From positions 7,370,173 to 7,434,172 of the forward strand of contig OZ017798.1 of assembly GCA_963969395.1 (NCBI GenBank): 64,000 nt of DNA. The letters are read 5' to 3'. Shown in pieces: positions 1 through 64,000 of the stretch (position 1 is its first letter; each line of letters starts with the position of its first letter). A program made the position numbers and the translations under genes. Under the pieces are notes generated by a model. That model was not told where the DNA came from. It ran no database searches and saw only the letters and a list, made by a program, of their open reading frames with translations. The stretch is from Pseudoscleropodium purum (taxonomy: Eukaryota; Streptophyta; Bryopsida; Hypnales; Brachytheciaceae).

Positions 1-392
1 AATCTTTAAACAATTAAATGTTAAATGAAGTGCAATGGTTCGCGATTTGTTATTAAAACAATGTCTCTTATAAGTTGAAAGATTATAAAGTTTGACCACG
101 AGTCCATGATAGTCTTGAAACTATGAAAAAATTCCAATTCATTTTTAGAAGGCAAACTAAAAAAATTTGTGACTTCAAATATAAATATATAAATACTATT
201 TAAAAAATCAAGATCAACACAAATACAAACATAATCAATATGGGCAAAAGGTATTCAATTTAATGTAGAATACCATACATTGTGCACATTTGGCTAATTG
301 CACATATAATTTTTTTCATTCCAACTCTATATTTCTAAACTAATTTTTAATGCCTATATAACCTATTCAACTACTACTTCTGCACTACCAAT
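1..392. other. AT-rich sequence, no gene seen
   Basis: AT-rich DNA lying 3' of the kinase-like gene on the minus strand. I see no reading frame, RNA gene or transposon end here. It is probably the continuation of hAT-1, whose left end would lie outside the window. Confidence 0.5.
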
Positions 393-1178
393 CTAATATA
401 AATGGCGGAAATGTTCATCTGACATCGGCCAACGATATGTATTAGAAAATCGCATAATCACATGGGCCAAACTAGTATTTTCATCGTCAATCTTCGAAGA
501 AATGCGCTTCAAGTAAGCATAAAACACTTTTGCAAAGTCATGAAAGGCAAATTGTGTCGCACTAGGTGTTTTAAGTAGCACGTTGAAATACGCCTCTGAC
601 ATGTTGTTTCCATTCATCCGCCGAGCAATTTTTCGAACGGCATACTCTTCCGACTTACGTGAATACATCGGAATGACTTCCACATCTGCACCTGCTTTAT
701 GCAAATATGCAATACATGGATCCACCCACCATCTCCTCTGCAAAGTTTGTTTCATCTCATCTGCTGATGTGAATGTGTACAAAGACTTCATTGGCTAAGA
801 AGCTAAGGTGGTCATGCCCCAATCGCAAACTCCAATATACACACATGACTCATCCTCTGGAAAATGCAACAAGATGTTGTCCGGAGAAAGATCATTGTGC
901 AAATGTCCAGCAAGATGTACTGCATACATTATATGCATAAACGCCCATGTCAACTCCGTGCGCTTCTTCCGATATCGCCCTAAACGGTGAGCTTTTACAA
1001 CTTCCTCTTCGGTTGGATTTATATACATCAAACGGATTTGAATGTTGTCTGGATAGTCCTTATCCATATTCAACATTTGTCAAAGAGTTCCACCATTCCA
1101 CCAATACGCATAATCTTCACACGTCATTCCGTGCATTGCAGCAAATCGTATCACACCCGCGTGTGGAATTCGAACAGC
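393..1178 (-). pseudogene. Kinase-like cargo gene, C-terminal half (interrupted by LTR insertion, two stops)
   Basis: C-terminal half of a protein-kinase-like gene whose N-terminal half is at 17008-17715. Removing the insertion and one TSD copy joins the halves in frame, giving about 497 codons. Visible motifs are WWNGG, the catalytic loop HNDLSPDN (HxDLxxxN pattern) and CDWG in place of DFG. The last two contain the catalytic Asp and the metal-binding Asp of the kinase fold. The frame has two in-frame stops, TGA at 1082-1080 (a Trp position by context) and TAG at 797-795. Both fit single C:G to T:A transitions. The paralogue at 53376-54953 shares the same motif order. The substrate is unknown, and the copy is almost certainly dead. 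The motifs fit a kinase fold; the role as transposon cargo is inferred from the paralogue inside hAT-3. Confidence 0.8.
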
Positions 1179-1385
1179 CATTGTGTCGCAGCTTAGAATT
1201 TTGGTTTTCTTAGTATACACCAAAATAGGAACGGAAACTAGTCATTAGGGAACCGGATCCGATAAGATGGAGAAGGAAAACTCAAAATTAGCACGGAACG
1301 AGAAGTAGTGGGCCTTTTGGATCTAATCCGGTCAGGAGTAACTAACCACGGAAACGGAATGCAACACGGATTAGGTCTAGGACCG

Positions 1386-4300
1386 TGTCGCAGCACAGGG
1401 CAGGTCAATTCCCCATTATACTCACAAAAATCGCTCTAGAGTATAACTAAGTGACTCTAAAGATCGAACCCACGAGATCCTGTGAAGTATCTAGCTCTAT
1501 TAAGCAGTTAAGCTCAGTCAGTATGCCAATCTTACTTTCCGATCCTAGATCTAGAACCAGAAATATTACCACACCGGATAACTACAGACCGGATTACTCC
1601 TTCTTCCGGTCCTACTAACTATCCGGTCCGTACAAATACCCAAATCCCAGGATCTCACAACTTCCGATCCTGGAAATCCTTTCTGACCAATCCGGTCGGA
1701 ATGGTCATCCTGTACTCGTAATCCTATCCGGTTTGGTTTTGCCTCTGTTTCACCATCAGAGGGGTCGCCGCTTAATTTTGAGAGTGGTAGGCCCACCACT
1801 CCTTCCGTGACTTATAGTGGCTGAAGACCCACTGTCCTACCTTCTAAACTCCTAAGCTAATCCGGATCCGGTTTGGTCCTTCACAACAACCCAGATAGCA
1901 ATCCGGGTCGTAGGTCACACAAAGATCCCCACACTCGACCCTCTCGTACTACAACGACCTTGATGCTACTTCCGATCCGTGCGAAGACAGGTGGTTACAA
2001 GTGCACCCGTCCGTTCCAACATCAACTAAAGTTCTTCCGTTACCCCTACGGGTGGTGAGACCTCACAGGAGATCGGACACTCGACCGGATTTCCCACCCG
2101 GGAGTTCTAGCGCAGCTAAGGAATCCCTCCCTACCCGCCTAGCCTAACAACGGCTTTCTCACCCGGAATCTCAAACTCTAGACGTGCTGAGGAACTAAGT
2201 TCACTCCCAACTCTTCGGTACCTACTCACATGCACCTTGGATCGGAAAATAAACACCAAGGGGAGAATTCACTTGCAAACCAACTCGTACTATCCTAACT
2301 CCACATCATACAATCCTGTCGCGCTGGAGAGAGACACACAATGAAAAGAATAGAAAAGTACAAGAAGTTTGCAAAATGAAAAACTCCCAGTTCCCATCTC
2401 AGGAACCGATTTATATACAAAGGGTCAAAACCCTAAAAGCACAAAAAGGAGCGGAAAACCCGTGGGGGTCCGCCGCCACCTAAATCTAACTTCCGGTCTA
2501 ACCTAATACTATTGAGCCGGATCCGGATCCGGATCCGCTCCTACTCCTAACTGAAATTAAAATCCTATCTACCCTACAACTCTAGATCCTATCGTCGGGC
2601 TTCCGACCTCCGGGGTTAGCTCCTCGAAGACTTCGCTCAAGTTCCGGACCCGTTCCCCCTCCTCAGGATTCGGTCCGGGTGGAGACTCCAAGTCGATGGT
2701 AATATCCGGTCTCGAGCCCGGAGTCCCAGTCCGTGCAGACTTCTTGGACTCAGGAGTCCAATCCTTCCTGTCCTTTGCCATAGTTGCATCCAGAAAGAGG
2801 TCCGGTAGAGAGATGTCCGAAAGGTGAATACCTTTGTCGCACGTCGCTCCCGTCAGCTTCCGGCTGCTCTCCTCGATCCGGTCCGCAGCCTTCCGCCCCT
2901 CCACCATTGCCGTCTCCACCTGCTCGGCGAAGTCCGCGAGAATCCGGACCATCTGGGAACCGGATAGTTTCTTCTCTTCGTGGATCTTCTCGTCGAAGAG
3001 CTTCGCCTTGGCCGCTGCCGTTCCGGTCTCTCCCAGGACCGCCTTGATCTGCTCGGCCACCTTCCGAGTCTCCTCCGCCATCTCCCGAGCGGCAGTCACG
3101 TCTTCCTGATAGGCGAAAAGTGTTGCCTTCAGTTTATCTACCTCCTCCTGCAACCGGCGGATCTCGGCTTCCTGCTTCCGGGTCTCTTCCGGATTCGTGA
3201 TGCATTGCGCCACTTGTTCCGCCAAGTTGCTGTCCGGTGCAGCACCCACCAACTTGCCGATTGCCGCAAGCGTCCTGTGCTTCACCTCCCAATCCGCCCT
3301 GATGTTGCAGAGGACGTTGATCAGACCGTTGAATGGATCTTGCATATCCGGATCTCCCCCGGAATTGGTCTTCTCGGCTTCCGGTTTCTCCTCCGGGGCC
3401 GGTTTGTCTTGACCGGGAGGCGTCCCGCGCTTGTGTGGAGGCGTCAGCTTCTGTCGCTTGATCGGCGGCATCAACTCCTCCTCTTCCTCGCTGGACTCCC
3501 GGTCTGACTCGGAATCGGATTCCGCTTCGTCATCCGTCTCCGACTCCCCATACTTCAGCAGCACTTCCTGCGTCTTCCACGCCTTCTCCTCTATGTTGGT
3601 GAGGACTTGGTTCTCCCGATAGAGGTGGAAGAGGTAAGGGCACACTGGAGTGGCCCTTTTCTTCCCAACCCTACTAACAAGCTGGGCCACGAGATCGGAA
3701 ATGATCCGTGCCCAGTCCACTTTCCGGGTACCACTGAGGGCACCGAAAATGGTGTTGCCGAGGGTGATCGTCACCCTGGTCGGCTTTTCAGGGTGAAGAA
3801 CCGGAACCAGGAATTGCAGGAGCCGACGGTGTCGGTCGTCCAAGCAATCCTCGACCGCGTATCCGTCCTTCGGGTTGACGGCTCCCTTGAACTTCCCTCG
3901 GACAAACTCATCCTTCCGGCTCGCCATTCCCAAACCTCCTGCCCGGAAACCGTAAACCGCTCTCCACATCCCCTCGTTCCAGCTGACGGGAGCTCCCCTC
4001 ACGGTGTTGTCAAACTGGTTGGACAGCTTTCCGAGGAGCTCCTTGACCATTCTCTCCTCCCTAAAACCCCAAGGTTTCTCGGCAAACCCTACGCAACCCA
4101 TGGATCTGAGATCATCCATGAGTTCAGCCTTTTCCGGCTCTGTGGAGGGAATAACCGGAATGACTTTCCGGAGCTTCACCTCGCCTCCAGAGGGACTCGC
4201 TTGCCTCGACCTACGTAGCTGAGGCATTCCCACTCACATCTACCTCACTCTCTCCTAGCCGCACGTCCCGTTCCTCACTTCCTCTCTCCGATCTCAACCG

Positions 4301-4690
4301 GAAGCAGAACAGACAAAACACAAACGCTCAGACGCACAAACGACAAAAACTCAACCGCGCACGCTCAAGGTCGAGTTTCTAAAAGGGGGTGCAACAGTGA
4401 AAGCTCCTCCTTTTATAGTCCCTGGACCCTTTCCGGTTTGTCATCATGAATCCGGTTTACCATCATAATCCGGTTCATCATCATCATCCGGTCCTAGACC
4501 TAATCCGTGTTGCATTCCGTTTCCGTCGTTACTTACTCCTGACCGGATTGGATCTAAGAAGCCCACTACTTCACGTTCCGTGCTAATTCTGAGTTTTCCT
4601 TCCCCACCTAATCGGATCCGGTTAGCTAATGACTAGTTTCCGTTCCTATTTTGGTGTATTCTAAGAAAATCAAAATTCTAAGCTGCGACA
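1386..4690 (-). repeat. 3' LTR of the complete Ty3 element
   Basis: A 3305-bp direct repeat of 10603-13907, bounded by TGTCGCAGC and GCTGCGACA. It contains an intact 552-aa ORF (4227-2569), an upstream TATAAAAGG box at 4417-4409 and a second TATATAAAT box at 2417-2409, all on the minus strand. Confidence 0.95.
2569..4227 (-). CDS. LTR-encoded acidic coiled-coil protein (3' LTR copy)
   Basis: A 552-aa ORF lying wholly inside the 3' LTR. The start is the ATG at 4227 (MPQLRR), about 180 bp downstream of a TATA box. No known family is recognised. Visible parts are a basic N-terminus, a globular middle (about 20-215), an acidic Ser/Glu/Asp stretch (about 225-252), a basic NLS-like run PPIKRQKLTPPHKRG, a Lys/Glu/Ala-rich coiled coil (about 340-440) and a Pro/Ser-rich tail. 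It differs from the 5' LTR copy at two residues that I noticed. In the genomic RNA this copy lies downstream of pol. The NLS and coiled coil hint at a nuclear, oligomeric accessory protein; that is inference only. Five copies in the window keep the frame, three without stops. Confidence 0.85.
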   Translation of the reverse strand: MPQLRRSRQASPSGGEVKLRKVIPVIPSTEPEKAELMDDLRSMGCVGFAEKPWGFREERMVKELLGKLSNQFDNTVRGAPVSWNEGMWRAVYGFRAGGLGMASRKDEFVRGKFKGAVNPKDGYAVEDCLDDRHRRLLQFLVPVLHPEKPTRVTITLGNTIFGALSGTRKVDWARIISDLVAQLVSRVGKKRATPVCPYLFHLYRENQVLTNIEEKAWKTQEVLLKYGESETDDEAESDSESDRESSEEEEELMPPIKRQKLTPPHKRGTPPGQDKPAPEEKPEAEKTNSGGDPDMQDPFNGLINVLCNIRADWEVKHRTLAAIGKLVGAAPDSNLAEQVAQCITNPEETRKQEAEIRRLQEEVDKLKATLFAYQEDVTAAREMAEETRKVAEQIKAVLGETGTAAAKAKLFDEKIHEEKKLSGSQMVRILADFAEQVETAMVEGRKAADRIEESSRKLTGATCDKGIHLSDISLPDLFLDATMAKDRKDWTPESKKSARTGTPGSRPDITIDLESPPGPNPEEGERVRNLSEVFEELTPEVGSPTIGSRVVG

Positions 4691-4703
4691 TTACCCCTTC
4701 CTC
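4691..4703 (-). promoter_or_regulatory. Polypurine tract
   Basis: On the minus strand GAGGAAGGGG followed by TAA directly abuts the 3' LTR start (TGTCGCAGC). This is the expected place and composition for plus-strand DNA priming in a Ty3 element. Confidence 0.8.
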
Positions 4704-4726
4704 ATCTGTGAGCGTCCCCGCGAACA

Positions 4727-7700
4727 TCATTGACCTTCCGTCGAAGAAGTAGCCACCGAATACTTTTTCACCCTTGATCCGTTCACACGAGTGTCAAGCC
4801 ACTGGCCCTGCAAATTCGCAAGTTGCAAAGACCCATTTTGAAAAATTTGAATGACTCGGAAAGGTCCCATCCATCGGGTATGCAATTTTCCTGGAAACTC
4901 TTTGTGACGGTTGTCATAAACTAGCACCAGACCGCCTTCCTGGATTCCATGATCAACTGGAAGTTTCCGGTCATAATCTTTCTTGCGTTTGAATTGCACT
5001 TCCATGGTTCTCTCAAGAGCTGCAATCCGGGTTTCTTCCAGTTCTTCAATCGCGAGGAGTCGCGGAAGTATATCCATTCTGGTCTCCGCATTCCGGGCTG
5101 CCAGGACACGGAATGTCTCCACTTCTAACTCCACCCCATGAACTGTGTTTTGACCAAAGACCAAAAAGTAGGGCGTTTTTCCGGTTGTGCTCTTCTCCGC
5201 CGTATTGTACGCATGCACGGCCGAAGGTAGTTTCCGGTCCCAATCCGTCTTGTGAGCGGAAACCATCTTGTTCAAGATCTTCCCAATAATTCCGTTCGCC
5301 CGCTCGGTTAATCCATTCGCCTTTGGATTATAAGGAGTCGTCTTCCGGTGCTTGATAAGATATTTGGCAGTTAGGTCGGAGATGACGTCATTGAGGAAAT
5401 GGGTTCCTCTATCACTGACCAACTCCAGTGGGTGGCCAAATCGCATGAGGATTTCTTCAAACAAAAAGGACGCGGAAGTCTCGGCATCGTTTTTCCGGGT
5501 TGCTCTGGCCTCCACCCACTTGGTCGCGTAATCTGTGGCTAGGATTATGTACCTCTTCTTCCTAGCACTGACCGGAAAAATGGGTCCAATAAAGTCGATC
5601 CCCCATTTCTCAAACGGTGCTAAGGGAATTATGGGAGTGAGCGGCCAATGATTCCGGAAAGATGGTGCTCCTGTCCGCTGACACTGATCGCAACTCCGAA
5701 CAAAATTCCTCACATCCCTGTGTACATACGGCCACCAGTATCCGGCGGATCGGATCCGGTTCACCGTAGTAACAAAGGCAAAATGTCCTCCGGAACTCCC
5801 GCAATGGAGTGCCCGGATGACTTTCTTCCGGTCCGAAGGTTCCAAACATCGCCTAAGGACGTCGTCCGCCCCTAACTTGAAAAGGACTCCCCTAATCATG
5901 GTATAAGGAGCCGCTTTTCTCTGAAAGATTTCTTTCTCCTCTAGACTCATCTGTTCCGGATATTTGGAATTCACTAAATAGCTAATGATATCCCGGAACT
6001 CCGAAACAGACTCGTTGCTTAGGTGAAAAACTTCTATCAAGGGAAAATCCGGTTTCTCCATTTCAACCGGAATCTCCAGAGAATCCGGAAACTCATCCGG
6101 AAACTCAGCGGAAATATCCGCCACGGATTCCTGTCCTCTTTGTCTCGAGAGGTAATCCGCGTTCGAGTTTGCTTTTCCGGGTTTCACTACGACCTCGTAA
6201 TTAAACTCTTGTAAAAGCAAAATCCATCTAGCAATCCGACCTGACAAATCCGGTTTGTTCACGAGGTATTTCAAGGAATCATGATCTGTGTGAAAAATTA
6301 CCTTGTACCCTAGCAAATAATGTCGGAACTTCTTGCAAGAATACACGACCGCCAGAGCTTCTCGTTCTGTGGTGGTGTAATTTCGTTCCGCCAAACTCAT
6401 TTGCCTGCTCGCATAGTAAATCGGATTCTCACGCTTCTCCGTGTCGAACTGCCAAAGAATGGATCCTAGACACCAACCGGATGCGTCGATGGTGACATGG
6501 AACTCTTTTGTCCAATCCGGAACGGAAAGGATCGGAGCTCTAGCAAGCTGAGTCTTCAGATCATCGAAGGCCTGCTGTCGCTTTCCGGTCCACACAAATT
6601 CCGTATCCTGTTTGAGTAGTTCCGTGAGAGGGATGGCCCTCTTGGCGTATCCGTCAATGAATCGACGGTAGTAGCCCACACACCCTAGAAACCCACGGAT
6701 CTCCCTTACGCTCGTCGGAGGCAGCAAGGATAGAACCGCCCTCACCTTCTCCAAGTCCGCTTGTAATCCGGCTTGGCTCACCACGTGCCCCAGTAAAATT
6801 CCGGAACTCATTCCGAAAAAACACTTTCCGGGGTGTAATCTCAAATTGGTTTCTCGGCACCTTTGAAACGTTTTCCGCAAACATTCGAGATGAAGTTTCC
6901 GGTCGCTAAAAACTGCAAAGTCATCAATGAAGACCTCAATGAAATGGCGGAGAAAATCCTTGAAAATGTCCATCATCAGCCGTTGGAAAGTTCCGGGTGC
7001 GTTGCACAGGCCAAACGGCATCCGGGTAAATGCGAAAGTTCCCCATTCTGTCGTGAACGTGGTCTTCAGCTGATCCCTCCGTCGGATGAACACTTGGTTG
7101 TAACCTGAAAATCCGTCCAAAAAGCTGTAACATTCGTGTCCGGCCACGTGGTCCAAAATGATGTCAGTAAATGGAAGGGGAAAGTAATCCTTCTTTGTGG
7201 CTGTGTTCAATTTCCGGAAATCTTGACACACCCGGATCTTAACTTTCCCATCCGTTCCCAACTTCTTGGGAACCACCACAATAGGGGAAACCCACTCGGA
7301 ATTGTTCACCGGATAGATGAATCCAGTTTCCAATAACCGGTCGATTTCTTCCTTGACCATTAACGAGTACTTCGGGTTGAGTCGGTACTGTCGCTGACGG
7401 ACCGGAATAGATCCTTCCGTCAAGTCAATGTGATGCTCTCCTAAGTGAGGGGGGATTCCCTTCAGATCAGACGGCTCCCATGCAAAAATATCGAGGTACT
7501 CCTGGAGAAGTTGAACGTAACCGGATTTCTCCGTGCTTTGCATGAGCTTGCTCAAGTGAAAGCACTTGCCTGGTTCAACCTCCTCCTGCTCATAATCGAT
7601 GGGCGAGACGATCGGTTTGATCTTCTCTTCGTGAACCTCTTCCGGAACGGAAACTAAATTTCCCCATTCTGGTCTCATCGTTTCCTCACTTACACCCGCG

Positions 7701-8836
7701 AGAAGGTTTCCATCCTGGATCTGTCGAGTGATCCACTCGGCTGTGAGCGGAACGCTTGACTCTCCTAAGGATCGATCTTCCAGCATGGTACTGCTAGGCT
7801 TCTCCGGATCATGCTCCAACACAGCATTAGAGAACCCAAAACTTTTCTCCGTTTTGTGTTCGAATGGATCCACATAATAGCTTGGAATCGACTCTTCCGA
7901 ATCCGTCCAATCCGATGTGTAACCATCCGAGTCGCTGGTTTCTCCTAAATGCTTTTCCGTGGACCAAGGTATCCGGATGGAAGGTTTCCCGACCACCAGT
8001 TCCTTGTTTCCCCAATCCACCAGTACTTGGGCAGAGTATAACCAAGGTCTACCCAGTAACATAGGAAAAGGTCTTCCTTTGTGCACACGGATGATGACAT
8101 AGTTGAGCAGATAATCCGTTCCTCCAATCCGGGTTGGAATTTGCGAAAGTTTGCCAACCGGATGTACTCGGGATTGATCCGCCATACGAAGGACTTGATC
8201 CGTCGCTTCGATCGTGGTGAATCCTAACTCAAATGCCGTGTCTTCCAACATCAAGTTGACTCCAGATCCGCCATCGATGGGAACCTTTGGAATCAGGCAT
8301 CCTTCTATCTCCACACCGATCTCTGGAGCCCCGGAATCTTCCGGTTGGGAGAAGTTAACTGCCACCGCTGGGAGTTTCACCCTCTTCTTCCGTTTCCGTG
8401 TCCAGCTATCTCGGATCAGCTTCTGGTACATCACGTTGTCGTGCAGGAGCTGTCCAATCGTAACATTCGCCCGTTGATCTCGGATGTCCTGGATGATGTC
8501 ATACTCATGAGTACGGATATCCGGATTGATAACCACTGGGGTGTTACTGAAACGAACCTGCTTCTTACTCGTCACCACATCCGGTCCAGAGATTTCCGTC
8601 CGAATCTCTGCACTGATGTCGATCGGAATCCGGTTCCGGTCCACCCCTTCCTCAAAGTGAACTTCCTCCGGTTCTGGACTCCGTCTCTGAAAAACAGGAT
8701 CAGAATCACTACTCGATTTCTGCCTCCTCCTCTGCTTTTTCTTCTTTCCCCTTACAGCTCGTTCGGGTTGATTCCTGGTGGAACTGCGGGTCGATACCCG
8801 GTTTACCAAGCTCTCCGTCTCCGCCGGCAGTTCCAC
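4727..8836 (-). CDS. Pol polyprotein (protease, RT, RNase H, integrase)
   Basis: About 1369 residues. The order is an Arg/Lys/Ser-rich leader, protease with IDGGSG near residue 187, RT with MPFGLCNAP and FIDD (YxDD site) near 636, and RNase H starting at TIDAS near 783. Integrase follows with an HHCC finger (about 1011-1053) and a core with Asp in GIDF (about 1081), Asp in SDRG (about 1142) and Glu in TERANG (about 1178), giving DD35E spacing. No chromodomain is seen at the C-terminus. The frame has no ATG at its start: the first codon here is GTG, and the frame runs directly on from gag after a single TGA at 8848-8846. Expression therefore probably needs stop read-through. All catalytic motifs I checked are present. 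Confidence 0.95.
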   Translation of the reverse strand: MELPAETESLVNRVSTRSSTRNQPERAVRGKKKKQRRRQKSSSDSDPVFQRRSPEPEEVHFEEGVDRNRIPIDISAEIRTEISGPDVVTSKKQVRFSNTPVVINPDIRTHEYDIIQDIRDQRANVTIGQLLHDNVMYQKLIRDSWTRKRKKRVKLPAVAVNFSQPEDSGAPEIGVEIEGCLIPKVPIDGGSGVNLMLEDTAFELGFTTIEATDQVLRMADQSRVHPVGKLSQIPTRIGGTDYLLNYVIIRVHKGRPFPMLLGRPWLYSAQVLVDWGNKELVVGKPSIRIPWSTEKHLGETSDSDGYTSDWTDSEESIPSYYVDPFEHKTEKSFGFSNAVLEHDPEKPSSTMLEDRSLGESSVPLTAEWITRQIQDGNLLAGVSEETMRPEWGNLVSVPEEVHEEKIKPIVSPIDYEQEEVEPGKCFHLSKLMQSTEKSGYVQLLQEYLDIFAWEPSDLKGIPPHLGEHHIDLTEGSIPVRQRQYRLNPKYSLMVKEEIDRLLETGFIYPVNNSEWVSPIVVVPKKLGTDGKVKIRVCQDFRKLNTATKKDYFPLPFTDIILDHVAGHECYSFLDGFSGYNQVFIRRRDQLKTTFTTEWGTFAFTRMPFGLCNAPGTFQRLMMDIFKDFLRHFIEVFIDDFAVFSDRKLHLECLRKTFQRCRETNLRLHPGKCFFGMSSGILLGHVVSQAGLQADLEKVRAVLSLLPPTSVREIRGFLGCVGYYRRFIDGYAKRAIPLTELLKQDTEFVWTGKRQQAFDDLKTQLARAPILSVPDWTKEFHVTIDASGWCLGSILWQFDTEKRENPIYYASRQMSLAERNYTTTEREALAVVYSCKKFRHYLLGYKVIFHTDHDSLKYLVNKPDLSGRIARWILLLQEFNYEVVVKPGKANSNADYLSRQRGQESVADISAEFPDEFPDSLEIPVEMEKPDFPLIEVFHLSNESVSEFRDIISYLVNSKYPEQMSLEEKEIFQRKAAPYTMIRGVLFKLGADDVLRRCLEPSDRKKVIRALHCGSSGGHFAFVTTVNRIRSAGYWWPYVHRDVRNFVRSCDQCQRTGAPSFRNHWPLTPIIPLAPFEKWGIDFIGPIFPVSARKKRYIILATDYATKWVEARATRKNDAETSASFLFEEILMRFGHPLELVSDRGTHFLNDVISDLTAKYLIKHRKTTPYNPKANGLTERANGIIGKILNKMVSAHKTDWDRKLPSAVHAYNTAEKSTTGKTPYFLVFGQNTVHGVELEVETFRVLAARNAETRMDILPRLLAIEELEETRIAALERTMEVQFKRKKDYDRKLPVDHGIQEGGLVLVYDNRHKEFPGKLHTRWMGPFRVIQIFQNGSLQLANLQGQWLDTRVNGSRVKKYSVATSSTEGQ

Positions 8837-8845
8837 CTCGCATCG

Positions 8846-8848
8846 TCA
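8846..8848 (-). promoter_or_regulatory. Single in-frame TGA between gag and pol
   Basis: The gag frame (from 10456) and the pol frame are the same (offset 1620 nt, a multiple of 3). They are separated only by AAG TGA CGA. No ATG opens pol. Same-frame gag and pol with one stop is the read-through architecture known from gammaretroviruses and some plant retroelements. Confidence 0.6.
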
Positions 8849-10456
8849 CTTGTCCGGATTCTCCGTTCCGGCTGAGTGGCCATAGTTGAGCGCGGTCTGC
8901 TCCCTTGGAAGAATTTGAACTTGTTTGTAAACCGGTCTTGGCTGTATGGGCTTCGAACACTGCTCCTCCTGATGCCCATACTCTTGGCAATTCTGGCACG
9001 GAAGAGTACGAGGAGCACCCTGCCCTGGTCCCCTGTTAGGACACGAGTTGGCATAATGTCCCGGTTCTCCACAGCCATAACAAATCACCACTTGTCTATC
9101 CGGGTAACCAAGGGCTCGCACGGGCTGCTGCATTACCAACCCCTGACTCGGTCCCGGTAAAAAGTTCCGGTTCAACATGTTGGACCGGGAAGGAATCGTG
9201 ATCCCTTTTCCTCTACCATAGGTCGGCTGCACTTGGTAGATCTCCTCCTCTTCCTCGTTTGCTACGGTGTAGTAGATATCTTCTTCCGGATACACATAGT
9301 GAACTTGCTTCTGGGCAGCTCGCTGGCATTCACTTGGATAGTGACCCGGTTCTCCACATCTTCCGCACCAGACATTGGATCGAGAAGTCGGAACGATCCG
9401 TCTTGGTTTCCGGTTCTCAGCCATGTTGACCTTGATAGCCTCCAAAGACTCTTGGATGCTCTTCATCATCTTCTTGGAATCCGTATCTTCCATCTTCACT
9501 TTCACAACCCGTTTCTCTCTCTGACCTTTCGACTTGTGCGAACGTCGGGGAGGTGAAACACTCTGTTCCTCATCCGAGCTCGATGAATCCGGATCGGAAA
9601 CTTCCGTTCCAGAACTCTCGGAACTGCTGTCCGAATCGGAAACCTTCTTACGATGCTTCAACTTCCGGTCGCCTTTCTTGTTCTTCCCCTTTTCTTGCTT
9701 CTCGCTCCTTCTCAAGGACTTCCGGAGTGACTGAGCGGAATTCTCGTAATTAGCCGCAGCATCCATGGCGTCTCTAAGTGTCCTAGGCCGCGTCTGACGA
9801 ATCAGAAATCCCATAGACTCGGGTAATCCGGCAACATACCACTCCACCTGCAGACTAGGAGCGATCTCCGTGGTCAGCTTCTGGATCAGCGCCTTCACCC
9901 TCTGGCCATACTTCCGCACGGATTCGGATGATTTCATCGTTAGTGTACTGAGCCGTCCCAAGGCTCTGGCTTCTCCTCCTACCTCCCGGAAAGCTTGCAG
10001 GAAATCCGTTCTCAACTGATCCCAGTTATTCCGGATTGGATCGGAAATATCCTGATACCATTTAAGAGCTTCTCCCTTGAGCAATCCTTGGAAAATTCTT
10101 CGCTGGGCCGCCTCATTTTCCTGGTTGGCGAGTGCAGTAGATTCAAACTCGCACAGCCAGTCATCCGCATCTTGGCTTCCATCACCCTTAAAACGCTTGT
10201 ATCTCAATCGAGTCATGACGTCTTCGTCCTCGAGGAACGGATCTTCTCTGTCCGGTTCCGGATCTAGATCGGAAACTGAAGGCGTATGACCAGATCTCGG
10301 ATTCTCGCTTTCTCCTGCAGATGCAGACACGAAAATCGGACGGTTAACCGGATCTTGCAGATCCGGTTCACTCTGATCCGGTTCAGGCGATTCTTCCGAT
10401 CGTTCTCTTCTTCTCAATCGCTCGGACGTTCTCGTATTCCTTATTCCGCTTCTCAT
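8846..10456 (-). CDS. Gag polyprotein with three CCHC zinc knuckles
   Basis: A 536-aa protein starting at the ATG at 10456. It has an Arg/Glu-rich N-terminus, a retrotransposon-gag capsid-like region with conserved Trp residues (about 75-215, e.g. DADDWLCEFE and ALKWYQDI), a basic/Ser-rich linker, then three zinc knuckles: CGRCGEPGHYPSEC (about 365), CYGCGEPGHYANSC (about 462) and CQNCQEYGHQEEQC (about 490). It forms the virus-like particle and binds RNA. It ends in TGA followed by CGA, and pol continues in the same frame. The TGA is either a programmed read-through site or a CGA to TGA mutation. Confidence 0.93.
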   Translation of the reverse strand: MRSGIRNTRTSERLRRRERSEESPEPDQSEPDLQDPVNRPIFVSASAGESENPRSGHTPSVSDLDPEPDREDPFLEDEDVMTRLRYKRFKGDGSQDADDWLCEFESTALANQENEAAQRRIFQGLLKGEALKWYQDISDPIRNNWDQLRTDFLQAFREVGGEARALGRLSTLTMKSSESVRKYGQRVKALIQKLTTEIAPSLQVEWYVAGLPESMGFLIRQTRPRTLRDAMDAAANYENSAQSLRKSLRRSEKQEKGKNKKGDRKLKHRKKVSDSDSSSESSGTEVSDPDSSSSDEEQSVSPPRRSHKSKGQREKRVVKVKMEDTDSKKMMKSIQESLEAIKVNMAENRKPRRIVPTSRSNVWCGRCGEPGHYPSECQRAAQKQVHYVYPEEDIYYTVANEEEEEIYQVQPTYGRGKGITIPSRSNMLNRNFLPGPSQGLVMQQPVRALGYPDRQVVICYGCGEPGHYANSCPNRGPGQGAPRTLPCQNCQEYGHQEEQCSKPIQPRPVYKQVQILPREQTALNYGHSAGTENPDK

Positions 10457-10572
10457 GAGTTAGTTTCCAGATTCAGCCGGAAAACAAAACCCAATCCGAG
10501 AAATGAAAACACGGAAAAGACGAACTACTGACTCAGCTTCTTCTGTACCGCAATAAAGCCGATAGCTTTAGA

Positions 10573-10591
10573 ATCCCCGGCAGCGGCGCCA
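10573..10591 (-). promoter_or_regulatory. Primer-binding site, tRNA-Asp type
   Basis: On the minus strand TGGCGCCGCTGCCGGGGAT lies 11 nt inside the 5' LTR end (10603). From memory of plant tRNA-Asp(GUC) 3' ends, this is complementary with one mismatch. The same kind of PBS is known for several plant gypsy lineages. Confidence 0.8.
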
Positions 10592-11625
10592 GATTTTTGT
10601 CATGTCGCAGCACAGGGCAGGTCAATTCCCCATTATACTCACAAAAATCGCTCTAGAGTATAACTAAGTGACTCTAAAGATCGAACCCACGAGATCCTGT
10701 GAAGTATCTAGCTCTATTAAGCAGTTAAGCTCAGTCAGTATGCCAATCTTACTTTCCGATCCTAGATCTAGAACCAGAAATATTACCACACCGGATAACT
10801 ACAGACCGGATTACTCCTTCTTCCGGTCCTACTAACTATCCGGTCCGTACAAATACCCAAATCCCAGGATCTCACAACTTCCGATCCTGGAAATCCTTTC
10901 TGACCAATCCGGTCGGAATGGTCATCCTGTACTCGTAATCCTATCCGGTTTGGTTTTGCCTCTGTTTCACCATCAGAGGGGTCGCCGCTTAATTTTGAGA
11001 GTGGTAGGCCCACCACTCCTTCCGTGACTTATAGTGGCTGAAGACCCACTGTCCTACCTTCTAAACTCCTAAGCTAATCCGGATCCGGTTTGGTCCTTCA
11101 CAACAACCCAGATAGCAATCCGGGTCGTAGGTCACACAAAGATCCCCACACTCGACCCTCTCGTACTACAACGACCTTGATGCTACTTCCGATCCGTGCG
11201 AAGACAGGTGGTTACAAGTGCACCCGTCCGTTCCAACATCAACTAAAGTTCTTCCGTTACCCCTACGGGTGGTGAGACCTCACAGGAGATCGGACACTCG
11301 ACCGGATTTCCCACCCGGGAGTTCTAGCGCAGCTAAGGAATCCCTCCCTACCCGCCTAGCCTAACAACGGCTTTCTCACCCGGAATCTCAAACTCTAGAC
11401 GTGCTGAGGAACTAAGTTCACTCCCAACTCTTCGGTACCTACTCACATGCACCTTGGATCGGAAAATAAACACCAAGGGGAGAATTCACTTGCAAACCAA
11501 CTCGTACTATCCTAACTCCACATCATACAATCCTGTCGCGCTGGAGAGAGACACACAATGAAAAGAATAGAAAAGTACAAGAAGTTTGCAAAATGAAAAA
11601 CTCCCAGTTCCCATCTCAGGAACCG

Positions 11626-11634
11626 ATTTATATA
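11626..11634 (-). promoter_or_regulatory. Downstream TATA box of the 5' LTR (candidate genomic-RNA promoter)
   Basis: TATATAAAT on the minus strand, about 150 bp past the LTR-ORF stop and about 1 kb before the PBS. It is kept in all five LTR copies (2409-2417, 34198-34206 and the equivalents). It is placed to start the gag-pol genomic RNA while the ORF uses the upstream box; this division is inferred. Confidence 0.5.
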
Positions 11635-11785
11635 CAAAGGGTCAAAACCCTAAAAGCACAAAAAGGAGCGGAAAACCCGTGGGGGTCCGCCGCCACCTAA
11701 ATCTAACTTCCGGTCTAACCTAATACTATTGAGCCGGATCCGGATCCGGATCCGCTCCTACTCCTAACTGAAATTAAAATCCTAT

Positions 11786-13444
11786 CTACCCTACAACTCT
11801 AGATCCTATCGTCGGGCTTCCGACCTCCGGGGTTAGCTCCTCGAAGACTTCGCTCAAGTTCCGGACCCGTTCCCCCTCCTCAGGATTCGGTCCGGGTGGA
11901 GACTCCAAGTCGATGGTAATATCCGGTCTCGAACCCGGAGTCCCAGTCCGTGCAGACTTCTTGGACTCAGGAGTCCAATCCTTCCTGTCCTTTGCCATAG
12001 TTGCATCCGGAAAGAGGTCCGGTAGAGAGATGTCCGAAAGGTGAATACCTTTGTCGCACGTCGCTCCCGTCAGCTTCCGGCTGCTCTCCTCGATCCGGTC
12101 CGCAGCCTTCCGCCCCTCCACCATTGCCGTCTCCACCTGCTCGGCGAAGTCCGCGAGAATCCGGACCATCCGGGAACCGGATAGTTTCTTCTCTTCGTGG
12201 ATCTTCTCGTCGAAGAGCTTCGCCTTGGCCGCTGCCGTTCCGGTCTCTCCCAGGACCGCCTTGATCTGCTCGGCCACCTTCCGAGTCTCCTCCGCCATCT
12301 CCCGAGCGGCAGTCACGTCTTCCTGATAGGCGAAAAGTGTTGCCTTCAGTTTATCTACCTCCTCCTGCAACCGGCGGATCTCGGCTTCCTGCTTCCGGGT
12401 CTCTTCCGGATTCGTGATGCATTGCGCCACTTGTTCCGCCAAGTTGCTGTCCGGTGCAGCACCCACCAACTTGCCGATTGCCGCAAGCGTCCTGTGCTTC
12501 ACCTCCCAATCCGCCCTGATGTTGCAGAGGACGTTGATCAGACCGTTGAATGGATCTTGCATATCCGGATCTCCCCCGGAATTGGTCTTCTCGGCTTCCG
12601 GTTTCTCCTCCGGGGCCGGTTTGTCTTGACCGGGAGGCGTCCCGCGCTTGTGTGGAGGCGTCAGCTTCTGTCGCTTGATCGGCGGCATCAACTCCTCCTC
12701 TTCCTCGCTGGACTCCCGGTCTGACTCGGAATCGGATTCCGCTTCGTCATCCGTCTCCGACTCCCCATACTTCAGCAGCACTTCCTGCGTCTTCCACGCC
12801 TTCTCCTCTATGTTGGTGAGGACTTGGTTCTCCCGATAGAGGTGGAAGAGGTAAGGGCACACTGGAGTGGCCCTTTTCTTCCCAACCCTACTAACAAGCT
12901 GGGCCACGAGATCGGAAATGATCCGTGCCCAGTCCACTTTCCGGGTACCACTGAGGGCACCGAAAATGGTGTTGCCGAGGGTGATCGTCACCCTGGTCGG
13001 CTTTTCAGGGTGAAGAACCGGAACCAGGAATTGCAGGAGCCGACGGTGTCGGTCGTCCAAGCAATCCTCGACCGCGTATCCGTCCTTCGGGTTGACGGCT
13101 CCCTTGAACTTCCCTCGGACAAACTCATCCTTCCGGCTCGCCATTCCCAAACCTCCTGCCCGGAAACCGTAAACCGCTCTCCACATCCCCTCGTTCCAGC
13201 TGACGGGAGCTCCCCTCACGGTGTTGTCAAACTGGTTGGACAGCTTTCCGAGGAGCTCCTTGACCATTCTCTCCTCCCTAAAACCCCAAGGTTTCTCGGC
13301 AAACCCTACGCAACCCATGGATCTGAGATCATCCATGAGTTCAGCCTTTTCCGGCTCTGTGGAGGGAATAACCGGAATGACTTTCCGGAGCTTCACCTCG
13401 CCTCCAGAGGGACTCGCTTGCCTCGACCTACGTAGCTGAGGCAT
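11786..13444 (-). CDS. LTR-encoded acidic coiled-coil protein (5' LTR copy)
   Basis: Intact 552-aa copy in the 5' LTR, starting at the ATG at 13444. The layout is as in the 3' LTR copy: basic start, globular middle, acidic tract, PPIKRQKLTPPHKRG, coiled coil, Pro/Ser tail. The two residues that differ are Arg instead of Gln in SGS[R/Q]MVR and Pro instead of Leu in DLF[P/L]DAT. The Arg and Pro forms match the solo LTR copies, so this copy appears ancestral and the 3' copy changed. The ORF lies between the two TATA boxes of the LTR and is read in the same direction as gag-pol. No homologous family is recognised. Confidence 0.88.
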   Translation of the reverse strand: MPQLRRSRQASPSGGEVKLRKVIPVIPSTEPEKAELMDDLRSMGCVGFAEKPWGFREERMVKELLGKLSNQFDNTVRGAPVSWNEGMWRAVYGFRAGGLGMASRKDEFVRGKFKGAVNPKDGYAVEDCLDDRHRRLLQFLVPVLHPEKPTRVTITLGNTIFGALSGTRKVDWARIISDLVAQLVSRVGKKRATPVCPYLFHLYRENQVLTNIEEKAWKTQEVLLKYGESETDDEAESDSESDRESSEEEEELMPPIKRQKLTPPHKRGTPPGQDKPAPEEKPEAEKTNSGGDPDMQDPFNGLINVLCNIRADWEVKHRTLAAIGKLVGAAPDSNLAEQVAQCITNPEETRKQEAEIRRLQEEVDKLKATLFAYQEDVTAAREMAEETRKVAEQIKAVLGETGTAAAKAKLFDEKIHEEKKLSGSRMVRILADFAEQVETAMVEGRKAADRIEESSRKLTGATCDKGIHLSDISLPDLFPDATMAKDRKDWTPESKKSARTGTPGSRPDITIDLESPPGPNPEEGERVRNLSEVFEELTPEVGSPTIGSRVVG

Positions 13445-13625
13445 TCCCACTCACATCTACCTCACTCTCTCCTAGCCGCACGTCCCGTTCCTCACTTCCT
13501 CTCTCCGATCTCAACCGGAAGCAGAACAGACAAAACACAAACGCTCAGACGCACAAACGACAAAAACTCAACCGCGCACGCTCAAGGTCGAGTTTCTAAA
13601 AGGGGGTGCAACAGTGAAAGCTCCT

Positions 13626-13634
13626 CCTTTTATA
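13626..13634 (-). promoter_or_regulatory. Upstream TATA box of the LTR ORF
   Basis: TATAAAAGG on the minus strand, about 180 bp upstream of the ORF ATG at 13444. The same box precedes the ORF at 4409-4417, 13984-13992 and 32200-32208; the 42130-45430 copy has TATATAAGG instead. Its conservation in every LTR supports a promoter for the LTR ORF. Confidence 0.65.
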
Positions 13635-14165
13635 GTCCCTGGACCCTTTCCGGTTTGTCATCATGAATCCGGTTTACCATCATAATCCGGTTCATCATCA
13701 TCATCCGGTCCTAGACCTAATCCGTGTTGCATTCCGTTTCCGTCGTTACTTACTCCTGACCGGATTGGATCTAAGAAGCCCACTACTTCACGTTCCGTGC
13801 TAATTCTGAGTTTTCCTTCCCCACCTAATCGGATCCGGTTAGCTAATGACTAGTTTCCGTTCCTATTTTGGTGTATTCTAAGAAAATCAAAATTCTAAGC
13901 TGCGACAGACCGGATTATGATGATGAACCGGATTATGATGGTAAACCGGATTCATGATGACAAACCGGAAAGGGTCCAGGGACTATAAAAGGAGGAGCTT
14001 TCACTGTTGCACCCCCTTTTAGAAACTCGACCTTGAGCGTGCACGGTTGAGTTTTTGGCGCTTGTGCGTTTGTGTTCTGTTTGTTTTGATTCCGGTTGAG
14101 ATCGGAGAGAGAACGTGAGGAACGGGACATGCGGCTAGGAGAGAGTGAGATAGATTGGAGAGGGA

Positions 14166-15824
14166 ATGCCGCCGCTACGTAGGTCGAGACAAGCGAGTCC
14201 CTCTGGAGGCGAGGTGAAGCTCCGGAAAGTCATTCCGGTTATTCCCTCCACAGAGCTGGAAAAGTCTCAACTCATGGAGGATCTCAAATCCATGGGTTGC
14301 CTCGGGTTTGCCGAGAAACCCTGGGGTTTTAGGGAGGAGAGAATGGTCAAGGAGCTCCTCGGAAAGCTGTCCAACCAGTTTGACAACACCGTGAGAGGAA
14401 CTCCCATCAGCTGGAACGAGGGAATGTGGAGAGCGGTTTATGGTTTCCGGGCAGGAGGTTTAGGGATGGCGAACCGGAAGGATGAGTTTGTCCGAGGGAA
14501 GTTCCAGGGAGCCGTCAACCCGAAGGACGGATACGCGGTCGAGGATTGCGAGGATGACCGACACCGTCGGCTCCTGCAATTCCTGGTTCCGGTTCTTCAC
14601 CCGGAAAAGCCGACCAGGGTGACAATCACCCTCGGCAACACCATTTTCGGTGCCCTCAGTGGTACCCGGAAAGTGGATTGGGCACGGATCATTTCCGATC
14701 TCGTGGCCCAGCTCGTTAGTAGGGTTGGGAAGAAAAGGGCCACTCCAGTGTGCCCTTACCTCTTCCACCTCTATCGGGAACACCAAGTCCTCACCGACAT
14801 GGAGGAGAAGGTGTGGAAGACTCAGGAAGTCCTCCTGAAGTATGGGGAGTCGGAAACGGATGATGAGGCCGAATCCGATTCCGGGTTAGAACGGGAGTCG
14901 AGCGAGGAAGAGGAAGAGCCGATGCCGCCGATCAAGCGACAGAAGTTGACGCCTCCACACAAGCGTGGGACGCCTCCCGGTCAAGACAGACCGGCCCCGG
15001 AAGAGAAACCGAAAGCCGAGAAGACCGTTTCCGGGGGAGACCCGGAAATGCAAGATCCGTTCAACGGTCTTATCAACGTCCTCTGCAACATCAGGGCGGA
15101 TTGGGAGGTCAAGCATAGGACGCTTGCGGCGATCGGCAAGTTGGTAGGTGCGCCACCGGATAGCAAGTTGGCGGAACAGGTGGCGGAGTGCATCACCAAT
15201 CCGGAAGAGACCAGGAAGTAGGAAGCAGAGATCCGCTGGTTGCAGGAGGAGGTGGATAACCTGAAGGCAACTCTTTTTGCCTATCGGGAAGACGTGATGG
15301 CCGCCCGGGAGATGGCGGAGGAGACTCGGAAGATAGCCGAGCAGATCAAGGCGGTCCTGGGAGAGACCGGAACGGCTGCCGCCAAAGCGAAGCTCTTCGA
15401 CGAGAAGATCCACGAAGAGAAGAAACTATCCGGTTCCCGGATGGTCCGGATTCTCGCCGACTTCGCTGAGCAGGTGGAGACGGCAATGGTGGAAGGGCGG
15501 AAGGCTGCGGACCGGATCGAGGAGAGCAGCCGGAAGCTGACTAGAGCGACGTGCGACAAAGGGATTCATCTTTCGGATATCTCGCTACCGGATCTCTTTC
15601 CAGACGCGACTATTGCGAAGGATAGGAAGGATTGGACTCCTGAGTCTAAGAAGTCTGCACGGACTGGGACTCCGGGCACGAGACCGGATATCACCATCGA
15701 CTTGGAGTCTCCACCCGGATCTAATCCTACGGAGGGGGAACGGGTCCGGAATTTGAGTGAAGTCTTCGAGGAGCTAGTCCCGGAGATCGGAAGCCCGACA
15801 ATAGGATCTAGAGTTGTAGGGTAG
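14166..15824 (+). pseudogene. LTR-encoded protein in the solo LTR, one nonsense mutation
   Basis: A 552-codon copy of the LTR ORF in plus orientation, starting at the ATG at 14166 (MPPLRR). The frame is open throughout except for TAG at 15219-15221, where sister copies have CAG or CAA (Gln before EAEIR). The acidic tract, the NLS-like run and the coiled coil are all recognisable. Its TATAAAAGG box lies at 13984-13992. A truncated 351-aa product could be made; the coiled-coil half would be lost. Confidence 0.85.
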
Positions 15825-17007
15825 ATAGGATTTTGGATTTCAGTTAGGAGTAGGAGCGGATCCGGATCCGGATCCGGCTCAACAGTATTAGGTTAGACCG
15901 GAAGTTAGATTAAGGTGGCGGCGGACCCCCACGGGTTTTCCGCTCCTTTTTGTGCTTTTAGGGTTTTTACCCTTTGTATATAAATCGGTTCTTGAGATGG
16001 GAACTGGGAGTTTTTCATTTTGCAAACTTCTTGTACCTTTCTCTTCTCCTCATTGTGTGTCTCTCTCCAGCGCGACAGGATTGTATGATGTGGAGTTAGG
16101 ATAGTACGAGTTGGTTTGTGAGTGATTTCTCCCCTTGGTGTTTATTTTCCGATCCAAGGTGCATGTGAGTAGGTATCGAAGAGTTGGGAGTGAACTTAGT
16201 TCCTCAGCACGTCTAGAGTTTGAGATTCCGGGTGAGAAAGTCGTTGTTAGGCTAGGCGGGTAGGGAGGGATTCCTTAGCTGCGCTAGAACTCCCGGGTGG
16301 GAAATCCGGTTGAGTGTCCGATCTCCTGTGAGGTCTCACCACCCGTATGGGTGACGGAAGAACTTTAGTTGATGTTGGAACGGACGGGTGCACTTGTAAC
16401 CACCTGTCTTCGCACGGATCGGAAGTAGCATCAAGGTCGTTGTAGTACGAGAGGGTCGAGTGTGGGGTCTTTGTGTGACCTACAACCCGGATTGCTATCT
16501 GGGTTGTTGTGAAGGACCAAACCGGATCCGGATTAGCTTAGGATTTTAGGAAGTAGGACAGTGGGTCTTCAGCCACTATAAGTCACGGAAAGAGTGGTGG
16601 GCCTACCACTCTCAAATGTAAGCGGCGACCCCTTTGATGGTGAAACAGAGGCAAAACTAAACCGGATAGGATTACGGGTACAGGATGACCATCCCGACCG
16701 GATTGGTCAGGACGGATTTCCAGGATCGGAAGTTGTGAGATCCTGAGGTTTGGGTATTTGTATGGACCGGATAGTTAGTAGGATCGGAAGAAGGAGTAAT
16801 CCGGTCTATAGTTATCCGGTGTGGTGGTATTTCTGGTTCTAGATCTAGGACCGGAAAGTAAGATTGGGATACTGACTGAGCTTAACTGCTTAATAGAGCT
16901 AGATACTTCACAGGATCTCGTAGGTTTGATCTTTAGAGTCACTTAGTTATGCTCTAGAGCGATTTTTGTGAGTATAATGGGGAATTGACCTGCCCTGTGC
17001 TGCGACA

Positions 17008-17715
17008 CATTGATTCGTTTTGATGTTCTAACTTTGGAAGATCGGATCGAGTTTGGTGGTGAATGGATTTCTTTGCCGCAAACTCCCAATAAGGAAGTAT
17101 TCCTGGACATCCTTCAATACGAACCTTTCGAATCGTGGCATATCCACCTCTCATCGTTCTATCATCAACAGTAATCACGCGTGTTGTATCTGGAAGTGCT
17201 ATGAGGTGCCGTTTGGTCCTTCCCGCTTCAGGACCTCCATCATTGCTTTTCCACCAACCAATTGAACTAACTCGATTGTGTTTTTTGGCGAATGGAGCAC
17301 ATCGCCCCCTAAACAAGTCCGCTTTCAGAATCACTTCTTCAAACTGGGCGTCATTGGGTCGATATTCCTTGCCATATTTAACCAAAATGACTTTGGAATT
17401 CCACAAAGCGTCATGAACCTTGTTCTCCAAACATTTGGTGAAGTACGTTTTATGCATTTCGTCATGCCACTTTGCCACATTCAATGCATCCAACAACATC
17501 TGTGTCATGTCTACCTTGAATTTAGACATGCACTCCTCTTGATATCTGATGTACTTATTGTCTAAAGACAATGTTCTTTCCGATTCATAAAATTGAACGA
17601 TGCGCTCAATCATGAATTTCTTGCATTCTTCTGAAGGACTTTGGCGAGCTACCTCTAAGTTCGATGGTCCTTCTCCATGTTTTAGCTTGGCAACCTTCTT
17701 CTTCCCGTTCGGCAT
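17008..17715 (-). pseudogene. Kinase-like cargo gene, N-terminal half
   Basis: 236 codons from the ATG at 17715 (MPNGKKK) to the CATTG target duplication. The first ~180 residues form a helical region of unknown family, rich in Lys, Glu and Trp. A glycine-loop-like RGGYATIRKV follows, then FAAKKS as the candidate ATP-binding Lys. The rest of the kinase is at 1178-393, and the two halves join exactly in frame. The paralogue at 53376 has GGYGTVMKV and FAEKR in the same positions, so the N-terminal extension is part of the family. A CGTCCG-rich array lies upstream at 17895-18385, as for the other cargo genes, though I see no clear TATA box between array and ATG. Confidence 0.8.
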
Positions 17716-17894
17716 CGTGACAAATGAAATTGATATAGATCAAATTTTTTAATTTGAAATTGAATTCAAGCGCAAGTGTCCAAAAAATTGGCAACAAGGA
17801 GGCCCCAATAAATCACTCTTGCCTTGCCTCGGAAAGGAGCCAATGGAGGATGAACCACCAAGCTCTCCGCTCCACCTTGCATTCACAAGGGGCA

Positions 17895-18385
17895 AAGCAA
17901 AAGTGACAATGCGGACGGCCCCAAACCGTCCACCCAATCGGACGGGCCGGGGGTGGCGGACGCATTGGCCGTCCGCCTCCCCGAAACCCTCGAGCCCCGT
18001 CCGCCCGATCGGACGGCCACGGGCGGACAAATCAGCTATCCACCCGATCCGACAGGCAGCGGCGGACGGCCCGTCCGCCCCATCGGACAGCCCCAAACCG
18101 TCCGCTTGATCAGACGGGCCGCGGCTGGCGGACGCATCAGTCGTCTGCCTCCCCGAAACCCTACATCCGCGTCCGCCCGATCGGACAGCCACGGGCGGCA
18201 AATCTGGCGTCCGCCCGATTCGACGAGTCGCGGCGGACGGCCCCAAACCGTCCGCCCGATCAAACGGGCCGCGGGTGGCGGACGCATCGGCCGTCCGCCT
18301 CCCCAAAACCCTCGAACCCCGTCCGCCCGATCGGACGGCTACGGGTGGACAAATCAAGCGTCCGCCCGATCCGATTTATTTTTCA
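17895..18385. repeat. CGGAC/CGTCCGCC-rich array (hAT-1)
   Basis: About 490 bp of very GC-rich DNA in an AT-rich setting, built from degenerate copies of CGTCCGCC, CGATCGGACGG and related words in both orientations, with an imperfect period near 110-130 bp. It lies upstream of the kinase-like gene. The same words make up the ends of the short hAT at 61925-62316, so these are probably transposase-binding subterminal-type repeats. Confidence 0.75.
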
Positions 18386-18969
18386 TATTTGAAAATAGAA
18401 TCTAAAGAAGAACCACTAATTGTCTAATTTGGGCATTTCTTCATACGAATAAGAAATCATTTTAGTTTTTAGCAATCGTTGAATGTAAAATAAAAAAATT
18501 TCAAATATTCAAATAATTTAATCTTTCATAAATTAATTAGAAATACATTTATACCATTTACGAGTTTCTAAATGTAATAAACACACAACAATAAGTTCAA
18601 AATACACACCATGCTAGTACATATTTAACCTCGAATGCTAAATTCAAAAATAGACATAATATGGCTCTTACAAAATTACATTTCTTCTTCATATTTTTAT
18701 TGTTTATCAAAGTCACTTATAGTCGTATACATCAACGCTATTATAAAATAATACAATGATGTCTTCAACAATATGCTTGCCTACATACATACTTGGTGTA
18801 CACTATTACACAACACTTTTTGAAAAAGTGAACAAAATTGTTGTTCAAAATTGTTCTATTCATTTAAAATTTTGTACTACTTCTACCAATCTAGTGCTCT
18901 ATACTTGTCGTGAGAGTAAAAATGAGAAAATCGAGCAAACACATGCTCACTATATACTTGCATGTTTTT
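18386..18969. other. AT-rich spacer, nothing recognised
   Basis: Between the GC array and the 3' end of the next cargo gene. It has homopolymer runs but no frame or element end that I can support. Confidence 0.4.
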
Positions 18970-20232
18970 TTATTCGGAATCTGAATCGGACTCAAATTGT
19001 TGACCGCTGCCTCTTCTTTGTACTCCAATGAACGGACCACCTCCGTAGTTTCCGTGATATCCACTCGGTGCACCTCCTTGTCTATAGTTTGAACCTCCAA
19101 AAGTGGGAGGAGGAACCGGAGTAGTAGGCTCTGATCCTCTTTCATTTGAAGCCCCGTAATAAGAGGCCCCATGATGCCTGTATGAATCACTTTTAGTTGA
19201 TCCCGGATAGTATTGGGCGCTTCCTTGAAGAAAGCAACTATACTGCGGAGTTACATGGCTTCCTCTACTACCTTCAGAGCCCACTTGAGTGGGTGTCGTA
19301 TAATATGAACCAGATTCAGAAGACCTACCATAGTGCGTGTTGCCATAGCTACCTGTTCCACCTAGAGAGCCAATTTCAGGGGGAGTGCCATAACGAGAAC
19401 CAACTGCACTTGAACCACTATAATGCGTGGATCCATAGCTCCCTCTTCCACCTTCATATCTATTTTGAGGATCGTAACCAGAGTATGAACCACCTCTTCC
19501 ATGTTCAGATTCTCGCGTTCCATGTTCATGTCCGTAGGACCCACCATGCCTATCTTGCCGTCCACGATCTTGAAGGCTTCTGCGTGTTCCCTCTTGCATT
19601 TGTTGTTCAAATTCAATTCGTTCTCATTCTTCTACCCGCTCGTGTTTAACTCCAAATGTGACAGGCGCTTGCATATCATCGTCATCATCGTCATCTATCC
19701 ACGCATCTTCAGCATCTCGTAGAACAACTGAAGGTTGTTGTAGATAACCTCGATTGGACCACTCTGGCATGCAATCGCTTGCACCCCTCCACTGTGTATC
19801 TATAACGGAATCCGTGCGCGTATAGTTCTCTACATTGCAACCTGTAGCAGTACGCCAGTCCACGTCCTTGTGGAGTACAATCTCTGCCCAAACCATTGCC
19901 ATAACATTATAATTCATTATATTTGGTTTGGCGCTTTTAATACCAAGAACTCGATGCACTTGTGTGTATCGTTGTTTGAAGTGCTCACTTTGGCACGTAG
20001 ACATTTGTCCTTCCCAACGTGGCGCTTGGTGCTCTACACGTTCACGTTGCCAAAGTTTTTGAATGTGAGTCATTTTCACATACTTTTTGCACATTGAGCA
20101 ATCCCACACTCTTGTTGGTTCTTCTTCCCATCCCGGTTCACCCACGCACAATGGATCGGCCCAAGCATCCCAATCGAACAATTGGGGTCTTCCCTTTCGA
20201 CTACTTTTTTTGGGTGTTCTATCTTTCGGCAT
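18970..20232 (-). pseudogene. hAT cargo protein with shared N-terminal domain and Gly/Ser/Tyr-rich tail
   Basis: A 420-codon frame from the ATG at 20232 (MPKDRTPKK), with one TGA at 19626-19624 where CGA (Arg) fits. The N-terminal ~140 residues share a domain with the RING cargo proteins: DxWxxxxC followed by C--YVKMTHI-K, then a Cys/His-containing middle, then WAEIVLHKDVDW. It may bind metal through these Cys/His residues, but no named family is recognised. Next comes an acidic run of Asp, then a ~200-residue low-complexity tail of GSYG/GTHYG-type repeats and PPPTFGG, resembling RNA-binding or phase-separating tails. A TATA-like box at 20465-20455 and a GC array lie upstream. An inverted copy is at 31214-31925. 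Confidence 0.7.
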
Positions 20233-20429
20233 GATGAAGCTAAAGCAAAGAGAATGAAACAATTAGAAAGCTTAAGAACCAAAATTTTGATTTAATTAAT
20301 TAATTAAAATTTTACAAGCGTGAACTTTGTGAAAATTTGTAACAATGCCACAACAATCGTTCACTCAAAGCGGAAGGGGCGCGTAGAGCTTCCAATGTAC
20401 TGGTCCGCCCACTCCAAAAGAGAACGATT

Positions 20430-20690
20430 GTTCGGAATGAGCCGTCCGCCTCCCCATATATATATGCGGACGCCCCGAGGCGGACGTCCAGATCATGCGG
20501 ACCACATCAGTCCGTGTGTCAATCGGACGGCCGTACCGGGGCGGACGGGTATCGGGGCGGACGGGGCGGTCGAGGCGGACAGGGTGGACTCTAGATCGGG
20601 CGAACAGGGCGGACGGATATTGCGGCGGACGGGGCGGACAGGGCGGATGTGTATCGGAGCGGACAAGGCGGACGGCTCATCTTAAACCCT
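20430..20690. repeat. CGGACGG array with TATA box upstream of the 20232 cargo gene
   Basis: Degenerate GGCGGACGGG units. At the gene-proximal edge, TATATATATGGGG on the minus strand (20465-20455) sits about 224 bp before the ATG at 20232. The array ends with AAACCCTAA, a telo-box motif common in plant promoters. Confidence 0.7.
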
Positions 20691-21150
20691 AAACCTAATG
20701 AAGCAAATTGTTTTTTTTTCAAAATCTCACGGTAGAGATGTTTAACCCATAAAGTTCTTTTCACTAAAAACACTTCAAAACTGGCAATAGTAGTGCAAAT
20801 ATCAAGTCTTAGAAGAAAAATACTTTGGGGCATATGTAACCATAGCATCTTGTAGTAAATTAGTTGGAAAAAATGTGGAAAATTTTTTAGACAAATCCAC
20901 CATTTGGATTGTAAGATATTAGATATTGAATGTTTCATTTAAGGGGGCTATTCAATTATGTCTATTAATGAACAGTTGGTAGGCTAACAAACCTAACTTA
21001 GCATGTATTTTAATATTTGTTGCAATTGTTTTAGGAATATTATAACATAACACTATTATAATATTCTTATAAATGATATAGTACTAAATCATTTCAAAAT
21101 CAACAACATTCGAACACAATCTGTCAATCTTGTCTTTCATACTCCTTTAA

Positions 21151-21152
<2 letters not shown>

Positions 21153-21187
<35 letters not shown>
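21153..21187. repeat. (AT)n microsatellite
   Basis: A run of AT dinucleotides within the inverted-repeat arm. The other arm has the equivalent run at 30159-30188, with a different repeat number. Confidence 0.9.
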
Positions 21188-21191
<4 letters not shown>

Positions 21192-21357
21192 CATAAAATA
21201 TATTAGATAAATCAACATAAACAAATCAATGATTATATATTTCATAGATCTATTCTTCATCAATCAAATAAAAGTGCATGTGCAAATATAGACAAAAATG
21301 GTTTCTCCATTTGTTCCCAAAAAATAAATAAACAAATAGAGAAAGATATGAAGTGAA

Positions 21358-21896
21358 GACTATAAAATGCATGCTTGAAGACTATATGTTTAAAGATAGG
21401 GCCCTATAGACAATCATGTGTGTATTGCAATCAAGATCGAGTGAAGCCAATAGTAGGAATCTCTACCCAAACTTCCATTGCAATGAATAGTAGAAAATGC
21501 AATTGGTATGATGGTTTATTTTCCAAAAACATCTCAGCAAAATCATTAATTGGGAAATCTGTGTCTGGAAAGTGGAAACCAATTTAGATATTCTAGACCT
21601 ATAGATGAAGTGCATTTCTACATATTTATACTTTCAACAAATTCATTGAGAAGATAGTTTATTTTTAGTTTATACACATCTAGACCTTCAAAATGCTACT
21701 TTCAATTGGAGAAAGTTGTTGTAGATGAGATGCAAAAATGTTGTACCCTTAATGGGAGTGCATGGGAGAAATGTGATGATTTTCAAGTCTAAAGAGTTAT
21801 AAAAAAATGTAATAATGTATCCAATAAGCCCTCCTTTTGTGGTGCCACCATTTTGAAATTATTTGTTAACAATCCAATAGATGTTGGTGTGAGTAC
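21358..21896. other. Unassigned sequence flanking the chromovirus
   Basis: Homology to the inverted-repeat arm stops at 21357. The sequence up to the chromovirus target duplication has short open stretches with stops, and continues across the target site at 36188. It may be an old coding fragment, but no motif allows a name. Confidence 0.35.
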
Positions 21897-21901
21897 CTAT
21901 T

Positions 21902-22154
21902 TGTCATGGGCTAAGCCCAGTTAGAAGCTCGGATGTACACTTGCTAGTCTAAGATAACTTCAGTTCAAAGATAGAACTTAAAGTTAACTTTCAGTTTAAA
22001 GATAGAACTTAAAGTTTACTTTTAGTTAGTTAAAATAAAAGCTAGACAGAGATTAGTATATAAGTAAACATTTATTCATTGTAAACTTAATTTCTAGATT
22101 AATATTATATTTTACTCAGTAGTATATGTTTGTTTTGACATCTATACTCTTATA
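21902..22154 (+). repeat. Chromovirus 5' LTR
   Basis: 253 bp, matching 35962-36182. It is longer than the 3' LTR because of an internal ~32-bp duplication of the AAAGATAGAACTTAAAGTT segment. The terminal CA is mutated to TA. Confidence 0.85.
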
Positions 22155-22345
22155 TAATCCAGAAATTCTCTCTCTTTGAAGGGGCTTAATCTACCCTTGC
22201 TTTTCAAACGGCAAAACTTGGACGAGTTGATTAAGGACTTTATCCACCCTCGTAGTAACGATAGGAGACGACTACAGAACTGGGACGCAAAGGAAAGCTT
22301 TGCGAAGCTTGAGGACATTGGTTGAGGCGTGTCTACTTTTTGGAG

Positions 22346-23850
22346 ATGGAAGACAGCGCGCTTTTCAACGAGGAGAATGAAGAGATCTTGCAGCAGCAGT
22401 AGCAAGAAGAATATACGGAGGAGGACTATCGACGGGAGATTATGAGGTTGCGTTCAGAACTTGCTGAAAAGCAATTGGGAGGTCCATTTTCGTCACAGAT
22501 GATGCCGCAATCTTTGCAACAACAGCAGTATGGAGTTACTGCTCCTTCGTTGCGTAAACGATTGCTGGACATCTCGAAGTTCGATGGTAGTCGGAAGAGC
22601 TACCCGATGTAGAAGGTCAAAGCTGATAACAAGCTTCGAATTGATGAGGTAGTACTCGGGACACCCCAAGACCAAGCAACGTATTTGTTCACTAGGATGG
22701 AGGCAAAAGTGCAGTTGATGGTAGTATCATTCTACCAAAACCAACCGGACTGTGATGCAAGAACTTTTGCTCAGCATCTTGACAGCGTTTTTATCGACCC
22801 AAATGTAGCGGCGTGGGCGTTGAATAGGCTTCAGGCGATGAAGCAATGCAGAGAATCGTTTGCAACATTTTTGCCCAAATTTGAGAAAGAGCTTGGTGAA
22901 AGTTAGCTTACCATGGTTCCTGACATGGTGAAAATTGGATATCTTCGAGGTGCTCTCAACGTGGAGATGCAACGCGCGATGATCGGGCCCGTCACGTATG
23001 TTCACTACGGCACTTTTGTGCAGGCTTTGTTGGTAGTTGGTTCTCAACTCGATTGCCTTCAATATCAGAAAGGCCGTGCATCTCCGATGGCAACAACAAA
23101 TCGCGTGTGGCCCGATGGAGATGAGATGGATTGGACGCCTACCGTTCAAGTAGGAAAGCTTCGAAGACGCCTAACGCTAGATGAACAAGAGAAGTGCCGA
23201 CATGAAGGTTGATGTTTTTTATGTTTGAAGCGTGGCCACCGCGCGAATGATTGTTCGTCAAAGAAGGGTGATGCCCAAGGAAAGATTAAAAAAGAAGACG
23301 TGGAGAAGACCATGAAGGTGCGCGCAGTCAAATCGGACGCAATTTCTCGTCACGAACAAGACACTCCCAACGATATGAATGATGATCGGATCATGAACCG
23401 ACATCATCAACTATTGGAAGGAGATGGTAACGCTTTGAAAGTGGTTGCAAAATCCGCATGGATAAAAGATGGCGATGCGGATTCGGAAAAGGAAATCGTG
23501 GCTACGGAGTCAATGATGACACCACGTCCCATATGTCCATTTGCAGACGCAAAGATGATTGCATTGTGGGATGTTGGACTCAAAACGAATCATCAATATT
23601 GGAAGATGCGGAAGGCTGTTATGGATGGCGAACGCTAACTACCAAAAGAATGGGGCCTACTGATCACAATTAGTGAATGCTTTGTAGATGGAGCCCATCG
23701 GCTACGTTGGCATGCACGAATATGGATACCGGCGTACGAACCACTTCGAATGCGATTGATTCAGTCTATTCATGACTCACCATTGGCTGGACATCCAGGT
23801 TGTGAAGGAACACGAGACTTGCTCGCACGCGAATATACGTGGCCTGGAAT
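22346..23850 (+). pseudogene. Chromovirus gag joined to integrase zinc finger, with PR-RT-RH deleted
   Basis: One reading frame runs from the ATG at 22346 to the hAT-2 insertion. It has a Gln/Glu-rich start, a capsid-like region (e.g. FAQHLDSVFIDP, CRESFATFLPKFEKEL) and a zinc knuckle CFLCLKRGHRANDC at about 23215-23256. After a short linker it enters the integrase HHCC region (HARIWIPAYEPLR, SPLAGHPGCEGTRDLL). Protease, RT and RNase H, normally ~2 kb between knuckle and integrase, are missing without loss of frame. Stops lie near 22400, 22610, 22904, 23212 and 23636 (TAG, TAG, TAG, TGA, TAA), all explainable as C:G to T:A. The last codons before the insertion read WPG. Confidence 0.82.
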
Positions 23851-23867
23851 CAGGGTTGACGAATCTC

Positions 23868-24050
23868 AACGTCCGCCCCAAAATAGCGTCCGTTTTCCGG
23901 ACGTCCGGACGCACGGACGCTAGCGGACGCACCGCCCCTCCCGCCGTCGAAAGGCGGACGCGCGAGGTGGGGCAAACGGGCTGGGCGGACGACCAGGGCG
24001 GTCCGTCGTACAGAGCAGACGGGGCGGACAGACAGGGCGGACTTCGCATT
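23868..24050. repeat. Subterminal CGGAC array of hAT-2
   Basis: GC-rich run of CGTCCG/CGGACG words directly inside the left terminus. No gene starts here, so this copy looks purely subterminal. Confidence 0.75.
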
Positions 24051-24344
24051 GCCATTAGTCATTAGAAAATTTTATATTGTTATGTAATTTGAATGTTACA
24101 CAATCAAAAATGAATGCATCCACGTAAAATAGGATGTACATATAAAAATATTTTTATACGCAAATGAAAATATAGTATCTTTATATATAAATATATATGT
24201 ATAAACAAAATACATGAAAACATAGTTCCAATATCACTATTGAATCCTATACGATCTTTTTAAGATCTAAATCTTTCACATTCTTTTTTGTTTTTAAACA
24301 ATGAAAGGACCATTGTTTTTAAAAAACAAAATTCTCCTCAAATC

Positions 24345-27300
24345 CTATTTTCCACCGGATGGACTACTACCTTCTCCCAAAACAAAAGAAAAATCTGCTG
24401 TACCGAGGAGTTTAGCAGATGATTGACGAGTTGACCGTTGTTGACTTAGACGGACTATTCGCCCTCCAGATTGAACTTCGATGTCCACCTTATGAAATTG
24501 TTTCTTGGTTTCCGGAGAGAAGTCATCGTCCTCTTTACACTTCCTTTTTTGTTTTCTTTTCGGTGATAAATCGACTTCGTTTGCCTTCAAGGTTTTCAAG
24601 TTGCTCTCCACACGATCTACCATCGCTTGAACAACTTCATCATCTCCTTTCCCTTGCCATACTGTGAGGCAGTCTCCATCCAATAGGAAAGCCTTCCAAT
24701 GCCCTATAATATCGCCAATGCGCCTATCAAATGCTGCTGCCACATCTACAGATGAATGTCCTGTGCTTGTTAGTCCATTTGTATCGTAGACAGCACGAAC
24801 TTTTGTAGCCTCTTCCAACTTCGACAATAGAAGGGGTCCTACCTACGAGGGTGTGGTCGTATGCCTTATACTGCTCATCGAACTCTTTTTCATGGTTCAC
24901 CTCCACCCAACTGTCTTCTGGTCCTCTCTCCACTTTTTTATCTGGAAAACGAAAGAACTTTTCGCGTTGCAAGCTCCAATGTCCCCCCATGTTGCGACAA
25001 AACATTTCATGGGCCGCGTCATCTACGATTCCTCAAGCCCACAATTCCACCTCTCTATTGTAAGTCATCCACACATCCAAATCCAATGGTTGCTGAGATT
25101 CCTCGTACAAATCATGCCTCTGTTCATTTGCATTCTACCGGATTGGCTTCCTCCAATGTTGATAATTTTGAAATTTGTACGGCGCTTGATCAAGAGGAAG
25201 ATTCCAACGATTGTACTCGTGGCCTGGAGGCATAGCTTCCAAGATACCAAACATTTTGTAGAACCTAGCACTCAATGGATTACGACACTCGGCACACACC
25301 GAACGAATGAGTGATGCTTTCACAATGCAAGTGACATGGAAAGTGTGGCAACATTGGCCCATGGTTACCGCACCTTCCGGTCCGAAGAGGCCTTGGCAAA
25401 GGCTACAACAACCATCCAAGATTGGAGAGGCTGGATCACAAGCATGCACCACTCGCTTGTCTTTCACATTGATGTGTGTTGAAAGTGTGTTGTAAGGGAC
25501 CCATCCTTCCTCTACTTCTAAGGCCCAATTGATGGGTGGAGCTTGGTCCTTCTTTGTTTGGTTTAACCGCTCAAACATGGCATCCATGTCTCCCCAACAT
25601 GTGATCTCCGTATATCCCTTAGAAGGATGTTGGTCAAACATAGTCTTGAACCAACTCAAAGAGCTTTGAATGGCATCGCAATTTTTATTCGACTCCATTG
25701 CCAATGTTTGAAGACCTGCCATTGCTCGAAATACTACAAAGGGTCTGTCTTGGAGTCTTTGTACCCATGCTAACCATCGAGACTCCAAGCCGCTAGATGG
25801 CATAAACTTCTTCAAATCCAAGGACAATTGCAATCGATTCAACTTGGATTCAACGATTCCTTTTGCTTCAATTGCCTCCTCCAATTTATGCTTCAACTCT
25901 TCAAAGTCACAACTCTCCGTTTGCGTCTCCGCATTCACGTAAACGGATGAAAGCTTTTCCATTGATGGTTGTTGTGTCGCTTTTAACATGCTCATATCGT
26001 GACTTTCTTGTACATTCACAATGGCAGGGTTGTCGCTTGCTTCGGCCTTATCAAAAGGAAGAGAGAGCTTATCTTCACTCTCTTGAATCTCTTGACTGTC
26101 TCCGAGTACAATCACTAGTGAGATTGCAACCTCACTTGAATTCTTGGAGGTCCCTTGCAATTCTGCAATCCGTTTACACATCTTCATCAACTCCTCCATT
26201 TGCCTCGATGATTGTTGATTTAAATGTTCAACCTCACTCTCTGAAGTCTTTAATTTCAACTCCAACACTTTGCACCTTGCTTCCACTCCTCCAAAGTCAG
26301 CAATTTTCTTCTCATATTCTACCAATTGTAGTATGTGAACATCTCTTTCTTCGAAAAGTGGTCCGAAAGTCTTCGTGAGATTCTGAAATGCTATAGCACC
26401 TTTCAACATCTCTGGTGCTATGAAAGAAAACTCCTTGGCCAAATTCATAAAAGTCGGAGCAACTTGCGCTAAAAATTCAGTTGACATCGTCATCTTGAAA
26501 GCTGTATCAAGTATATGTCCAACATTCTTTGGATCTGCAAGTGGACTCATTGGAGCAGCAGTAGCACCATCATCGGGGTTAGACAATCCGCCTATTTCTT
26601 TATAAAGGTTAGCAAACTGAACCGAGAGCTTCAAAAGATTTTCCAATTGTTTTGGATTGGACATGTCTTGCAAGGTTCGATGTAGAGGACTTGGCAATGC
26701 CGCTGTAAACGGAAACTCCTCCGCCCGCCTTTTACGCTCGGAACTCCATAATGAAGATATATTATCAATCGTCACGCCTTGTCCACGAGTCGTATGTACT
26801 TTGTCTTCTAAACTTAACGTTGGACTAGATTCAACGCCTTGATGCACAGGCGGAGATTTGTAGACCAAACTATCAAAACAATTGTTGGCTATCAGACTAT
26901 CAATTGTAGCATTAACCTTTGCCACTTTCTCCGCCAAGACTTCGTCTACTTTACTTTTTGAAGTTTCCCCGCGTTCCGTGCAAACCTTGCCTTTGTTTAC
27001 AAACTCCGTTTGCGTTTGTGCCGCAACATTTGGTGTAAATGTCAAACGTGTTGGAGTTGTGGAAAAGACTTCACCCTCCTGCGCCTCTACATCTTTCTCC
27101 ACATCTTTCCCCACATTTTTTGAAGAGCTTTCATTGATTGCTTTTGTTGGAGATTGTACAGACTGTAATTTTTCAACATTTGAGGCTTTCTCCACACCAT
27201 CCGTTTTCACCTCAATAGTATTTTTTAATATTTTTTTTGTTTCTCCCTCTGAATTGTACAAGTCGGGAATGTCCTTTTGATTGGCTTCAAGTAGAAGTGG

Positions 27301-27799
27301 GCAAGCTACTGTCGTCGAAAACGTGCTCCAATCGATCTTGCGCTCTAATATAAGTTCCGCGTAAACCATACACGCCACGCTATAATTAATATAGCCTTTA
27401 CTTCTGCGCTTGTTTCCGAATAGAACACACCACGCTATAATTAATATAGCCTTTACTTCTGCGCTTGTTTCCGAATAGAACACGCCACACCTCCTCAGAT
27501 CGATGGACAAAATGTTTGTTGTTGCAAGTCCATGGTTTACAACAAAAATCCCGTGTATGACTCTTGTGCAACTCCTAAGGCCACAACTTGTCAATGTGGT
27601 ACATTTTAACATAGGTCCTGCACATTTTTTATGTCCAATACTCTGCATCTTCATCTTCCCACCCGCTCTCTGCTTTAATTGTAGGGTCATTTAAAATGTC
27701 AAGCCGAAGGTCATGCGTAGCCCCCTTCACTTTGCTCTTTTTCTTGGCTTCGCTTCCCGGAGTCACCCCATCCATATTTTGATCACCTTCGCCGTTCAT
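24345..27799 (-). pseudogene. RING-H2 cargo protein of hAT-2, broken by duplication and stops
   Basis: Starts at the ATG at 27799 (MNGEGDQ). The shared cargo N-terminal domain follows (GWEDED, then C--YVKMYHIDKLW, then YAELILERKIDW), with TAA and TAG stops. A 55-bp tandem duplication (about 27370-27480) shifts the frame by one; removing it restores the frame exactly with the long open part 27370-25138. That part has Ser/Thr/Glu-rich and coiled-coil regions and a RING-H2 finger near 25320-25420 (CSLC, then CCHTFHVTC, then CAEC). The frame continues through TAG (25137-25135) and TGA to about 24850, then shifts again to a Lys-rich C-terminus ending at 24345. The intact relative is 47786-49996. 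The RING suggests ubiquitin-ligase activity; that is inferred. Confidence 0.75.
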
Positions 27800-28008
27800 G
27801 ATTGTCAATTGGATTCAATAACCAATTGAAGTGAATAAAAAATCTCACGTGATAGTCAAAAGTGATGGCATCAACCGCAACACAGTAACAAAAGATAGAG
27901 GACCCCAACTCTCCACCCCGTAGGAGCAACTAGCGCATAAAGCAATAGTAGCACATCCAACTTGGCACCGAAGGAGAATTGAAGTGAGAAGAAATGAAAG
28001 TCACTCCA

Positions 28009-28235
28009 CCCTTATAGCCGTCCGCTGTTGGACTTGCCCCGGACCGCGCGAAGCGGCCCCAAACCTCGTGTCTGCCCGTCGCCCCGTCCGACCGCCCTGA
28101 CTGACCGCCCCGTCCAACCGCCCCGTCCACTCGGACTGTCCGCACTGTCCGCCTTCCGACACCGTCCGTGCTTTGGACACGCCGACCGCCCCACTTAAAC
28201 ACTGACCGCCGACAGCGTCCGCCTAGTTGTCCATT
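28009..28235. repeat. CGTCCG array and TATA box upstream of the hAT-2 RING gene
   Basis: GC-rich units of CCGTCCGACCGCCC type. TATAAGGG on the minus strand (28016-28009) lies at the gene-proximal edge, about 210 bp before the ATG at 27799. This is the same array-TATA-ATG order as in the other cargo genes. Confidence 0.7.
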
Positions 28236-29994
28236 GGTGCATCCTATGAGGCCATTATTATTCAAAAAGAGCGGTAACATTTCAAAAATAAAACAGCCTA
28301 ATAATCATTGCTAAATTAGGATCAATGTAATTGATTTATCATTTTTTATTTTTTTTAAATGTAAACCCTAAACTCTAAAACCCTATACCCTAATTACCCT
28401 AAACCTTTTCTTTTCTCCCCTAAATTGTTTTACGAATGAGGGGAATGTGGTTAAGTTGAATATGTTTGAATTATTTATTGATATTATTCCTCTAAATAGG
28501 TTTTGAGAAGATCTAAAGATGGTGGGGATTTTTTCAAAGTTCATTAGGAAATCAAATGTTTTGCAGAAATAATCAATTCCATTTTCATTGTAAGCAAATG
28601 AAATTTTTTAAAAAGGCCCCAATACATAATTAGAATAACAGTTTAATGGATTTCAACCTCATGATATTTAATGAAAGGTTGTGATTTCTCATTAAAAGTG
28701 CATCACGATCTTCAAATGAACATCGAGTCTTTCATATTTTTTAATGAAATTTTGATTAGATTTGAAAACAAAGAAAAAGAATCAATATTTTAACTTTCAA
28801 ATCATGTATGGCTATATTTTTCCTTAAAAACATAGAAAAATTCGTTACTTGAGTTGGTGGAGTAGAATACATTATACACTTATACATGTGCTATATTTAT
28901 TTTGAAGGGTAATTCCAATATTCTTATTTCAGATGTTTTTAAATATTAATTTTAAAAAAGAGGGTTCATTGTTTAAAGATCTAAAAAATTGACAAACATA
29001 ATTTCTATTATAAATAGGAATTGAATTCGGAATTCGAATTTTGAAATGATTCAAATGAATAAGATATTGATTATAAAATATTTCTTCGTTTGAGTTTTCA
29101 AAATGAATTCACGAAACAATTGCAAACTTTTGAACTTAGGTATATGGTATTGTTTTTGGTTTGTACTTTGTCGAGTATAATACTTCAATTTTAATCCTAA
29201 ATAAATGAAAAAATTCCACATGAATGAAATGTTTCTATGTATTGCACAAAGATTTCTACCAATTATTATGATAATTAAATACATTGTTACATTTCATAAA
29301 ATATTCTACATAGAAAAAAAAAATCATTTCAGTTTTCAATCATGATAAACGATGTCTTCTACTCTTTCTGTTATATGTTCGTTTTGTATAACGTGTACAT
29401 TATACAATCTTTGAGAGCAAGGTAGTTCATTTTTGGCTCTCATTGAAATAGAAAATATATTTGTGTTTGGATTTTGAAATCATTATGTATTCTATGGTCT
29501 TGCAAGAATGCATCTTGTTCCTTCCTTTGAATCCTTTTGATATTTTCTTTATTTTCCTTTGTTTTCTGTCTCGTAGGGCTCTTATTATCTTGTTCTCTTC
29601 ATTTGACCAACCTATTTGGCTTGGCTCTTAGTTTTTTGTTTTTTTTAATGTAATGGTTTATGCATATGTTATAAAAAATATATATATTATTTATCTAAAA
29701 TTAATATATTGATGAACAAACGCCTAAAGGCATTGAATGCTTTCACATTTAAAGTTATAAATCTATCATAAATCACTCTTGCAAATTTGAATGATTGAAT
29801 CGAAAATTTGAAAATGTAATTACAAGAGCTTTCAATTCAATCAATTGCATAAATAATAAATGTTGAAATGCAACTTGTATGAGTTTAGCATCTATGAAGA
29901 TTAATTCATGCCATCCACATGCAATTTTCCAATTTAATAAAATGCAATTGAGTACTTCAATTTCTTTCCCTTCAATTCTCCAAGTAACATTCAC
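28236..29994. other. AT-rich interior of hAT-2, no gene seen
   Basis: Long AT-rich stretch with degenerate CCCTAAA/ACCCTA telomere-like words near 28361-28408. Only short chance frames are present. Confidence 0.45.
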
Positions 29995-30155
29995 TTCATA
30001 TCTTTCTCTATTTGTTTATTTATTTTTTGGGAACAAATGAAGAAACCATTTTTGTCTATATTTGCACATGCACTTTTATTTGATTGATGAAGAATAGATC
30101 TATGAAATATATAATCATTGATTTGTTTATGTTGATTTATCTAATATACTTTATG

Positions 30156-30190
<35 letters not shown>

Positions 30191-30659
30191 TTAAAGGAGT
30201 ATGAAAGACAAGATTGACAGATTGTGTTCGAATGTTGTTGATTTTGAAATGATTTAGTACTATATCATTTATAAGAATATTATAATAGTGTTATGTTATA
30301 ATATTCCTAAAACAATTGCAACAAATATTAAAATACATGCTAAGTTAGGTTTGTTAGCCTACCAACTGTTCATTAATAGACATAATTGAATAGCCCCCTT
30401 AAATGAAACATTCAATATCTAATATCTTACAATCCAAATGGTGGATTTGTCTAAAAAATTTTCCACATTTTTTCCAACTAATTTACTACAAGATGCTATG
30501 GTTACATATGCCCCAAAGTATTTTTCTTCTAAGACTTGATATTTGCACTACTATTGGCAGTTTTGAAGTGTTTTTAGTGAAAAGAACTTTACGGGTTAAA
30601 CATCTCTACCGTGAGATTTTGAAAAAAAAACAATTTGCTTCATTAGGTTTAGGGTTTAA

Positions 30660-31050
30660 GATGAGCCGTCCGCCTTGTCCGCCTTGTCCGCTCCGATACC
30701 CATCCGCCCTGTCCACCCCGTCTGCCGCGATATCCATCTGCCCTGTTCGCCCGATTCAGAGTCCGCCCTGTCCGGCCCGACCGCCCCGTCCGCCCCGATA
30801 CCCGTCCACCCCATCCTCCGTCCGCCCCGATACCCATCTACCCCATCCTCCGTCCGCCCTGTCCGTCCGATCGGGCGTCCGCCCTGTCCGCCCCGATACC
30901 CGTCCGCCCGATTACGGCCGTCCGATTGACACGCGAACTCATGTGGTCCGCATGATCTGGACGTCCGCCTCGGGGCGTCCGCATATATATGGGGAGGCGG
31001 ACGGCTCATTCCGAACAATCATTCTCTTTTGGAGTGGGCGGACCAGTACA
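30660..31050. repeat. CGTCCGCC array with TATA motif upstream of the 31214 cargo copy
   Basis: Longer version of the 20430-20690 array, with extra CCGCCCCGATACCCGTC units. A CATATATATGGGG motif near 30981-30993 lies at the gene-proximal side, about 220 bp before the ATG at 31214. Confidence 0.7.
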
Positions 31051-31213
31051 TTGGAAGCTCTATGCGCCCCTTCCGCTTTGAGTGAACGATTGTTGTGGCA
31101 TTGTTACAAATTTTCACAAAATTCACGCTTGTAAAATTTTAATTAATTAATTAAATCAAAATTTTGGTTCTTAAGCTTTCTAATTGTTTCATTCTCTTTG
31201 CTTTAGCTTCATC

Positions 31214-31925
31214 ATGCCGAAAGATAGAACACCCAAAAAAAGTAGTCGAAAGGGAAGACCCCAATTGTTCGATTGGGATGCTTGGGCCGATCCATTGTGC
31301 GTGGGTGAACCGGGATGGGAAGAAGAACCAACAAGAGTGTGGGATTGCTCAATGTGCAAAAAGTATGTGAAAATGACTCACATTCAAAAACTTTGGCAAC
31401 GTGAACGTGTAGAGCACCAAGCGCCACGTTGGGAAGGACAAATGTCTACGTGCCAAAGTGAGCACTTCAAACAACGATACACACAAGTGCATCGAGTTCT
31501 TGGTATTAAAAGCGCCAAACCAAATATAATGAATTATAATGTTATGGCAATGGTTTGGGCAGAGATTGTACTCCACAAGGACGTGGACTGGCGTACTGCT
31601 ACAGGTTGCAATGTAGAGAACTATACGCGCACGGATTCCGTTATAGATACACAGTGGAGGGGTGCAAGCGATTGCATGCCAGAGTGATCCAATCGAGGTT
31701 ATCTACAACAACCTTCAGTTGTTCTACGAGATGCTGAAGATGCGTGGATAGATGACGATGATGACGATGATATGCAAGCGCCTGTCACATTTGGAGTTAA
31801 ACACGAGCGGATAGAAGAATGAGAACGAATTGAATTTGAACAACAAATGCAAGAGGGAACACGCAGAAGCCTTCAAGATCGTGGACGGCAAGATAGGCAT
31901 GGTGGGTCCTACGGACATGAACATG
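31214..31925 (+). pseudogene. Truncated second copy of the Gly/Ser-tailed cargo gene
   Basis: Near-identical to the 5' part of 20232-18970, starting at the ATG at 31214 (MPKDRTPKK). It keeps the shared N-terminal domain but has a TGA at 31685-31687 where the other copy has TGG, plus the shared TGA at 31820-31822. It stops at the LTR junction after GAACATG. The shared stop predates the duplication; the private one arose later. Confidence 0.85.
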
Positions 31926-34900
31926 TGTCGCAGCTTAGAATTTTGATTTTCTTAAGTATACACCCAAATAGGAACGGAAACTAGTCATTAGCTAACCGGA
32001 TCCGATTAGGTGGGGAAGGAAAACTCAGAATTAGCACGGAACGTGAAGTAGTGGGCTTCTTGGATCTAATCCGGTCAGGAGTAACTAACGACGGAAACGG
32101 AATGCAACACGGATTAGGTCTAGGACTGGATTATGATGATGAACCGGATTATGATGGTAAACTGGATTCATGATGACAAACCGGAAAGGGTCCAGGGACT
32201 ATAAAAGGAGGAGCTTTCACTGTTGCACCCCCTTTTAGAAACTCGACCTTGAGCGCACGATTGAGTTTTTGTCGTTTGTGCGTCTGTGCATTTATGTTCT
32301 GTTCGTTTTAATTCCGGTTGAGATCGGAGAGAGGAAGTGAGGAACGGGACGTGCGGCTAGGAGATAGTGAGGTAGATGTGAGTGGGAATGCCTCAGCTAC
32401 GTAGGTCGAGACAAGCGAGTCCCTCTGGAGGCGAGGTGAAGCTCCGGAAAGTCATTCCGGTTATTCCCTCCACAGAGCCGGAAAAGGCTGAACTCATGGA
32501 TGATCTCAGATCCATGGGTTGCGTAGGGTTTGCCGAGAAACCTTGGAGTTTTAGGGAGGAGAGAATGGTCAAGGAGCTCCTCGGAAAGTTGTCCAACCAG
32601 TTTGACAACACCGTGAGGGGAGCTCCCGTCAGCTGGAACGAGGGGATGTGGAGAGCGGTTTATGGTTTCCGGGCAGGAGGTTTGGGAATGGCGAGCCGGA
32701 AGGATGAGTTTGTCCGAGGGAAGTTCAAGGGAGCCGTCAACCCGAAGGACGGATACGCGGTCGAGGATTGCTTGGATGACCGACACCGTCGGCTCCTGCA
32801 ATTCCTGGTTCCGGTTCTTCACACGGAAAAGCCGACCAGGGTGACGATTACCCTCGGCAACACCATTTTCGGTGCCCTCAGTGGTACCCGGAAAGTGGAT
32901 TGGGCACGGATCATTTCCGATCTCGTGGCCCAGCTTGTTAGTAGGGTTGGGAAGAAAAGGGCCACTCCAGTGTGCCCTTACCTCTTCCACCTCTATCGGG
33001 AGAACCAAGTCCTCACCGACATAGAGGAGACGGCGTGGAAGACGCAGGAAGTGCTCCTGAAGTATGGGGAGTCGGAGACGGATGACGAAGCGGAATCCGA
33101 TTCCGGGTCAGACCGGGAGTCCAGCGAGGAAGAGGAGGAGCCGATGCCGCCGATCAAGCGACAGAAGCTGACGCCTCCACACAAGCGCGGGACGCCTCCC
33201 GGTCAAGACAAACCGGCCCCGGAGGAGAAACCGGAAGCCGAGAAGACCAATTCCGGGGGAGATCCGGATATGCAAGATCCATTCAACGGTCTGATCAACG
33301 TCCTCTGCAACATCAGGGCGGATTGGGAGGTCAAGCACAGGACGCTTGCGGCAATCGGCAAGTTGATGGGTGCTGCACCGGACAGCAACTTGGCGGAACA
33401 AGTGGCGCAATGCATCACGAATCCGGAAGAGACCCGGAAGCAAGAAGCCGAGATCCGCCGGTTGCAGGAGGAGGTAGATAAACTGAAGGCAACACTTTTT
33501 GCCTATCAGGAAGACGTGACGGCCGCTCGGGAGATGGCGGAGGAGACTCGGAAGGTGGCCGAGCAGATCAAGGCGGTCCTGGGAGAGACCGGAACGGCAA
33601 CGGCCAAGGCGAAGCTCTTCGACGAGAAGATCCACGAAGAGAAGAAACTATCCGGTTCCCGGATGGTCCGGATTCTCGCGGACTTCGCTGAGCAGGTGGA
33701 GACGGCAATGGTGGAGGGGCGGAAGGCAGCGGACCGGATCGAGGAGAGCAGCCGGAAGCTGACGGGAGCGACGTGCGACAAAGGTATTCACCTTTCGGAC
33801 ATCTCACTACCGGACCTCTTTCCGGATGCAACTATGGCAAAGGACAGGAAGGATTGGACTCCTGAGTCCAAGAAGTCTGCACGGACTGGGACTCCGGGCA
33901 CGAGACCGGATATCACCATCGACCTGGAGTCTCCACCCGGACCGAATCCTGCGGAGGGGGAACGGGTCCGGAATTTGAGTGAAGTTTTCGAGGATCTAGT
34001 CCCGGAGACCGGAAGCCCGACGATAGGATCCAGAGTTGTAGGGTAGATAGGATTTTAACTTCAGTTAGGAGTAGGAGCGGATCCGGATCCGGATCTAGCT
34101 CAACAGTATTAGGTTAGACCGGAAGTTAGATTTAGGTGGCGGCGGACCCCCACGGGTTTTCCGCTCCTTTTTGTACTTTTAGGGTTTTTACCCTTTGTAT
34201 ATAAATCGGTTCCTGCGATGGGAATTGGGAGTTGTTCATTTTGCAAACTTCTTGTACCTTTCTATTCTCTGCGTTGTGTATCTCTCTCCAGCGCGACAAG
34301 ATTGTATGATGTGGAGTTAGGATAGTACAAGTTGGTTTGTGAGTGATTTCTCCCCTTGATGTTTATTTTCCGATCCTAGGTGCATGTGATTAGGTACCGA
34401 AGAGTTGGGAGTGAACTTAGTTCCTCAGCACGTCTAGAGTTTGAGATTCCGGGTGAGAAAGCCGTTGTTAGGCTAGGCGGGTAGGGAGGGATTCCTTAGC
34501 TGCGCTAGAACTCCCGGGTGGGAAATCCGGTTGAGTGTCCGATCTCCTGTGAGGTCTCACCACCCGTATGGGTGACGGAAGAACTTTAGTTGATGTTGGA
34601 ACGGACGGGTGCACTTGTAACCACCTGTCTTCGCACGGATCGGAAGTAGCATCAAGGTCGTTGTAGTACGAGAGGGTCGAGTGTGGGGTCTTTGTGTGAC
34701 CTACAACCCGGATTGCTATCTGGGTTGTTGTGAAGGACCAAACCGGATCCGGATTAGCTTAGGATTTTAGGAAGTAGGACAGTGGGTCTTCAGCCACTAT
34801 AAGTCACGGAAAGAGTGGTGGGCCTACCACTCTCAAATGTAAGCGGCGACCCCTTTGATGGTGAAACAGAGGCAAAACTAAACCGGATAGGATTACGGGT

Positions 34901-35228
34901 ACAGGATGACCATCCCGACCGGATTGGTCAGGACGGATTTCCAGGATCGGAAGTTGTGAGATCCTGAGGTTTGGGTATTTGTATGGACCGGATAGTTAGT
35001 AGGATCGGAAGAAGGAGTAATCCGGTCTATAGTTATCCGGTGTGGTGGTATTTCTGGTTCTAGATCTAGGACCGGAAAGTAAGATTGGGATACTGACTGA
35101 GCTTAACTGCTTAATAGAGCTAGATACTTCACAGGATCTCGTGGGTTCGATCTTTAGAGTCACTTAGTTATACTCTAGAGCGATTTTTGTGAGTATAATG
35201 GGGAATTGACCTGCCCTGTGCTGCGACA
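31926..35228 (+). mobile_element. Solo-type LTR with mismatched flanks (chimeric)
   Basis: A 3303-bp LTR of the giant-LTR family with complete TGTCGCAGC/GCTGCGACA ends. The flanking pentamers differ: ACATG at 31921-31925 and ACAGT at 35229-35233. The left flank is the cargo gene and the right flank is chromovirus integrase. This fits recombination between LTRs of two separate insertions with loss of everything between them. Confidence 0.85.
32388..34046 (+). CDS. LTR-encoded acidic coiled-coil protein (intact solo copy)
   Basis: Uninterrupted 552-aa frame from the ATG at 32388 (MPQLRR) to the stop at 34044-34046. It has the same layout as the other four copies, with scattered substitutions (e.g. 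in the acidic tract and near the C-terminal EDLVPETG). TATAAAAGG lies at 32200-32208 and TATATAAAT at 34198-34206. A frame of this length staying open in an isolated LTR, outside a complete element, means either recent origin or retained function. Function unknown. Confidence 0.88.
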   Translation: MPQLRRSRQASPSGGEVKLRKVIPVIPSTEPEKAELMDDLRSMGCVGFAEKPWSFREERMVKELLGKLSNQFDNTVRGAPVSWNEGMWRAVYGFRAGGLGMASRKDEFVRGKFKGAVNPKDGYAVEDCLDDRHRRLLQFLVPVLHTEKPTRVTITLGNTIFGALSGTRKVDWARIISDLVAQLVSRVGKKRATPVCPYLFHLYRENQVLTDIEETAWKTQEVLLKYGESETDDEAESDSGSDRESSEEEEEPMPPIKRQKLTPPHKRGTPPGQDKPAPEEKPEAEKTNSGGDPDMQDPFNGLINVLCNIRADWEVKHRTLAAIGKLMGAAPDSNLAEQVAQCITNPEETRKQEAEIRRLQEEVDKLKATLFAYQEDVTAAREMAEETRKVAEQIKAVLGETGTATAKAKLFDEKIHEEKKLSGSRMVRILADFAEQVETAMVEGRKAADRIEESSRKLTGATCDKGIHLSDISLPDLFPDATMAKDRKDWTPESKKSARTGTPGTRPDITIDLESPPGPNPAEGERVRNLSEVFEDLVPETGSPTIGSRVVG

Positions 35229-35939
35229 ACAGTCCACAGGTATGTCATCATTTTTTATGACTCACGGCTTTCATCAATCTCTCATGGATTTTACCATACT
35301 TGAGGAGCAAGGATCTTCCTTATTACCGGCGGAGAAGGGACCTAAGCTTGTTGAGCAATGGAGTCATAGTGCTGATATGGCGAAAACAACAATGGCAATT
35401 GCGCAAGAAAATCAAGAACGTCAATCTAACGCACGACGTTCCGTGGCTAAAGTCTTTCGTCCGGGTGACCGTGTTTGGTTGAAATTGAAGAACATCAATA
35501 CAACACGGCCGATCAAGAAGCTCGATTGGATTGCCCTTCCTTATCGCGTGTTTGAATGTGTTGGTACACATGCGGTTCGTTTGTATACTCCTCCCGTATT
35601 CATTCTGTTTTCCATGTGAGTTTGGTTAAGACATCAGGAGCGGATCCTTTGCCTTCTCAATTGGCACATGATAATGAGCCTGGTATTGTTTTGCACAATC
35701 CACTAGATCCTTTAGATGCCACTACTGATAATGACGGCGAGTACACAGTTGAATGGGTATTGCGACATCAGCGCCGAGGACGTAGTTGGCAATTACTTGT
35801 GAAATGGCTTGGCTGGCCCGAGCCCACTTGGGAACCATTACGTCATTTGCAAGATGTAGTGGCCTTGGATGATTATGAGCGCTCTTTGCACGATGCAGGC
35901 TTAGTTGTTCCTTGGGCAGATCTTCTCCTCCCTTCTTAG
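35229..35939 (+). pseudogene. Chromovirus integrase C-terminus and chromodomain, one frameshift
   Basis: Resumes chromovirus coding sequence after the missing integrase core, with STGMS and THGFH near the start. A basic stretch with FRPGDRVWLKLKN (integrase C-terminal domain) follows. A one-base frameshift near 35590-35600 moves the frame to IHSVFHVSLVK. A chromodomain follows (about 35740-35880) with the YTVEWVL, LLVKWLGW and TWEP motifs. Chromodomains of such elements bind methylated histone tails and guide integration to heterochromatin. A purine-rich tract (about 35943-35957) precedes the 3' LTR. Confidence 0.88.
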
Positions 35940-35961
35940 TTACGGAGGAGGAGGAGGCATA

Positions 35962-36182
35962 TGTCATGGGCTAAGCCCAGTTAGAAGCTTGGATATACAC
36001 TCGCTAGTCTAAGATAACTTCAGTTCAAAGATAGAACTTAAAGTTTACTTTTAGTTAGTTAAAGTAAAAGCTAGACAGAGATTAGTATATAAATAACACT
36101 TATTCATTGTAAACTTAATTTCTGGATTAATATTATATTTTATTCAATAGTATATGTTTGTTTTGACATCTATACTCTTACA
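35962..36182 (+). repeat. Chromovirus 3' LTR
   Basis: 221 bp, TGTCATGGGC to CTCTTACA, followed by the target duplication CTATT (36183-36187). Confidence 0.88.
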
Positions 36183-36187
36183 CTATT

Positions 36188-36788
36188 TACCCACCCATAG
36201 TAAATAATCGAATACAACCAGATTCTAGTATTTTAGAGTTGATTTTTAATCTATGGGTGCCTAGCATCAATCCATTGTGCCTTTCAAAAAATGAATTTTT
36301 TTTTAACTTCTTAAACATTCATAACTTGCAATAGAAATAAAGAAAATAAGGTAAATTGCAATTTCTATTTTAATAAGGTCAAAGCTAAATAGGCCACAGT
36401 AGTTTTGGAATGGAGATATTTATAATCTAAATTTATCAACTTGAAGTGGTAGGTCTTCTCATGCCATTTCTGAAAATATAAAACACAAGCCTATCCAACC
36501 TTCCTAGCAAAAGATATCAATGATGAAGCTTAGCCTTTAAGAGGCCATATGAACTTCATCCACCATTTTAGACTTGTTTTCTATTTCAATTGACTTTGAG
36601 TTTTGAACCTTAGTTTTAGATTGTTGAACTCTACTTTAGTTCTAAGTTTGAACTTGTATGGACTACTTTTGGTTGACTTCATCCATTTCCTCATCTAAAC
36701 TTCATCCTTTGTTTTCTTCTATGTTTTTTAGTCTTTTCCTAAGTTGGGACTAAATCTAGGTTATTTGGGTTTCTACTTCATGATTCTA
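36188..36788. other. AT-rich flank between chromovirus and hAT-3
   Basis: Continues the sequence left of 21897. No gene or element is recognised. Confidence 0.4.
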
Positions 36789-36796
36789 GCCCTAAA

Positions 36797-36905
36797 CAGG
36801 GTTGTCAAATCGGACGCTTCAGGGTCACCGGACGTCCCGGACGGACGGACAAAACGGACGGACGGACGGACTTGTCCAACCCTAAGCGGACACTTCGGGC
36901 AGGAA
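36797..36905 (+). repeat. Left terminal repeat region of hAT-3
   Basis: TIR followed by CGGACGTCCCGGACGGACGGAC and further GGACGGACGG repeats. The right end (58495-58571) carries the same CGGACGTCCCGGACGGACGG block. Confidence 0.85.
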
Positions 36906-36952
36906 ATTCTGCCCCTAATCAAAATTTTCCCTACTCCTGACCGGAAGTGTTT

Positions 36953-37022
36953 GACGTGGCCAGCCACGTTGCAATCGGCACGCGCCTTTTTGACGTGGCC
37001 AGCCACGTTGCAATCAGCGCGC
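36953..37022. repeat. Duplicated palindrome ACGTGGCCAGCCACGT
   Basis: Two tandem copies of GACGTGGCCAGCCACGTTGCAATC. Each contains the inverted repeat ACGTGGC-CA-GCCACGT, with ACGT cores typical of bZIP-type binding sites. They lie between the terminal repeats and the GC array. Confidence 0.7.
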
Positions 37023-37185
37023 AGACGTAGAGGCGGGGACGTACTTAGGTTTGGGCGGGGACGTCATGGTGAGGCGGGGACTTACTTTTGTCTGGGCGGG
37101 GACGTCATGATGAGGCGGGGACGTACTTTTGTCTGGGCGGGGACGTACTTCGGTATGGGTAGGGACGTATTCGTGTCTAGGCGTG
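37023..37185. repeat. GGCGGGGACGTAC array, left subterminal of hAT-3
   Basis: About eight units of GGCGGGGACGTACTT or GGCGGGGACGTCATG spaced 15-25 bp. It lies near the left end and downstream of the transposase gene, not next to a gene start. Confidence 0.8.
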
Positions 37186-37873
37186 TTTGGGATTATTCTA
37201 AAGTCTTCTATATTATTTCCGAAAAGACAATGCTTTGCTGACCTTTTAATTACTCTACCTACTTTGATCAAAAAAGATATCTGAGTGAATGTTTTGGTGC
37301 CCCATTTGTTATCCTCTAAAGTAAAATACTTTAATTACCAAACCATTGTTAGTCACTATTTATGGATGATCTCTTTTTTCTCCAAAGGACCACACAATTT
37401 TATTTCTTGTTTTAAAAAAAAATAGAAAGTGATTGCTTTTATGGCCCCTTGGGCTTCGGTTACCTTAACTCCTGCTTTTGATAGAAAAAAAAAAGAAGTA
37501 GTCAATGCTTACATACACCACTACTTTTATATTCCAATTATCTACAATTCTATGAATTCATTAAATTATTCATTTCATGAGAAATTAATACATTTCACTT
37601 TCCTGAGTTTCCTCTTACAAAGTCATGGCTATGGACAAGATAATTCAAATGCATCACACAACATCAAGCTACAAGCAATATATATGCATGTTTCTTTGCG
37701 AAAAACACAAATAATCTGGGATTTCGTCCATACATAATCTGATAACATGACTATGAAAATGAGACTTCCAGACTTTGTCAACTTGTGCTCCTGTCATATT
37801 GTTACCTCACAACTTACTACTCATTCTTTACACATAGGTCATTTTAAGAATTGCCTACATGTCCTACGTGTGC
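37186..37873. other. AT-rich sequence 3' of the transposase
   Basis: No gene is seen. It probably includes the transposase 3' untranslated region on the minus strand. Confidence 0.4.
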
Positions 37874-40096
37874 TCATGGTTCGCCTACATCTTTGAAACG
37901 ACTTGATTGGCGAACTGCTTGAGTAGAAGGGCCTGCTCGCTCAACATGGCGAATGAGCAAATCGTCGTCATCCGGGGCTTCGTCACAGTCCTCGTCGTAC
38001 TCATCATCCCCGTCTGCATAATCTTCACTTCCAACATGTTCATCTCCGTCTGTTTGTTGACCTTCAAACTCTGAGTTCTCATTGCGGACCTCCGTGATTC
38101 TATTTCCACCACTACGGTTCAACCGCAACATTTTGTGTCTTCTAGCATCTGGGTCCTCCACATCAGAATTTATAACTGGGCCTCCAAGAATCACAAATGC
38201 TGGGGTTGAGGATGTAGGTCCCGGAGTATAAGTCTGCAAAAATGGCAATACTTGTTGCTCAGCTAACCTGACTCCGACTCCACGATGCGGACGTTTGCGA
38301 GCTATTGACACTGTGTCTCCGTGGTCTCCATCATTGTTTCTTCCTCCACGACCACTACGACCACCACGACCACCACGACCACCAGAACCGCGAGTAGTAT
38401 ATTGACCCACCGCATGGACTACAGTGCTTTCAGAGGGTCTACCATCTGCTCCGATATTGGGAGCATTATCCACTACGACATTTCCATCTCCCACTGAGCG
38501 TAACCCTTCTTGAAAAGATTTGGGATTGGAATTTCCAGATATATTCGGAGAAGAATGTTGCCGAGGGGGCACAAACGTACGATGCTCTTGCATTGTACTA
38601 GGAATTGCTACAGAAGAGGGTGGATGGATACGATCGACTCCTCGAGCGCCTCCTCTGTTTCGTACACGTTGGACATCAAATAGCCTCGGAATATTACCAG
38701 TTGGTTCAATTATGTCGATGGTCTCACTTGTCCTTGTATTTTCGAGGCTCGCTCTCAAATGTCTATGTACATCTGCGTTGATGTTGTTAGGTCCGCCCAG
38801 CCTGTTGTGGCTTACAATCATTGGAGCATCCTCAATAGGCCCTTCATGGTCTAGAACTGTAGGGTTTGTGCCATTTCCTCCATTTCCACCATTTCCACCA
38901 TTTTCATCATCTCTATTTTCACGATTGTTTTGAGGTGGAGGAATGTCATCATCATTGTCTTCATCGTTGTCGTTGTCGTCATTTTGAACATTGTCATCTC
39001 CAACTATGGCTTCATCCTCTTCTACAGGAAAAACAAAAGGATCTACTTCATTACCAATTTCATCTTCTTGTTCTTCCTGATGTATAGGAGATGGACTAAG
39101 ACGAGGATTGGGAGCCCAAGGTCCCCAAGCTTCATGACGAATGTTGTCTTCCATATCATCTTCTTCCCCGTAATAGTTTCTTGCTTCTTCGCGGTGGTCC
39201 ATGTCTCGCCCCCAACCATGTGGGTTTGCTTGGGGTGCAGGTGGTGGCCGATTCGCTTCCATGTCGTCTTCTTCTTCTTCTGCCGCTAGCATAGCATCAA
39301 ATTCTCGATGGCGGTTAGGTTCATCGACTAGAATGGGTCCAAGTTCATCCGGATCCGAATCCTCTGATACGTTGTTCAAATCATACCAACGAACTGGATC
39401 TGCTCCAGGTTTTTGACGAAGGACGCGACTGTTGGTATAAATGTATACCAAAGTCTCAGCCTTCTCCACTGCTAGACGATTTCTGTTCCTGTTGTGGACG
39501 AAGGAATACATACTGAAATTTCGTTCACAAAACGATGCTGAACATGTAAGGGCTAAAACACGCTTCGCAATTTTGGACAAGAAGCAATCTCCAATTGCTT
39601 TCCACCATCGATGTGGAAGTAACTTTGCTTCCCGAATGTCCAGTGATGCGTCAGGACTATAGGGTCCTTCACCCTCCACGTATTGCACATATTCTTGTAT
39701 GACGTCATCAAAACGCACACCCACCACATCCTTCATTTTTTGAACAACCCGATGTAGTGCACGAAGGGCCATTCCATCTTCCCTTAGAGCTGGGTTGTCC
39801 TTGATATAAGGATTCAACAATGCCCCGGCATAGTGCACGTCGGTAAAAAACATGTTCCACCTCTCCTCAAATGTCTCTTCCATGACCGTAGCTAGGTGAT
39901 CCGGAAGGAAGAAAGGACCCTCTCTGAGTTGAAAAACATGTCGTCGCAACCTGTGCATTGTGATCCATGCCTTGCCCATAGTTGGTTCCCGTCCATCAAA
40001 CACACGCAAGGCCTTCAAAACGTCTTCCACAATGAACACGTAATTTTTACACCTCTGCCAAAATGTTAAATCATCAATGGTATTCAGTACGCACAT
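37874..40096 (-). CDS. hAT transposase, C-terminal part with dimerisation domain and acidic/Gly-rich tail
   Basis: A 740-aa frame from the ATG at 40096, which continues the transposase begun at 41279 after a frameshift. The open frame extends upstream of this ATG (NYVAAFRNR), so the ATG is not the native start. Residues about 1-130 belong to the hAT core. The dimerisation region near 175-235 has SASFCERNFSMYS, with the Glu that fits the third catalytic residue of hAT transposases. Beyond ~250 there is a long tail unusual for the family: acidic Asp/Glu/Asn runs, NGGNGGNGG, an RGGRGGRSGRGG box (RNA-binding-like) and a final acidic stretch. The tail recalls the Gly-rich tail of the cargo gene at 18970-20232. 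Confidence 0.8.
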   Translation of the reverse strand: MCVLNTIDDLTFWQRCKNYVFIVEDVLKALRVFDGREPTMGKAWITMHRLRRHVFQLREGPFFLPDHLATVMEETFEERWNMFFTDVHYAGALLNPYIKDNPALREDGMALRALHRVVQKMKDVVGVRFDDVIQEYVQYVEGEGPYSPDASLDIREAKLLPHRWWKAIGDCFLSKIAKRVLALTCSASFCERNFSMYSFVHNRNRNRLAVEKAETLVYIYTNSRVLRQKPGADPVRWYDLNNVSEDSDPDELGPILVDEPNRHREFDAMLAAEEEEDDMEANRPPPAPQANPHGWGRDMDHREEARNYYGEEDDMEDNIRHEAWGPWAPNPRLSPSPIHQEEQEDEIGNEVDPFVFPVEEDEAIVGDDNVQNDDNDNDEDNDDDIPPPQNNRENRDDENGGNGGNGGNGTNPTVLDHEGPIEDAPMIVSHNRLGGPNNINADVHRHLRASLENTRTSETIDIIEPTGNIPRLFDVQRVRNRGGARGVDRIHPPSSVAIPSTMQEHRTFVPPRQHSSPNISGNSNPKSFQEGLRSVGDGNVVVDNAPNIGADGRPSESTVVHAVGQYTTRGSGGRGGRGGRSGRGGRNNDGDHGDTVSIARKRPHRGVGVRLAEQQVLPFLQTYTPGPTSSTPAFVILGGPVINSDVEDPDARRHKMLRLNRSGGNRITEVRNENSEFEGQQTDGDEHVGSEDYADGDDEYDEDCDEAPDDDDLLIRHVERAGPSTQAVRQSSRFKDVGEP

Positions 40097-40127
40097 TGCG
40101 TCCCTCCGGTTCTGCGGTCCGTTTTGC

Positions 40128-41279
40128 CTATTCCGAAATGCTGCAACATAATTTTGGACTCAACTCCCGGAAAGTTGACATTGTTGCATGGTGATTTCTG
40201 ATATAATTGCACACTGTCTTTGCCCTTGCTATTAAATCTTTGAAATCCGGCAACTTGGCCCAATCTTCAAGCAACAAATCCAGTGCATGTGCCGCGCACC
40301 CTTGCTTAAAGATGTGCGGATATGTGCGAACTACGTCATCCATTGCACCGAGCATGTTACTCGCATTGTCTGTACAAATTTGAGTTACATTATTGGGACC
40401 CACTTTCTCGATGAAGGTTTTCAATTGGTCTGCTATATAGACCATTGTCTTGTTCTGCCCTGTAGTGTCGATGGACCCCATAAACACATCACCTGCGGGA
40501 CATGACATCATGACATTCATGAGAGGCCGTCGATTTACATCGTCCCAACCATCCGTGCAAATCGTTACCCCATAATTTTTTACTGCAAAACTTGTTTTTG
40601 CAGATATCTCATTCTCAATCTGTAGCTTCTTCGGTTCAATCAAGTTTGTTCTCAATTGGTGGTACGAAGGTGGAGAATATTCAAATCGTGCCAAAGAAGT
40701 TGCCTTGACTGCCTCAATGAAAGCAGGATTTCTTATAATGTTGAAGGGTACATTTGCCTCATAAAAAAAGCTTGCCCACTTTTCATCCAACTCTTTCCTC
40801 TTTGCAATGTTGAAGGCATCTACCATTTGTTGTTGATGTAATGATCTTGATCTTGTGAAATTCGATGCTGCTTCACTGTTTGATGTTGGTAGTTGGTCTT
40901 CATTTTCATTTAGAACCTCCAAACGCCTTCTTCCCCCTCTTTCTCCTTCATTCCGAGCATGTTCGTTTATATTTTCCGTGGCAACATTTGGAGCTGCTAT
41001 GGATGGATCGCTCGGAATTGATTCAACGTCGTGTGGGTCCTCCAAATTTGTGCGTTGTGGAACAAATCCAACGCAGTTGGCAAATTTATGTCTCACCGCT
41101 CGAGGTATTTTGGAACACACTGCTCGCTCACTTTTTGCTTTATAACCGTAGTGTGCAAAAGCACGCTCCCATTTGTAAGCCATTGTCCCGCCACAAAAGA
41201 CACATGTGACTTTAGATCCATCAATAGAGAAATCATACCACGGTTCCCACTCTCTTGTGGTTTTTCGATTTGTCGCCAT
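40128..41279 (-). CDS. hAT transposase, N-terminal part with BED-type zinc finger
   Basis: 383 aa from the ATG at 41279 (MATNRK). A BED-like finger is near residues 20-55 (VTCVFCGG and a downstream His/Cys). A DUF659-type hAT core follows: CTDGWDD near 240 and CTDNASN near 305 provide the first two candidate catalytic Asp residues. The frame ends with SPKLCCSISE and TAG, and the C-terminal frame (40096-37874) is offset by one base. The TRF-type motif expected between them is missing, so a small out-of-frame deletion around 40130-40160 is likely; an unseen intron is the alternative. A TATATAAGG box (41511-41503) and a GC array lie upstream. Confidence 0.85.
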   Translation of the reverse strand: MATNRKTTREWEPWYDFSIDGSKVTCVFCGGTMAYKWERAFAHYGYKAKSERAVCSKIPRAVRHKFANCVGFVPQRTNLEDPHDVESIPSDPSIAAPNVATENINEHARNEGERGGRRRLEVLNENEDQLPTSNSEAASNFTRSRSLHQQQMVDAFNIAKRKELDEKWASFFYEANVPFNIIRNPAFIEAVKATSLARFEYSPPSYHQLRTNLIEPKKLQIENEISAKTSFAVKNYGVTICTDGWDDVNRRPLMNVMMSCPAGDVFMGSIDTTGQNKTMVYIADQLKTFIEKVGPNNVTQICTDNASNMLGAMDDVVRTYPHIFKQGCAAHALDLLLEDWAKLPDFKDLIARAKTVCNYIRNHHATMSTFRELSPKLCCSISE

Positions 41280-41502
41280 CACAACTTACAAGTTGGAACT
41301 CCTCACTTGTGCTTGTATTGTCTTCTACAACTTTGTACCTGTAAAAGTAGTTAGCGTCGGTTCCCTACTTGAATTGATTTTTACATCACCTCAGCCGAGA
41401 ACCAAGGCCGCTTTCCACCCAATAAACTCTATCAAGGAGCTCTGAGAGGTCCGAGAATGATGAGGTCCAAGGGAAAACGTGCCTTTAGTTCTGCCTACTC
41501 GT

Positions 41503-41511
41503 CCTTATATA
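41503..41511 (-). promoter_or_regulatory. TATA box of the hAT-3 transposase
   Basis: TATATAAGG on the minus strand, about 224 bp before the ATG at 41279 and directly next to the GC tandem array. Confidence 0.65.
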
Positions 41512-41524
41512 CTCCCTCCTGGTG

Positions 41525-42129
41525 GCTGGTAGAACTCCACGTAAGGGCGCGAACGTACTATACAAGGGCGGGGACGTACTAGAGAGGGGCGGGGACGTAC
41601 TTGTCAGGGCGGGGACGCTAGGGCGGGGACTCAGGGACTCCCGCACTCCCGACTCCCGCACTCCCAACTCCCGCCCCAGAAGGCGTTCGGGCGAAGACGT
41701 CAGGGCGGGCACGTACTTGACAGGGCGGGGACGCTAGGGCGGGGACTCAGGGACTCCCGACTCCCGCACTCCCGACTCCCGCCCTAGAAGGCGTTCGGGC
41801 GAAGACGTCAAGGCGGGGACGTACTTGTCGGGGCGGGGACGCTAGGGCGGGGACTCAGGGACTCCCGACTCCCGCACTCCCGACCCAAAAGGCATTCGGG
41901 CGAAGACGTCAGGGCGGGGACGTACTTGTCAGGGCGGGGACGCTAGGGCGGGGACTCAGGGACTCCCGACTCCCGCCCCAGAAGGCGTTCGGGCGAAGAC
42001 GTCAAGGCGGGGACGTACTTGACAGGGCAGGGACGCTAGGGCGGGGACTCAGGGACTCCCAACTCCCGCACTCCCGACTCCCGCCCCAGAAGGCGTTCGG
42101 GCGAAGACGTCAAGGCGGGGACGTACTTG
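41525..42129. repeat. GC-rich tandem array, ~105-115-bp units (left of solo LTR)
   Basis: Units read roughly AAGGCGTTCGGGCGAAGACG, then two GGGCGGGGACGTACTT/GCT words, then GACTCAGGGACTCCCGACTC, then CCCGCACTCCCGCCCCAG. About five copies are here and about three after the LTR at 45431. The array lies immediately upstream of the transposase TATA box. Confidence 0.88.
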
Positions 42130-45100
42130 TGTCGCAGCACAGGGCAGGTCAATTCCCCATTATACTCACAAAAATCGCTCTAGAGTATAACTGAGTGACT
42201 CTAAAGATCGAACCCACGAGATCCTGTGAAGTATCTAGCTCTATTAAACAGTTAAGCTCAGTCAGTATGCCAATCTTACTTTCCGGTCCTAGATCTAGAA
42301 CCAGAAATACCACCACACCGGATAACTATAGACCGGATTACTCCTTCTTCCGCTCCTACTAACTATCCGGTCCGTACAAATACCCAAATCCCAGAATCTC
42401 ACAATTTTCGATCCTGGAAATCCGTCCTGACCAATCCGGTCGGGATGGTCATCCTGTACCCGTAATCCTATCCGGTTTGGTTTTGCCTCTGTTTCACCAT
42501 CAAAGGGGTCGCCGCTTAATTTTGAGAGTGGTAGGCCCACCACTCCTTCCGTGACTTATAGTGGCTGAAGACCCACTGTCCTACCTTCTAAACTCCTAAG
42601 CTAATCCGGATCCGGTTTGGTCCTTCACAACAACCCAGATAGCAATCCGGGTCGTAGGTCACACAAAGACCCCACACTCGACCCTCTCGTACTACAACGA
42701 CCTTGATGCTACTTCCGATCCGTGCGAAGACAGGTGGTTACAAGTGCACCCATCCGTTCCAACATCAACTAAAGTTCTTCCGTTACCCATACGGGTGGTG
42801 AGACCTCACAGGAGATCGGACACTCGACCGGATTTCCCACCCAGGAGTTCTAGCGCAGCTAAGGAATCCCTCCCTACCCGCCTAGCCTAACAACGGCTTT
42901 CTCACCCGGAATCTCAAACTCTAGACGTGCTGAGGAACTAAGTTCACTCCCAACTCTTCGATACCTACTCACATGCACCTAGGATCGGAAAATAAACACC
43001 AAGGGGAGAAATCACTCGCAAACCGGCTCGTACTATCCTAACTCCACATCATACAATCCTGTCGCGCTGGAGAGAGACACACAATGAAGAGAATAGAAAA
43101 GTACAAGAAGTTTGCAAAATGAAAAACTCCCAGTTCCCATCTCAGGAACTGATTTATATACAAAGGGTAAAAACCCTAAAAGCACAAAAAGGAGCGGAAA
43201 ACCCGTAGGGGTCCGCCGCCATCCTAATCTAACTTCCGGCTAACCTAATACTGTTGAGTCGGATCCGGATCCGGATCCGCTCCTACCCCTAACTGAAATT
43301 AAAATCCTATCTACCCTACAACTCTAGATCCTATCGTCGGGCTTCCGGTCTCCGGGACTAGCTCCTCGAAGACTTCACTCAAATTCCGGACCCGTTCCCC
43401 CTCCGCAGGATTCGGTCCAGATGGAGACTCCAGGTCGATGGTGATATCCGGTCTCGTGCCCGGAGTCCCAGTCCGTGCAGACTTCTTGGACTCAGGAGTC
43501 CAATCCTTCCTATCCTTCGCCATAGTCGCGTCCGGAAAGAGATCCGGTAGAGAGATGTCCGAAAGGTGAATACCTTTGTCGCACGTCGCTCCCGTCAGCT
43601 TCCGGCTGCTCTCCTCGATCCGGTCCGCTGCCTTCCGCCCCTCCACCATTGTCGTCTCCACCTGCTCAGCGAAGTCCGCGAGAATCCGGACCATCCGGGA
43701 ACCGGATAGTTTCTTCTCTTCGTGGATCTTCTCGTCGAAGAGCTTCGCTTTGGCAGCGGCCGTTCCGGTCTCTCCCAGGACCGCCTTGATCTGCTCGGCT
43801 ATCTTCCGAGTCTCTTCCGCCATCTCCCGGGCAGCTGTCACGTCTTCTTGATAGGCAAAAAGAGTTGCCTTCAGTTTATCCACCTCCTCTTGCAACCGGC
43901 GGATCTCTGTTTCCTGCTTCCAGGTCTCTTCCGGATTCGTGATGCACTCCGCCATTTGTTCCGCCAATTTGCTGTCCGGTGCCGCATCCACCAACTTGCC
44001 GATTGCCGCAAGCGTCCTGTGCTTCACCTCCCAATCCGCCCTGATGTTGCAGAGGACGTTGATCAGACCGTTGAACGGATCTTGCATATCCGGATCTCCC
44101 CCGGAATTGGTCTTCTCGGCTTCCGGTTTCTCCTCCGGGGCCGGTTTGTCTTGACCGGGAGGCGTCCCGCGCTTGTATGGAGGCGTCAGCTTCTGTCGCT
44201 TGATCGGCGGCATCGGCTCCTCCTCTTCCTCGCTGGACTCCCGGTCTGACCCGGAATCGGATTCCGCCTCGTCATCCGTCTCCGACTCCCCATACTTCAG
44301 GAGCACTTCCTACGTCTTCCACGCCCTGTCCTCCATATCGGTGAGGACTTGGTTCTCCCGATAGAGGTGGAAGAGATAAGGGCACACTGGAGTGGCCCTT
44401 TTCTTCCCAACCCTACTAACAAGCTGGGCCACGAGATCGGAAATGATCCGTGCCCAATCCACTTTCCGGGTACCACTGAGGGCACCGAAAATGGTGTTGC
44501 CGAGGGTGATCATCACCCTGGTCGGCTTTTCCGGGTGAAGAACCGGAACCAGGAATTGCAGGAGCCGACGGTGTCGGTCATCCAAGCAATCCTCGACTGC
44601 GTATCCGTCCTTCGGGTTGACGGCTCCCTTAAACTTCCCTCGGACAAACTCATCCTTCCGGCTCGCCATTCCCAAACCTCCTGCCCGGAAACCGTAAACC
44701 GTTCTCCACATCCCCTCGTTCCAGTTGATGGGAGTTCCCCTCACGGTGTTGTCAAACTGGTTGGACAACTTTCCGAGGAGCTCCTTGACCATTCTCTCCT
44801 CCCTAAAACCCCAAGGTTTCTCGGCAAACCCTACGCAACCCATGGATTTGAGATCATCCATGAGTTCAGACTTTTCCGACTCTGTGGAGGGAATAACCGG
44901 AATGACTTTCCGGAGCTTCACCTCGCCTCCAGAGGGACTCGCTTGTCTCGACCTACGTAGCGGAGGCATTCCCACTCACATCTACCTCACTCTCTTCTAG
45001 CCGCACGTCCCGTTCCTCACTTCCTCTCTCCGATCTCAACCGGAATCAAAACGAACAGAACACAAACGCACAGACGCACAAACGACAAAAACTCAACCGC

Positions 45101-45430
45101 GCGCTCAAGGTCGAGTTTCTAAAAGGGGGTGCAACAATGAAAGCTCCTCCTTATATAGTCCCTGGACCCTTTCCGGTTTGTCATTATGAATCTGGTTTAC
45201 CATCATAATCCGGTTCATCATCATCATCCGGTCCTAGACCTAATCCGTGTTACATTCCGTTTCCGTCGTTAGTTACTCCTGACCGGATTAGATCCAAGAA
45301 GCCCACTACTTCACGTTCCGTGCTAATTCTGAGTTTTCCTTCCCCACCTAATCGGATCCGGTTAGCTAATGACTAGTTTCCGTTCCTATTTGGGTGTATA
45401 CTAAGAAAATCAAAATTCTAAGCTGCGACA
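42130..45430 (-). mobile_element. Solo LTR inserted in the hAT-3 array
   Basis: A 3301-bp LTR of the giant-LTR family in minus orientation with TGTCGCAGC/GCTGCGACA ends. Its perfect target duplication ACTTG lies at 42125-42129 and 45431-45435, inside a GACGTACTTG repeat word. No internal region is present. Confidence 0.95.
43311..44969 (-). pseudogene. LTR-encoded protein in the array solo LTR, one nonsense mutation
   Basis: 552 codons from the ATG at 44969 (MPPLRR), open except for TAG at 44312-44310 where sister copies have CAG (WKT-Q-EVLLKYG). The acidic tract, NLS-like run and coiled coil are present downstream. Its TATA box is altered to TATATAAGG (about 45146-45154). The stop separates the globular N-terminal region from the acidic/coiled-coil region. 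Confidence 0.87.
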
Positions 45431-45835
45431 ACTTGTCGGGGCGGGGACGTACTTGTCAGGGCGGGGACGCTAGGGCGAGGACTCAGGGACTCCCGACTCC
45501 CGCACTCCCGCCCCAGAAGGCGTTCGGGCGAAGACGTCAGGGCGGGGACGTACTTGTAGGGGCAGGGACGTACTTGTCCGGGCAGGGACGCTAGGGCGGG
45601 GACTCAGGGACTCCCGACTCCCGCACTCCCGCCCCAGAAGGCGTTCGGGCAAAGACGTCAGGGCGGGGATGTACTTGTCAGGGCGGGGACGCTAGGGCGG
45701 GGACTCAGGGACTCCCGACTCCCGCACTCCCGATTCCACGCGTCAAGGCGTTCGGGCAAGGACTTCAGGGCGGGGACGTTGGGGCGGGGACGTATTTTTG
45801 TATGGGCGGGGACGTAGTCGTGGGGACGCTAGGCG
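45431..45835. repeat. GC-rich tandem array (right of solo LTR)
   Basis: Continuation of the 41525-42129 array, about three more units, degenerating into GGGGCGGGGACGTATTTTTG near 45780-45830. Confidence 0.88.
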
Positions 45836-46369
45836 GGGGAGAGATTCAAATCAGTTTTGGGTTTCCCTCCTCAAAACCTTCGAGGGAAGACATTTCAAAT
45901 ACTTGTACTTGCACTCTACAGTTGCCCCCCATTTTTGCAGATTTCCTAAGATATGAAGTATTCAAGCATTAATTACTCATTCACTACATCATTCTAAATA
46001 TCAAAGATAGATGCTACAAAAAATGCGGTTTTAGTATTTAAGAAATTGTGTATAACAAATCAATTGAAGAAACGTTGAATTCGTCAAAAACGGGAAACAT
46101 CAAATAAATTACGCGTGAATTGGAAAAAAATGACAAAGAGAATTGCAACAACATTAAGGATTGGACAGAAATATGTAGAATCCATAGAGAGACATTGCAA
46201 CCGGTTTTTTAAAAGGAAGGCTATACATTTAAAAAGTGGCACAAAAATGGAAGGAAGAAATGAGAGAATAAAAAAATGGTAGAATATATGGGTGTAAGAA
46301 ATGAACGGTTTATCGAAATGAAGGTACATGAAGAAGTTAGAGAACCAAAAAAAATAACTACGAGATGCA

Positions 46370-47260
46370 TCGCATGGAGGAAGACATATAAGTTACAGAA
46401 TCAAATGAAAGAAATTTCGGGATAAAAATGTGAGGTGAGACAGATGATTTAGAGAATGAAATGAAAAAAATAATCGAATAATCATGTAAGGGGAGATAAA
46501 TAATTCAGAGAACCAAATAAAAAAATACTGAAATAATCATGTGAGGGTAGATAAATAAGTTAGACAAACAAATGGGCAAAAAATTGGAATAACCGTATAG
46601 GGGGGGGGAGATAAACAAAAGAGAGACTCAAATAAATAACAAATTGGACTAACCAAGAAAGGGGACATAAACAAAAGAGAGACTCAAATAAATAAAAATT
46701 TGGATTAACCATATGAGGGGTTATAAACAAAAGAGAGACTCAAATAAATAAAAAATTGGATTAACCATATGAGGGGACATAAACAAACGAGAGACTCAAA
46801 TAAATAAAAAATTGGATTAACCATATGAGGGGACATAAACAAACGAGAGACTCAAATAAATAAAAAATTGAATTAACCATATGAGGGGACATAAACAAAC
46901 GAGAGACTTGAATAAATAAAAAATTGGATTAACCATATGGGGGGACATAAACAAACGAGAGACTTGAATAAATAAAAAATTGGATTAACCATATGGGGGG
47001 ACATAAACAAACAAGAGACTCAAATAAATAAAAGTTTGAATTAACCATACAGGGGGACATAAACAAAAGAGAGACTTGAATAAATAAAAAATTGGATTAA
47101 CCATATGTGGGGTTATAAACAAAAGAGAGACTCAAATAAATAAAAAATTGGAATAATTTAACGACGGGATATAAGCTATAGAAACAAATGAAGAAAATAA
47201 CGGAATTACCATATATGGGGATATAAAAATGTTTGAGAATCAAATGAAAATTTGTTGGAC
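46370..47260. repeat. AT-rich minisatellite, 56-57-bp period
   Basis: About ten clear units (46610-47155) of GGGGACATAAACAAACGAGA, then GACTCAAATAAATAAAAAAT, then TGGATTAACCATATGA, with more diverged units on both sides. Neighbouring units share variants (TTGAAT versus CTCAAAT), a sign of recent unit-by-unit expansion. There are no unique spacers and no coding frame. Confidence 0.92.
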
Positions 47261-47335
47261 TCATCATACAAGGGTTGAAATTGAATGAAATGTGAGCATT
47301 TTTTATTGTGCTATGAAATGGTTCAGGATTTAGGC

Positions 47336-47361
47336 TAAGGGTTTAGGGTTTAGGGTTTAAC
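47336..47361 (+). repeat. Short telomere-like TTTAGGG run
   Basis: Three tandem copies of the plant telomere repeat TTTAGGG. It is too short for an end and fits a telo-box or an interstitial remnant upstream of the RING gene. Confidence 0.7.
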
Positions 47362-47544
47362 AATTTTTTTTATTTATCCTTTTAACTATTAGTAATGTTA
47401 ATTTATTTTTCTCTTGGATGATGGGAGCTTCACGGGTCTTTGACAACTCACATGAAATAAAAGATGAGTGACATTAAATGCAAGGTACAAGGTAAATCTT
47501 CCAAAATCTTTTTTTTTTATTCTAATTTTCTCCACCTACCGCCA

Positions 47545-47670
47545 GCGACGAGTACGTCCCCGCCCAGGGCAGAAACGTCCCCGCCTATTTTGAGTATGTC
47601 CCCGCCCTGACATCAAGTACGTCCCCGCCCTGATAGCGCGGACCAGCAGTATATATGCGCGTCCCCGCCC
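47545..47670. promoter_or_regulatory. Array plus TATA promoter of the RING-H2 cargo gene
   Basis: Five GTACGTCCCCGCCC-type words, then TATATAT at 47650-47656, then about 130 bp to the ATG at 47786. The words are the reverse complement of the GGCGGGGACGTAC units elsewhere in hAT-3. Confidence 0.7.
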
Positions 47671-47785
47671 TTTTAGCAACTGCCTCACAAACTCCCGTGT
47701 GCTCCACCTCTAAGCTGGTTGCCTAGGCGTCCTTGTGAGGTCCTTTTTATATTACGCTCTTTACTTCAACCCAAACCGCCGTGTG

Positions 47786-49996
47786 ATGGACCCTGTAGTG
47801 AAGATGACGAAGGCCGAACGAGACAGAACAAGAAAGAGGACTGGACAGAAGCAACGGAAACGGATGAACGTTTTAAACAATCCGTTGAAGTTGGCATTCA
47901 AGGGATGGGAAGATGAACCTGATCCATGGAATATGGACACTTGTGCCAATTACATTGAATGGTGCCACATTGGCAAGTCTTTTCCCATAGCCCGGCACAA
48001 CTATCACCGTCGCTTCCATAAGGCCAATTTGAGGTTCTGTACCGACGACGCATTTAAGAATCGTTGCATTGAAGTCTATCAAGTGTTATACGATAGACCA
48101 ATGGTGGAACGCAATGAAATTAACCTTTTCATTGCAAGAGGGGTACATGCAGAGGTCAAGCTAGGGAAGAGGGTGGATTGGTCAACCATCAAGGAGAGAG
48201 GTTCCAAAATAAAAGTTCCTCATTCCACCAATGGATTGATTCCAATGGGTGTACGAAGGTACCCTAACGGCGGATTGGGGTTCGTGAGGCCATTGACTGA
48301 GTTGCCCCCTAACACATATGTAACCAGTGACTCTTCTCCTGATGATGACTCCGACGGGACGCGCACTCTACCGCGTGCTCTAGGTAATAGAGTGGAACAT
48401 CGGGTGAAAAGAAGAAGGGAGAAGGAAATGAGCACAGAAGAAGTTGTCTCGGAAGCAGTTTTAAATGACCGACTACAAGATTCAATGGAAGTAGAAGATC
48501 TTCGGCTACCAAATGAAGCTGTCGAAAGTGAAGAAGATACAATCCCAGCCTTGAAGAGTAACCTCAACGAAAAAAGAAAGGAAATTCAAAACTTGTTAGA
48601 AGACACTCACAAGTTGAAGGTCGAGATTCAACAAAAGAACGATGTCATTGACCGACAGTCCCAAGAAATTGCCCGCCTTACAAGAGCTCTACAAGCTGGT
48701 AATGTATTCAGCGAAGGCCACGTTGGTGAAGGTCTGCACAAAGCTGGTCACCCGTCTCACTTTACTGTAGGTGCCGAAGAGCTAGAAGTGCTTCGTGGAA
48801 AAAATGTCGAGCTCCAGAAACATTTGGATGCATTGGTGTCACAGTATTATGAGTGGAAGTTGGCGTGTGTATTTACTATGGACAAGAACCGACAAATGGG
48901 AGCAGAATTGAAGAAAATTGCCAATCATTATGCAGTGCACAATCAAGAACGTGTTTTTGGCTTAACATCATGGGAACTAATGGATGAGTTATTCTCGGAC
49001 AAAATGGAGACCAAAGTTGGAGTTGGAAATCAGACCATCATTGATTGGCCTCGAAATGGGTGGGATTTTGAAAATGAAAGGTCTGCCCATGTGACTAAAC
49101 CGAGTACATTGTTGTGGCCAAAACCACCGAGCTTTGTGTTCGATGGTACACAATGTCCAATGTGTTTGAATGCCTTTGGCCCCGAAGGTGGATTCCAATT
49201 GGGCACATGTGAGCATTTGTATCATCCAATTTGTTTGATTGCATTAATGGTCAATCGAAGGCGTTGCGTACTTTGCAAGGCTCCTTTCCATGAGCGTTTG
49301 TACAAGCTATTTGGCTTGTACGAGCATATGCCGCCAAGCTGGGAATTTGATGTAATGAATGCTCCAGATCATCCACAGAAATGGGGAGAAGACCTCATTT
49401 GGAATTGGCGTTATAAGTATCACTCTTTAGAGGTCTCTGGGCTTTCCAACAACTGGGGATGGGAATCAAACCCAACTGAAGTTGTTCGTGTGTGCCACAA
49501 TTTGATTAAAGGCACGGACGCTATTAGTGAAGGAAGAAGAAATTTCTTCTACCAATGCTTCATTGGCTATTGGGATGGAAATGAGCATCAATTTCGATTT
49601 GGACCACATCCAAAGGGTTGGATTTGGGGCAACGACGGACAACGTATCACCGATGACAACGGAGTTCAACTTGTGGATCCTGGTGAATATGTACCTCCTA
49701 CCGCACGAGAAAGAGTGATGATGTCTGAATCTGAATGGAGAGAGCAATTCAAAAATGATGCTGTAGACTTCTTGCTAGAAGAACACAGTCCGGGAACTCG
49801 TATAGCTCTTCAAGAACTTCAACAATCTCAAATTCTGAGGGGCCTACTGGAGGAGGATGGACCAGCAAGACGAACACGCGGTGCAATGCGGCAACTTCGT
49901 TTGGACTCCAATGAAGATGATATTCCAATGTCCGGGATGCATGACACCGAGGCCGGTACAAGTGGTACCGCAAATAGCCTAGTTCATTTGGACTAA
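47786..49996 (+). CDS. RING-H2 cargo protein of hAT-3, intact
   Basis: A 736-aa protein. The ATG at 47786 (MDPVVKMTK) is chosen because the paralogue at 52945 starts at the same point. A Lys/Arg-rich N-terminus comes first, then the shared cargo domain (about 30-135: WNMDTCANYIEWCHI, an HNYHRRFHKANLRFC segment, FKNRCIEVYQVL, ARGVHAEV and KRVDWSTI). An acidic linker and a coiled coil (about 255-320) follow. The RING-H2 finger at residues 457-497 has the ligands CPMC, CEHLYHPIC and CVLC. A Trp-rich C-terminal domain ends at about 640. RING-H2 fingers usually recruit ubiquitin-conjugating enzymes; targets here are unknown. It is the only uninterrupted large cargo gene in the window. Confidence 0.85.
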   Translation: MDPVVKMTKAERDRTRKRTGQKQRKRMNVLNNPLKLAFKGWEDEPDPWNMDTCANYIEWCHIGKSFPIARHNYHRRFHKANLRFCTDDAFKNRCIEVYQVLYDRPMVERNEINLFIARGVHAEVKLGKRVDWSTIKERGSKIKVPHSTNGLIPMGVRRYPNGGLGFVRPLTELPPNTYVTSDSSPDDDSDGTRTLPRALGNRVEHRVKRRREKEMSTEEVVSEAVLNDRLQDSMEVEDLRLPNEAVESEEDTIPALKSNLNEKRKEIQNLLEDTHKLKVEIQQKNDVIDRQSQEIARLTRALQAGNVFSEGHVGEGLHKAGHPSHFTVGAEELEVLRGKNVELQKHLDALVSQYYEWKLACVFTMDKNRQMGAELKKIANHYAVHNQERVFGLTSWELMDELFSDKMETKVGVGNQTIIDWPRNGWDFENERSAHVTKPSTLLWPKPPSFVFDGTQCPMCLNAFGPEGGFQLGTCEHLYHPICLIALMVNRRRCVLCKAPFHERLYKLFGLYEHMPPSWEFDVMNAPDHPQKWGEDLIWNWRYKYHSLEVSGLSNNWGWESNPTEVVRVCHNLIKGTDAISEGRRNFFYQCFIGYWDGNEHQFRFGPHPKGWIWGNDGQRITDDNGVQLVDPGEYVPPTARERVMMSESEWREQFKNDAVDFLLEEHSPGTRIALQELQQSQILRGLLEEDGPARRTRGAMRQLRLDSNEDDIPMSGMHDTEAGTSGTANSLVHLD

Positions 49997-49999
49997 GTG

Positions 50000-52030
50000 C
50001 ACTTTTGCGTACTTCAAGCATTTGGAAAAATGTAAATATATAGCTATGTAAAGGCTGCTAGTTTTTATCTTTTTAGCTACTATTATATGTGTGGAACTTT
50101 GTTTGATTACATTGTTGACTTTGTCCAATTTTTCAATACCATATTGTGCGACACATATGAAATAAAAATGCTCTTTTTATGACCTACATATTACTTTCAT
50201 TTTTAAAGTTTAAGGTGCATACAACTGGAAATGATTTCTTGGTAATGCAACTTTAGAATGTTTTTGGTTTCTTGAATCCCTGAGTCCCAGCCCAACGTCC
50301 CCGTCCAAGTGTCCAAAGTCGAATCATGACACCTTTGAAGGAGTTTGGGGGTTTGGGAGTTATGAATTCAAAAAGTCCCATTGTTCCTAAGGGAGACAAA
50401 TGCATTTTTGGGCAAGTATGTACGGGCTGAATTTTCGTCCAGATTTTTCACAATGCCTTTTTTCAGAGAAAAAAATTGATAAGCTTCATGGAAATATAAT
50501 TTTTTTTCAATAGGTGTATGGGAACAAAAATTATGCCCAAATAAGCTCAAAATAGTGGACAAGAGGCAGTTCGGTCAGCCAAAAAATTTTCGGCATACTT
50601 TGAATTTTTTCTGCGGAATTTTTTTTCTCATAGATTAAATTTTTGTCTATCTGGAAAGCTTTGATTAATTTCATTTGGATTTGTTATGAGGAAGTTATGG
50701 ACATTCTAGTTTTTCTAGCAATTACAGCATGTTCTTGGAAAAAACGACTTGCACGATTCATTTGTCAATGCATGCTTTGCATTTTTTCCAAAGAAAATAA
50801 ATTTGCGTGGTTTGATTTACTTTGTAGAACAATCTTCCTATTGGATTAGTGCATTTTAATTCCATCTACCCCATATTGATATTTTAGGTTTTCATTTTGT
50901 CTAGTACATATTTCTAGTTACCAATTGTTTTAAGAATGAAAATTAAGTTTTCATTTTTTTTTTTTTTCTTTGGACTCTGAACTCTAATCTCCACTATGAA
51001 GATTTAAAGCTCGGAGCTTTGTAGTGCAAAAATTTTAAGTTGAAAATGTTCAAAGTCAAAAAATCCAGTTGCTCAATGTGTGGAAAAGCTTGCTTTTTCT
51101 ACTTTAAACGCAAATATCTTGCAATTTATTCAATCACAATTTTTGGTTTTTTTCCCACACTAGTTTATACTAGTCAGGTGTAATATCCTACGGTTAGATG
51201 TGAAAATAAATGAATTTCAATATTTTCTTAGTCTTTGCTATAGAAATGGCAGTTTTGAGTGTTTTTGGGCTAGATAAGGCCTTGGCCCTTTAGGGATTAC
51301 ACTTTAACTCACAAAAAACGGGAGCTATTCAATTCATAAGGAATGTGCATACAATACAAATACACACCTAAAAAATTAAAATGGCACTGTATACATATGA
51401 AATGTCTAAAAGTTTGCAAAAGAGCAAAATGAATTTCTTATGAATGCAAAAGTTTGACAATTAGATCACAAAATAGAATTAAAAAAGTAAAAAAAGTAAA
51501 AATTATATTGAAAGACACATTTCAATGTACACATTGCTGGATTAGAATTCACGCCCTAATTAATATTTATATGAATTATGTAATTTAATTTTTTTTCTAA
51601 ATTTTTTATTTATTGCATTAACACCTAATGGACCAGGGTTATTTTTTAAAAAGACATTGTGCAAAAAGCCAATTTTTGGGTATGTTATTAAAAATTCAAA
51701 AATTCAAAAAGAATTGTTTCATAAAAAATTCAACCAAACATCCTTGAAGTTCAGTACTTTACAAAAGTATGGTCAAGATATGAGATGTTTAAGTAAAAAT
51801 AAGTATGAACCCTAAACCAACACAATAAATGTATATGAAATGAAGCAATCCAATTTTGCAAGTGACACGTCTTTAGCCAAAAATAATTTTTGTATTTTGG
51901 ATGGGTAATACCGTAGAATATGAATATATTGATAAAAATTGTCTCATTACATGAGCACAACTGTACAGAACTAAAAAAGAACATGAAAATTTAAAAACCT
52001 CGAGATAGCTATGTAATTGGATATTGCTAA
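50000..52030. other. AT-rich interior of hAT-3, no gene seen
   Basis: Non-coding by appearance, with T-rich and A-rich runs. A single CCCCGTCC-like word occurs near 50297. Confidence 0.45.
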
Positions 52031-52945
52031 CTAATTCCTTGATGTAGCAAGCTCTAAAGCATGTTCCAATCGTGCAATTTCTTGTCTAAGATTGCTGATG
52101 ACTTGGTTCTTTTCTTCCAACACCGCCCTCGACGTGTGCCTGTAATCGTGCAGACGATTAATTTCTTCGTGTTTTTCAGCAAGTTCGTTCCTCAAGGCCG
52201 AGATTGTATCATATACATTTCTTCTATTTTCAGTGGGTTGTGCGTAAACTTCCTCGTGCACTTCATTTTGGATTTCATGTTGAGGTTGAGGATCTCGAGC
52301 ATATTGTAGGGCCCTCCTCCGCCTACCACGTTATTCCCCTTTGGCCGTCAGAGGACGCGGTGGAGTACGTGCTCCATCTGAATCGTCATCTGTCGTAGAA
52401 TCCTCGGTGTCATCATGAGCTGTAGAGGGATTTACGATTGTCTTCAAGTGCCCCAACCCACCTTCAGGAAACATTAGAACACCCATTGGAATTAGTCCAT
52501 TGCTTGGATGAGGAACTTTTATTTTGGAACCTCTCTCCTTGATGGTTGACCAATCCACCCTCTTCCCTAGCGTGACCTCTGCGTGTACTCCTCTTGCAAT
52601 GAAAAAGTGAACTTCATTGCGCTCCACCTTCGCTCTATTGTAAAGGACTTGGTAGACTTCAATGCACCGATTTTTGAATGCATCATTCATGCAATATCGC
52701 AAATTTGCTTTGTGGAAGTATCGGTGGTAGTGGTGTCGTTCTTCAGGAAAGGCCTTGTCGATGTGACACCACTCAATGTAATCCGCACACGTGTCCATGC
52801 TCCACGGGTCCTGTACTTCCTCCCACCCCTTGAAAGCAATTTTTAACGGATTTCGTAAAACATGCATCCGCTTCTTCTGTACCTGTCCACTTCTCTTTCT
52901 TGTTTTGTCTCGCTCGTTTTTCGTCATCCGTGGTGATGTGTCCAT
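52031..52945 (-). pseudogene. Short paralogue of the RING cargo protein (no RING), one stop
   Basis: 304 codons from the ATG at 52945 (MDTSPRMTK). The N-terminal ~170 residues closely match 47786-49996 (WSMDTCADYIEWCHI, FKNRCIEVYQVL, KRVDWSTI, SNGLIPMGV). TAA at 52333-52331 interrupts the frame where CAA fits, then a coiled coil (ALRNELAEKHEEINRL, VISNLRQEIARLEHAL) leads to the end. The RING and C-terminal domain are absent. It could act as a partner or competitor of the long form through the shared domain; that is inference. A TATAAAAGG box lies at 53081-53073. Confidence 0.8.
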
Positions 52946-53375
52946 CGCACGATGTTTGTGCAACAAAAATGACGTGGAATGTGATGTAGGGCCCACTGAG
53001 ACGCCCAGACAACCAGCTCAGAGGTGGCGCACGAGGGAGTTCAGAGGGCAGAAAGTGAGGAGGCGGGCACGGCCTTTTATACCGGGGAGCGCGGACGTCA
53101 AGGCAGGGGCGGGGACGTACTGGGTATAGGCGGGGACGTACTCGCGACAGGGCGGGGACGAACTGGGGGCAGGGCGGGGACGTACTCGCGGGGTGGGCAG
53201 GGAAGTGGTTTTTGCCTTCCCTATATATTTTTTTTTTGCTCATTTTGACATTGCCAGGCCTTCACTTTTAGCCTCACGTGTTAGTTCGCGATTTGCGGCC
53301 TATACAGTGAGTCGGAGGGTGCACAGGTGTGGCGCTTTATTTGTACGGGAGATTTTCGAATTTTTTTCGAATACT
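52946..53375. promoter_or_regulatory. Divergent promoter with central GC array
   Basis: The short RING paralogue (minus) and the kinase (plus) start head to head, 430 bp apart. TATAAAAGG on the minus strand (53081-53073) and TATATATT on the plus strand (53222-53229) sit on either side of an array of GGCGGGGACGTACT words (53090-53195). Distances from TATA to ATG are about 130 and 150 bp. Confidence 0.72.
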
Positions 53376-54953
53376 ATGGCTGCATCAGGAAGTGGTTCGA
53401 CGGGGAAACGCCCAATGGCCTGGGACTTGGATGTGCCCATCGAAGAAATAGTTGTTGCCGAGCAGAGCACTCAACCGTCATCATCTTCGCATCCGACATC
53501 ATCAAGTCATAAGAAAGTAAAACCGGCGCGACCCGATTGGCCTCCGATAGAGTACACACAAAAGGCACGATCAATAGGTGTGGATTTTTATCGACGACGG
53601 AGTTTAGCAATGTTGGAGAGGGAGTACGTCAACAAGAACGAAAATGGTTACCATGAACTCTTGGAGAAGCTACGTTACGAGATTGAAGTGACTATGGAAT
53701 CATTTGAAGACTTCAACAATTACCAAGATTATTGGTTAGCTTCGGAGTGGCTTGAAAAAACTGTGAAGGCTTTGGCAACAAATATCGTGACGCAATGGCG
53801 TTACGATGCTAATAAAAAGGAGAATAGAACTGACTGGGATGTTGCAGACGAGGAACTTTTTGCAAAACTATCGATGATCGAGACATTTTGCCAAGGTTTT
53901 TCAAAATCACGGGCACGAGGAAAATTACCATGGAAGGAATCGATGGAGAATGCTGTATTGACGCACTGCGTTAGTGGAACGTTTCAGTGGCTTGACAGCT
54001 CAATAAAAGTTGTACAGATGCCGGGATTTACAGCGGAAGGAGGGTATGGGACTGTGATGAAGGTGCACATCACAAGACTGAACAACATGCCAATGTGGAT
54101 GGATTTTGCCGAGAAACGTCTCAAAGAAGAGAATCAGAAGAAAAAACGTTTGGAAATCATAAATGAGGCTGGAGGATGTCCCGTGAAGCATCCGGGCATC
54201 ATTAGACTTTCGTATTTGAATCCCAAAACAATGGCCGGTTATTCGTTGTGGTGGAATGGTGGATCTTTGGCAAGTTTTTGGAAGAATATGGACAACAAGG
54301 TTTCTGAGGTGCTGGAAATCGAAGACATTGTTAAGCAACACGACTCAGAGCTGAGCAAAGCGCAACTGGAATGGGTTGCAACGTATAGGAAAAATCGCGT
54401 TGCATTGGCGTTGTCCTTGCTTGTGACAGTCTGGAAATGTCACAATGAGAACTACATGCACAACGATTTATCTCCATCCAATGTGTTGCTACATTTTGAC
54501 CCTTGGAAGAAGAATAGAATATACATTGGTATATGTGATTGGGGAATATCAAGCCGAGTTATGGAGAAGGAGCCATCAAAATATGGCTATGACAGCATGG
54601 AAAAGCTAGCGAAAGTGAAGCAGGTGAAAAAATTTGTTACTCCAGAATTGTTCTATATATACGGAAGTATAGGTTCAGAGAACTCGCTGGAAGTGATGCA
54701 ACGAAGGCATCTATATAGTGTAGCAGCTGATACATATTCCGCAGGATGGATAGCACAAAAGATTTGGAATGAGGAGTGGAATTCCTAGTACTTCGTTAAA
54801 GAAAAATGCATGAATTATGCATTACTTAAAACACATCTTCAAAGCTTGCAGAAGGAAGATGTGAATGATCGGGCAACTATAGGAGATGTTCTGGAGACAT
54901 TGAGAAAACCACCGTACAGTTGGCTAATGCCAGAATGTTGTTATCGTAGATAG
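53376..54953 (+). pseudogene. Kinase-like cargo gene of hAT-3, single in-frame TAG
   Basis: Starts at the ATG at 53376 (MAASGSGSTGKRP), 525 residues if read to 54953, with TAG at 54786-54788 (Gln by a C to T change would fit: WNS-stop-YFVKEK). Low-complexity Ser-rich start, a helical N-terminal region (about 60-210), glycine-loop GGYGTVMKV near 220, candidate Lys in FAEKRL near 246, WWNGG, catalytic loop HNDLSPSN with Asp near 364, and DWG near 388 in place of DFG. A C-lobe with AADTYSAGWIAQKIW follows. The stop removes only the last ~55 residues, so activity may survive. It shares architecture with the kinase at 17715-393. Confidence 0.8.
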
Positions 54954-56490
54954 GAGTTTAGAAGTCGTATATATTCTAGAAGAGGTGGTAGAAGAAGAAG
55001 AGGTTATGAAGGATGTAGTGTGAGTTCTTTGAACATGCTTTATGTACTCGGAATTATCCGAGAATTATATTATTTTAAAAAAGTAAAAATTTTCTGACAC
55101 TTGCGTTTACCTTAATTACTTAATATTTTGGAGTATTTTTTTACTATAAACATTCCAAAATTGCCATTTTTACTGCGAGGACCAAAATGTAATAAAATAA
55201 AAAAATTAAACACATATAACGGTAGGATTTTGCAGTATGCTAATTTAAAAAGATGTGAAATGAATTCCCGATATTTTTGCTTGGAAGATTGGGAGATATG
55301 GACAGTTTGAAAGTTGAAACAAATAGGATTACTTTATTTCATTGGAGGGTATAATGTTGGCTAAAACTAAAACAATACTTATTCCTGCAAAGAATTAAAC
55401 AAGTGTGGGCTTCCTTTAAAAAAGTGTGAGCTTTGTTTTGGAAAAAATTTGTAGAATACAAAAAATTGGGAGTATTACAGTCAAAAGTTCTAGTCTTGGA
55501 GGGAGGGAGTGAATTGGAGAATTAAGAAAAATTTCAAAGCATGTGGATTTCAGTTTGGAGAGTCTTTATGGAAAGAAAAAAATGGAAATGTTGGGGACTT
55601 CCAGACTTGGGGTTTAGGTTTCTTGAGTCTTTGTGGAATGCAAAACAGAAAAAAGAGGGTTTAAGTTTAAGATTTTAATTTTTTAGGGATTTGTTGGATT
55701 GAATTTTTGGAGAGGAGTACGTGGGTTTAGATTTGGTGGAAGTTGGTGGAAGATTCAAAAATTTCGGAGTGTGTGGGACCGTGGATTTATTGTTAGAGGG
55801 ACTTGATGCAATGGAAAAAGATAGGGAGGGTTTGTTTTTGCATTTGGCTAAAATTGATGGATTAAAAAAATATTTGGGAGTGTGTTAGTTTAGGTTTAGA
55901 AGGGCGTGGAGTAATAATTTTTTTGGGGGGGGGATTACGGTTTAGGTTTACCAAAGACTTCATAAATTTTTACCATATGATTTCAGTCAAGTAAAGTATA
56001 AGATCCTACAATTAGATTCTATTTTTTATTTGTTTGTTTGTTTTGTTAGATGAATGCAACAGAAGGGGCAATTTTGAGTGGTTTTGGACAAACAAATGAT
56101 CTTGGTCCTTTAGGAGTTAAAATGTAAGATATAAAAGTAAGAAGACTATATTCAATTAGACAAGATGTTTCACCATTTCTAAATATATGAACCAGGTGAA
56201 AAATGGCTAAATGAAGATCCAACATTATCCCATGAACGTCCAGAGTCATCTCTAGAATTGAGAATTTTGGAAAAAACCGTTATAATGTGTGGTTTCAAAT
56301 AATATTTCGAAAGTCACATACAAAGGAAAGTTATAGATTTAGAGTTTTAGATTCCATCCATATGGTTAGATTCATCAATGTTATCTCCATTATTTTTTTA
56401 CAAATTTTGAAAGGGGAAATCCAAAATTCCTTCTAAATTCAATTACAAGCAAAATATTATCAATTTTTCAGTCAAATTTGTTGGATTAGA
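54954..56490. other. AT-rich 3' region of the kinase, no gene seen
   Basis: The frame after TAG at 54951 stays open for about 50 more codons with an Arg/Gly-rich start, then ordinary AT-rich non-coding DNA follows. Confidence 0.4.
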
Positions 56491-56496
56491 TTTGAA

Positions 56497-56585
56497 ATAC
56501 GTCCCCGCCCCGAAATACGTCCCCGCCCTAGAACAAGTCCCCGCCCAGGAGTACGTCCCCGCCCTAGAATACGTCCCCGCCCTAA
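56497..56585. repeat. ACGTCCCCGCCC array, right subterminal of hAT-3
   Basis: Five tandem words of ATACGTCCCCGCCCTAGA type, the complement of the left array. It lies 2 kb inside the right end and is not next to a gene start. Confidence 0.8.
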
Positions 56586-56589
56586 TGCC

Positions 56590-58490
56590 ACGCTGGACGC
56601 CACGTTGTCGGGTAGAGAGCGATCTGCCTCAGGAAATCACGGGGATTCTGGCTGCGGTTAGAATTGGCGCAGGAATGATCGTAACACTGTCTGAACAAAA
56701 CGCTGTCGCAGTGAAACACTGTCGTAAATGTTCGTGAATTTGGTCGTTGAATCTTCTTTGCCGTCTCGGAACTGCTCCCCGTTGGCCTATCCTGTGATGG
56801 CTCTAAATGGGTCAGGGATTAGGGAATGTGATAAGAAACCACGGCTTCGGACGGGAAAAACGGGACAGCCAGACCACGAGCTGAGCTGTCCGGGGGAAAG
56901 GATCCTAAACTTCAAACCCACGGTGACCAGGAAACGCCTTTCACCAGTGGGAACAACAAATAAGATCGACCATGTGGGCCATTAACCCCACTTCGCCGCC
57001 ACAAACACAAAATGGAGCGCTTATTGGATAACCACGGCTCGCAACAGGTTTACAATGCAAATTTGAAAACAACAAGCCTCCAAATCCGGCTAGGAATAAC
57101 AATAAATGACAACAAGCCTCCAAAACCGGCTAGGAATGACAAGCCACAAGCCACAACACACGATTCTTCTATCTTCAAATCTTCAGTGTTTGGGCTGAAC
57201 TTCGATCATGCATCACCATCACTCCAAAGGTCCGAATCAGGTGAGTGATAGCTTTTTGGAAAGCTAACACAAACTTCTACTCTCCCTCCAAATTTCAATT
57301 CAATCTAACACTCTGTCCAACCTCCATGGACTCCCGAAGTTTTGGCCTTTAAAATCAAGGGCAGCAGACCCTTCCTCACTTCGACACTCACAACTCACTC
57401 ATAAATGCTCCAAATAACTCAAATGATAGCTTTTTAGAAAGCTAACAAACTCTTCTACACTTCCTCAAATTCTCAAAGCAAACAAGAGACCTGTCCGTCT
57501 TCTTTGGTCGATCGAAGTCTTTGCCCCTTCAAATGGGAGGCAGCAGACCCTCTTCCACTCAAACAAGTACAACTCTCAAATGCCTACTTCAAATCAATCA
57601 AGCAAGGACTTTTCGGAAACATCACAACATGATACACAAAAGCTCCAAATTTCATTACAAAATTCTCCACACACACTGAGATCTCCCCCTCCAAACATTC
57701 GGTTCCCAATTCTCCTCCAAAACTCCAACTCCACACTACCAAACCGACTTCGGGAAACTTCCCAAGTCTTTTCCTAGATGCCAAAGTCCCACATGGACCA
57801 GCCCATACCACTTTCACATGGGTGGACCTCCAAACCTTAGCCAAATGGCTTGGTTTTTATTTTTCTAACTAGAAGTAAAACTTAAGAAAGAAGGTGAAAC
57901 AGTCTTCACCTTCCAACTATGTAACAAGGCCAAATCAACTCAAATACTTAGTAAAATTCTAATAAGGGTAAAATAAGTAACGGAACTAGTTAGATGGAAA
58001 AATAAACGCCAAATGGTGAAGTGACAGGTCGATGGAAGTAACAAAACCGTTCGATAGTCGAAACCAGTCGCCAAGTCGTGGACTTGGTCGGCTGGTTAAA
58101 GTCGTCGATGGTTAACCGACCGGTCCGGGTTTCGATCCCCGTCGAGCTCGTCGACTGGTCCGGGTAACCCGCGGCTTGGCACTGCTAGTGAGGCAGGAAA
58201 ATACAGCCGACCCGCTACCCTACCCCTGAGCTATAGTGACAAGATGCAGGCACCCCAATATCGTTAACAAGCTCCCGCATTGACCCCAAAACCGTGGTTC
58301 TCACCACGACCCCACCTTTTACTTGGTCATTTAAATTTCTAAACAACTAACCGCTAATTCAAATCCAATCAAATCTAAATAAACACACATTTTTACATAA
58401 TGCAGTGTTTTGCAGCACGACAACGTGTTGACGATTTTCGTTTCCATTGGGTGATTTTTCATCCGCTAAAAGTCAGCTGCCCGTTGACCA
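56590..58490. other. Unassigned moderately GC sequence in hAT-3, with local duplications
   Basis: Composition differs from the AT-rich surroundings. It contains a duplication of AACAAGCCTCCAAAACCGGC (about 57066-57140) and two imperfect ~180-bp copies starting GATAGCTTTTTGGAAAGCTA (about 57243 and 57426), each ending GGCAGCAGACCCT. It may be a remnant of another element; no coding motif is seen. Confidence 0.4.
58075..58235 (-). other. Possible tRNA-derived (SINE-like) sequence
   Basis: On the minus strand TAGCTCAGGGGTAGGGTAGC resembles a tRNA D-arm with A box, and GGGGATCGAAACCCGG resembles a T-arm with B box. They are about 100 bp apart, too far for a simple tRNA, so a tRNA-derived SINE head or a degraded tRNA is more likely than a gene. 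Confidence 0.3.
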
Positions 58491-58494
58491 TTTT

Positions 58495-58571
58495 GGACGG
58501 ACACAACTTCAATCGGACGTCCCGGACGGACGGACGGACACACGGTCTGTCCGTCCAGTTTGACAACCCTG
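58495..58571 (-). repeat. Right terminal repeat region of hAT-3
   Basis: Contains CGGACGTCCCGGACGGACGG and CCGTCCAGTTTGACAACCCTG. The last 20 bases form the TIR matching 36797-36816. Confidence 0.85.
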
Positions 58572-58579
58572 GCCTTAAA

Positions 58580-61500
58580 TTCTTTCTTCAATAAAGTTTA
58601 GGTTATTTTAATCATCCTTTTCCTTGTTTTTTAATGCTTTACGTGTATTCTAGTTAGTTATTTTTCTTAGATATTATATATATGTTCCTTAAAGATGTTG
58701 ATCTAAACTTTCTAAAATGCTATTTAAATTTGACCTTTCTCATCAAGAGTTATTTATGGATGAATTTTGATTGCTTATCGGTGCTTAAAACTTCATTCGC
58801 TATCTATTGCTAACTTAAATTCCAAAACTAACTTTGAATTTCACTTTTGAGTTTTAAGTTGTTTCTAATTCTTAATTTTTTACTCTTCTTCCTTTTGGTT
58901 ATTCCTAGGTATTTTTCATTCAATCTAGTTACCAAACTATCTACCTATATCTTCTTCACTTTGACTTTGATTCCTAAATATTTTATGTTTTTGGAAACCC
59001 TTGGATTGACTTTACAAAATTTCAAATATAAACTTTGGAAGAGATACAATGTTAACACTTTGACTTAAACTTGTAATTTAGCTAAGAGTTAAAAGTGGCT
59101 AATCAAAGATATTCGAAAGAAAATAGAGGAATTATAAACTCATCTCACATTGGATGTTGTCCACAATATTGTAGAGAACTTCTTCAAGGTACTCCCTATC
59201 TGCCATGTTTAATGTTGTCTTGTAATTTTTCTCCCCGCTTGAAAGTAGGGAATTAATACAAGTTTTTAAAATTCTAATTACCTTCTTTTTTTTCCTACTT
59301 CTAACTACCTTTTTCCTTTTCTATAATACTTTATTCTAGTAATTGAATTTTGATGGAATAGAATCCTAATGCTTTGAATTTATAAATAATAATTGACCCT
59401 TAAACTTCCTATCCCTATCTTAATCAACTATTTCCTAATTCTTGCTTCTAATGGTTCTCAACACTTCTCTAAGATTTCCTTCTACCTTATCAACTTCCAA
59501 TACTTGCCTTTCCAATTCTAATTGCTTCTTCCTTCTTCCTATTTGCAATTTGGTTTGGAGCTTCTATTGTAGAGTTGTAAGAAACATTCTAAGTTTCTTT
59601 TCTTGCTTGAAGTTCCTATTTCTTCTATATCATATTCTTTGGCAATTGAAAAGATGTTTGATGACTCTTCTATTCTACTTCCTCTTCTAATCCCTACTTC
59701 TATGTCTTTTTTTCTCCTACTATCTACTTTTATATGGCTATTGAGATTATTAGTTTAGATTTCTACTTCTACCTTCAATTTTTGTTTACAAAAGAAAAAT
59801 GCAAATTTTGTTTCAAATGGCTGGTACGGCCTAGGAGTTCATTCTACACAATCGGTTTAATATAGACTAAACAATTGCTATCAACTCTCCTTCCTATAGT
59901 TTGTTACTAGTTCTTCTTCCATAGTCACTAGTTCTCTTTCTCATAGTCATAAGCTCTTGTGATGCCACATGGTGAGTTGTGGTTCATAGGGCCCTTCCTC
60001 ATCTAGAAAGTGAGGTGGCGTCGCCACATGGCTGGTTGTGATAGACTGGACCCATCCCTATGTAATTGGTGCATGTTTGTGTAGTTTGGTAGTCAGGCTC
60101 TTGGCGGCCGGCTTTGGGCACTTAGAATTTGGTTCTTGCTTTGGTTCAAAATTGGTTCTAATTTTTGGGAAGGTGGAAATACAAATTGTTTTTTCAAGGA
60201 GCAATATAAAAACTAGTACTACAGAACAACTTGGGGAATCATACACTTGAAAAATTTACTACTAAGATTTTAGCCCAAAGCATAAATAGACGACTTAAAG
60301 TATGTGAATTAGTACAATACATGTTAGGTTAACACAATGACTTGTTAGTACAAAATAAGAGTACAAAACAAATTAGTACAACCATGTTTCAGTGCGACAT
60401 CAAAGGGAAATACACAAATTAGTACAAACACTTCAAATTCCATCCTTAAGGCCCCTCTAAGCGGCATTGCTAAGGTATGGAGGGGGTTTGCTTTAGAATT
60501 TATACAAAATTTAGAAACTTTCTAAAAACTTCAATAAAACTCAAAAACTTGTATATACATCAACAAGTTAATAACCAACTCCAACAAGTGTATACAATAA
60601 CCAACTTTGAAGGGATTCCAATGTTCTTCAAAGGAAGCTTAAAAAGCAACAACAACAAAGCTTGAAATGCTTCAAAAACACACAAATATTGACAACTTGG
60701 CTTAAATGGCCCAAATTCAACTAAATGAACTCAATAGTGTAACAAGGGGTTCAAGAATGAACCAAGGGTTTTTTTTGAGAGGAAAATGAATGCCCTTACA
60801 TATAATTCCAAGGTCACTCACCCCCCTTCTTTTACTACTTAGCAATTTTATCATCTAAGATTTTCATCCTAATCTCCAAATTTTGACTTTCTATGTTGGT
60901 CCTAAATTCTACCTTTTGGAGAAAGACTCCAAATCACAAACGGATTGCACCACTGGCTTTAGAAGGCTATACTTATTCTTACATCAAACCCAACCCCTTT
61001 TTCTTACTCTAAAAAGTCATCGAAAGCTAGTGCCAACTTAAACTCCAAAAGGTTTAAAAATCTAACTTTTGGAGGTTGACTTTTCCGGAGGAAGTAGCTA
61101 GCCTAGGGTTGTAAGTAGGTATGAGGGGAGTAAATAAAGACCTAATTTGGACCCCATTTAGATTTCATATGCTCCTAGTACATAGGTCAACTCCATCGTA
61201 ATCTTCAAATTTGCTAATCTTGGGAGAATTTTATCAGTTTTAGATCTTTTGGCTATCAAAATGTCTTTAAACTTGTTATAGGTTGTTGTTAGCATAAGAG
61301 AAGCTAATTCAATTTTTAGTGACATTTTATTGCACCCTAGATAATTTTCATGAATTTTCCATTGTGAAATTTGGTGGTTGACTATGTAAAAGAATATTTT
61401 CTGACTACTAGAAACTTCCATAAATTTTTGTAGAACCTCCAATATAATTCTACAAAAGATGTGCAAAGTCATATTCTTACTTTGCACATTCAAAGAAGGA

Positions 61501-61916
61501 GAATCACATCCCGTTGTCTCCTTTACTTTTTGGCAAACAAAAAATCATTCATACAAAGGGGAATCTTGGCAAATTGATTTTGTCATTGAATTCCTAGCAT
61601 AATTTCCATCCAAAACTATTGTACTTACATTATAGATGCCCTCCTCTAGTCCATCTTGAGTTTTCTTCACTTATAGGCTAACAATTGCGGTTTCTACTAG
61701 TTCATTAATATAATAGGGAAAATGAAACCTCTCTCTAGGATTGACTTAGGGTTCTCACATATGTTTTTCCTGACCAATTTAATCATATTTTTGTCAATTG
61801 GAAGGCAAGTTTAGCCAAGTTGGACAATTCTACTAAATGACTACAATATGTACAACTTTTGGATTTCTACCCTATTTACATGCAGGATTTGGGTTACATT
61901 TTTAGGAAAAAATATG
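58580..61916. other. AT-rich intergenic sequence, no gene seen
   Basis: Mostly T-rich or A-rich DNA with short chance frames. I find no element end, RNA gene or conserved motif. Confidence 0.45.
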
Positions 61917-61924
61917 CTATTAAG

Positions 61925-62316
61925 CAGGGTTGACAAGACGGTCGAATGTCTGGGGCGTCCGGACGCGGACGCTGTGTCCGCAGCGTCCGCTGACATTCGC
62001 AAGTCTAGCGGATGCAGCGTCCGCCGCTCTTGACGTTGCCGTCCGCCTCGACCGCTTGACTGCTCCGACCGCTGACCATCTCCCCCGTCCGCTTCCCCGA
62101 CCGCCCTATTCCAACCGTCCCGCAGTCGCCCGTCTGCCCCACTCGTCCGCCCATCCCATCCGCCCATCCCGTCCGCCCCGCCCGTCCGCCGCGGCTGAGG
62201 CGTCCGCTTTCCGACGGCAGAAAGGACGCTGCGTCCGTGTGGACGAACGTCCGACTGTCTAGACGTCTGGGTTATGGACACCTTTTTCGGGCAGACGTAG
62301 AGATTCGTCAACCCTG
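61925..62316. mobile_element. Non-autonomous 392-bp hAT element (MITE-like)
   Basis: Ends CAGGGTTGACAAGACG and (read inward from the right) CAGGGTTGACGAATCT. Perfect 8-bp target duplication CTATTAAG at 61917-61924 and 62317-62324. The interior is almost entirely CGTCCG/GGACGC words with no coding capacity. The right end nearly matches the start of hAT-2 at 23851, so it was probably mobilised by that family's transposase. Confidence 0.93.
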
Positions 62317-62324
62317 CTATTAAG

Positions 62325-64000
62325 GACTAAATACTATAATGGCATGTGTCATACCTATTTGGGCTTTCCACTTTTTTTAGATATTTTTGTATAATAAACT
62401 TCACTCAAAATACTAACAAACGAAAAAAAAAAGAGTCCCCGCTGACAAAATGGACACTCACAATTAATCACCCTTGAAAACTTTATGTTGATGTAGTTAA
62501 CACAGAGAAGAATTATATTAATAATGGTTTAGTCAAAGCAAAACCAACTTGAACTATGAAAATCCTTTGACAACCTATACTCTTACTTTAGTCAACTATA
62601 ATTAACTTATGAGCAATCTTTTGGAGACTTCAAAACTAAAATTGCAGCAGGTTATAAATTCATTGCTTTAGGGAACATCACATATTCACATTACGCATTA
62701 TGTGGTAAGAAAAAAAATCCTAAAATAGATGCTTTTAATGCTTTAGTAAATGTAATGTATGTTGCATCTTTGTACTAATCTTTGTTTTGTAGGGGTATTA
62801 TTTGAGGAAAAACAAACATTCAACTCAATTGGCAATTGTAGATTCTTTAACATTTGATATGGTGAAGTTAAAGATTGCTCTGACATTAAGAGCTTGGTTG
62901 TCTTTCACATTTTGATACCTTATTTCCTGAATTAGTTCTTCAATATTGACTCTTTACTTTTATTGTTTAACTGATGTGCAAGCATCAACTATTATCTACC
63001 TTGTTTTGTGCTTTTTAAAAATTTGAAATAGCATCTTTAAAGGAATTATAAAAATTTGCATTGGTAATATGGCTAATTTAGTAAGAATACCCACATTTGG
63101 TTGAGAATCCATCATTGGGGTGTGTGGAAATCAATCTAGATGCCTAAACACATGTTTTAGAGTAAAATATAAGACGACCCAGCTAACAAAGTGGAAAAAA
63201 TCTAGCTAGTCACACAAGGATCAAATTATTCTTGTCAATGGTGAAGAATAATACTGACATGTTTTATTATGTAGCTTAGTCCATAATTTTAATCTCTAGT
63301 TCGTGCTTGCTATTCTATAGACTGGGTTAGTATAAAGGAGTTGATGGAATTTGTTAGATTTTTGATTGGTTTGAATGAGTTTGAATTTTCTTAAAGTTTT
63401 AGTGTTGTAAGTTGATATAAATACTAAACCTATTATCTTTGTTGTAGTACATACTTGTTAGACATGCATCATATTTCTTGTCCAAAATGATATGGCAATC
63501 TCTTTGTCTCTCAATTTGGAACTGTGGTGGAATGGAGGCAAGCCATCACGTAGCTAAAACAATGGACCAACGCCACACAATATTGTGGTGGCAAAAATAA
63601 AAAAAGACCTCTCATACAAACTTTCCAAAATTGGTACAAAATTATTGCACATCAATTTTGAAATAAAGAAATTGCCATCAAAACTTTTGACTTTGTTACA
63701 TTAAACATAGATGATGTTGTAGCAACAGGATGACAAGCTTTTTTCAATTGAATTCATCAACTACAATTTACAGTGCTCTATAGCAAGCTAAATGCATCTA
63801 TGTAGAAAGTAGGTGGGTTCCACAATCTTCTACTAGTCAAAAGCAAGGTCCTACCATTGTAGATGTTATTGTTGATCAAACTAATGTACACTTCAATTTC
63901 TAGAGTCTAGCAATGAGTCGTAGCTTCTTTGGTGACAATACATTAGATGTTGTGTAGTGCTTTTCATTCCTACCATTGACCTTGGTTGCTTGGTCATGGT
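62325..64000. other. AT-rich sequence, no gene seen
   Basis: No supportable gene or element. A weak NIDDVVATG-like translation near 63700-63730 faintly recalls a copia RT motif but has stops on both sides. Confidence 0.4.

What the first reader, a model, noticed from the sequence alone, without database searches (positions are those of the whole stretch)
36797..58571. A 21.8-kb hAT transposon carrying kinase and RING-H2 cargo
Both 20-bp ends and a 7/8 target duplication enclose a transposase, an intact RING-H2 protein, a RING-less paralogue and a kinase. Plant hAT elements are usually a few kb and encode only transposase. Signalling or ubiquitin cargo kept together with a transposase could be a self-serving module that modifies host or transposase proteins.
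Basis: partly seen in the sequence, partly recalled or inferred. Interest (0 to 1): 0.88.

Follow-up and report, generated by a model that had tools for sequence, protein, structure and literature searches.

The report
Giant four-gene hAT transposon family
This is one copy of a 16.5-kb jumping gene that carries, besides its transposase, a protein kinase, a ubiquitin-ligase-like protein and a shortened relative of the latter; kinase and ligase genes were found with the transposase in two very distant families, which suggests that they work for the transposon itself.

Summary
The finding is real. The exact 13-bp end occurs 70 times in this 313-Mb genome; 52 matches form 26 inward-facing pairs, 16 of them 15.8-16.8 kb apart. 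Target duplications are 8/8 in 21 pairs, 7/8 in 3 (window copy included) and absent in 2. All 26 hold the kinase. The 21.8 kb are a roughly 16.5-kb unit plus two later insertions. In the window copy only the RING-H2 frame is open; transposase, paralogue and kinase are broken. A far-diverged family in the same genome (one complete copy, 16,524 bp, other ends, 8/8 duplication) also carries transposase, RING and kinase. Between families dN is 0.37-0.38 for all three, with dS 1.8 or saturated: the cargo is as constrained as the transposase. Arrays of a GC-rich motif lie near both ends and upstream of the genes and differ between families, as in VANDAL anti-silencing elements. Best reading: an old multi-gene hAT lineage whose kinase and RING proteins serve its own control or de-silencing. 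Biochemical function is inferred, not shown.

The parts
36789..36796 (.). left target-site duplication GCCCTAAA
36797..36809 (+). left terminal inverted repeat CAGGGTTGTCAAA (18/20 when extended to 20 bp)
37032..37169 (+). left subterminal array of GGCGGGGACG motif
37874..41285 (-). hAT transposase gene (DUF659 + hATC), here in two frames 37877-40159 and 40131-41285 with a ~104-bp deletion; one 1169-1172 aa frame (stop to stop) in 2 of 11 copies
41543..42130 (+). motif arrays upstream of the transposase start
42131..45430 (.). 3.3-kb retroelement-type insertion with gag-like frames, absent at this place from the other copies; copies of it lie at other places in E06 and E07
45431..45805 (+). 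motif array continued on the other side of the insert
46397..47156 (.). 56-bp tandem array
47555..47670 (-). motif cluster directly upstream of the RING gene
47786..49996 (+). RING-H2 protein, 736 aa, open frame: conserved N-terminal domain, coiled-coil-like middle, C3H2C3 RING, C-terminal domain
52034..52945 (-). RING-less paralogue PAR (304 aa in other copies: N-terminal domain and the following middle part only); stop at 52331-52333 in this copy
53107..53190 (+). motif array between the divergent PAR and kinase genes
53376..54950 (+). protein kinase gene (525 aa in other copies; this copy stops at 54786-54788)
56496..56584 (-). right subterminal motif array, inverted with respect to the left one
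56606..58426 (.). 1.8-kb insertion; the same repeat sits at another place in E02
58559..58571 (-). right terminal inverted repeat
58572..58579 (.). right target-site duplication GCCTTAAA (7/8)

Best explanation
Shown: this is a copy of a hAT DNA transposon of about 16.5 kb with four genes (transposase, RING-H2 protein, RING-less paralogue PAR, protein kinase), amplified recently from a source in which all four frames were open, and moving as one unit with 8-bp target duplications. Transposase, RING and kinase are an old gene set of this lineage. Inferred: the element runs its own small regulatory system. Element-encoded proteins (transposase N-terminus and/or the N-terminal domain shared by the RING protein and PAR) recognise the family-specific motif arrays near the ends and at the promoters. 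The RING protein (as E3 ligase) and the kinase then act at those sites on host silencing factors or on the transposase, keeping the element expressed and mobile. PAR, which has the same N-terminal domain and middle part but no RING, would compete or dimerise as a brake. It would work like the VANDAL/VANC system, built on a hAT backbone.
For: 26 end pairs, 21 with 8/8 and 3 with 7/8 duplications. Kinase in 26 of 26 pairs: 11 copies aligned, 15 of 15 by 400-bp probe; one search gives 31 loci at 95-100% identity, the 26 pairs included. Related empty site for L056/L057 (92/100 ungapped across the junction, duplication once); E02's joined flanks match the short element at 61925 (65/75, with 10 bases on the left of the junction). 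No stop in any of four frames at majority level: intact source. Decay is mostly C-to-T; in the non-coding parts the private rate is 0.0247 at CG and 0.0181 at CHG against 0.0006 for A/T transitions, as expected of methylated, silenced copies. Family B: complete 16,524-bp element with its own ends, 8/8 duplication, transposase, RING, kinase; dN 0.37 (TNP), 0.37 (RING), 0.38 (KIN) with dS 1.8, saturated, 3.2. RING head-to-head with kinase in 3 of 4 divergent loci read. L029: RING relative (45%) about 500 bp from an exact 13/13 end, with its own motif arrays. PAR against RING: dN 0.34, dS 1.16 overall; first 100 codons pS 0.75, pN 0.165. Motif GGCGSGGACG: 34 in the element, 0 in the other 42 kb of window, 0 in 21,478 bases of flanks of the 11 copies.
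Against: No expression, binding or enzyme data. Nothing shows which protein, if any, binds the arrays, which could be transposase-binding sites grown by slippage. Changes among the 11 copies show no selection: private ones fit neutral expectation, and the few shared ones show no lack of amino-acid changes either (amino-acid or stop to silent: TNP 17:3, RING 14:3, PAR 6:2, KIN 12:5), so the case for selection rests on the comparisons between families and between PAR and RING. Two of 26 pairs lack duplications (L044/45, L048/49). Family B has a full RING gene at PAR's place and no separate PAR was found there, so PAR is not universal. One of four divergent kinase loci (L103) had no RING match within the 6 kb read upstream. 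Only one divergent element was read end to end. All four frames are open in 1 of 11 copies. In family B the motif is sparser (6 GGCGSGGACG in 16.5 kb) and none lies near its right end in L100.
Confidence: 0.5

Rival explanations
1. Same element, but the kinase, RING protein and PAR tune the transposase itself (phosphorylation, turnover, dosage brake), with the arrays as subterminal transposase-binding sites and promoter operators; no anti-silencing role.
For: The hAT transposase of Herves binds a short subterminal motif (PMC3143072, passages); our arrays lie inverted near both ends and at the promoters; equal dN of the three genes fits proteins that work together.
Against: The largest array lies between the transposase and RING genes rather than at the ends, and the methylation-type decay suggests that the copies face silencing. 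Neither is decisive.
Confidence: 0.3
2. Passenger cargo: host genes captured once and carried along without use to the element.
For: Capture of gene sequences by plant transposons is well described (PMC13317346 and PMC6431247, passages). Changes among the copies show no selection.
Against: The set is shared with family B at 52-55% protein identity with dN equal to the transposase; a RING relative is linked to the same end in L029. Of the 90 kinase matches scored (of 1303 candidates), the 31 loci at 95-100% are the 26 pairs plus 5 further loci, 4 of them at the expected distance from an exact end; no separate host donor was seen among those scored.
Confidence: 0.05
3. Host-benefit or addiction module: the kinase and RING proteins act on the host (toxin-antidote-like or defence), and the element gains from the host keeping it.
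For: Multi-gene set under purifying selection between families.
Against: The 11 copies compared decay without sign of selection; Pfam shows only RING and kinase domains in the cargo, apart from scattered weak matches.
Confidence: 0.08
4. Two short unrelated elements or a chance pairing of ends around host genes.
For: Only that 18 of 70 end matches are unpaired.
Against: 26 pairs with similar spacing and content and mostly perfect duplications.
Confidence: 0.01

Closest known systems
hAT superfamily DNA transposons (Ac/Ds, Tol2, Herves)
   Same: DUF659/hATC transposase, short inverted ends, 8-bp target duplications, subterminal motif repeats
   Different: 16.5 kb instead of a few kb; further conserved genes; motif arrays at internal promoters. 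Typical size and the Ac and Tol2 comparison are recalled, not from a call.
VANDAL elements of Arabidopsis, including VANC genes that carry a Ulp1 (SUMO-protease) domain (KIU)
   Same: Multi-gene DNA transposon; short family-specific motifs in same-orientation tandem arrays in non-coding parts; accessory domain of the ubiquitin/SUMO kind (PMC5735166, PMC13317346; passages)
   Different: hAT, not Mutator, transposase; RING-H2 and kinase rather than VANC/Ulp1; motif binding and loss of methylation untested here
ToxhAT, 14.3-kb hAT-like element of wheat-pathogenic fungi
   Same: Large hAT-type element with cargo, in one species with an added LTR-type insertion (PMC6737239, passages)
   Different: [quoted passage not shown] here 24 of 26 pairs have 7/8 or 8/8 duplications and the gene set is old
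Chondrus CACTA elements (16-20 kb, 4-5 ORFs) and Burro retroelements (ubiquitination- and apoptosis-type domains)
   Same: Enlarged transposons with several accessory frames or domains (PMC6431247, passages)
   Different: Other superfamilies; different proteins

Membership tests
hAT superfamily | hAT C-terminal dimerisation domain | tested here: met
   PF05699 34.1 bits, cut-off 21.4
hAT superfamily | RNase-H-type catalytic region of the DUF659 group | tested here: met
   PF04937 129.6 bits, cut-off 34.7; catalytic residues not checked one by one
hAT superfamily | 8-bp target-site duplication | tested here: met
   8/8 in 21 of 26 pairs, 7/8 in 3, 2/8 in 2; family B 8/8
hAT superfamily | short terminal inverted repeats | tested here: met
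   13 bp exact
hAT superfamily | N-terminal BED-type zinc finger | tested here: inconclusive
   Cys/His pattern seen by eye in the N-terminus; no Pfam match
RING-H2 E3 ligase | C3H2C3 RING domain | tested here: met
   C-x2-C-x14-C-x-H-x2-H-x2-C-x10-C-x2-C in the sequence; zf-RING_2 in 20 of 25 family members at E<=0.01, but the window protein is below the Pfam cut-off
RING-H2 E3 ligase | ubiquitin transfer | not testable with these tools
   needs a biochemical assay
protein kinase | kinase domain with catalytic Lys, Asp, Asn, Asp | tested here: met
   Pkinase above cut-off; K247 invariant, D364, N369, D388 nearly so in the 22-sequence alignment
VANDAL-like anti-silencing element | Mutator-type transposase (VANA) | tested here: not met
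   transposase is hAT
VANDAL-like anti-silencing element | family-specific motif arrays in non-coding parts | tested here: met
VANDAL-like anti-silencing element | element protein binds the motif and removes methylation | not testable with these tools
   needs binding and methylation data

The most novel reading that the evidence does not exclude
A hAT lineage has independently evolved its own counter-silencing system: a RING E3 ligase, a kinase and a RING-less decoy that act at element-specific, co-evolving tandem arrays, so that a DNA transposon carries a complete post-translational signalling relay for its own activation.
Probability: 0.35. Interest if true: 0.92.

Novelty: new variant of a known kind. 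Interest (0 to 1): 0.8.

Why it matters
hAT elements are the textbook simple cut-and-paste transposons. Here a hAT lineage has kept a kinase and a RING-H2 protein as strictly as its transposase between two deeply diverged families. That makes a direct test possible of whether transposons can encode ubiquitin and phosphorylation machinery for their own use, and whether the motif-array strategy known from VANDAL elements has arisen twice. In the protein search the RING and kinase families had 24 and 21 relatives, none with a eukaryote name and most on contigs of a few kb (the kinase search scored 8000 candidates only), so they are also new starting points for biochemistry.

Tried and rejected
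Rejected: separate short elements; one-off host capture; a 'hidden' RING exon of PAR in the 2-kb stretch 3' of it (no match there for the four queries and two copies listed); special constraint on that stretch, which is the most similar between copies (99.0-99.5%) but also low in GC and poorest in CpG, which may suffice. Viral contigs held no confirmed relative of RING or kinase. Rfam found nothing in the window. Paper searches for a prior description of a hAT element with kinase and RING cargo found none in the listings shown (related reading); this is not proof of absence from print. Organism not identified. Whole-genome searches with the RING protein, the transposase and the end CAGGGTTGACGAA did not complete, so genome counts for these are missing. 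In one search, three of the seven junction-spanning matches were to the insertion's own flanks and were set aside; two were second matches of L050/L051 in a tandem array, where an aligned junction is weak evidence.
Full report
The observation. The ends at 36797 and 58571 are exact inverted copies of CAGGGTTGTCAAA, flanked by GCCCTAAA and GCCTTAAA. Between them lie a hAT transposase, a RING-H2 protein, a RING-less paralogue (PAR) and a kinase.

Copies in the genome. The 13-mer occurs 70 times in the 313-Mb assembly, against 3 for the reversed pattern. Pairing by position gives 26 inward-facing pairs, 15.8 to 34.3 kb apart, 16 of them 15.8-16.8 kb; 18 matches are unpaired. Of these 18 I read 14: L008, L062 and L068 have the family's subterminal sequence, the other 11 do not. 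Ten pairs were fetched (eight in full, two with the middle unread) and, with the window copy, compared: collinear, and about 97.5-99.5% alike in the gene regions. For the other 15 pairs I read 150 bases at each end and two 400-base probes inside. Target duplications over all 26: 8/8 in 21, 7/8 in 3 (E02, window, L040/41), 2/8 in 2 (L044/45, L048/49). The kinase probe hit in 15 of 15; the second probe fell in RING in 12, in PAR in 2 and in the stretch between them in 1. A kinase search of the genome scored 90 of 1303 candidates: 31 loci at 95-100% identity, which include all 26 pairs; the other matches are more distant, 30-59%, apart from three further pieces of the same copies. A related empty site (L056/L057 flanks against L007, 92 of 100 bases ungapped, duplication present once) and the joined flanks of E02 (65 of 75 against the short element at 61925, 10 of these bases left of the junction) support insertion as a unit; L050/L051 matches a tandem array, which is weaker.

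The window copy. The native unit is about 16.5 kb (16,073 to 16,807 bp in seven copies without large inserts). The window copy has a 3.3-kb retroelement-type insert and a 1.8-kb insert that the others lack at those places. Its transposase is in two frames with a deletion of about 104 bp, its kinase and PAR frames end early, and only RING is open. Among the 11 copies, the transposase frame is whole in 2 (E02, E07), and all four frames are open in one.

Recent burst and decay. Changes among the 11 copies are mostly private. Private ratios of amino-acid-changing (stops included) to silent changes are near neutral expectation: TNP 3.66 against 2.81, RING 2.89 against 2.63, PAR 2.50 against 2.29, KIN 1.71 against 2.25. 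The few shared changes show no lack of amino-acid changes either (TNP 17:3, RING 14:3, PAR 6:2, KIN 12:5). Yet at majority level none of the four frames has a stop. So a source with four open frames multiplied and the copies then decayed without visible selection. Decay is dominated by C-to-T; in the non-coding parts the private rate is 0.0247 at CG and 0.0181 at CHG, against 0.0006 for A/T transitions, which is what plant-type cytosine methylation would leave (inference).

An old gene set. The four best-scoring divergent kinase loci (49-55% identity) were read. In three (L100, L101, L102) a RING gene stands head-to-head with the kinase, and all three share a right end TATGACAACCATG at which, by eye, similarity stops; the fourth (L103) has a second kinase-like stretch and no RING match in the 6 kb read upstream. 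The stretch next to L100 completes one family-B element: 16,524 bp, ends CATGGTTGTCATA/TATGACAACCATG, duplication CATAGTAC 8/8, transposase, RING and kinase. It is itself decayed (4, 1 and 2 stops in the three genes). Against the window family: TNP aa identity 0.55, dN 0.37, dS 1.8; RING 0.52, dN 0.37, dS saturated; KIN 0.54, dN 0.38, dS 3.2 (the larger dS values are near saturation and rough). The cargo is as constrained as the transposase. A separate public contig, filed under a cyanobacterium but holding a RING relative of 45% identity, has the exact 13-base end TTTGACAACCCTG about 500 bases beyond that gene (the shuffle control allows three mismatches and so does not bear on the exact match). 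PAR, too, shows selection since its split from RING: dN 0.34, dS 1.16; in the first 100 codons pS 0.75 and pN 0.165, weaker further on (pS 0.65, pN 0.43 in codons 170-300). In a tree of the N-terminal domain PAR joins the window RING and P0022, not well resolved. In family B a full RING gene stands where PAR stands here, so PAR may be a RING gene that lost its RING domain (inference).

Motif arrays. GGCGSGGACG occurs 34 times in the window element, 0 times in the rest of the window and 0 times in 21,478 bases of flanks. The 11 copies hold 21 to 38 GGCGGGGACG each, in clusters near the left end, upstream of the transposase, upstream of RING, between PAR and kinase, and near the right end in opposite orientation; the RING cluster of E07 falls in its unread middle, and E06 has a single motif between PAR and kinase. 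In family B the related GGGCGCGGAC lies near the left end, upstream of the transposase and between RING and kinase, but not near the right end of L100. In L029 a GGGGCGCGGACGTC-type array lies upstream of RING and near the end. For the divergent set elsewhere in the window the motif is GGGCGGAC, 27 of 29 occurrences in five arrays, one of them in the short element at 61925. VANC proteins of VANDAL elements bind short motifs arrayed in the same orientation in non-coding parts, and those motifs change by tandem repeat formation (PMC5735166, passages). Some VANC genes carry a Ulp1 domain (PMC13317346, passages). The parallel is close in anatomy, but binding was not tested.

Proteins. Kinase: catalytic K, D, N, D conserved in the 22-sequence alignment; solved sequences give weak matches, best to CaMKII and VRK1. 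RING: best solved matches are RING finger proteins. Apart from RING families, Pfam finds only single weak matches in the relatives. RING and kinase relatives (24 and 21) bear no eukaryote name and lie mostly on contigs of a few kb, with a few on contigs of 12 to 460 kb (the kinase search scored only 8000 candidates). Of the 30 transposase relatives listed, the two with an organism name are Camellia sinensis and Chara braunii.

Mechanism. I take the element-serving reading as near certain and the array-guided control or de-silencing reading as the most likely mechanism, not far ahead of control of the transposase alone. What is shown: unit mobility, old linkage, purifying selection between families, family-specific arrays. 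What is inferred: that the RING protein is an active E3, that the kinase is active, that any of these proteins binds the arrays, and that PAR is a brake.

Known kinds. It is a hAT by each tested criterion except the N-terminal zinc finger, which is inconclusive. It is not a VANDAL by transposase. ToxhAT (14.3 kb) is the nearest large hAT with cargo that I met, without target duplications (PMC6737239, passages). Large CACTA elements with 4-5 frames are reported (PMC6431247, passages). Hence: new variant of a known kind.

Noticed in passing
window 600-31925: A second, far more divergent and broken set of the same genes: kinase pieces 17619-17065 and 1193-600 (-) with retroelement DNA between them, RING-like 27703-24796 (-), PAR-like 20211-19846 (-) and a 99% inverted copy at 31235-31600 (+); an end-like CAGGGTTGACGAA at 23851 and its own GGGCGGAC arrays. 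The other end was not found.
   Followed up: partly
window 61925-62316: A 392-bp non-autonomous element with ends CAGGGTTGACAAG/CAGGGTTGACGAA, perfect 8-bp duplication CTATTAAG, rich in GTCCGCCC-type motifs: it looks like a MITE of the divergent family.
   Followed up: partly
E02, L050/L051, L052/L053, L056/L057: Four of 26 insertions lie in ends or arrays of related GGACG-rich elements, which may point to preference for relatives as targets; not tested against background.
   Followed up: partly
L044/L045 and L048/L049: Two pairs have no matching target duplication, perhaps recombination between copies.
   Followed up: no
PAR/RING codons 100-170: Silent divergence between PAR and RING drops to pS 0.27 here against 0.75 in the 100 codons before, as after gene conversion.
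   Followed up: no
window 1927-4360, 11144-13577, 14053-15834, 32255-34688, 43240-45409: Five copies of one gag-like retroelement, 93-97% alike in the pairs listed, in both orientations; one sits inside the transposon.
   Followed up: no
L029 (CADCWO010000051.1): A contig filed under a Synechococcales cyanobacterium carries part of this eukaryote-type transposon family, so it is probably a mis-binned contig.
   Followed up: partly
L103: Two kinase-like stretches in tandem (26% and 49% identity to KIN) with GGGCGGAC arrays.
   Followed up: no
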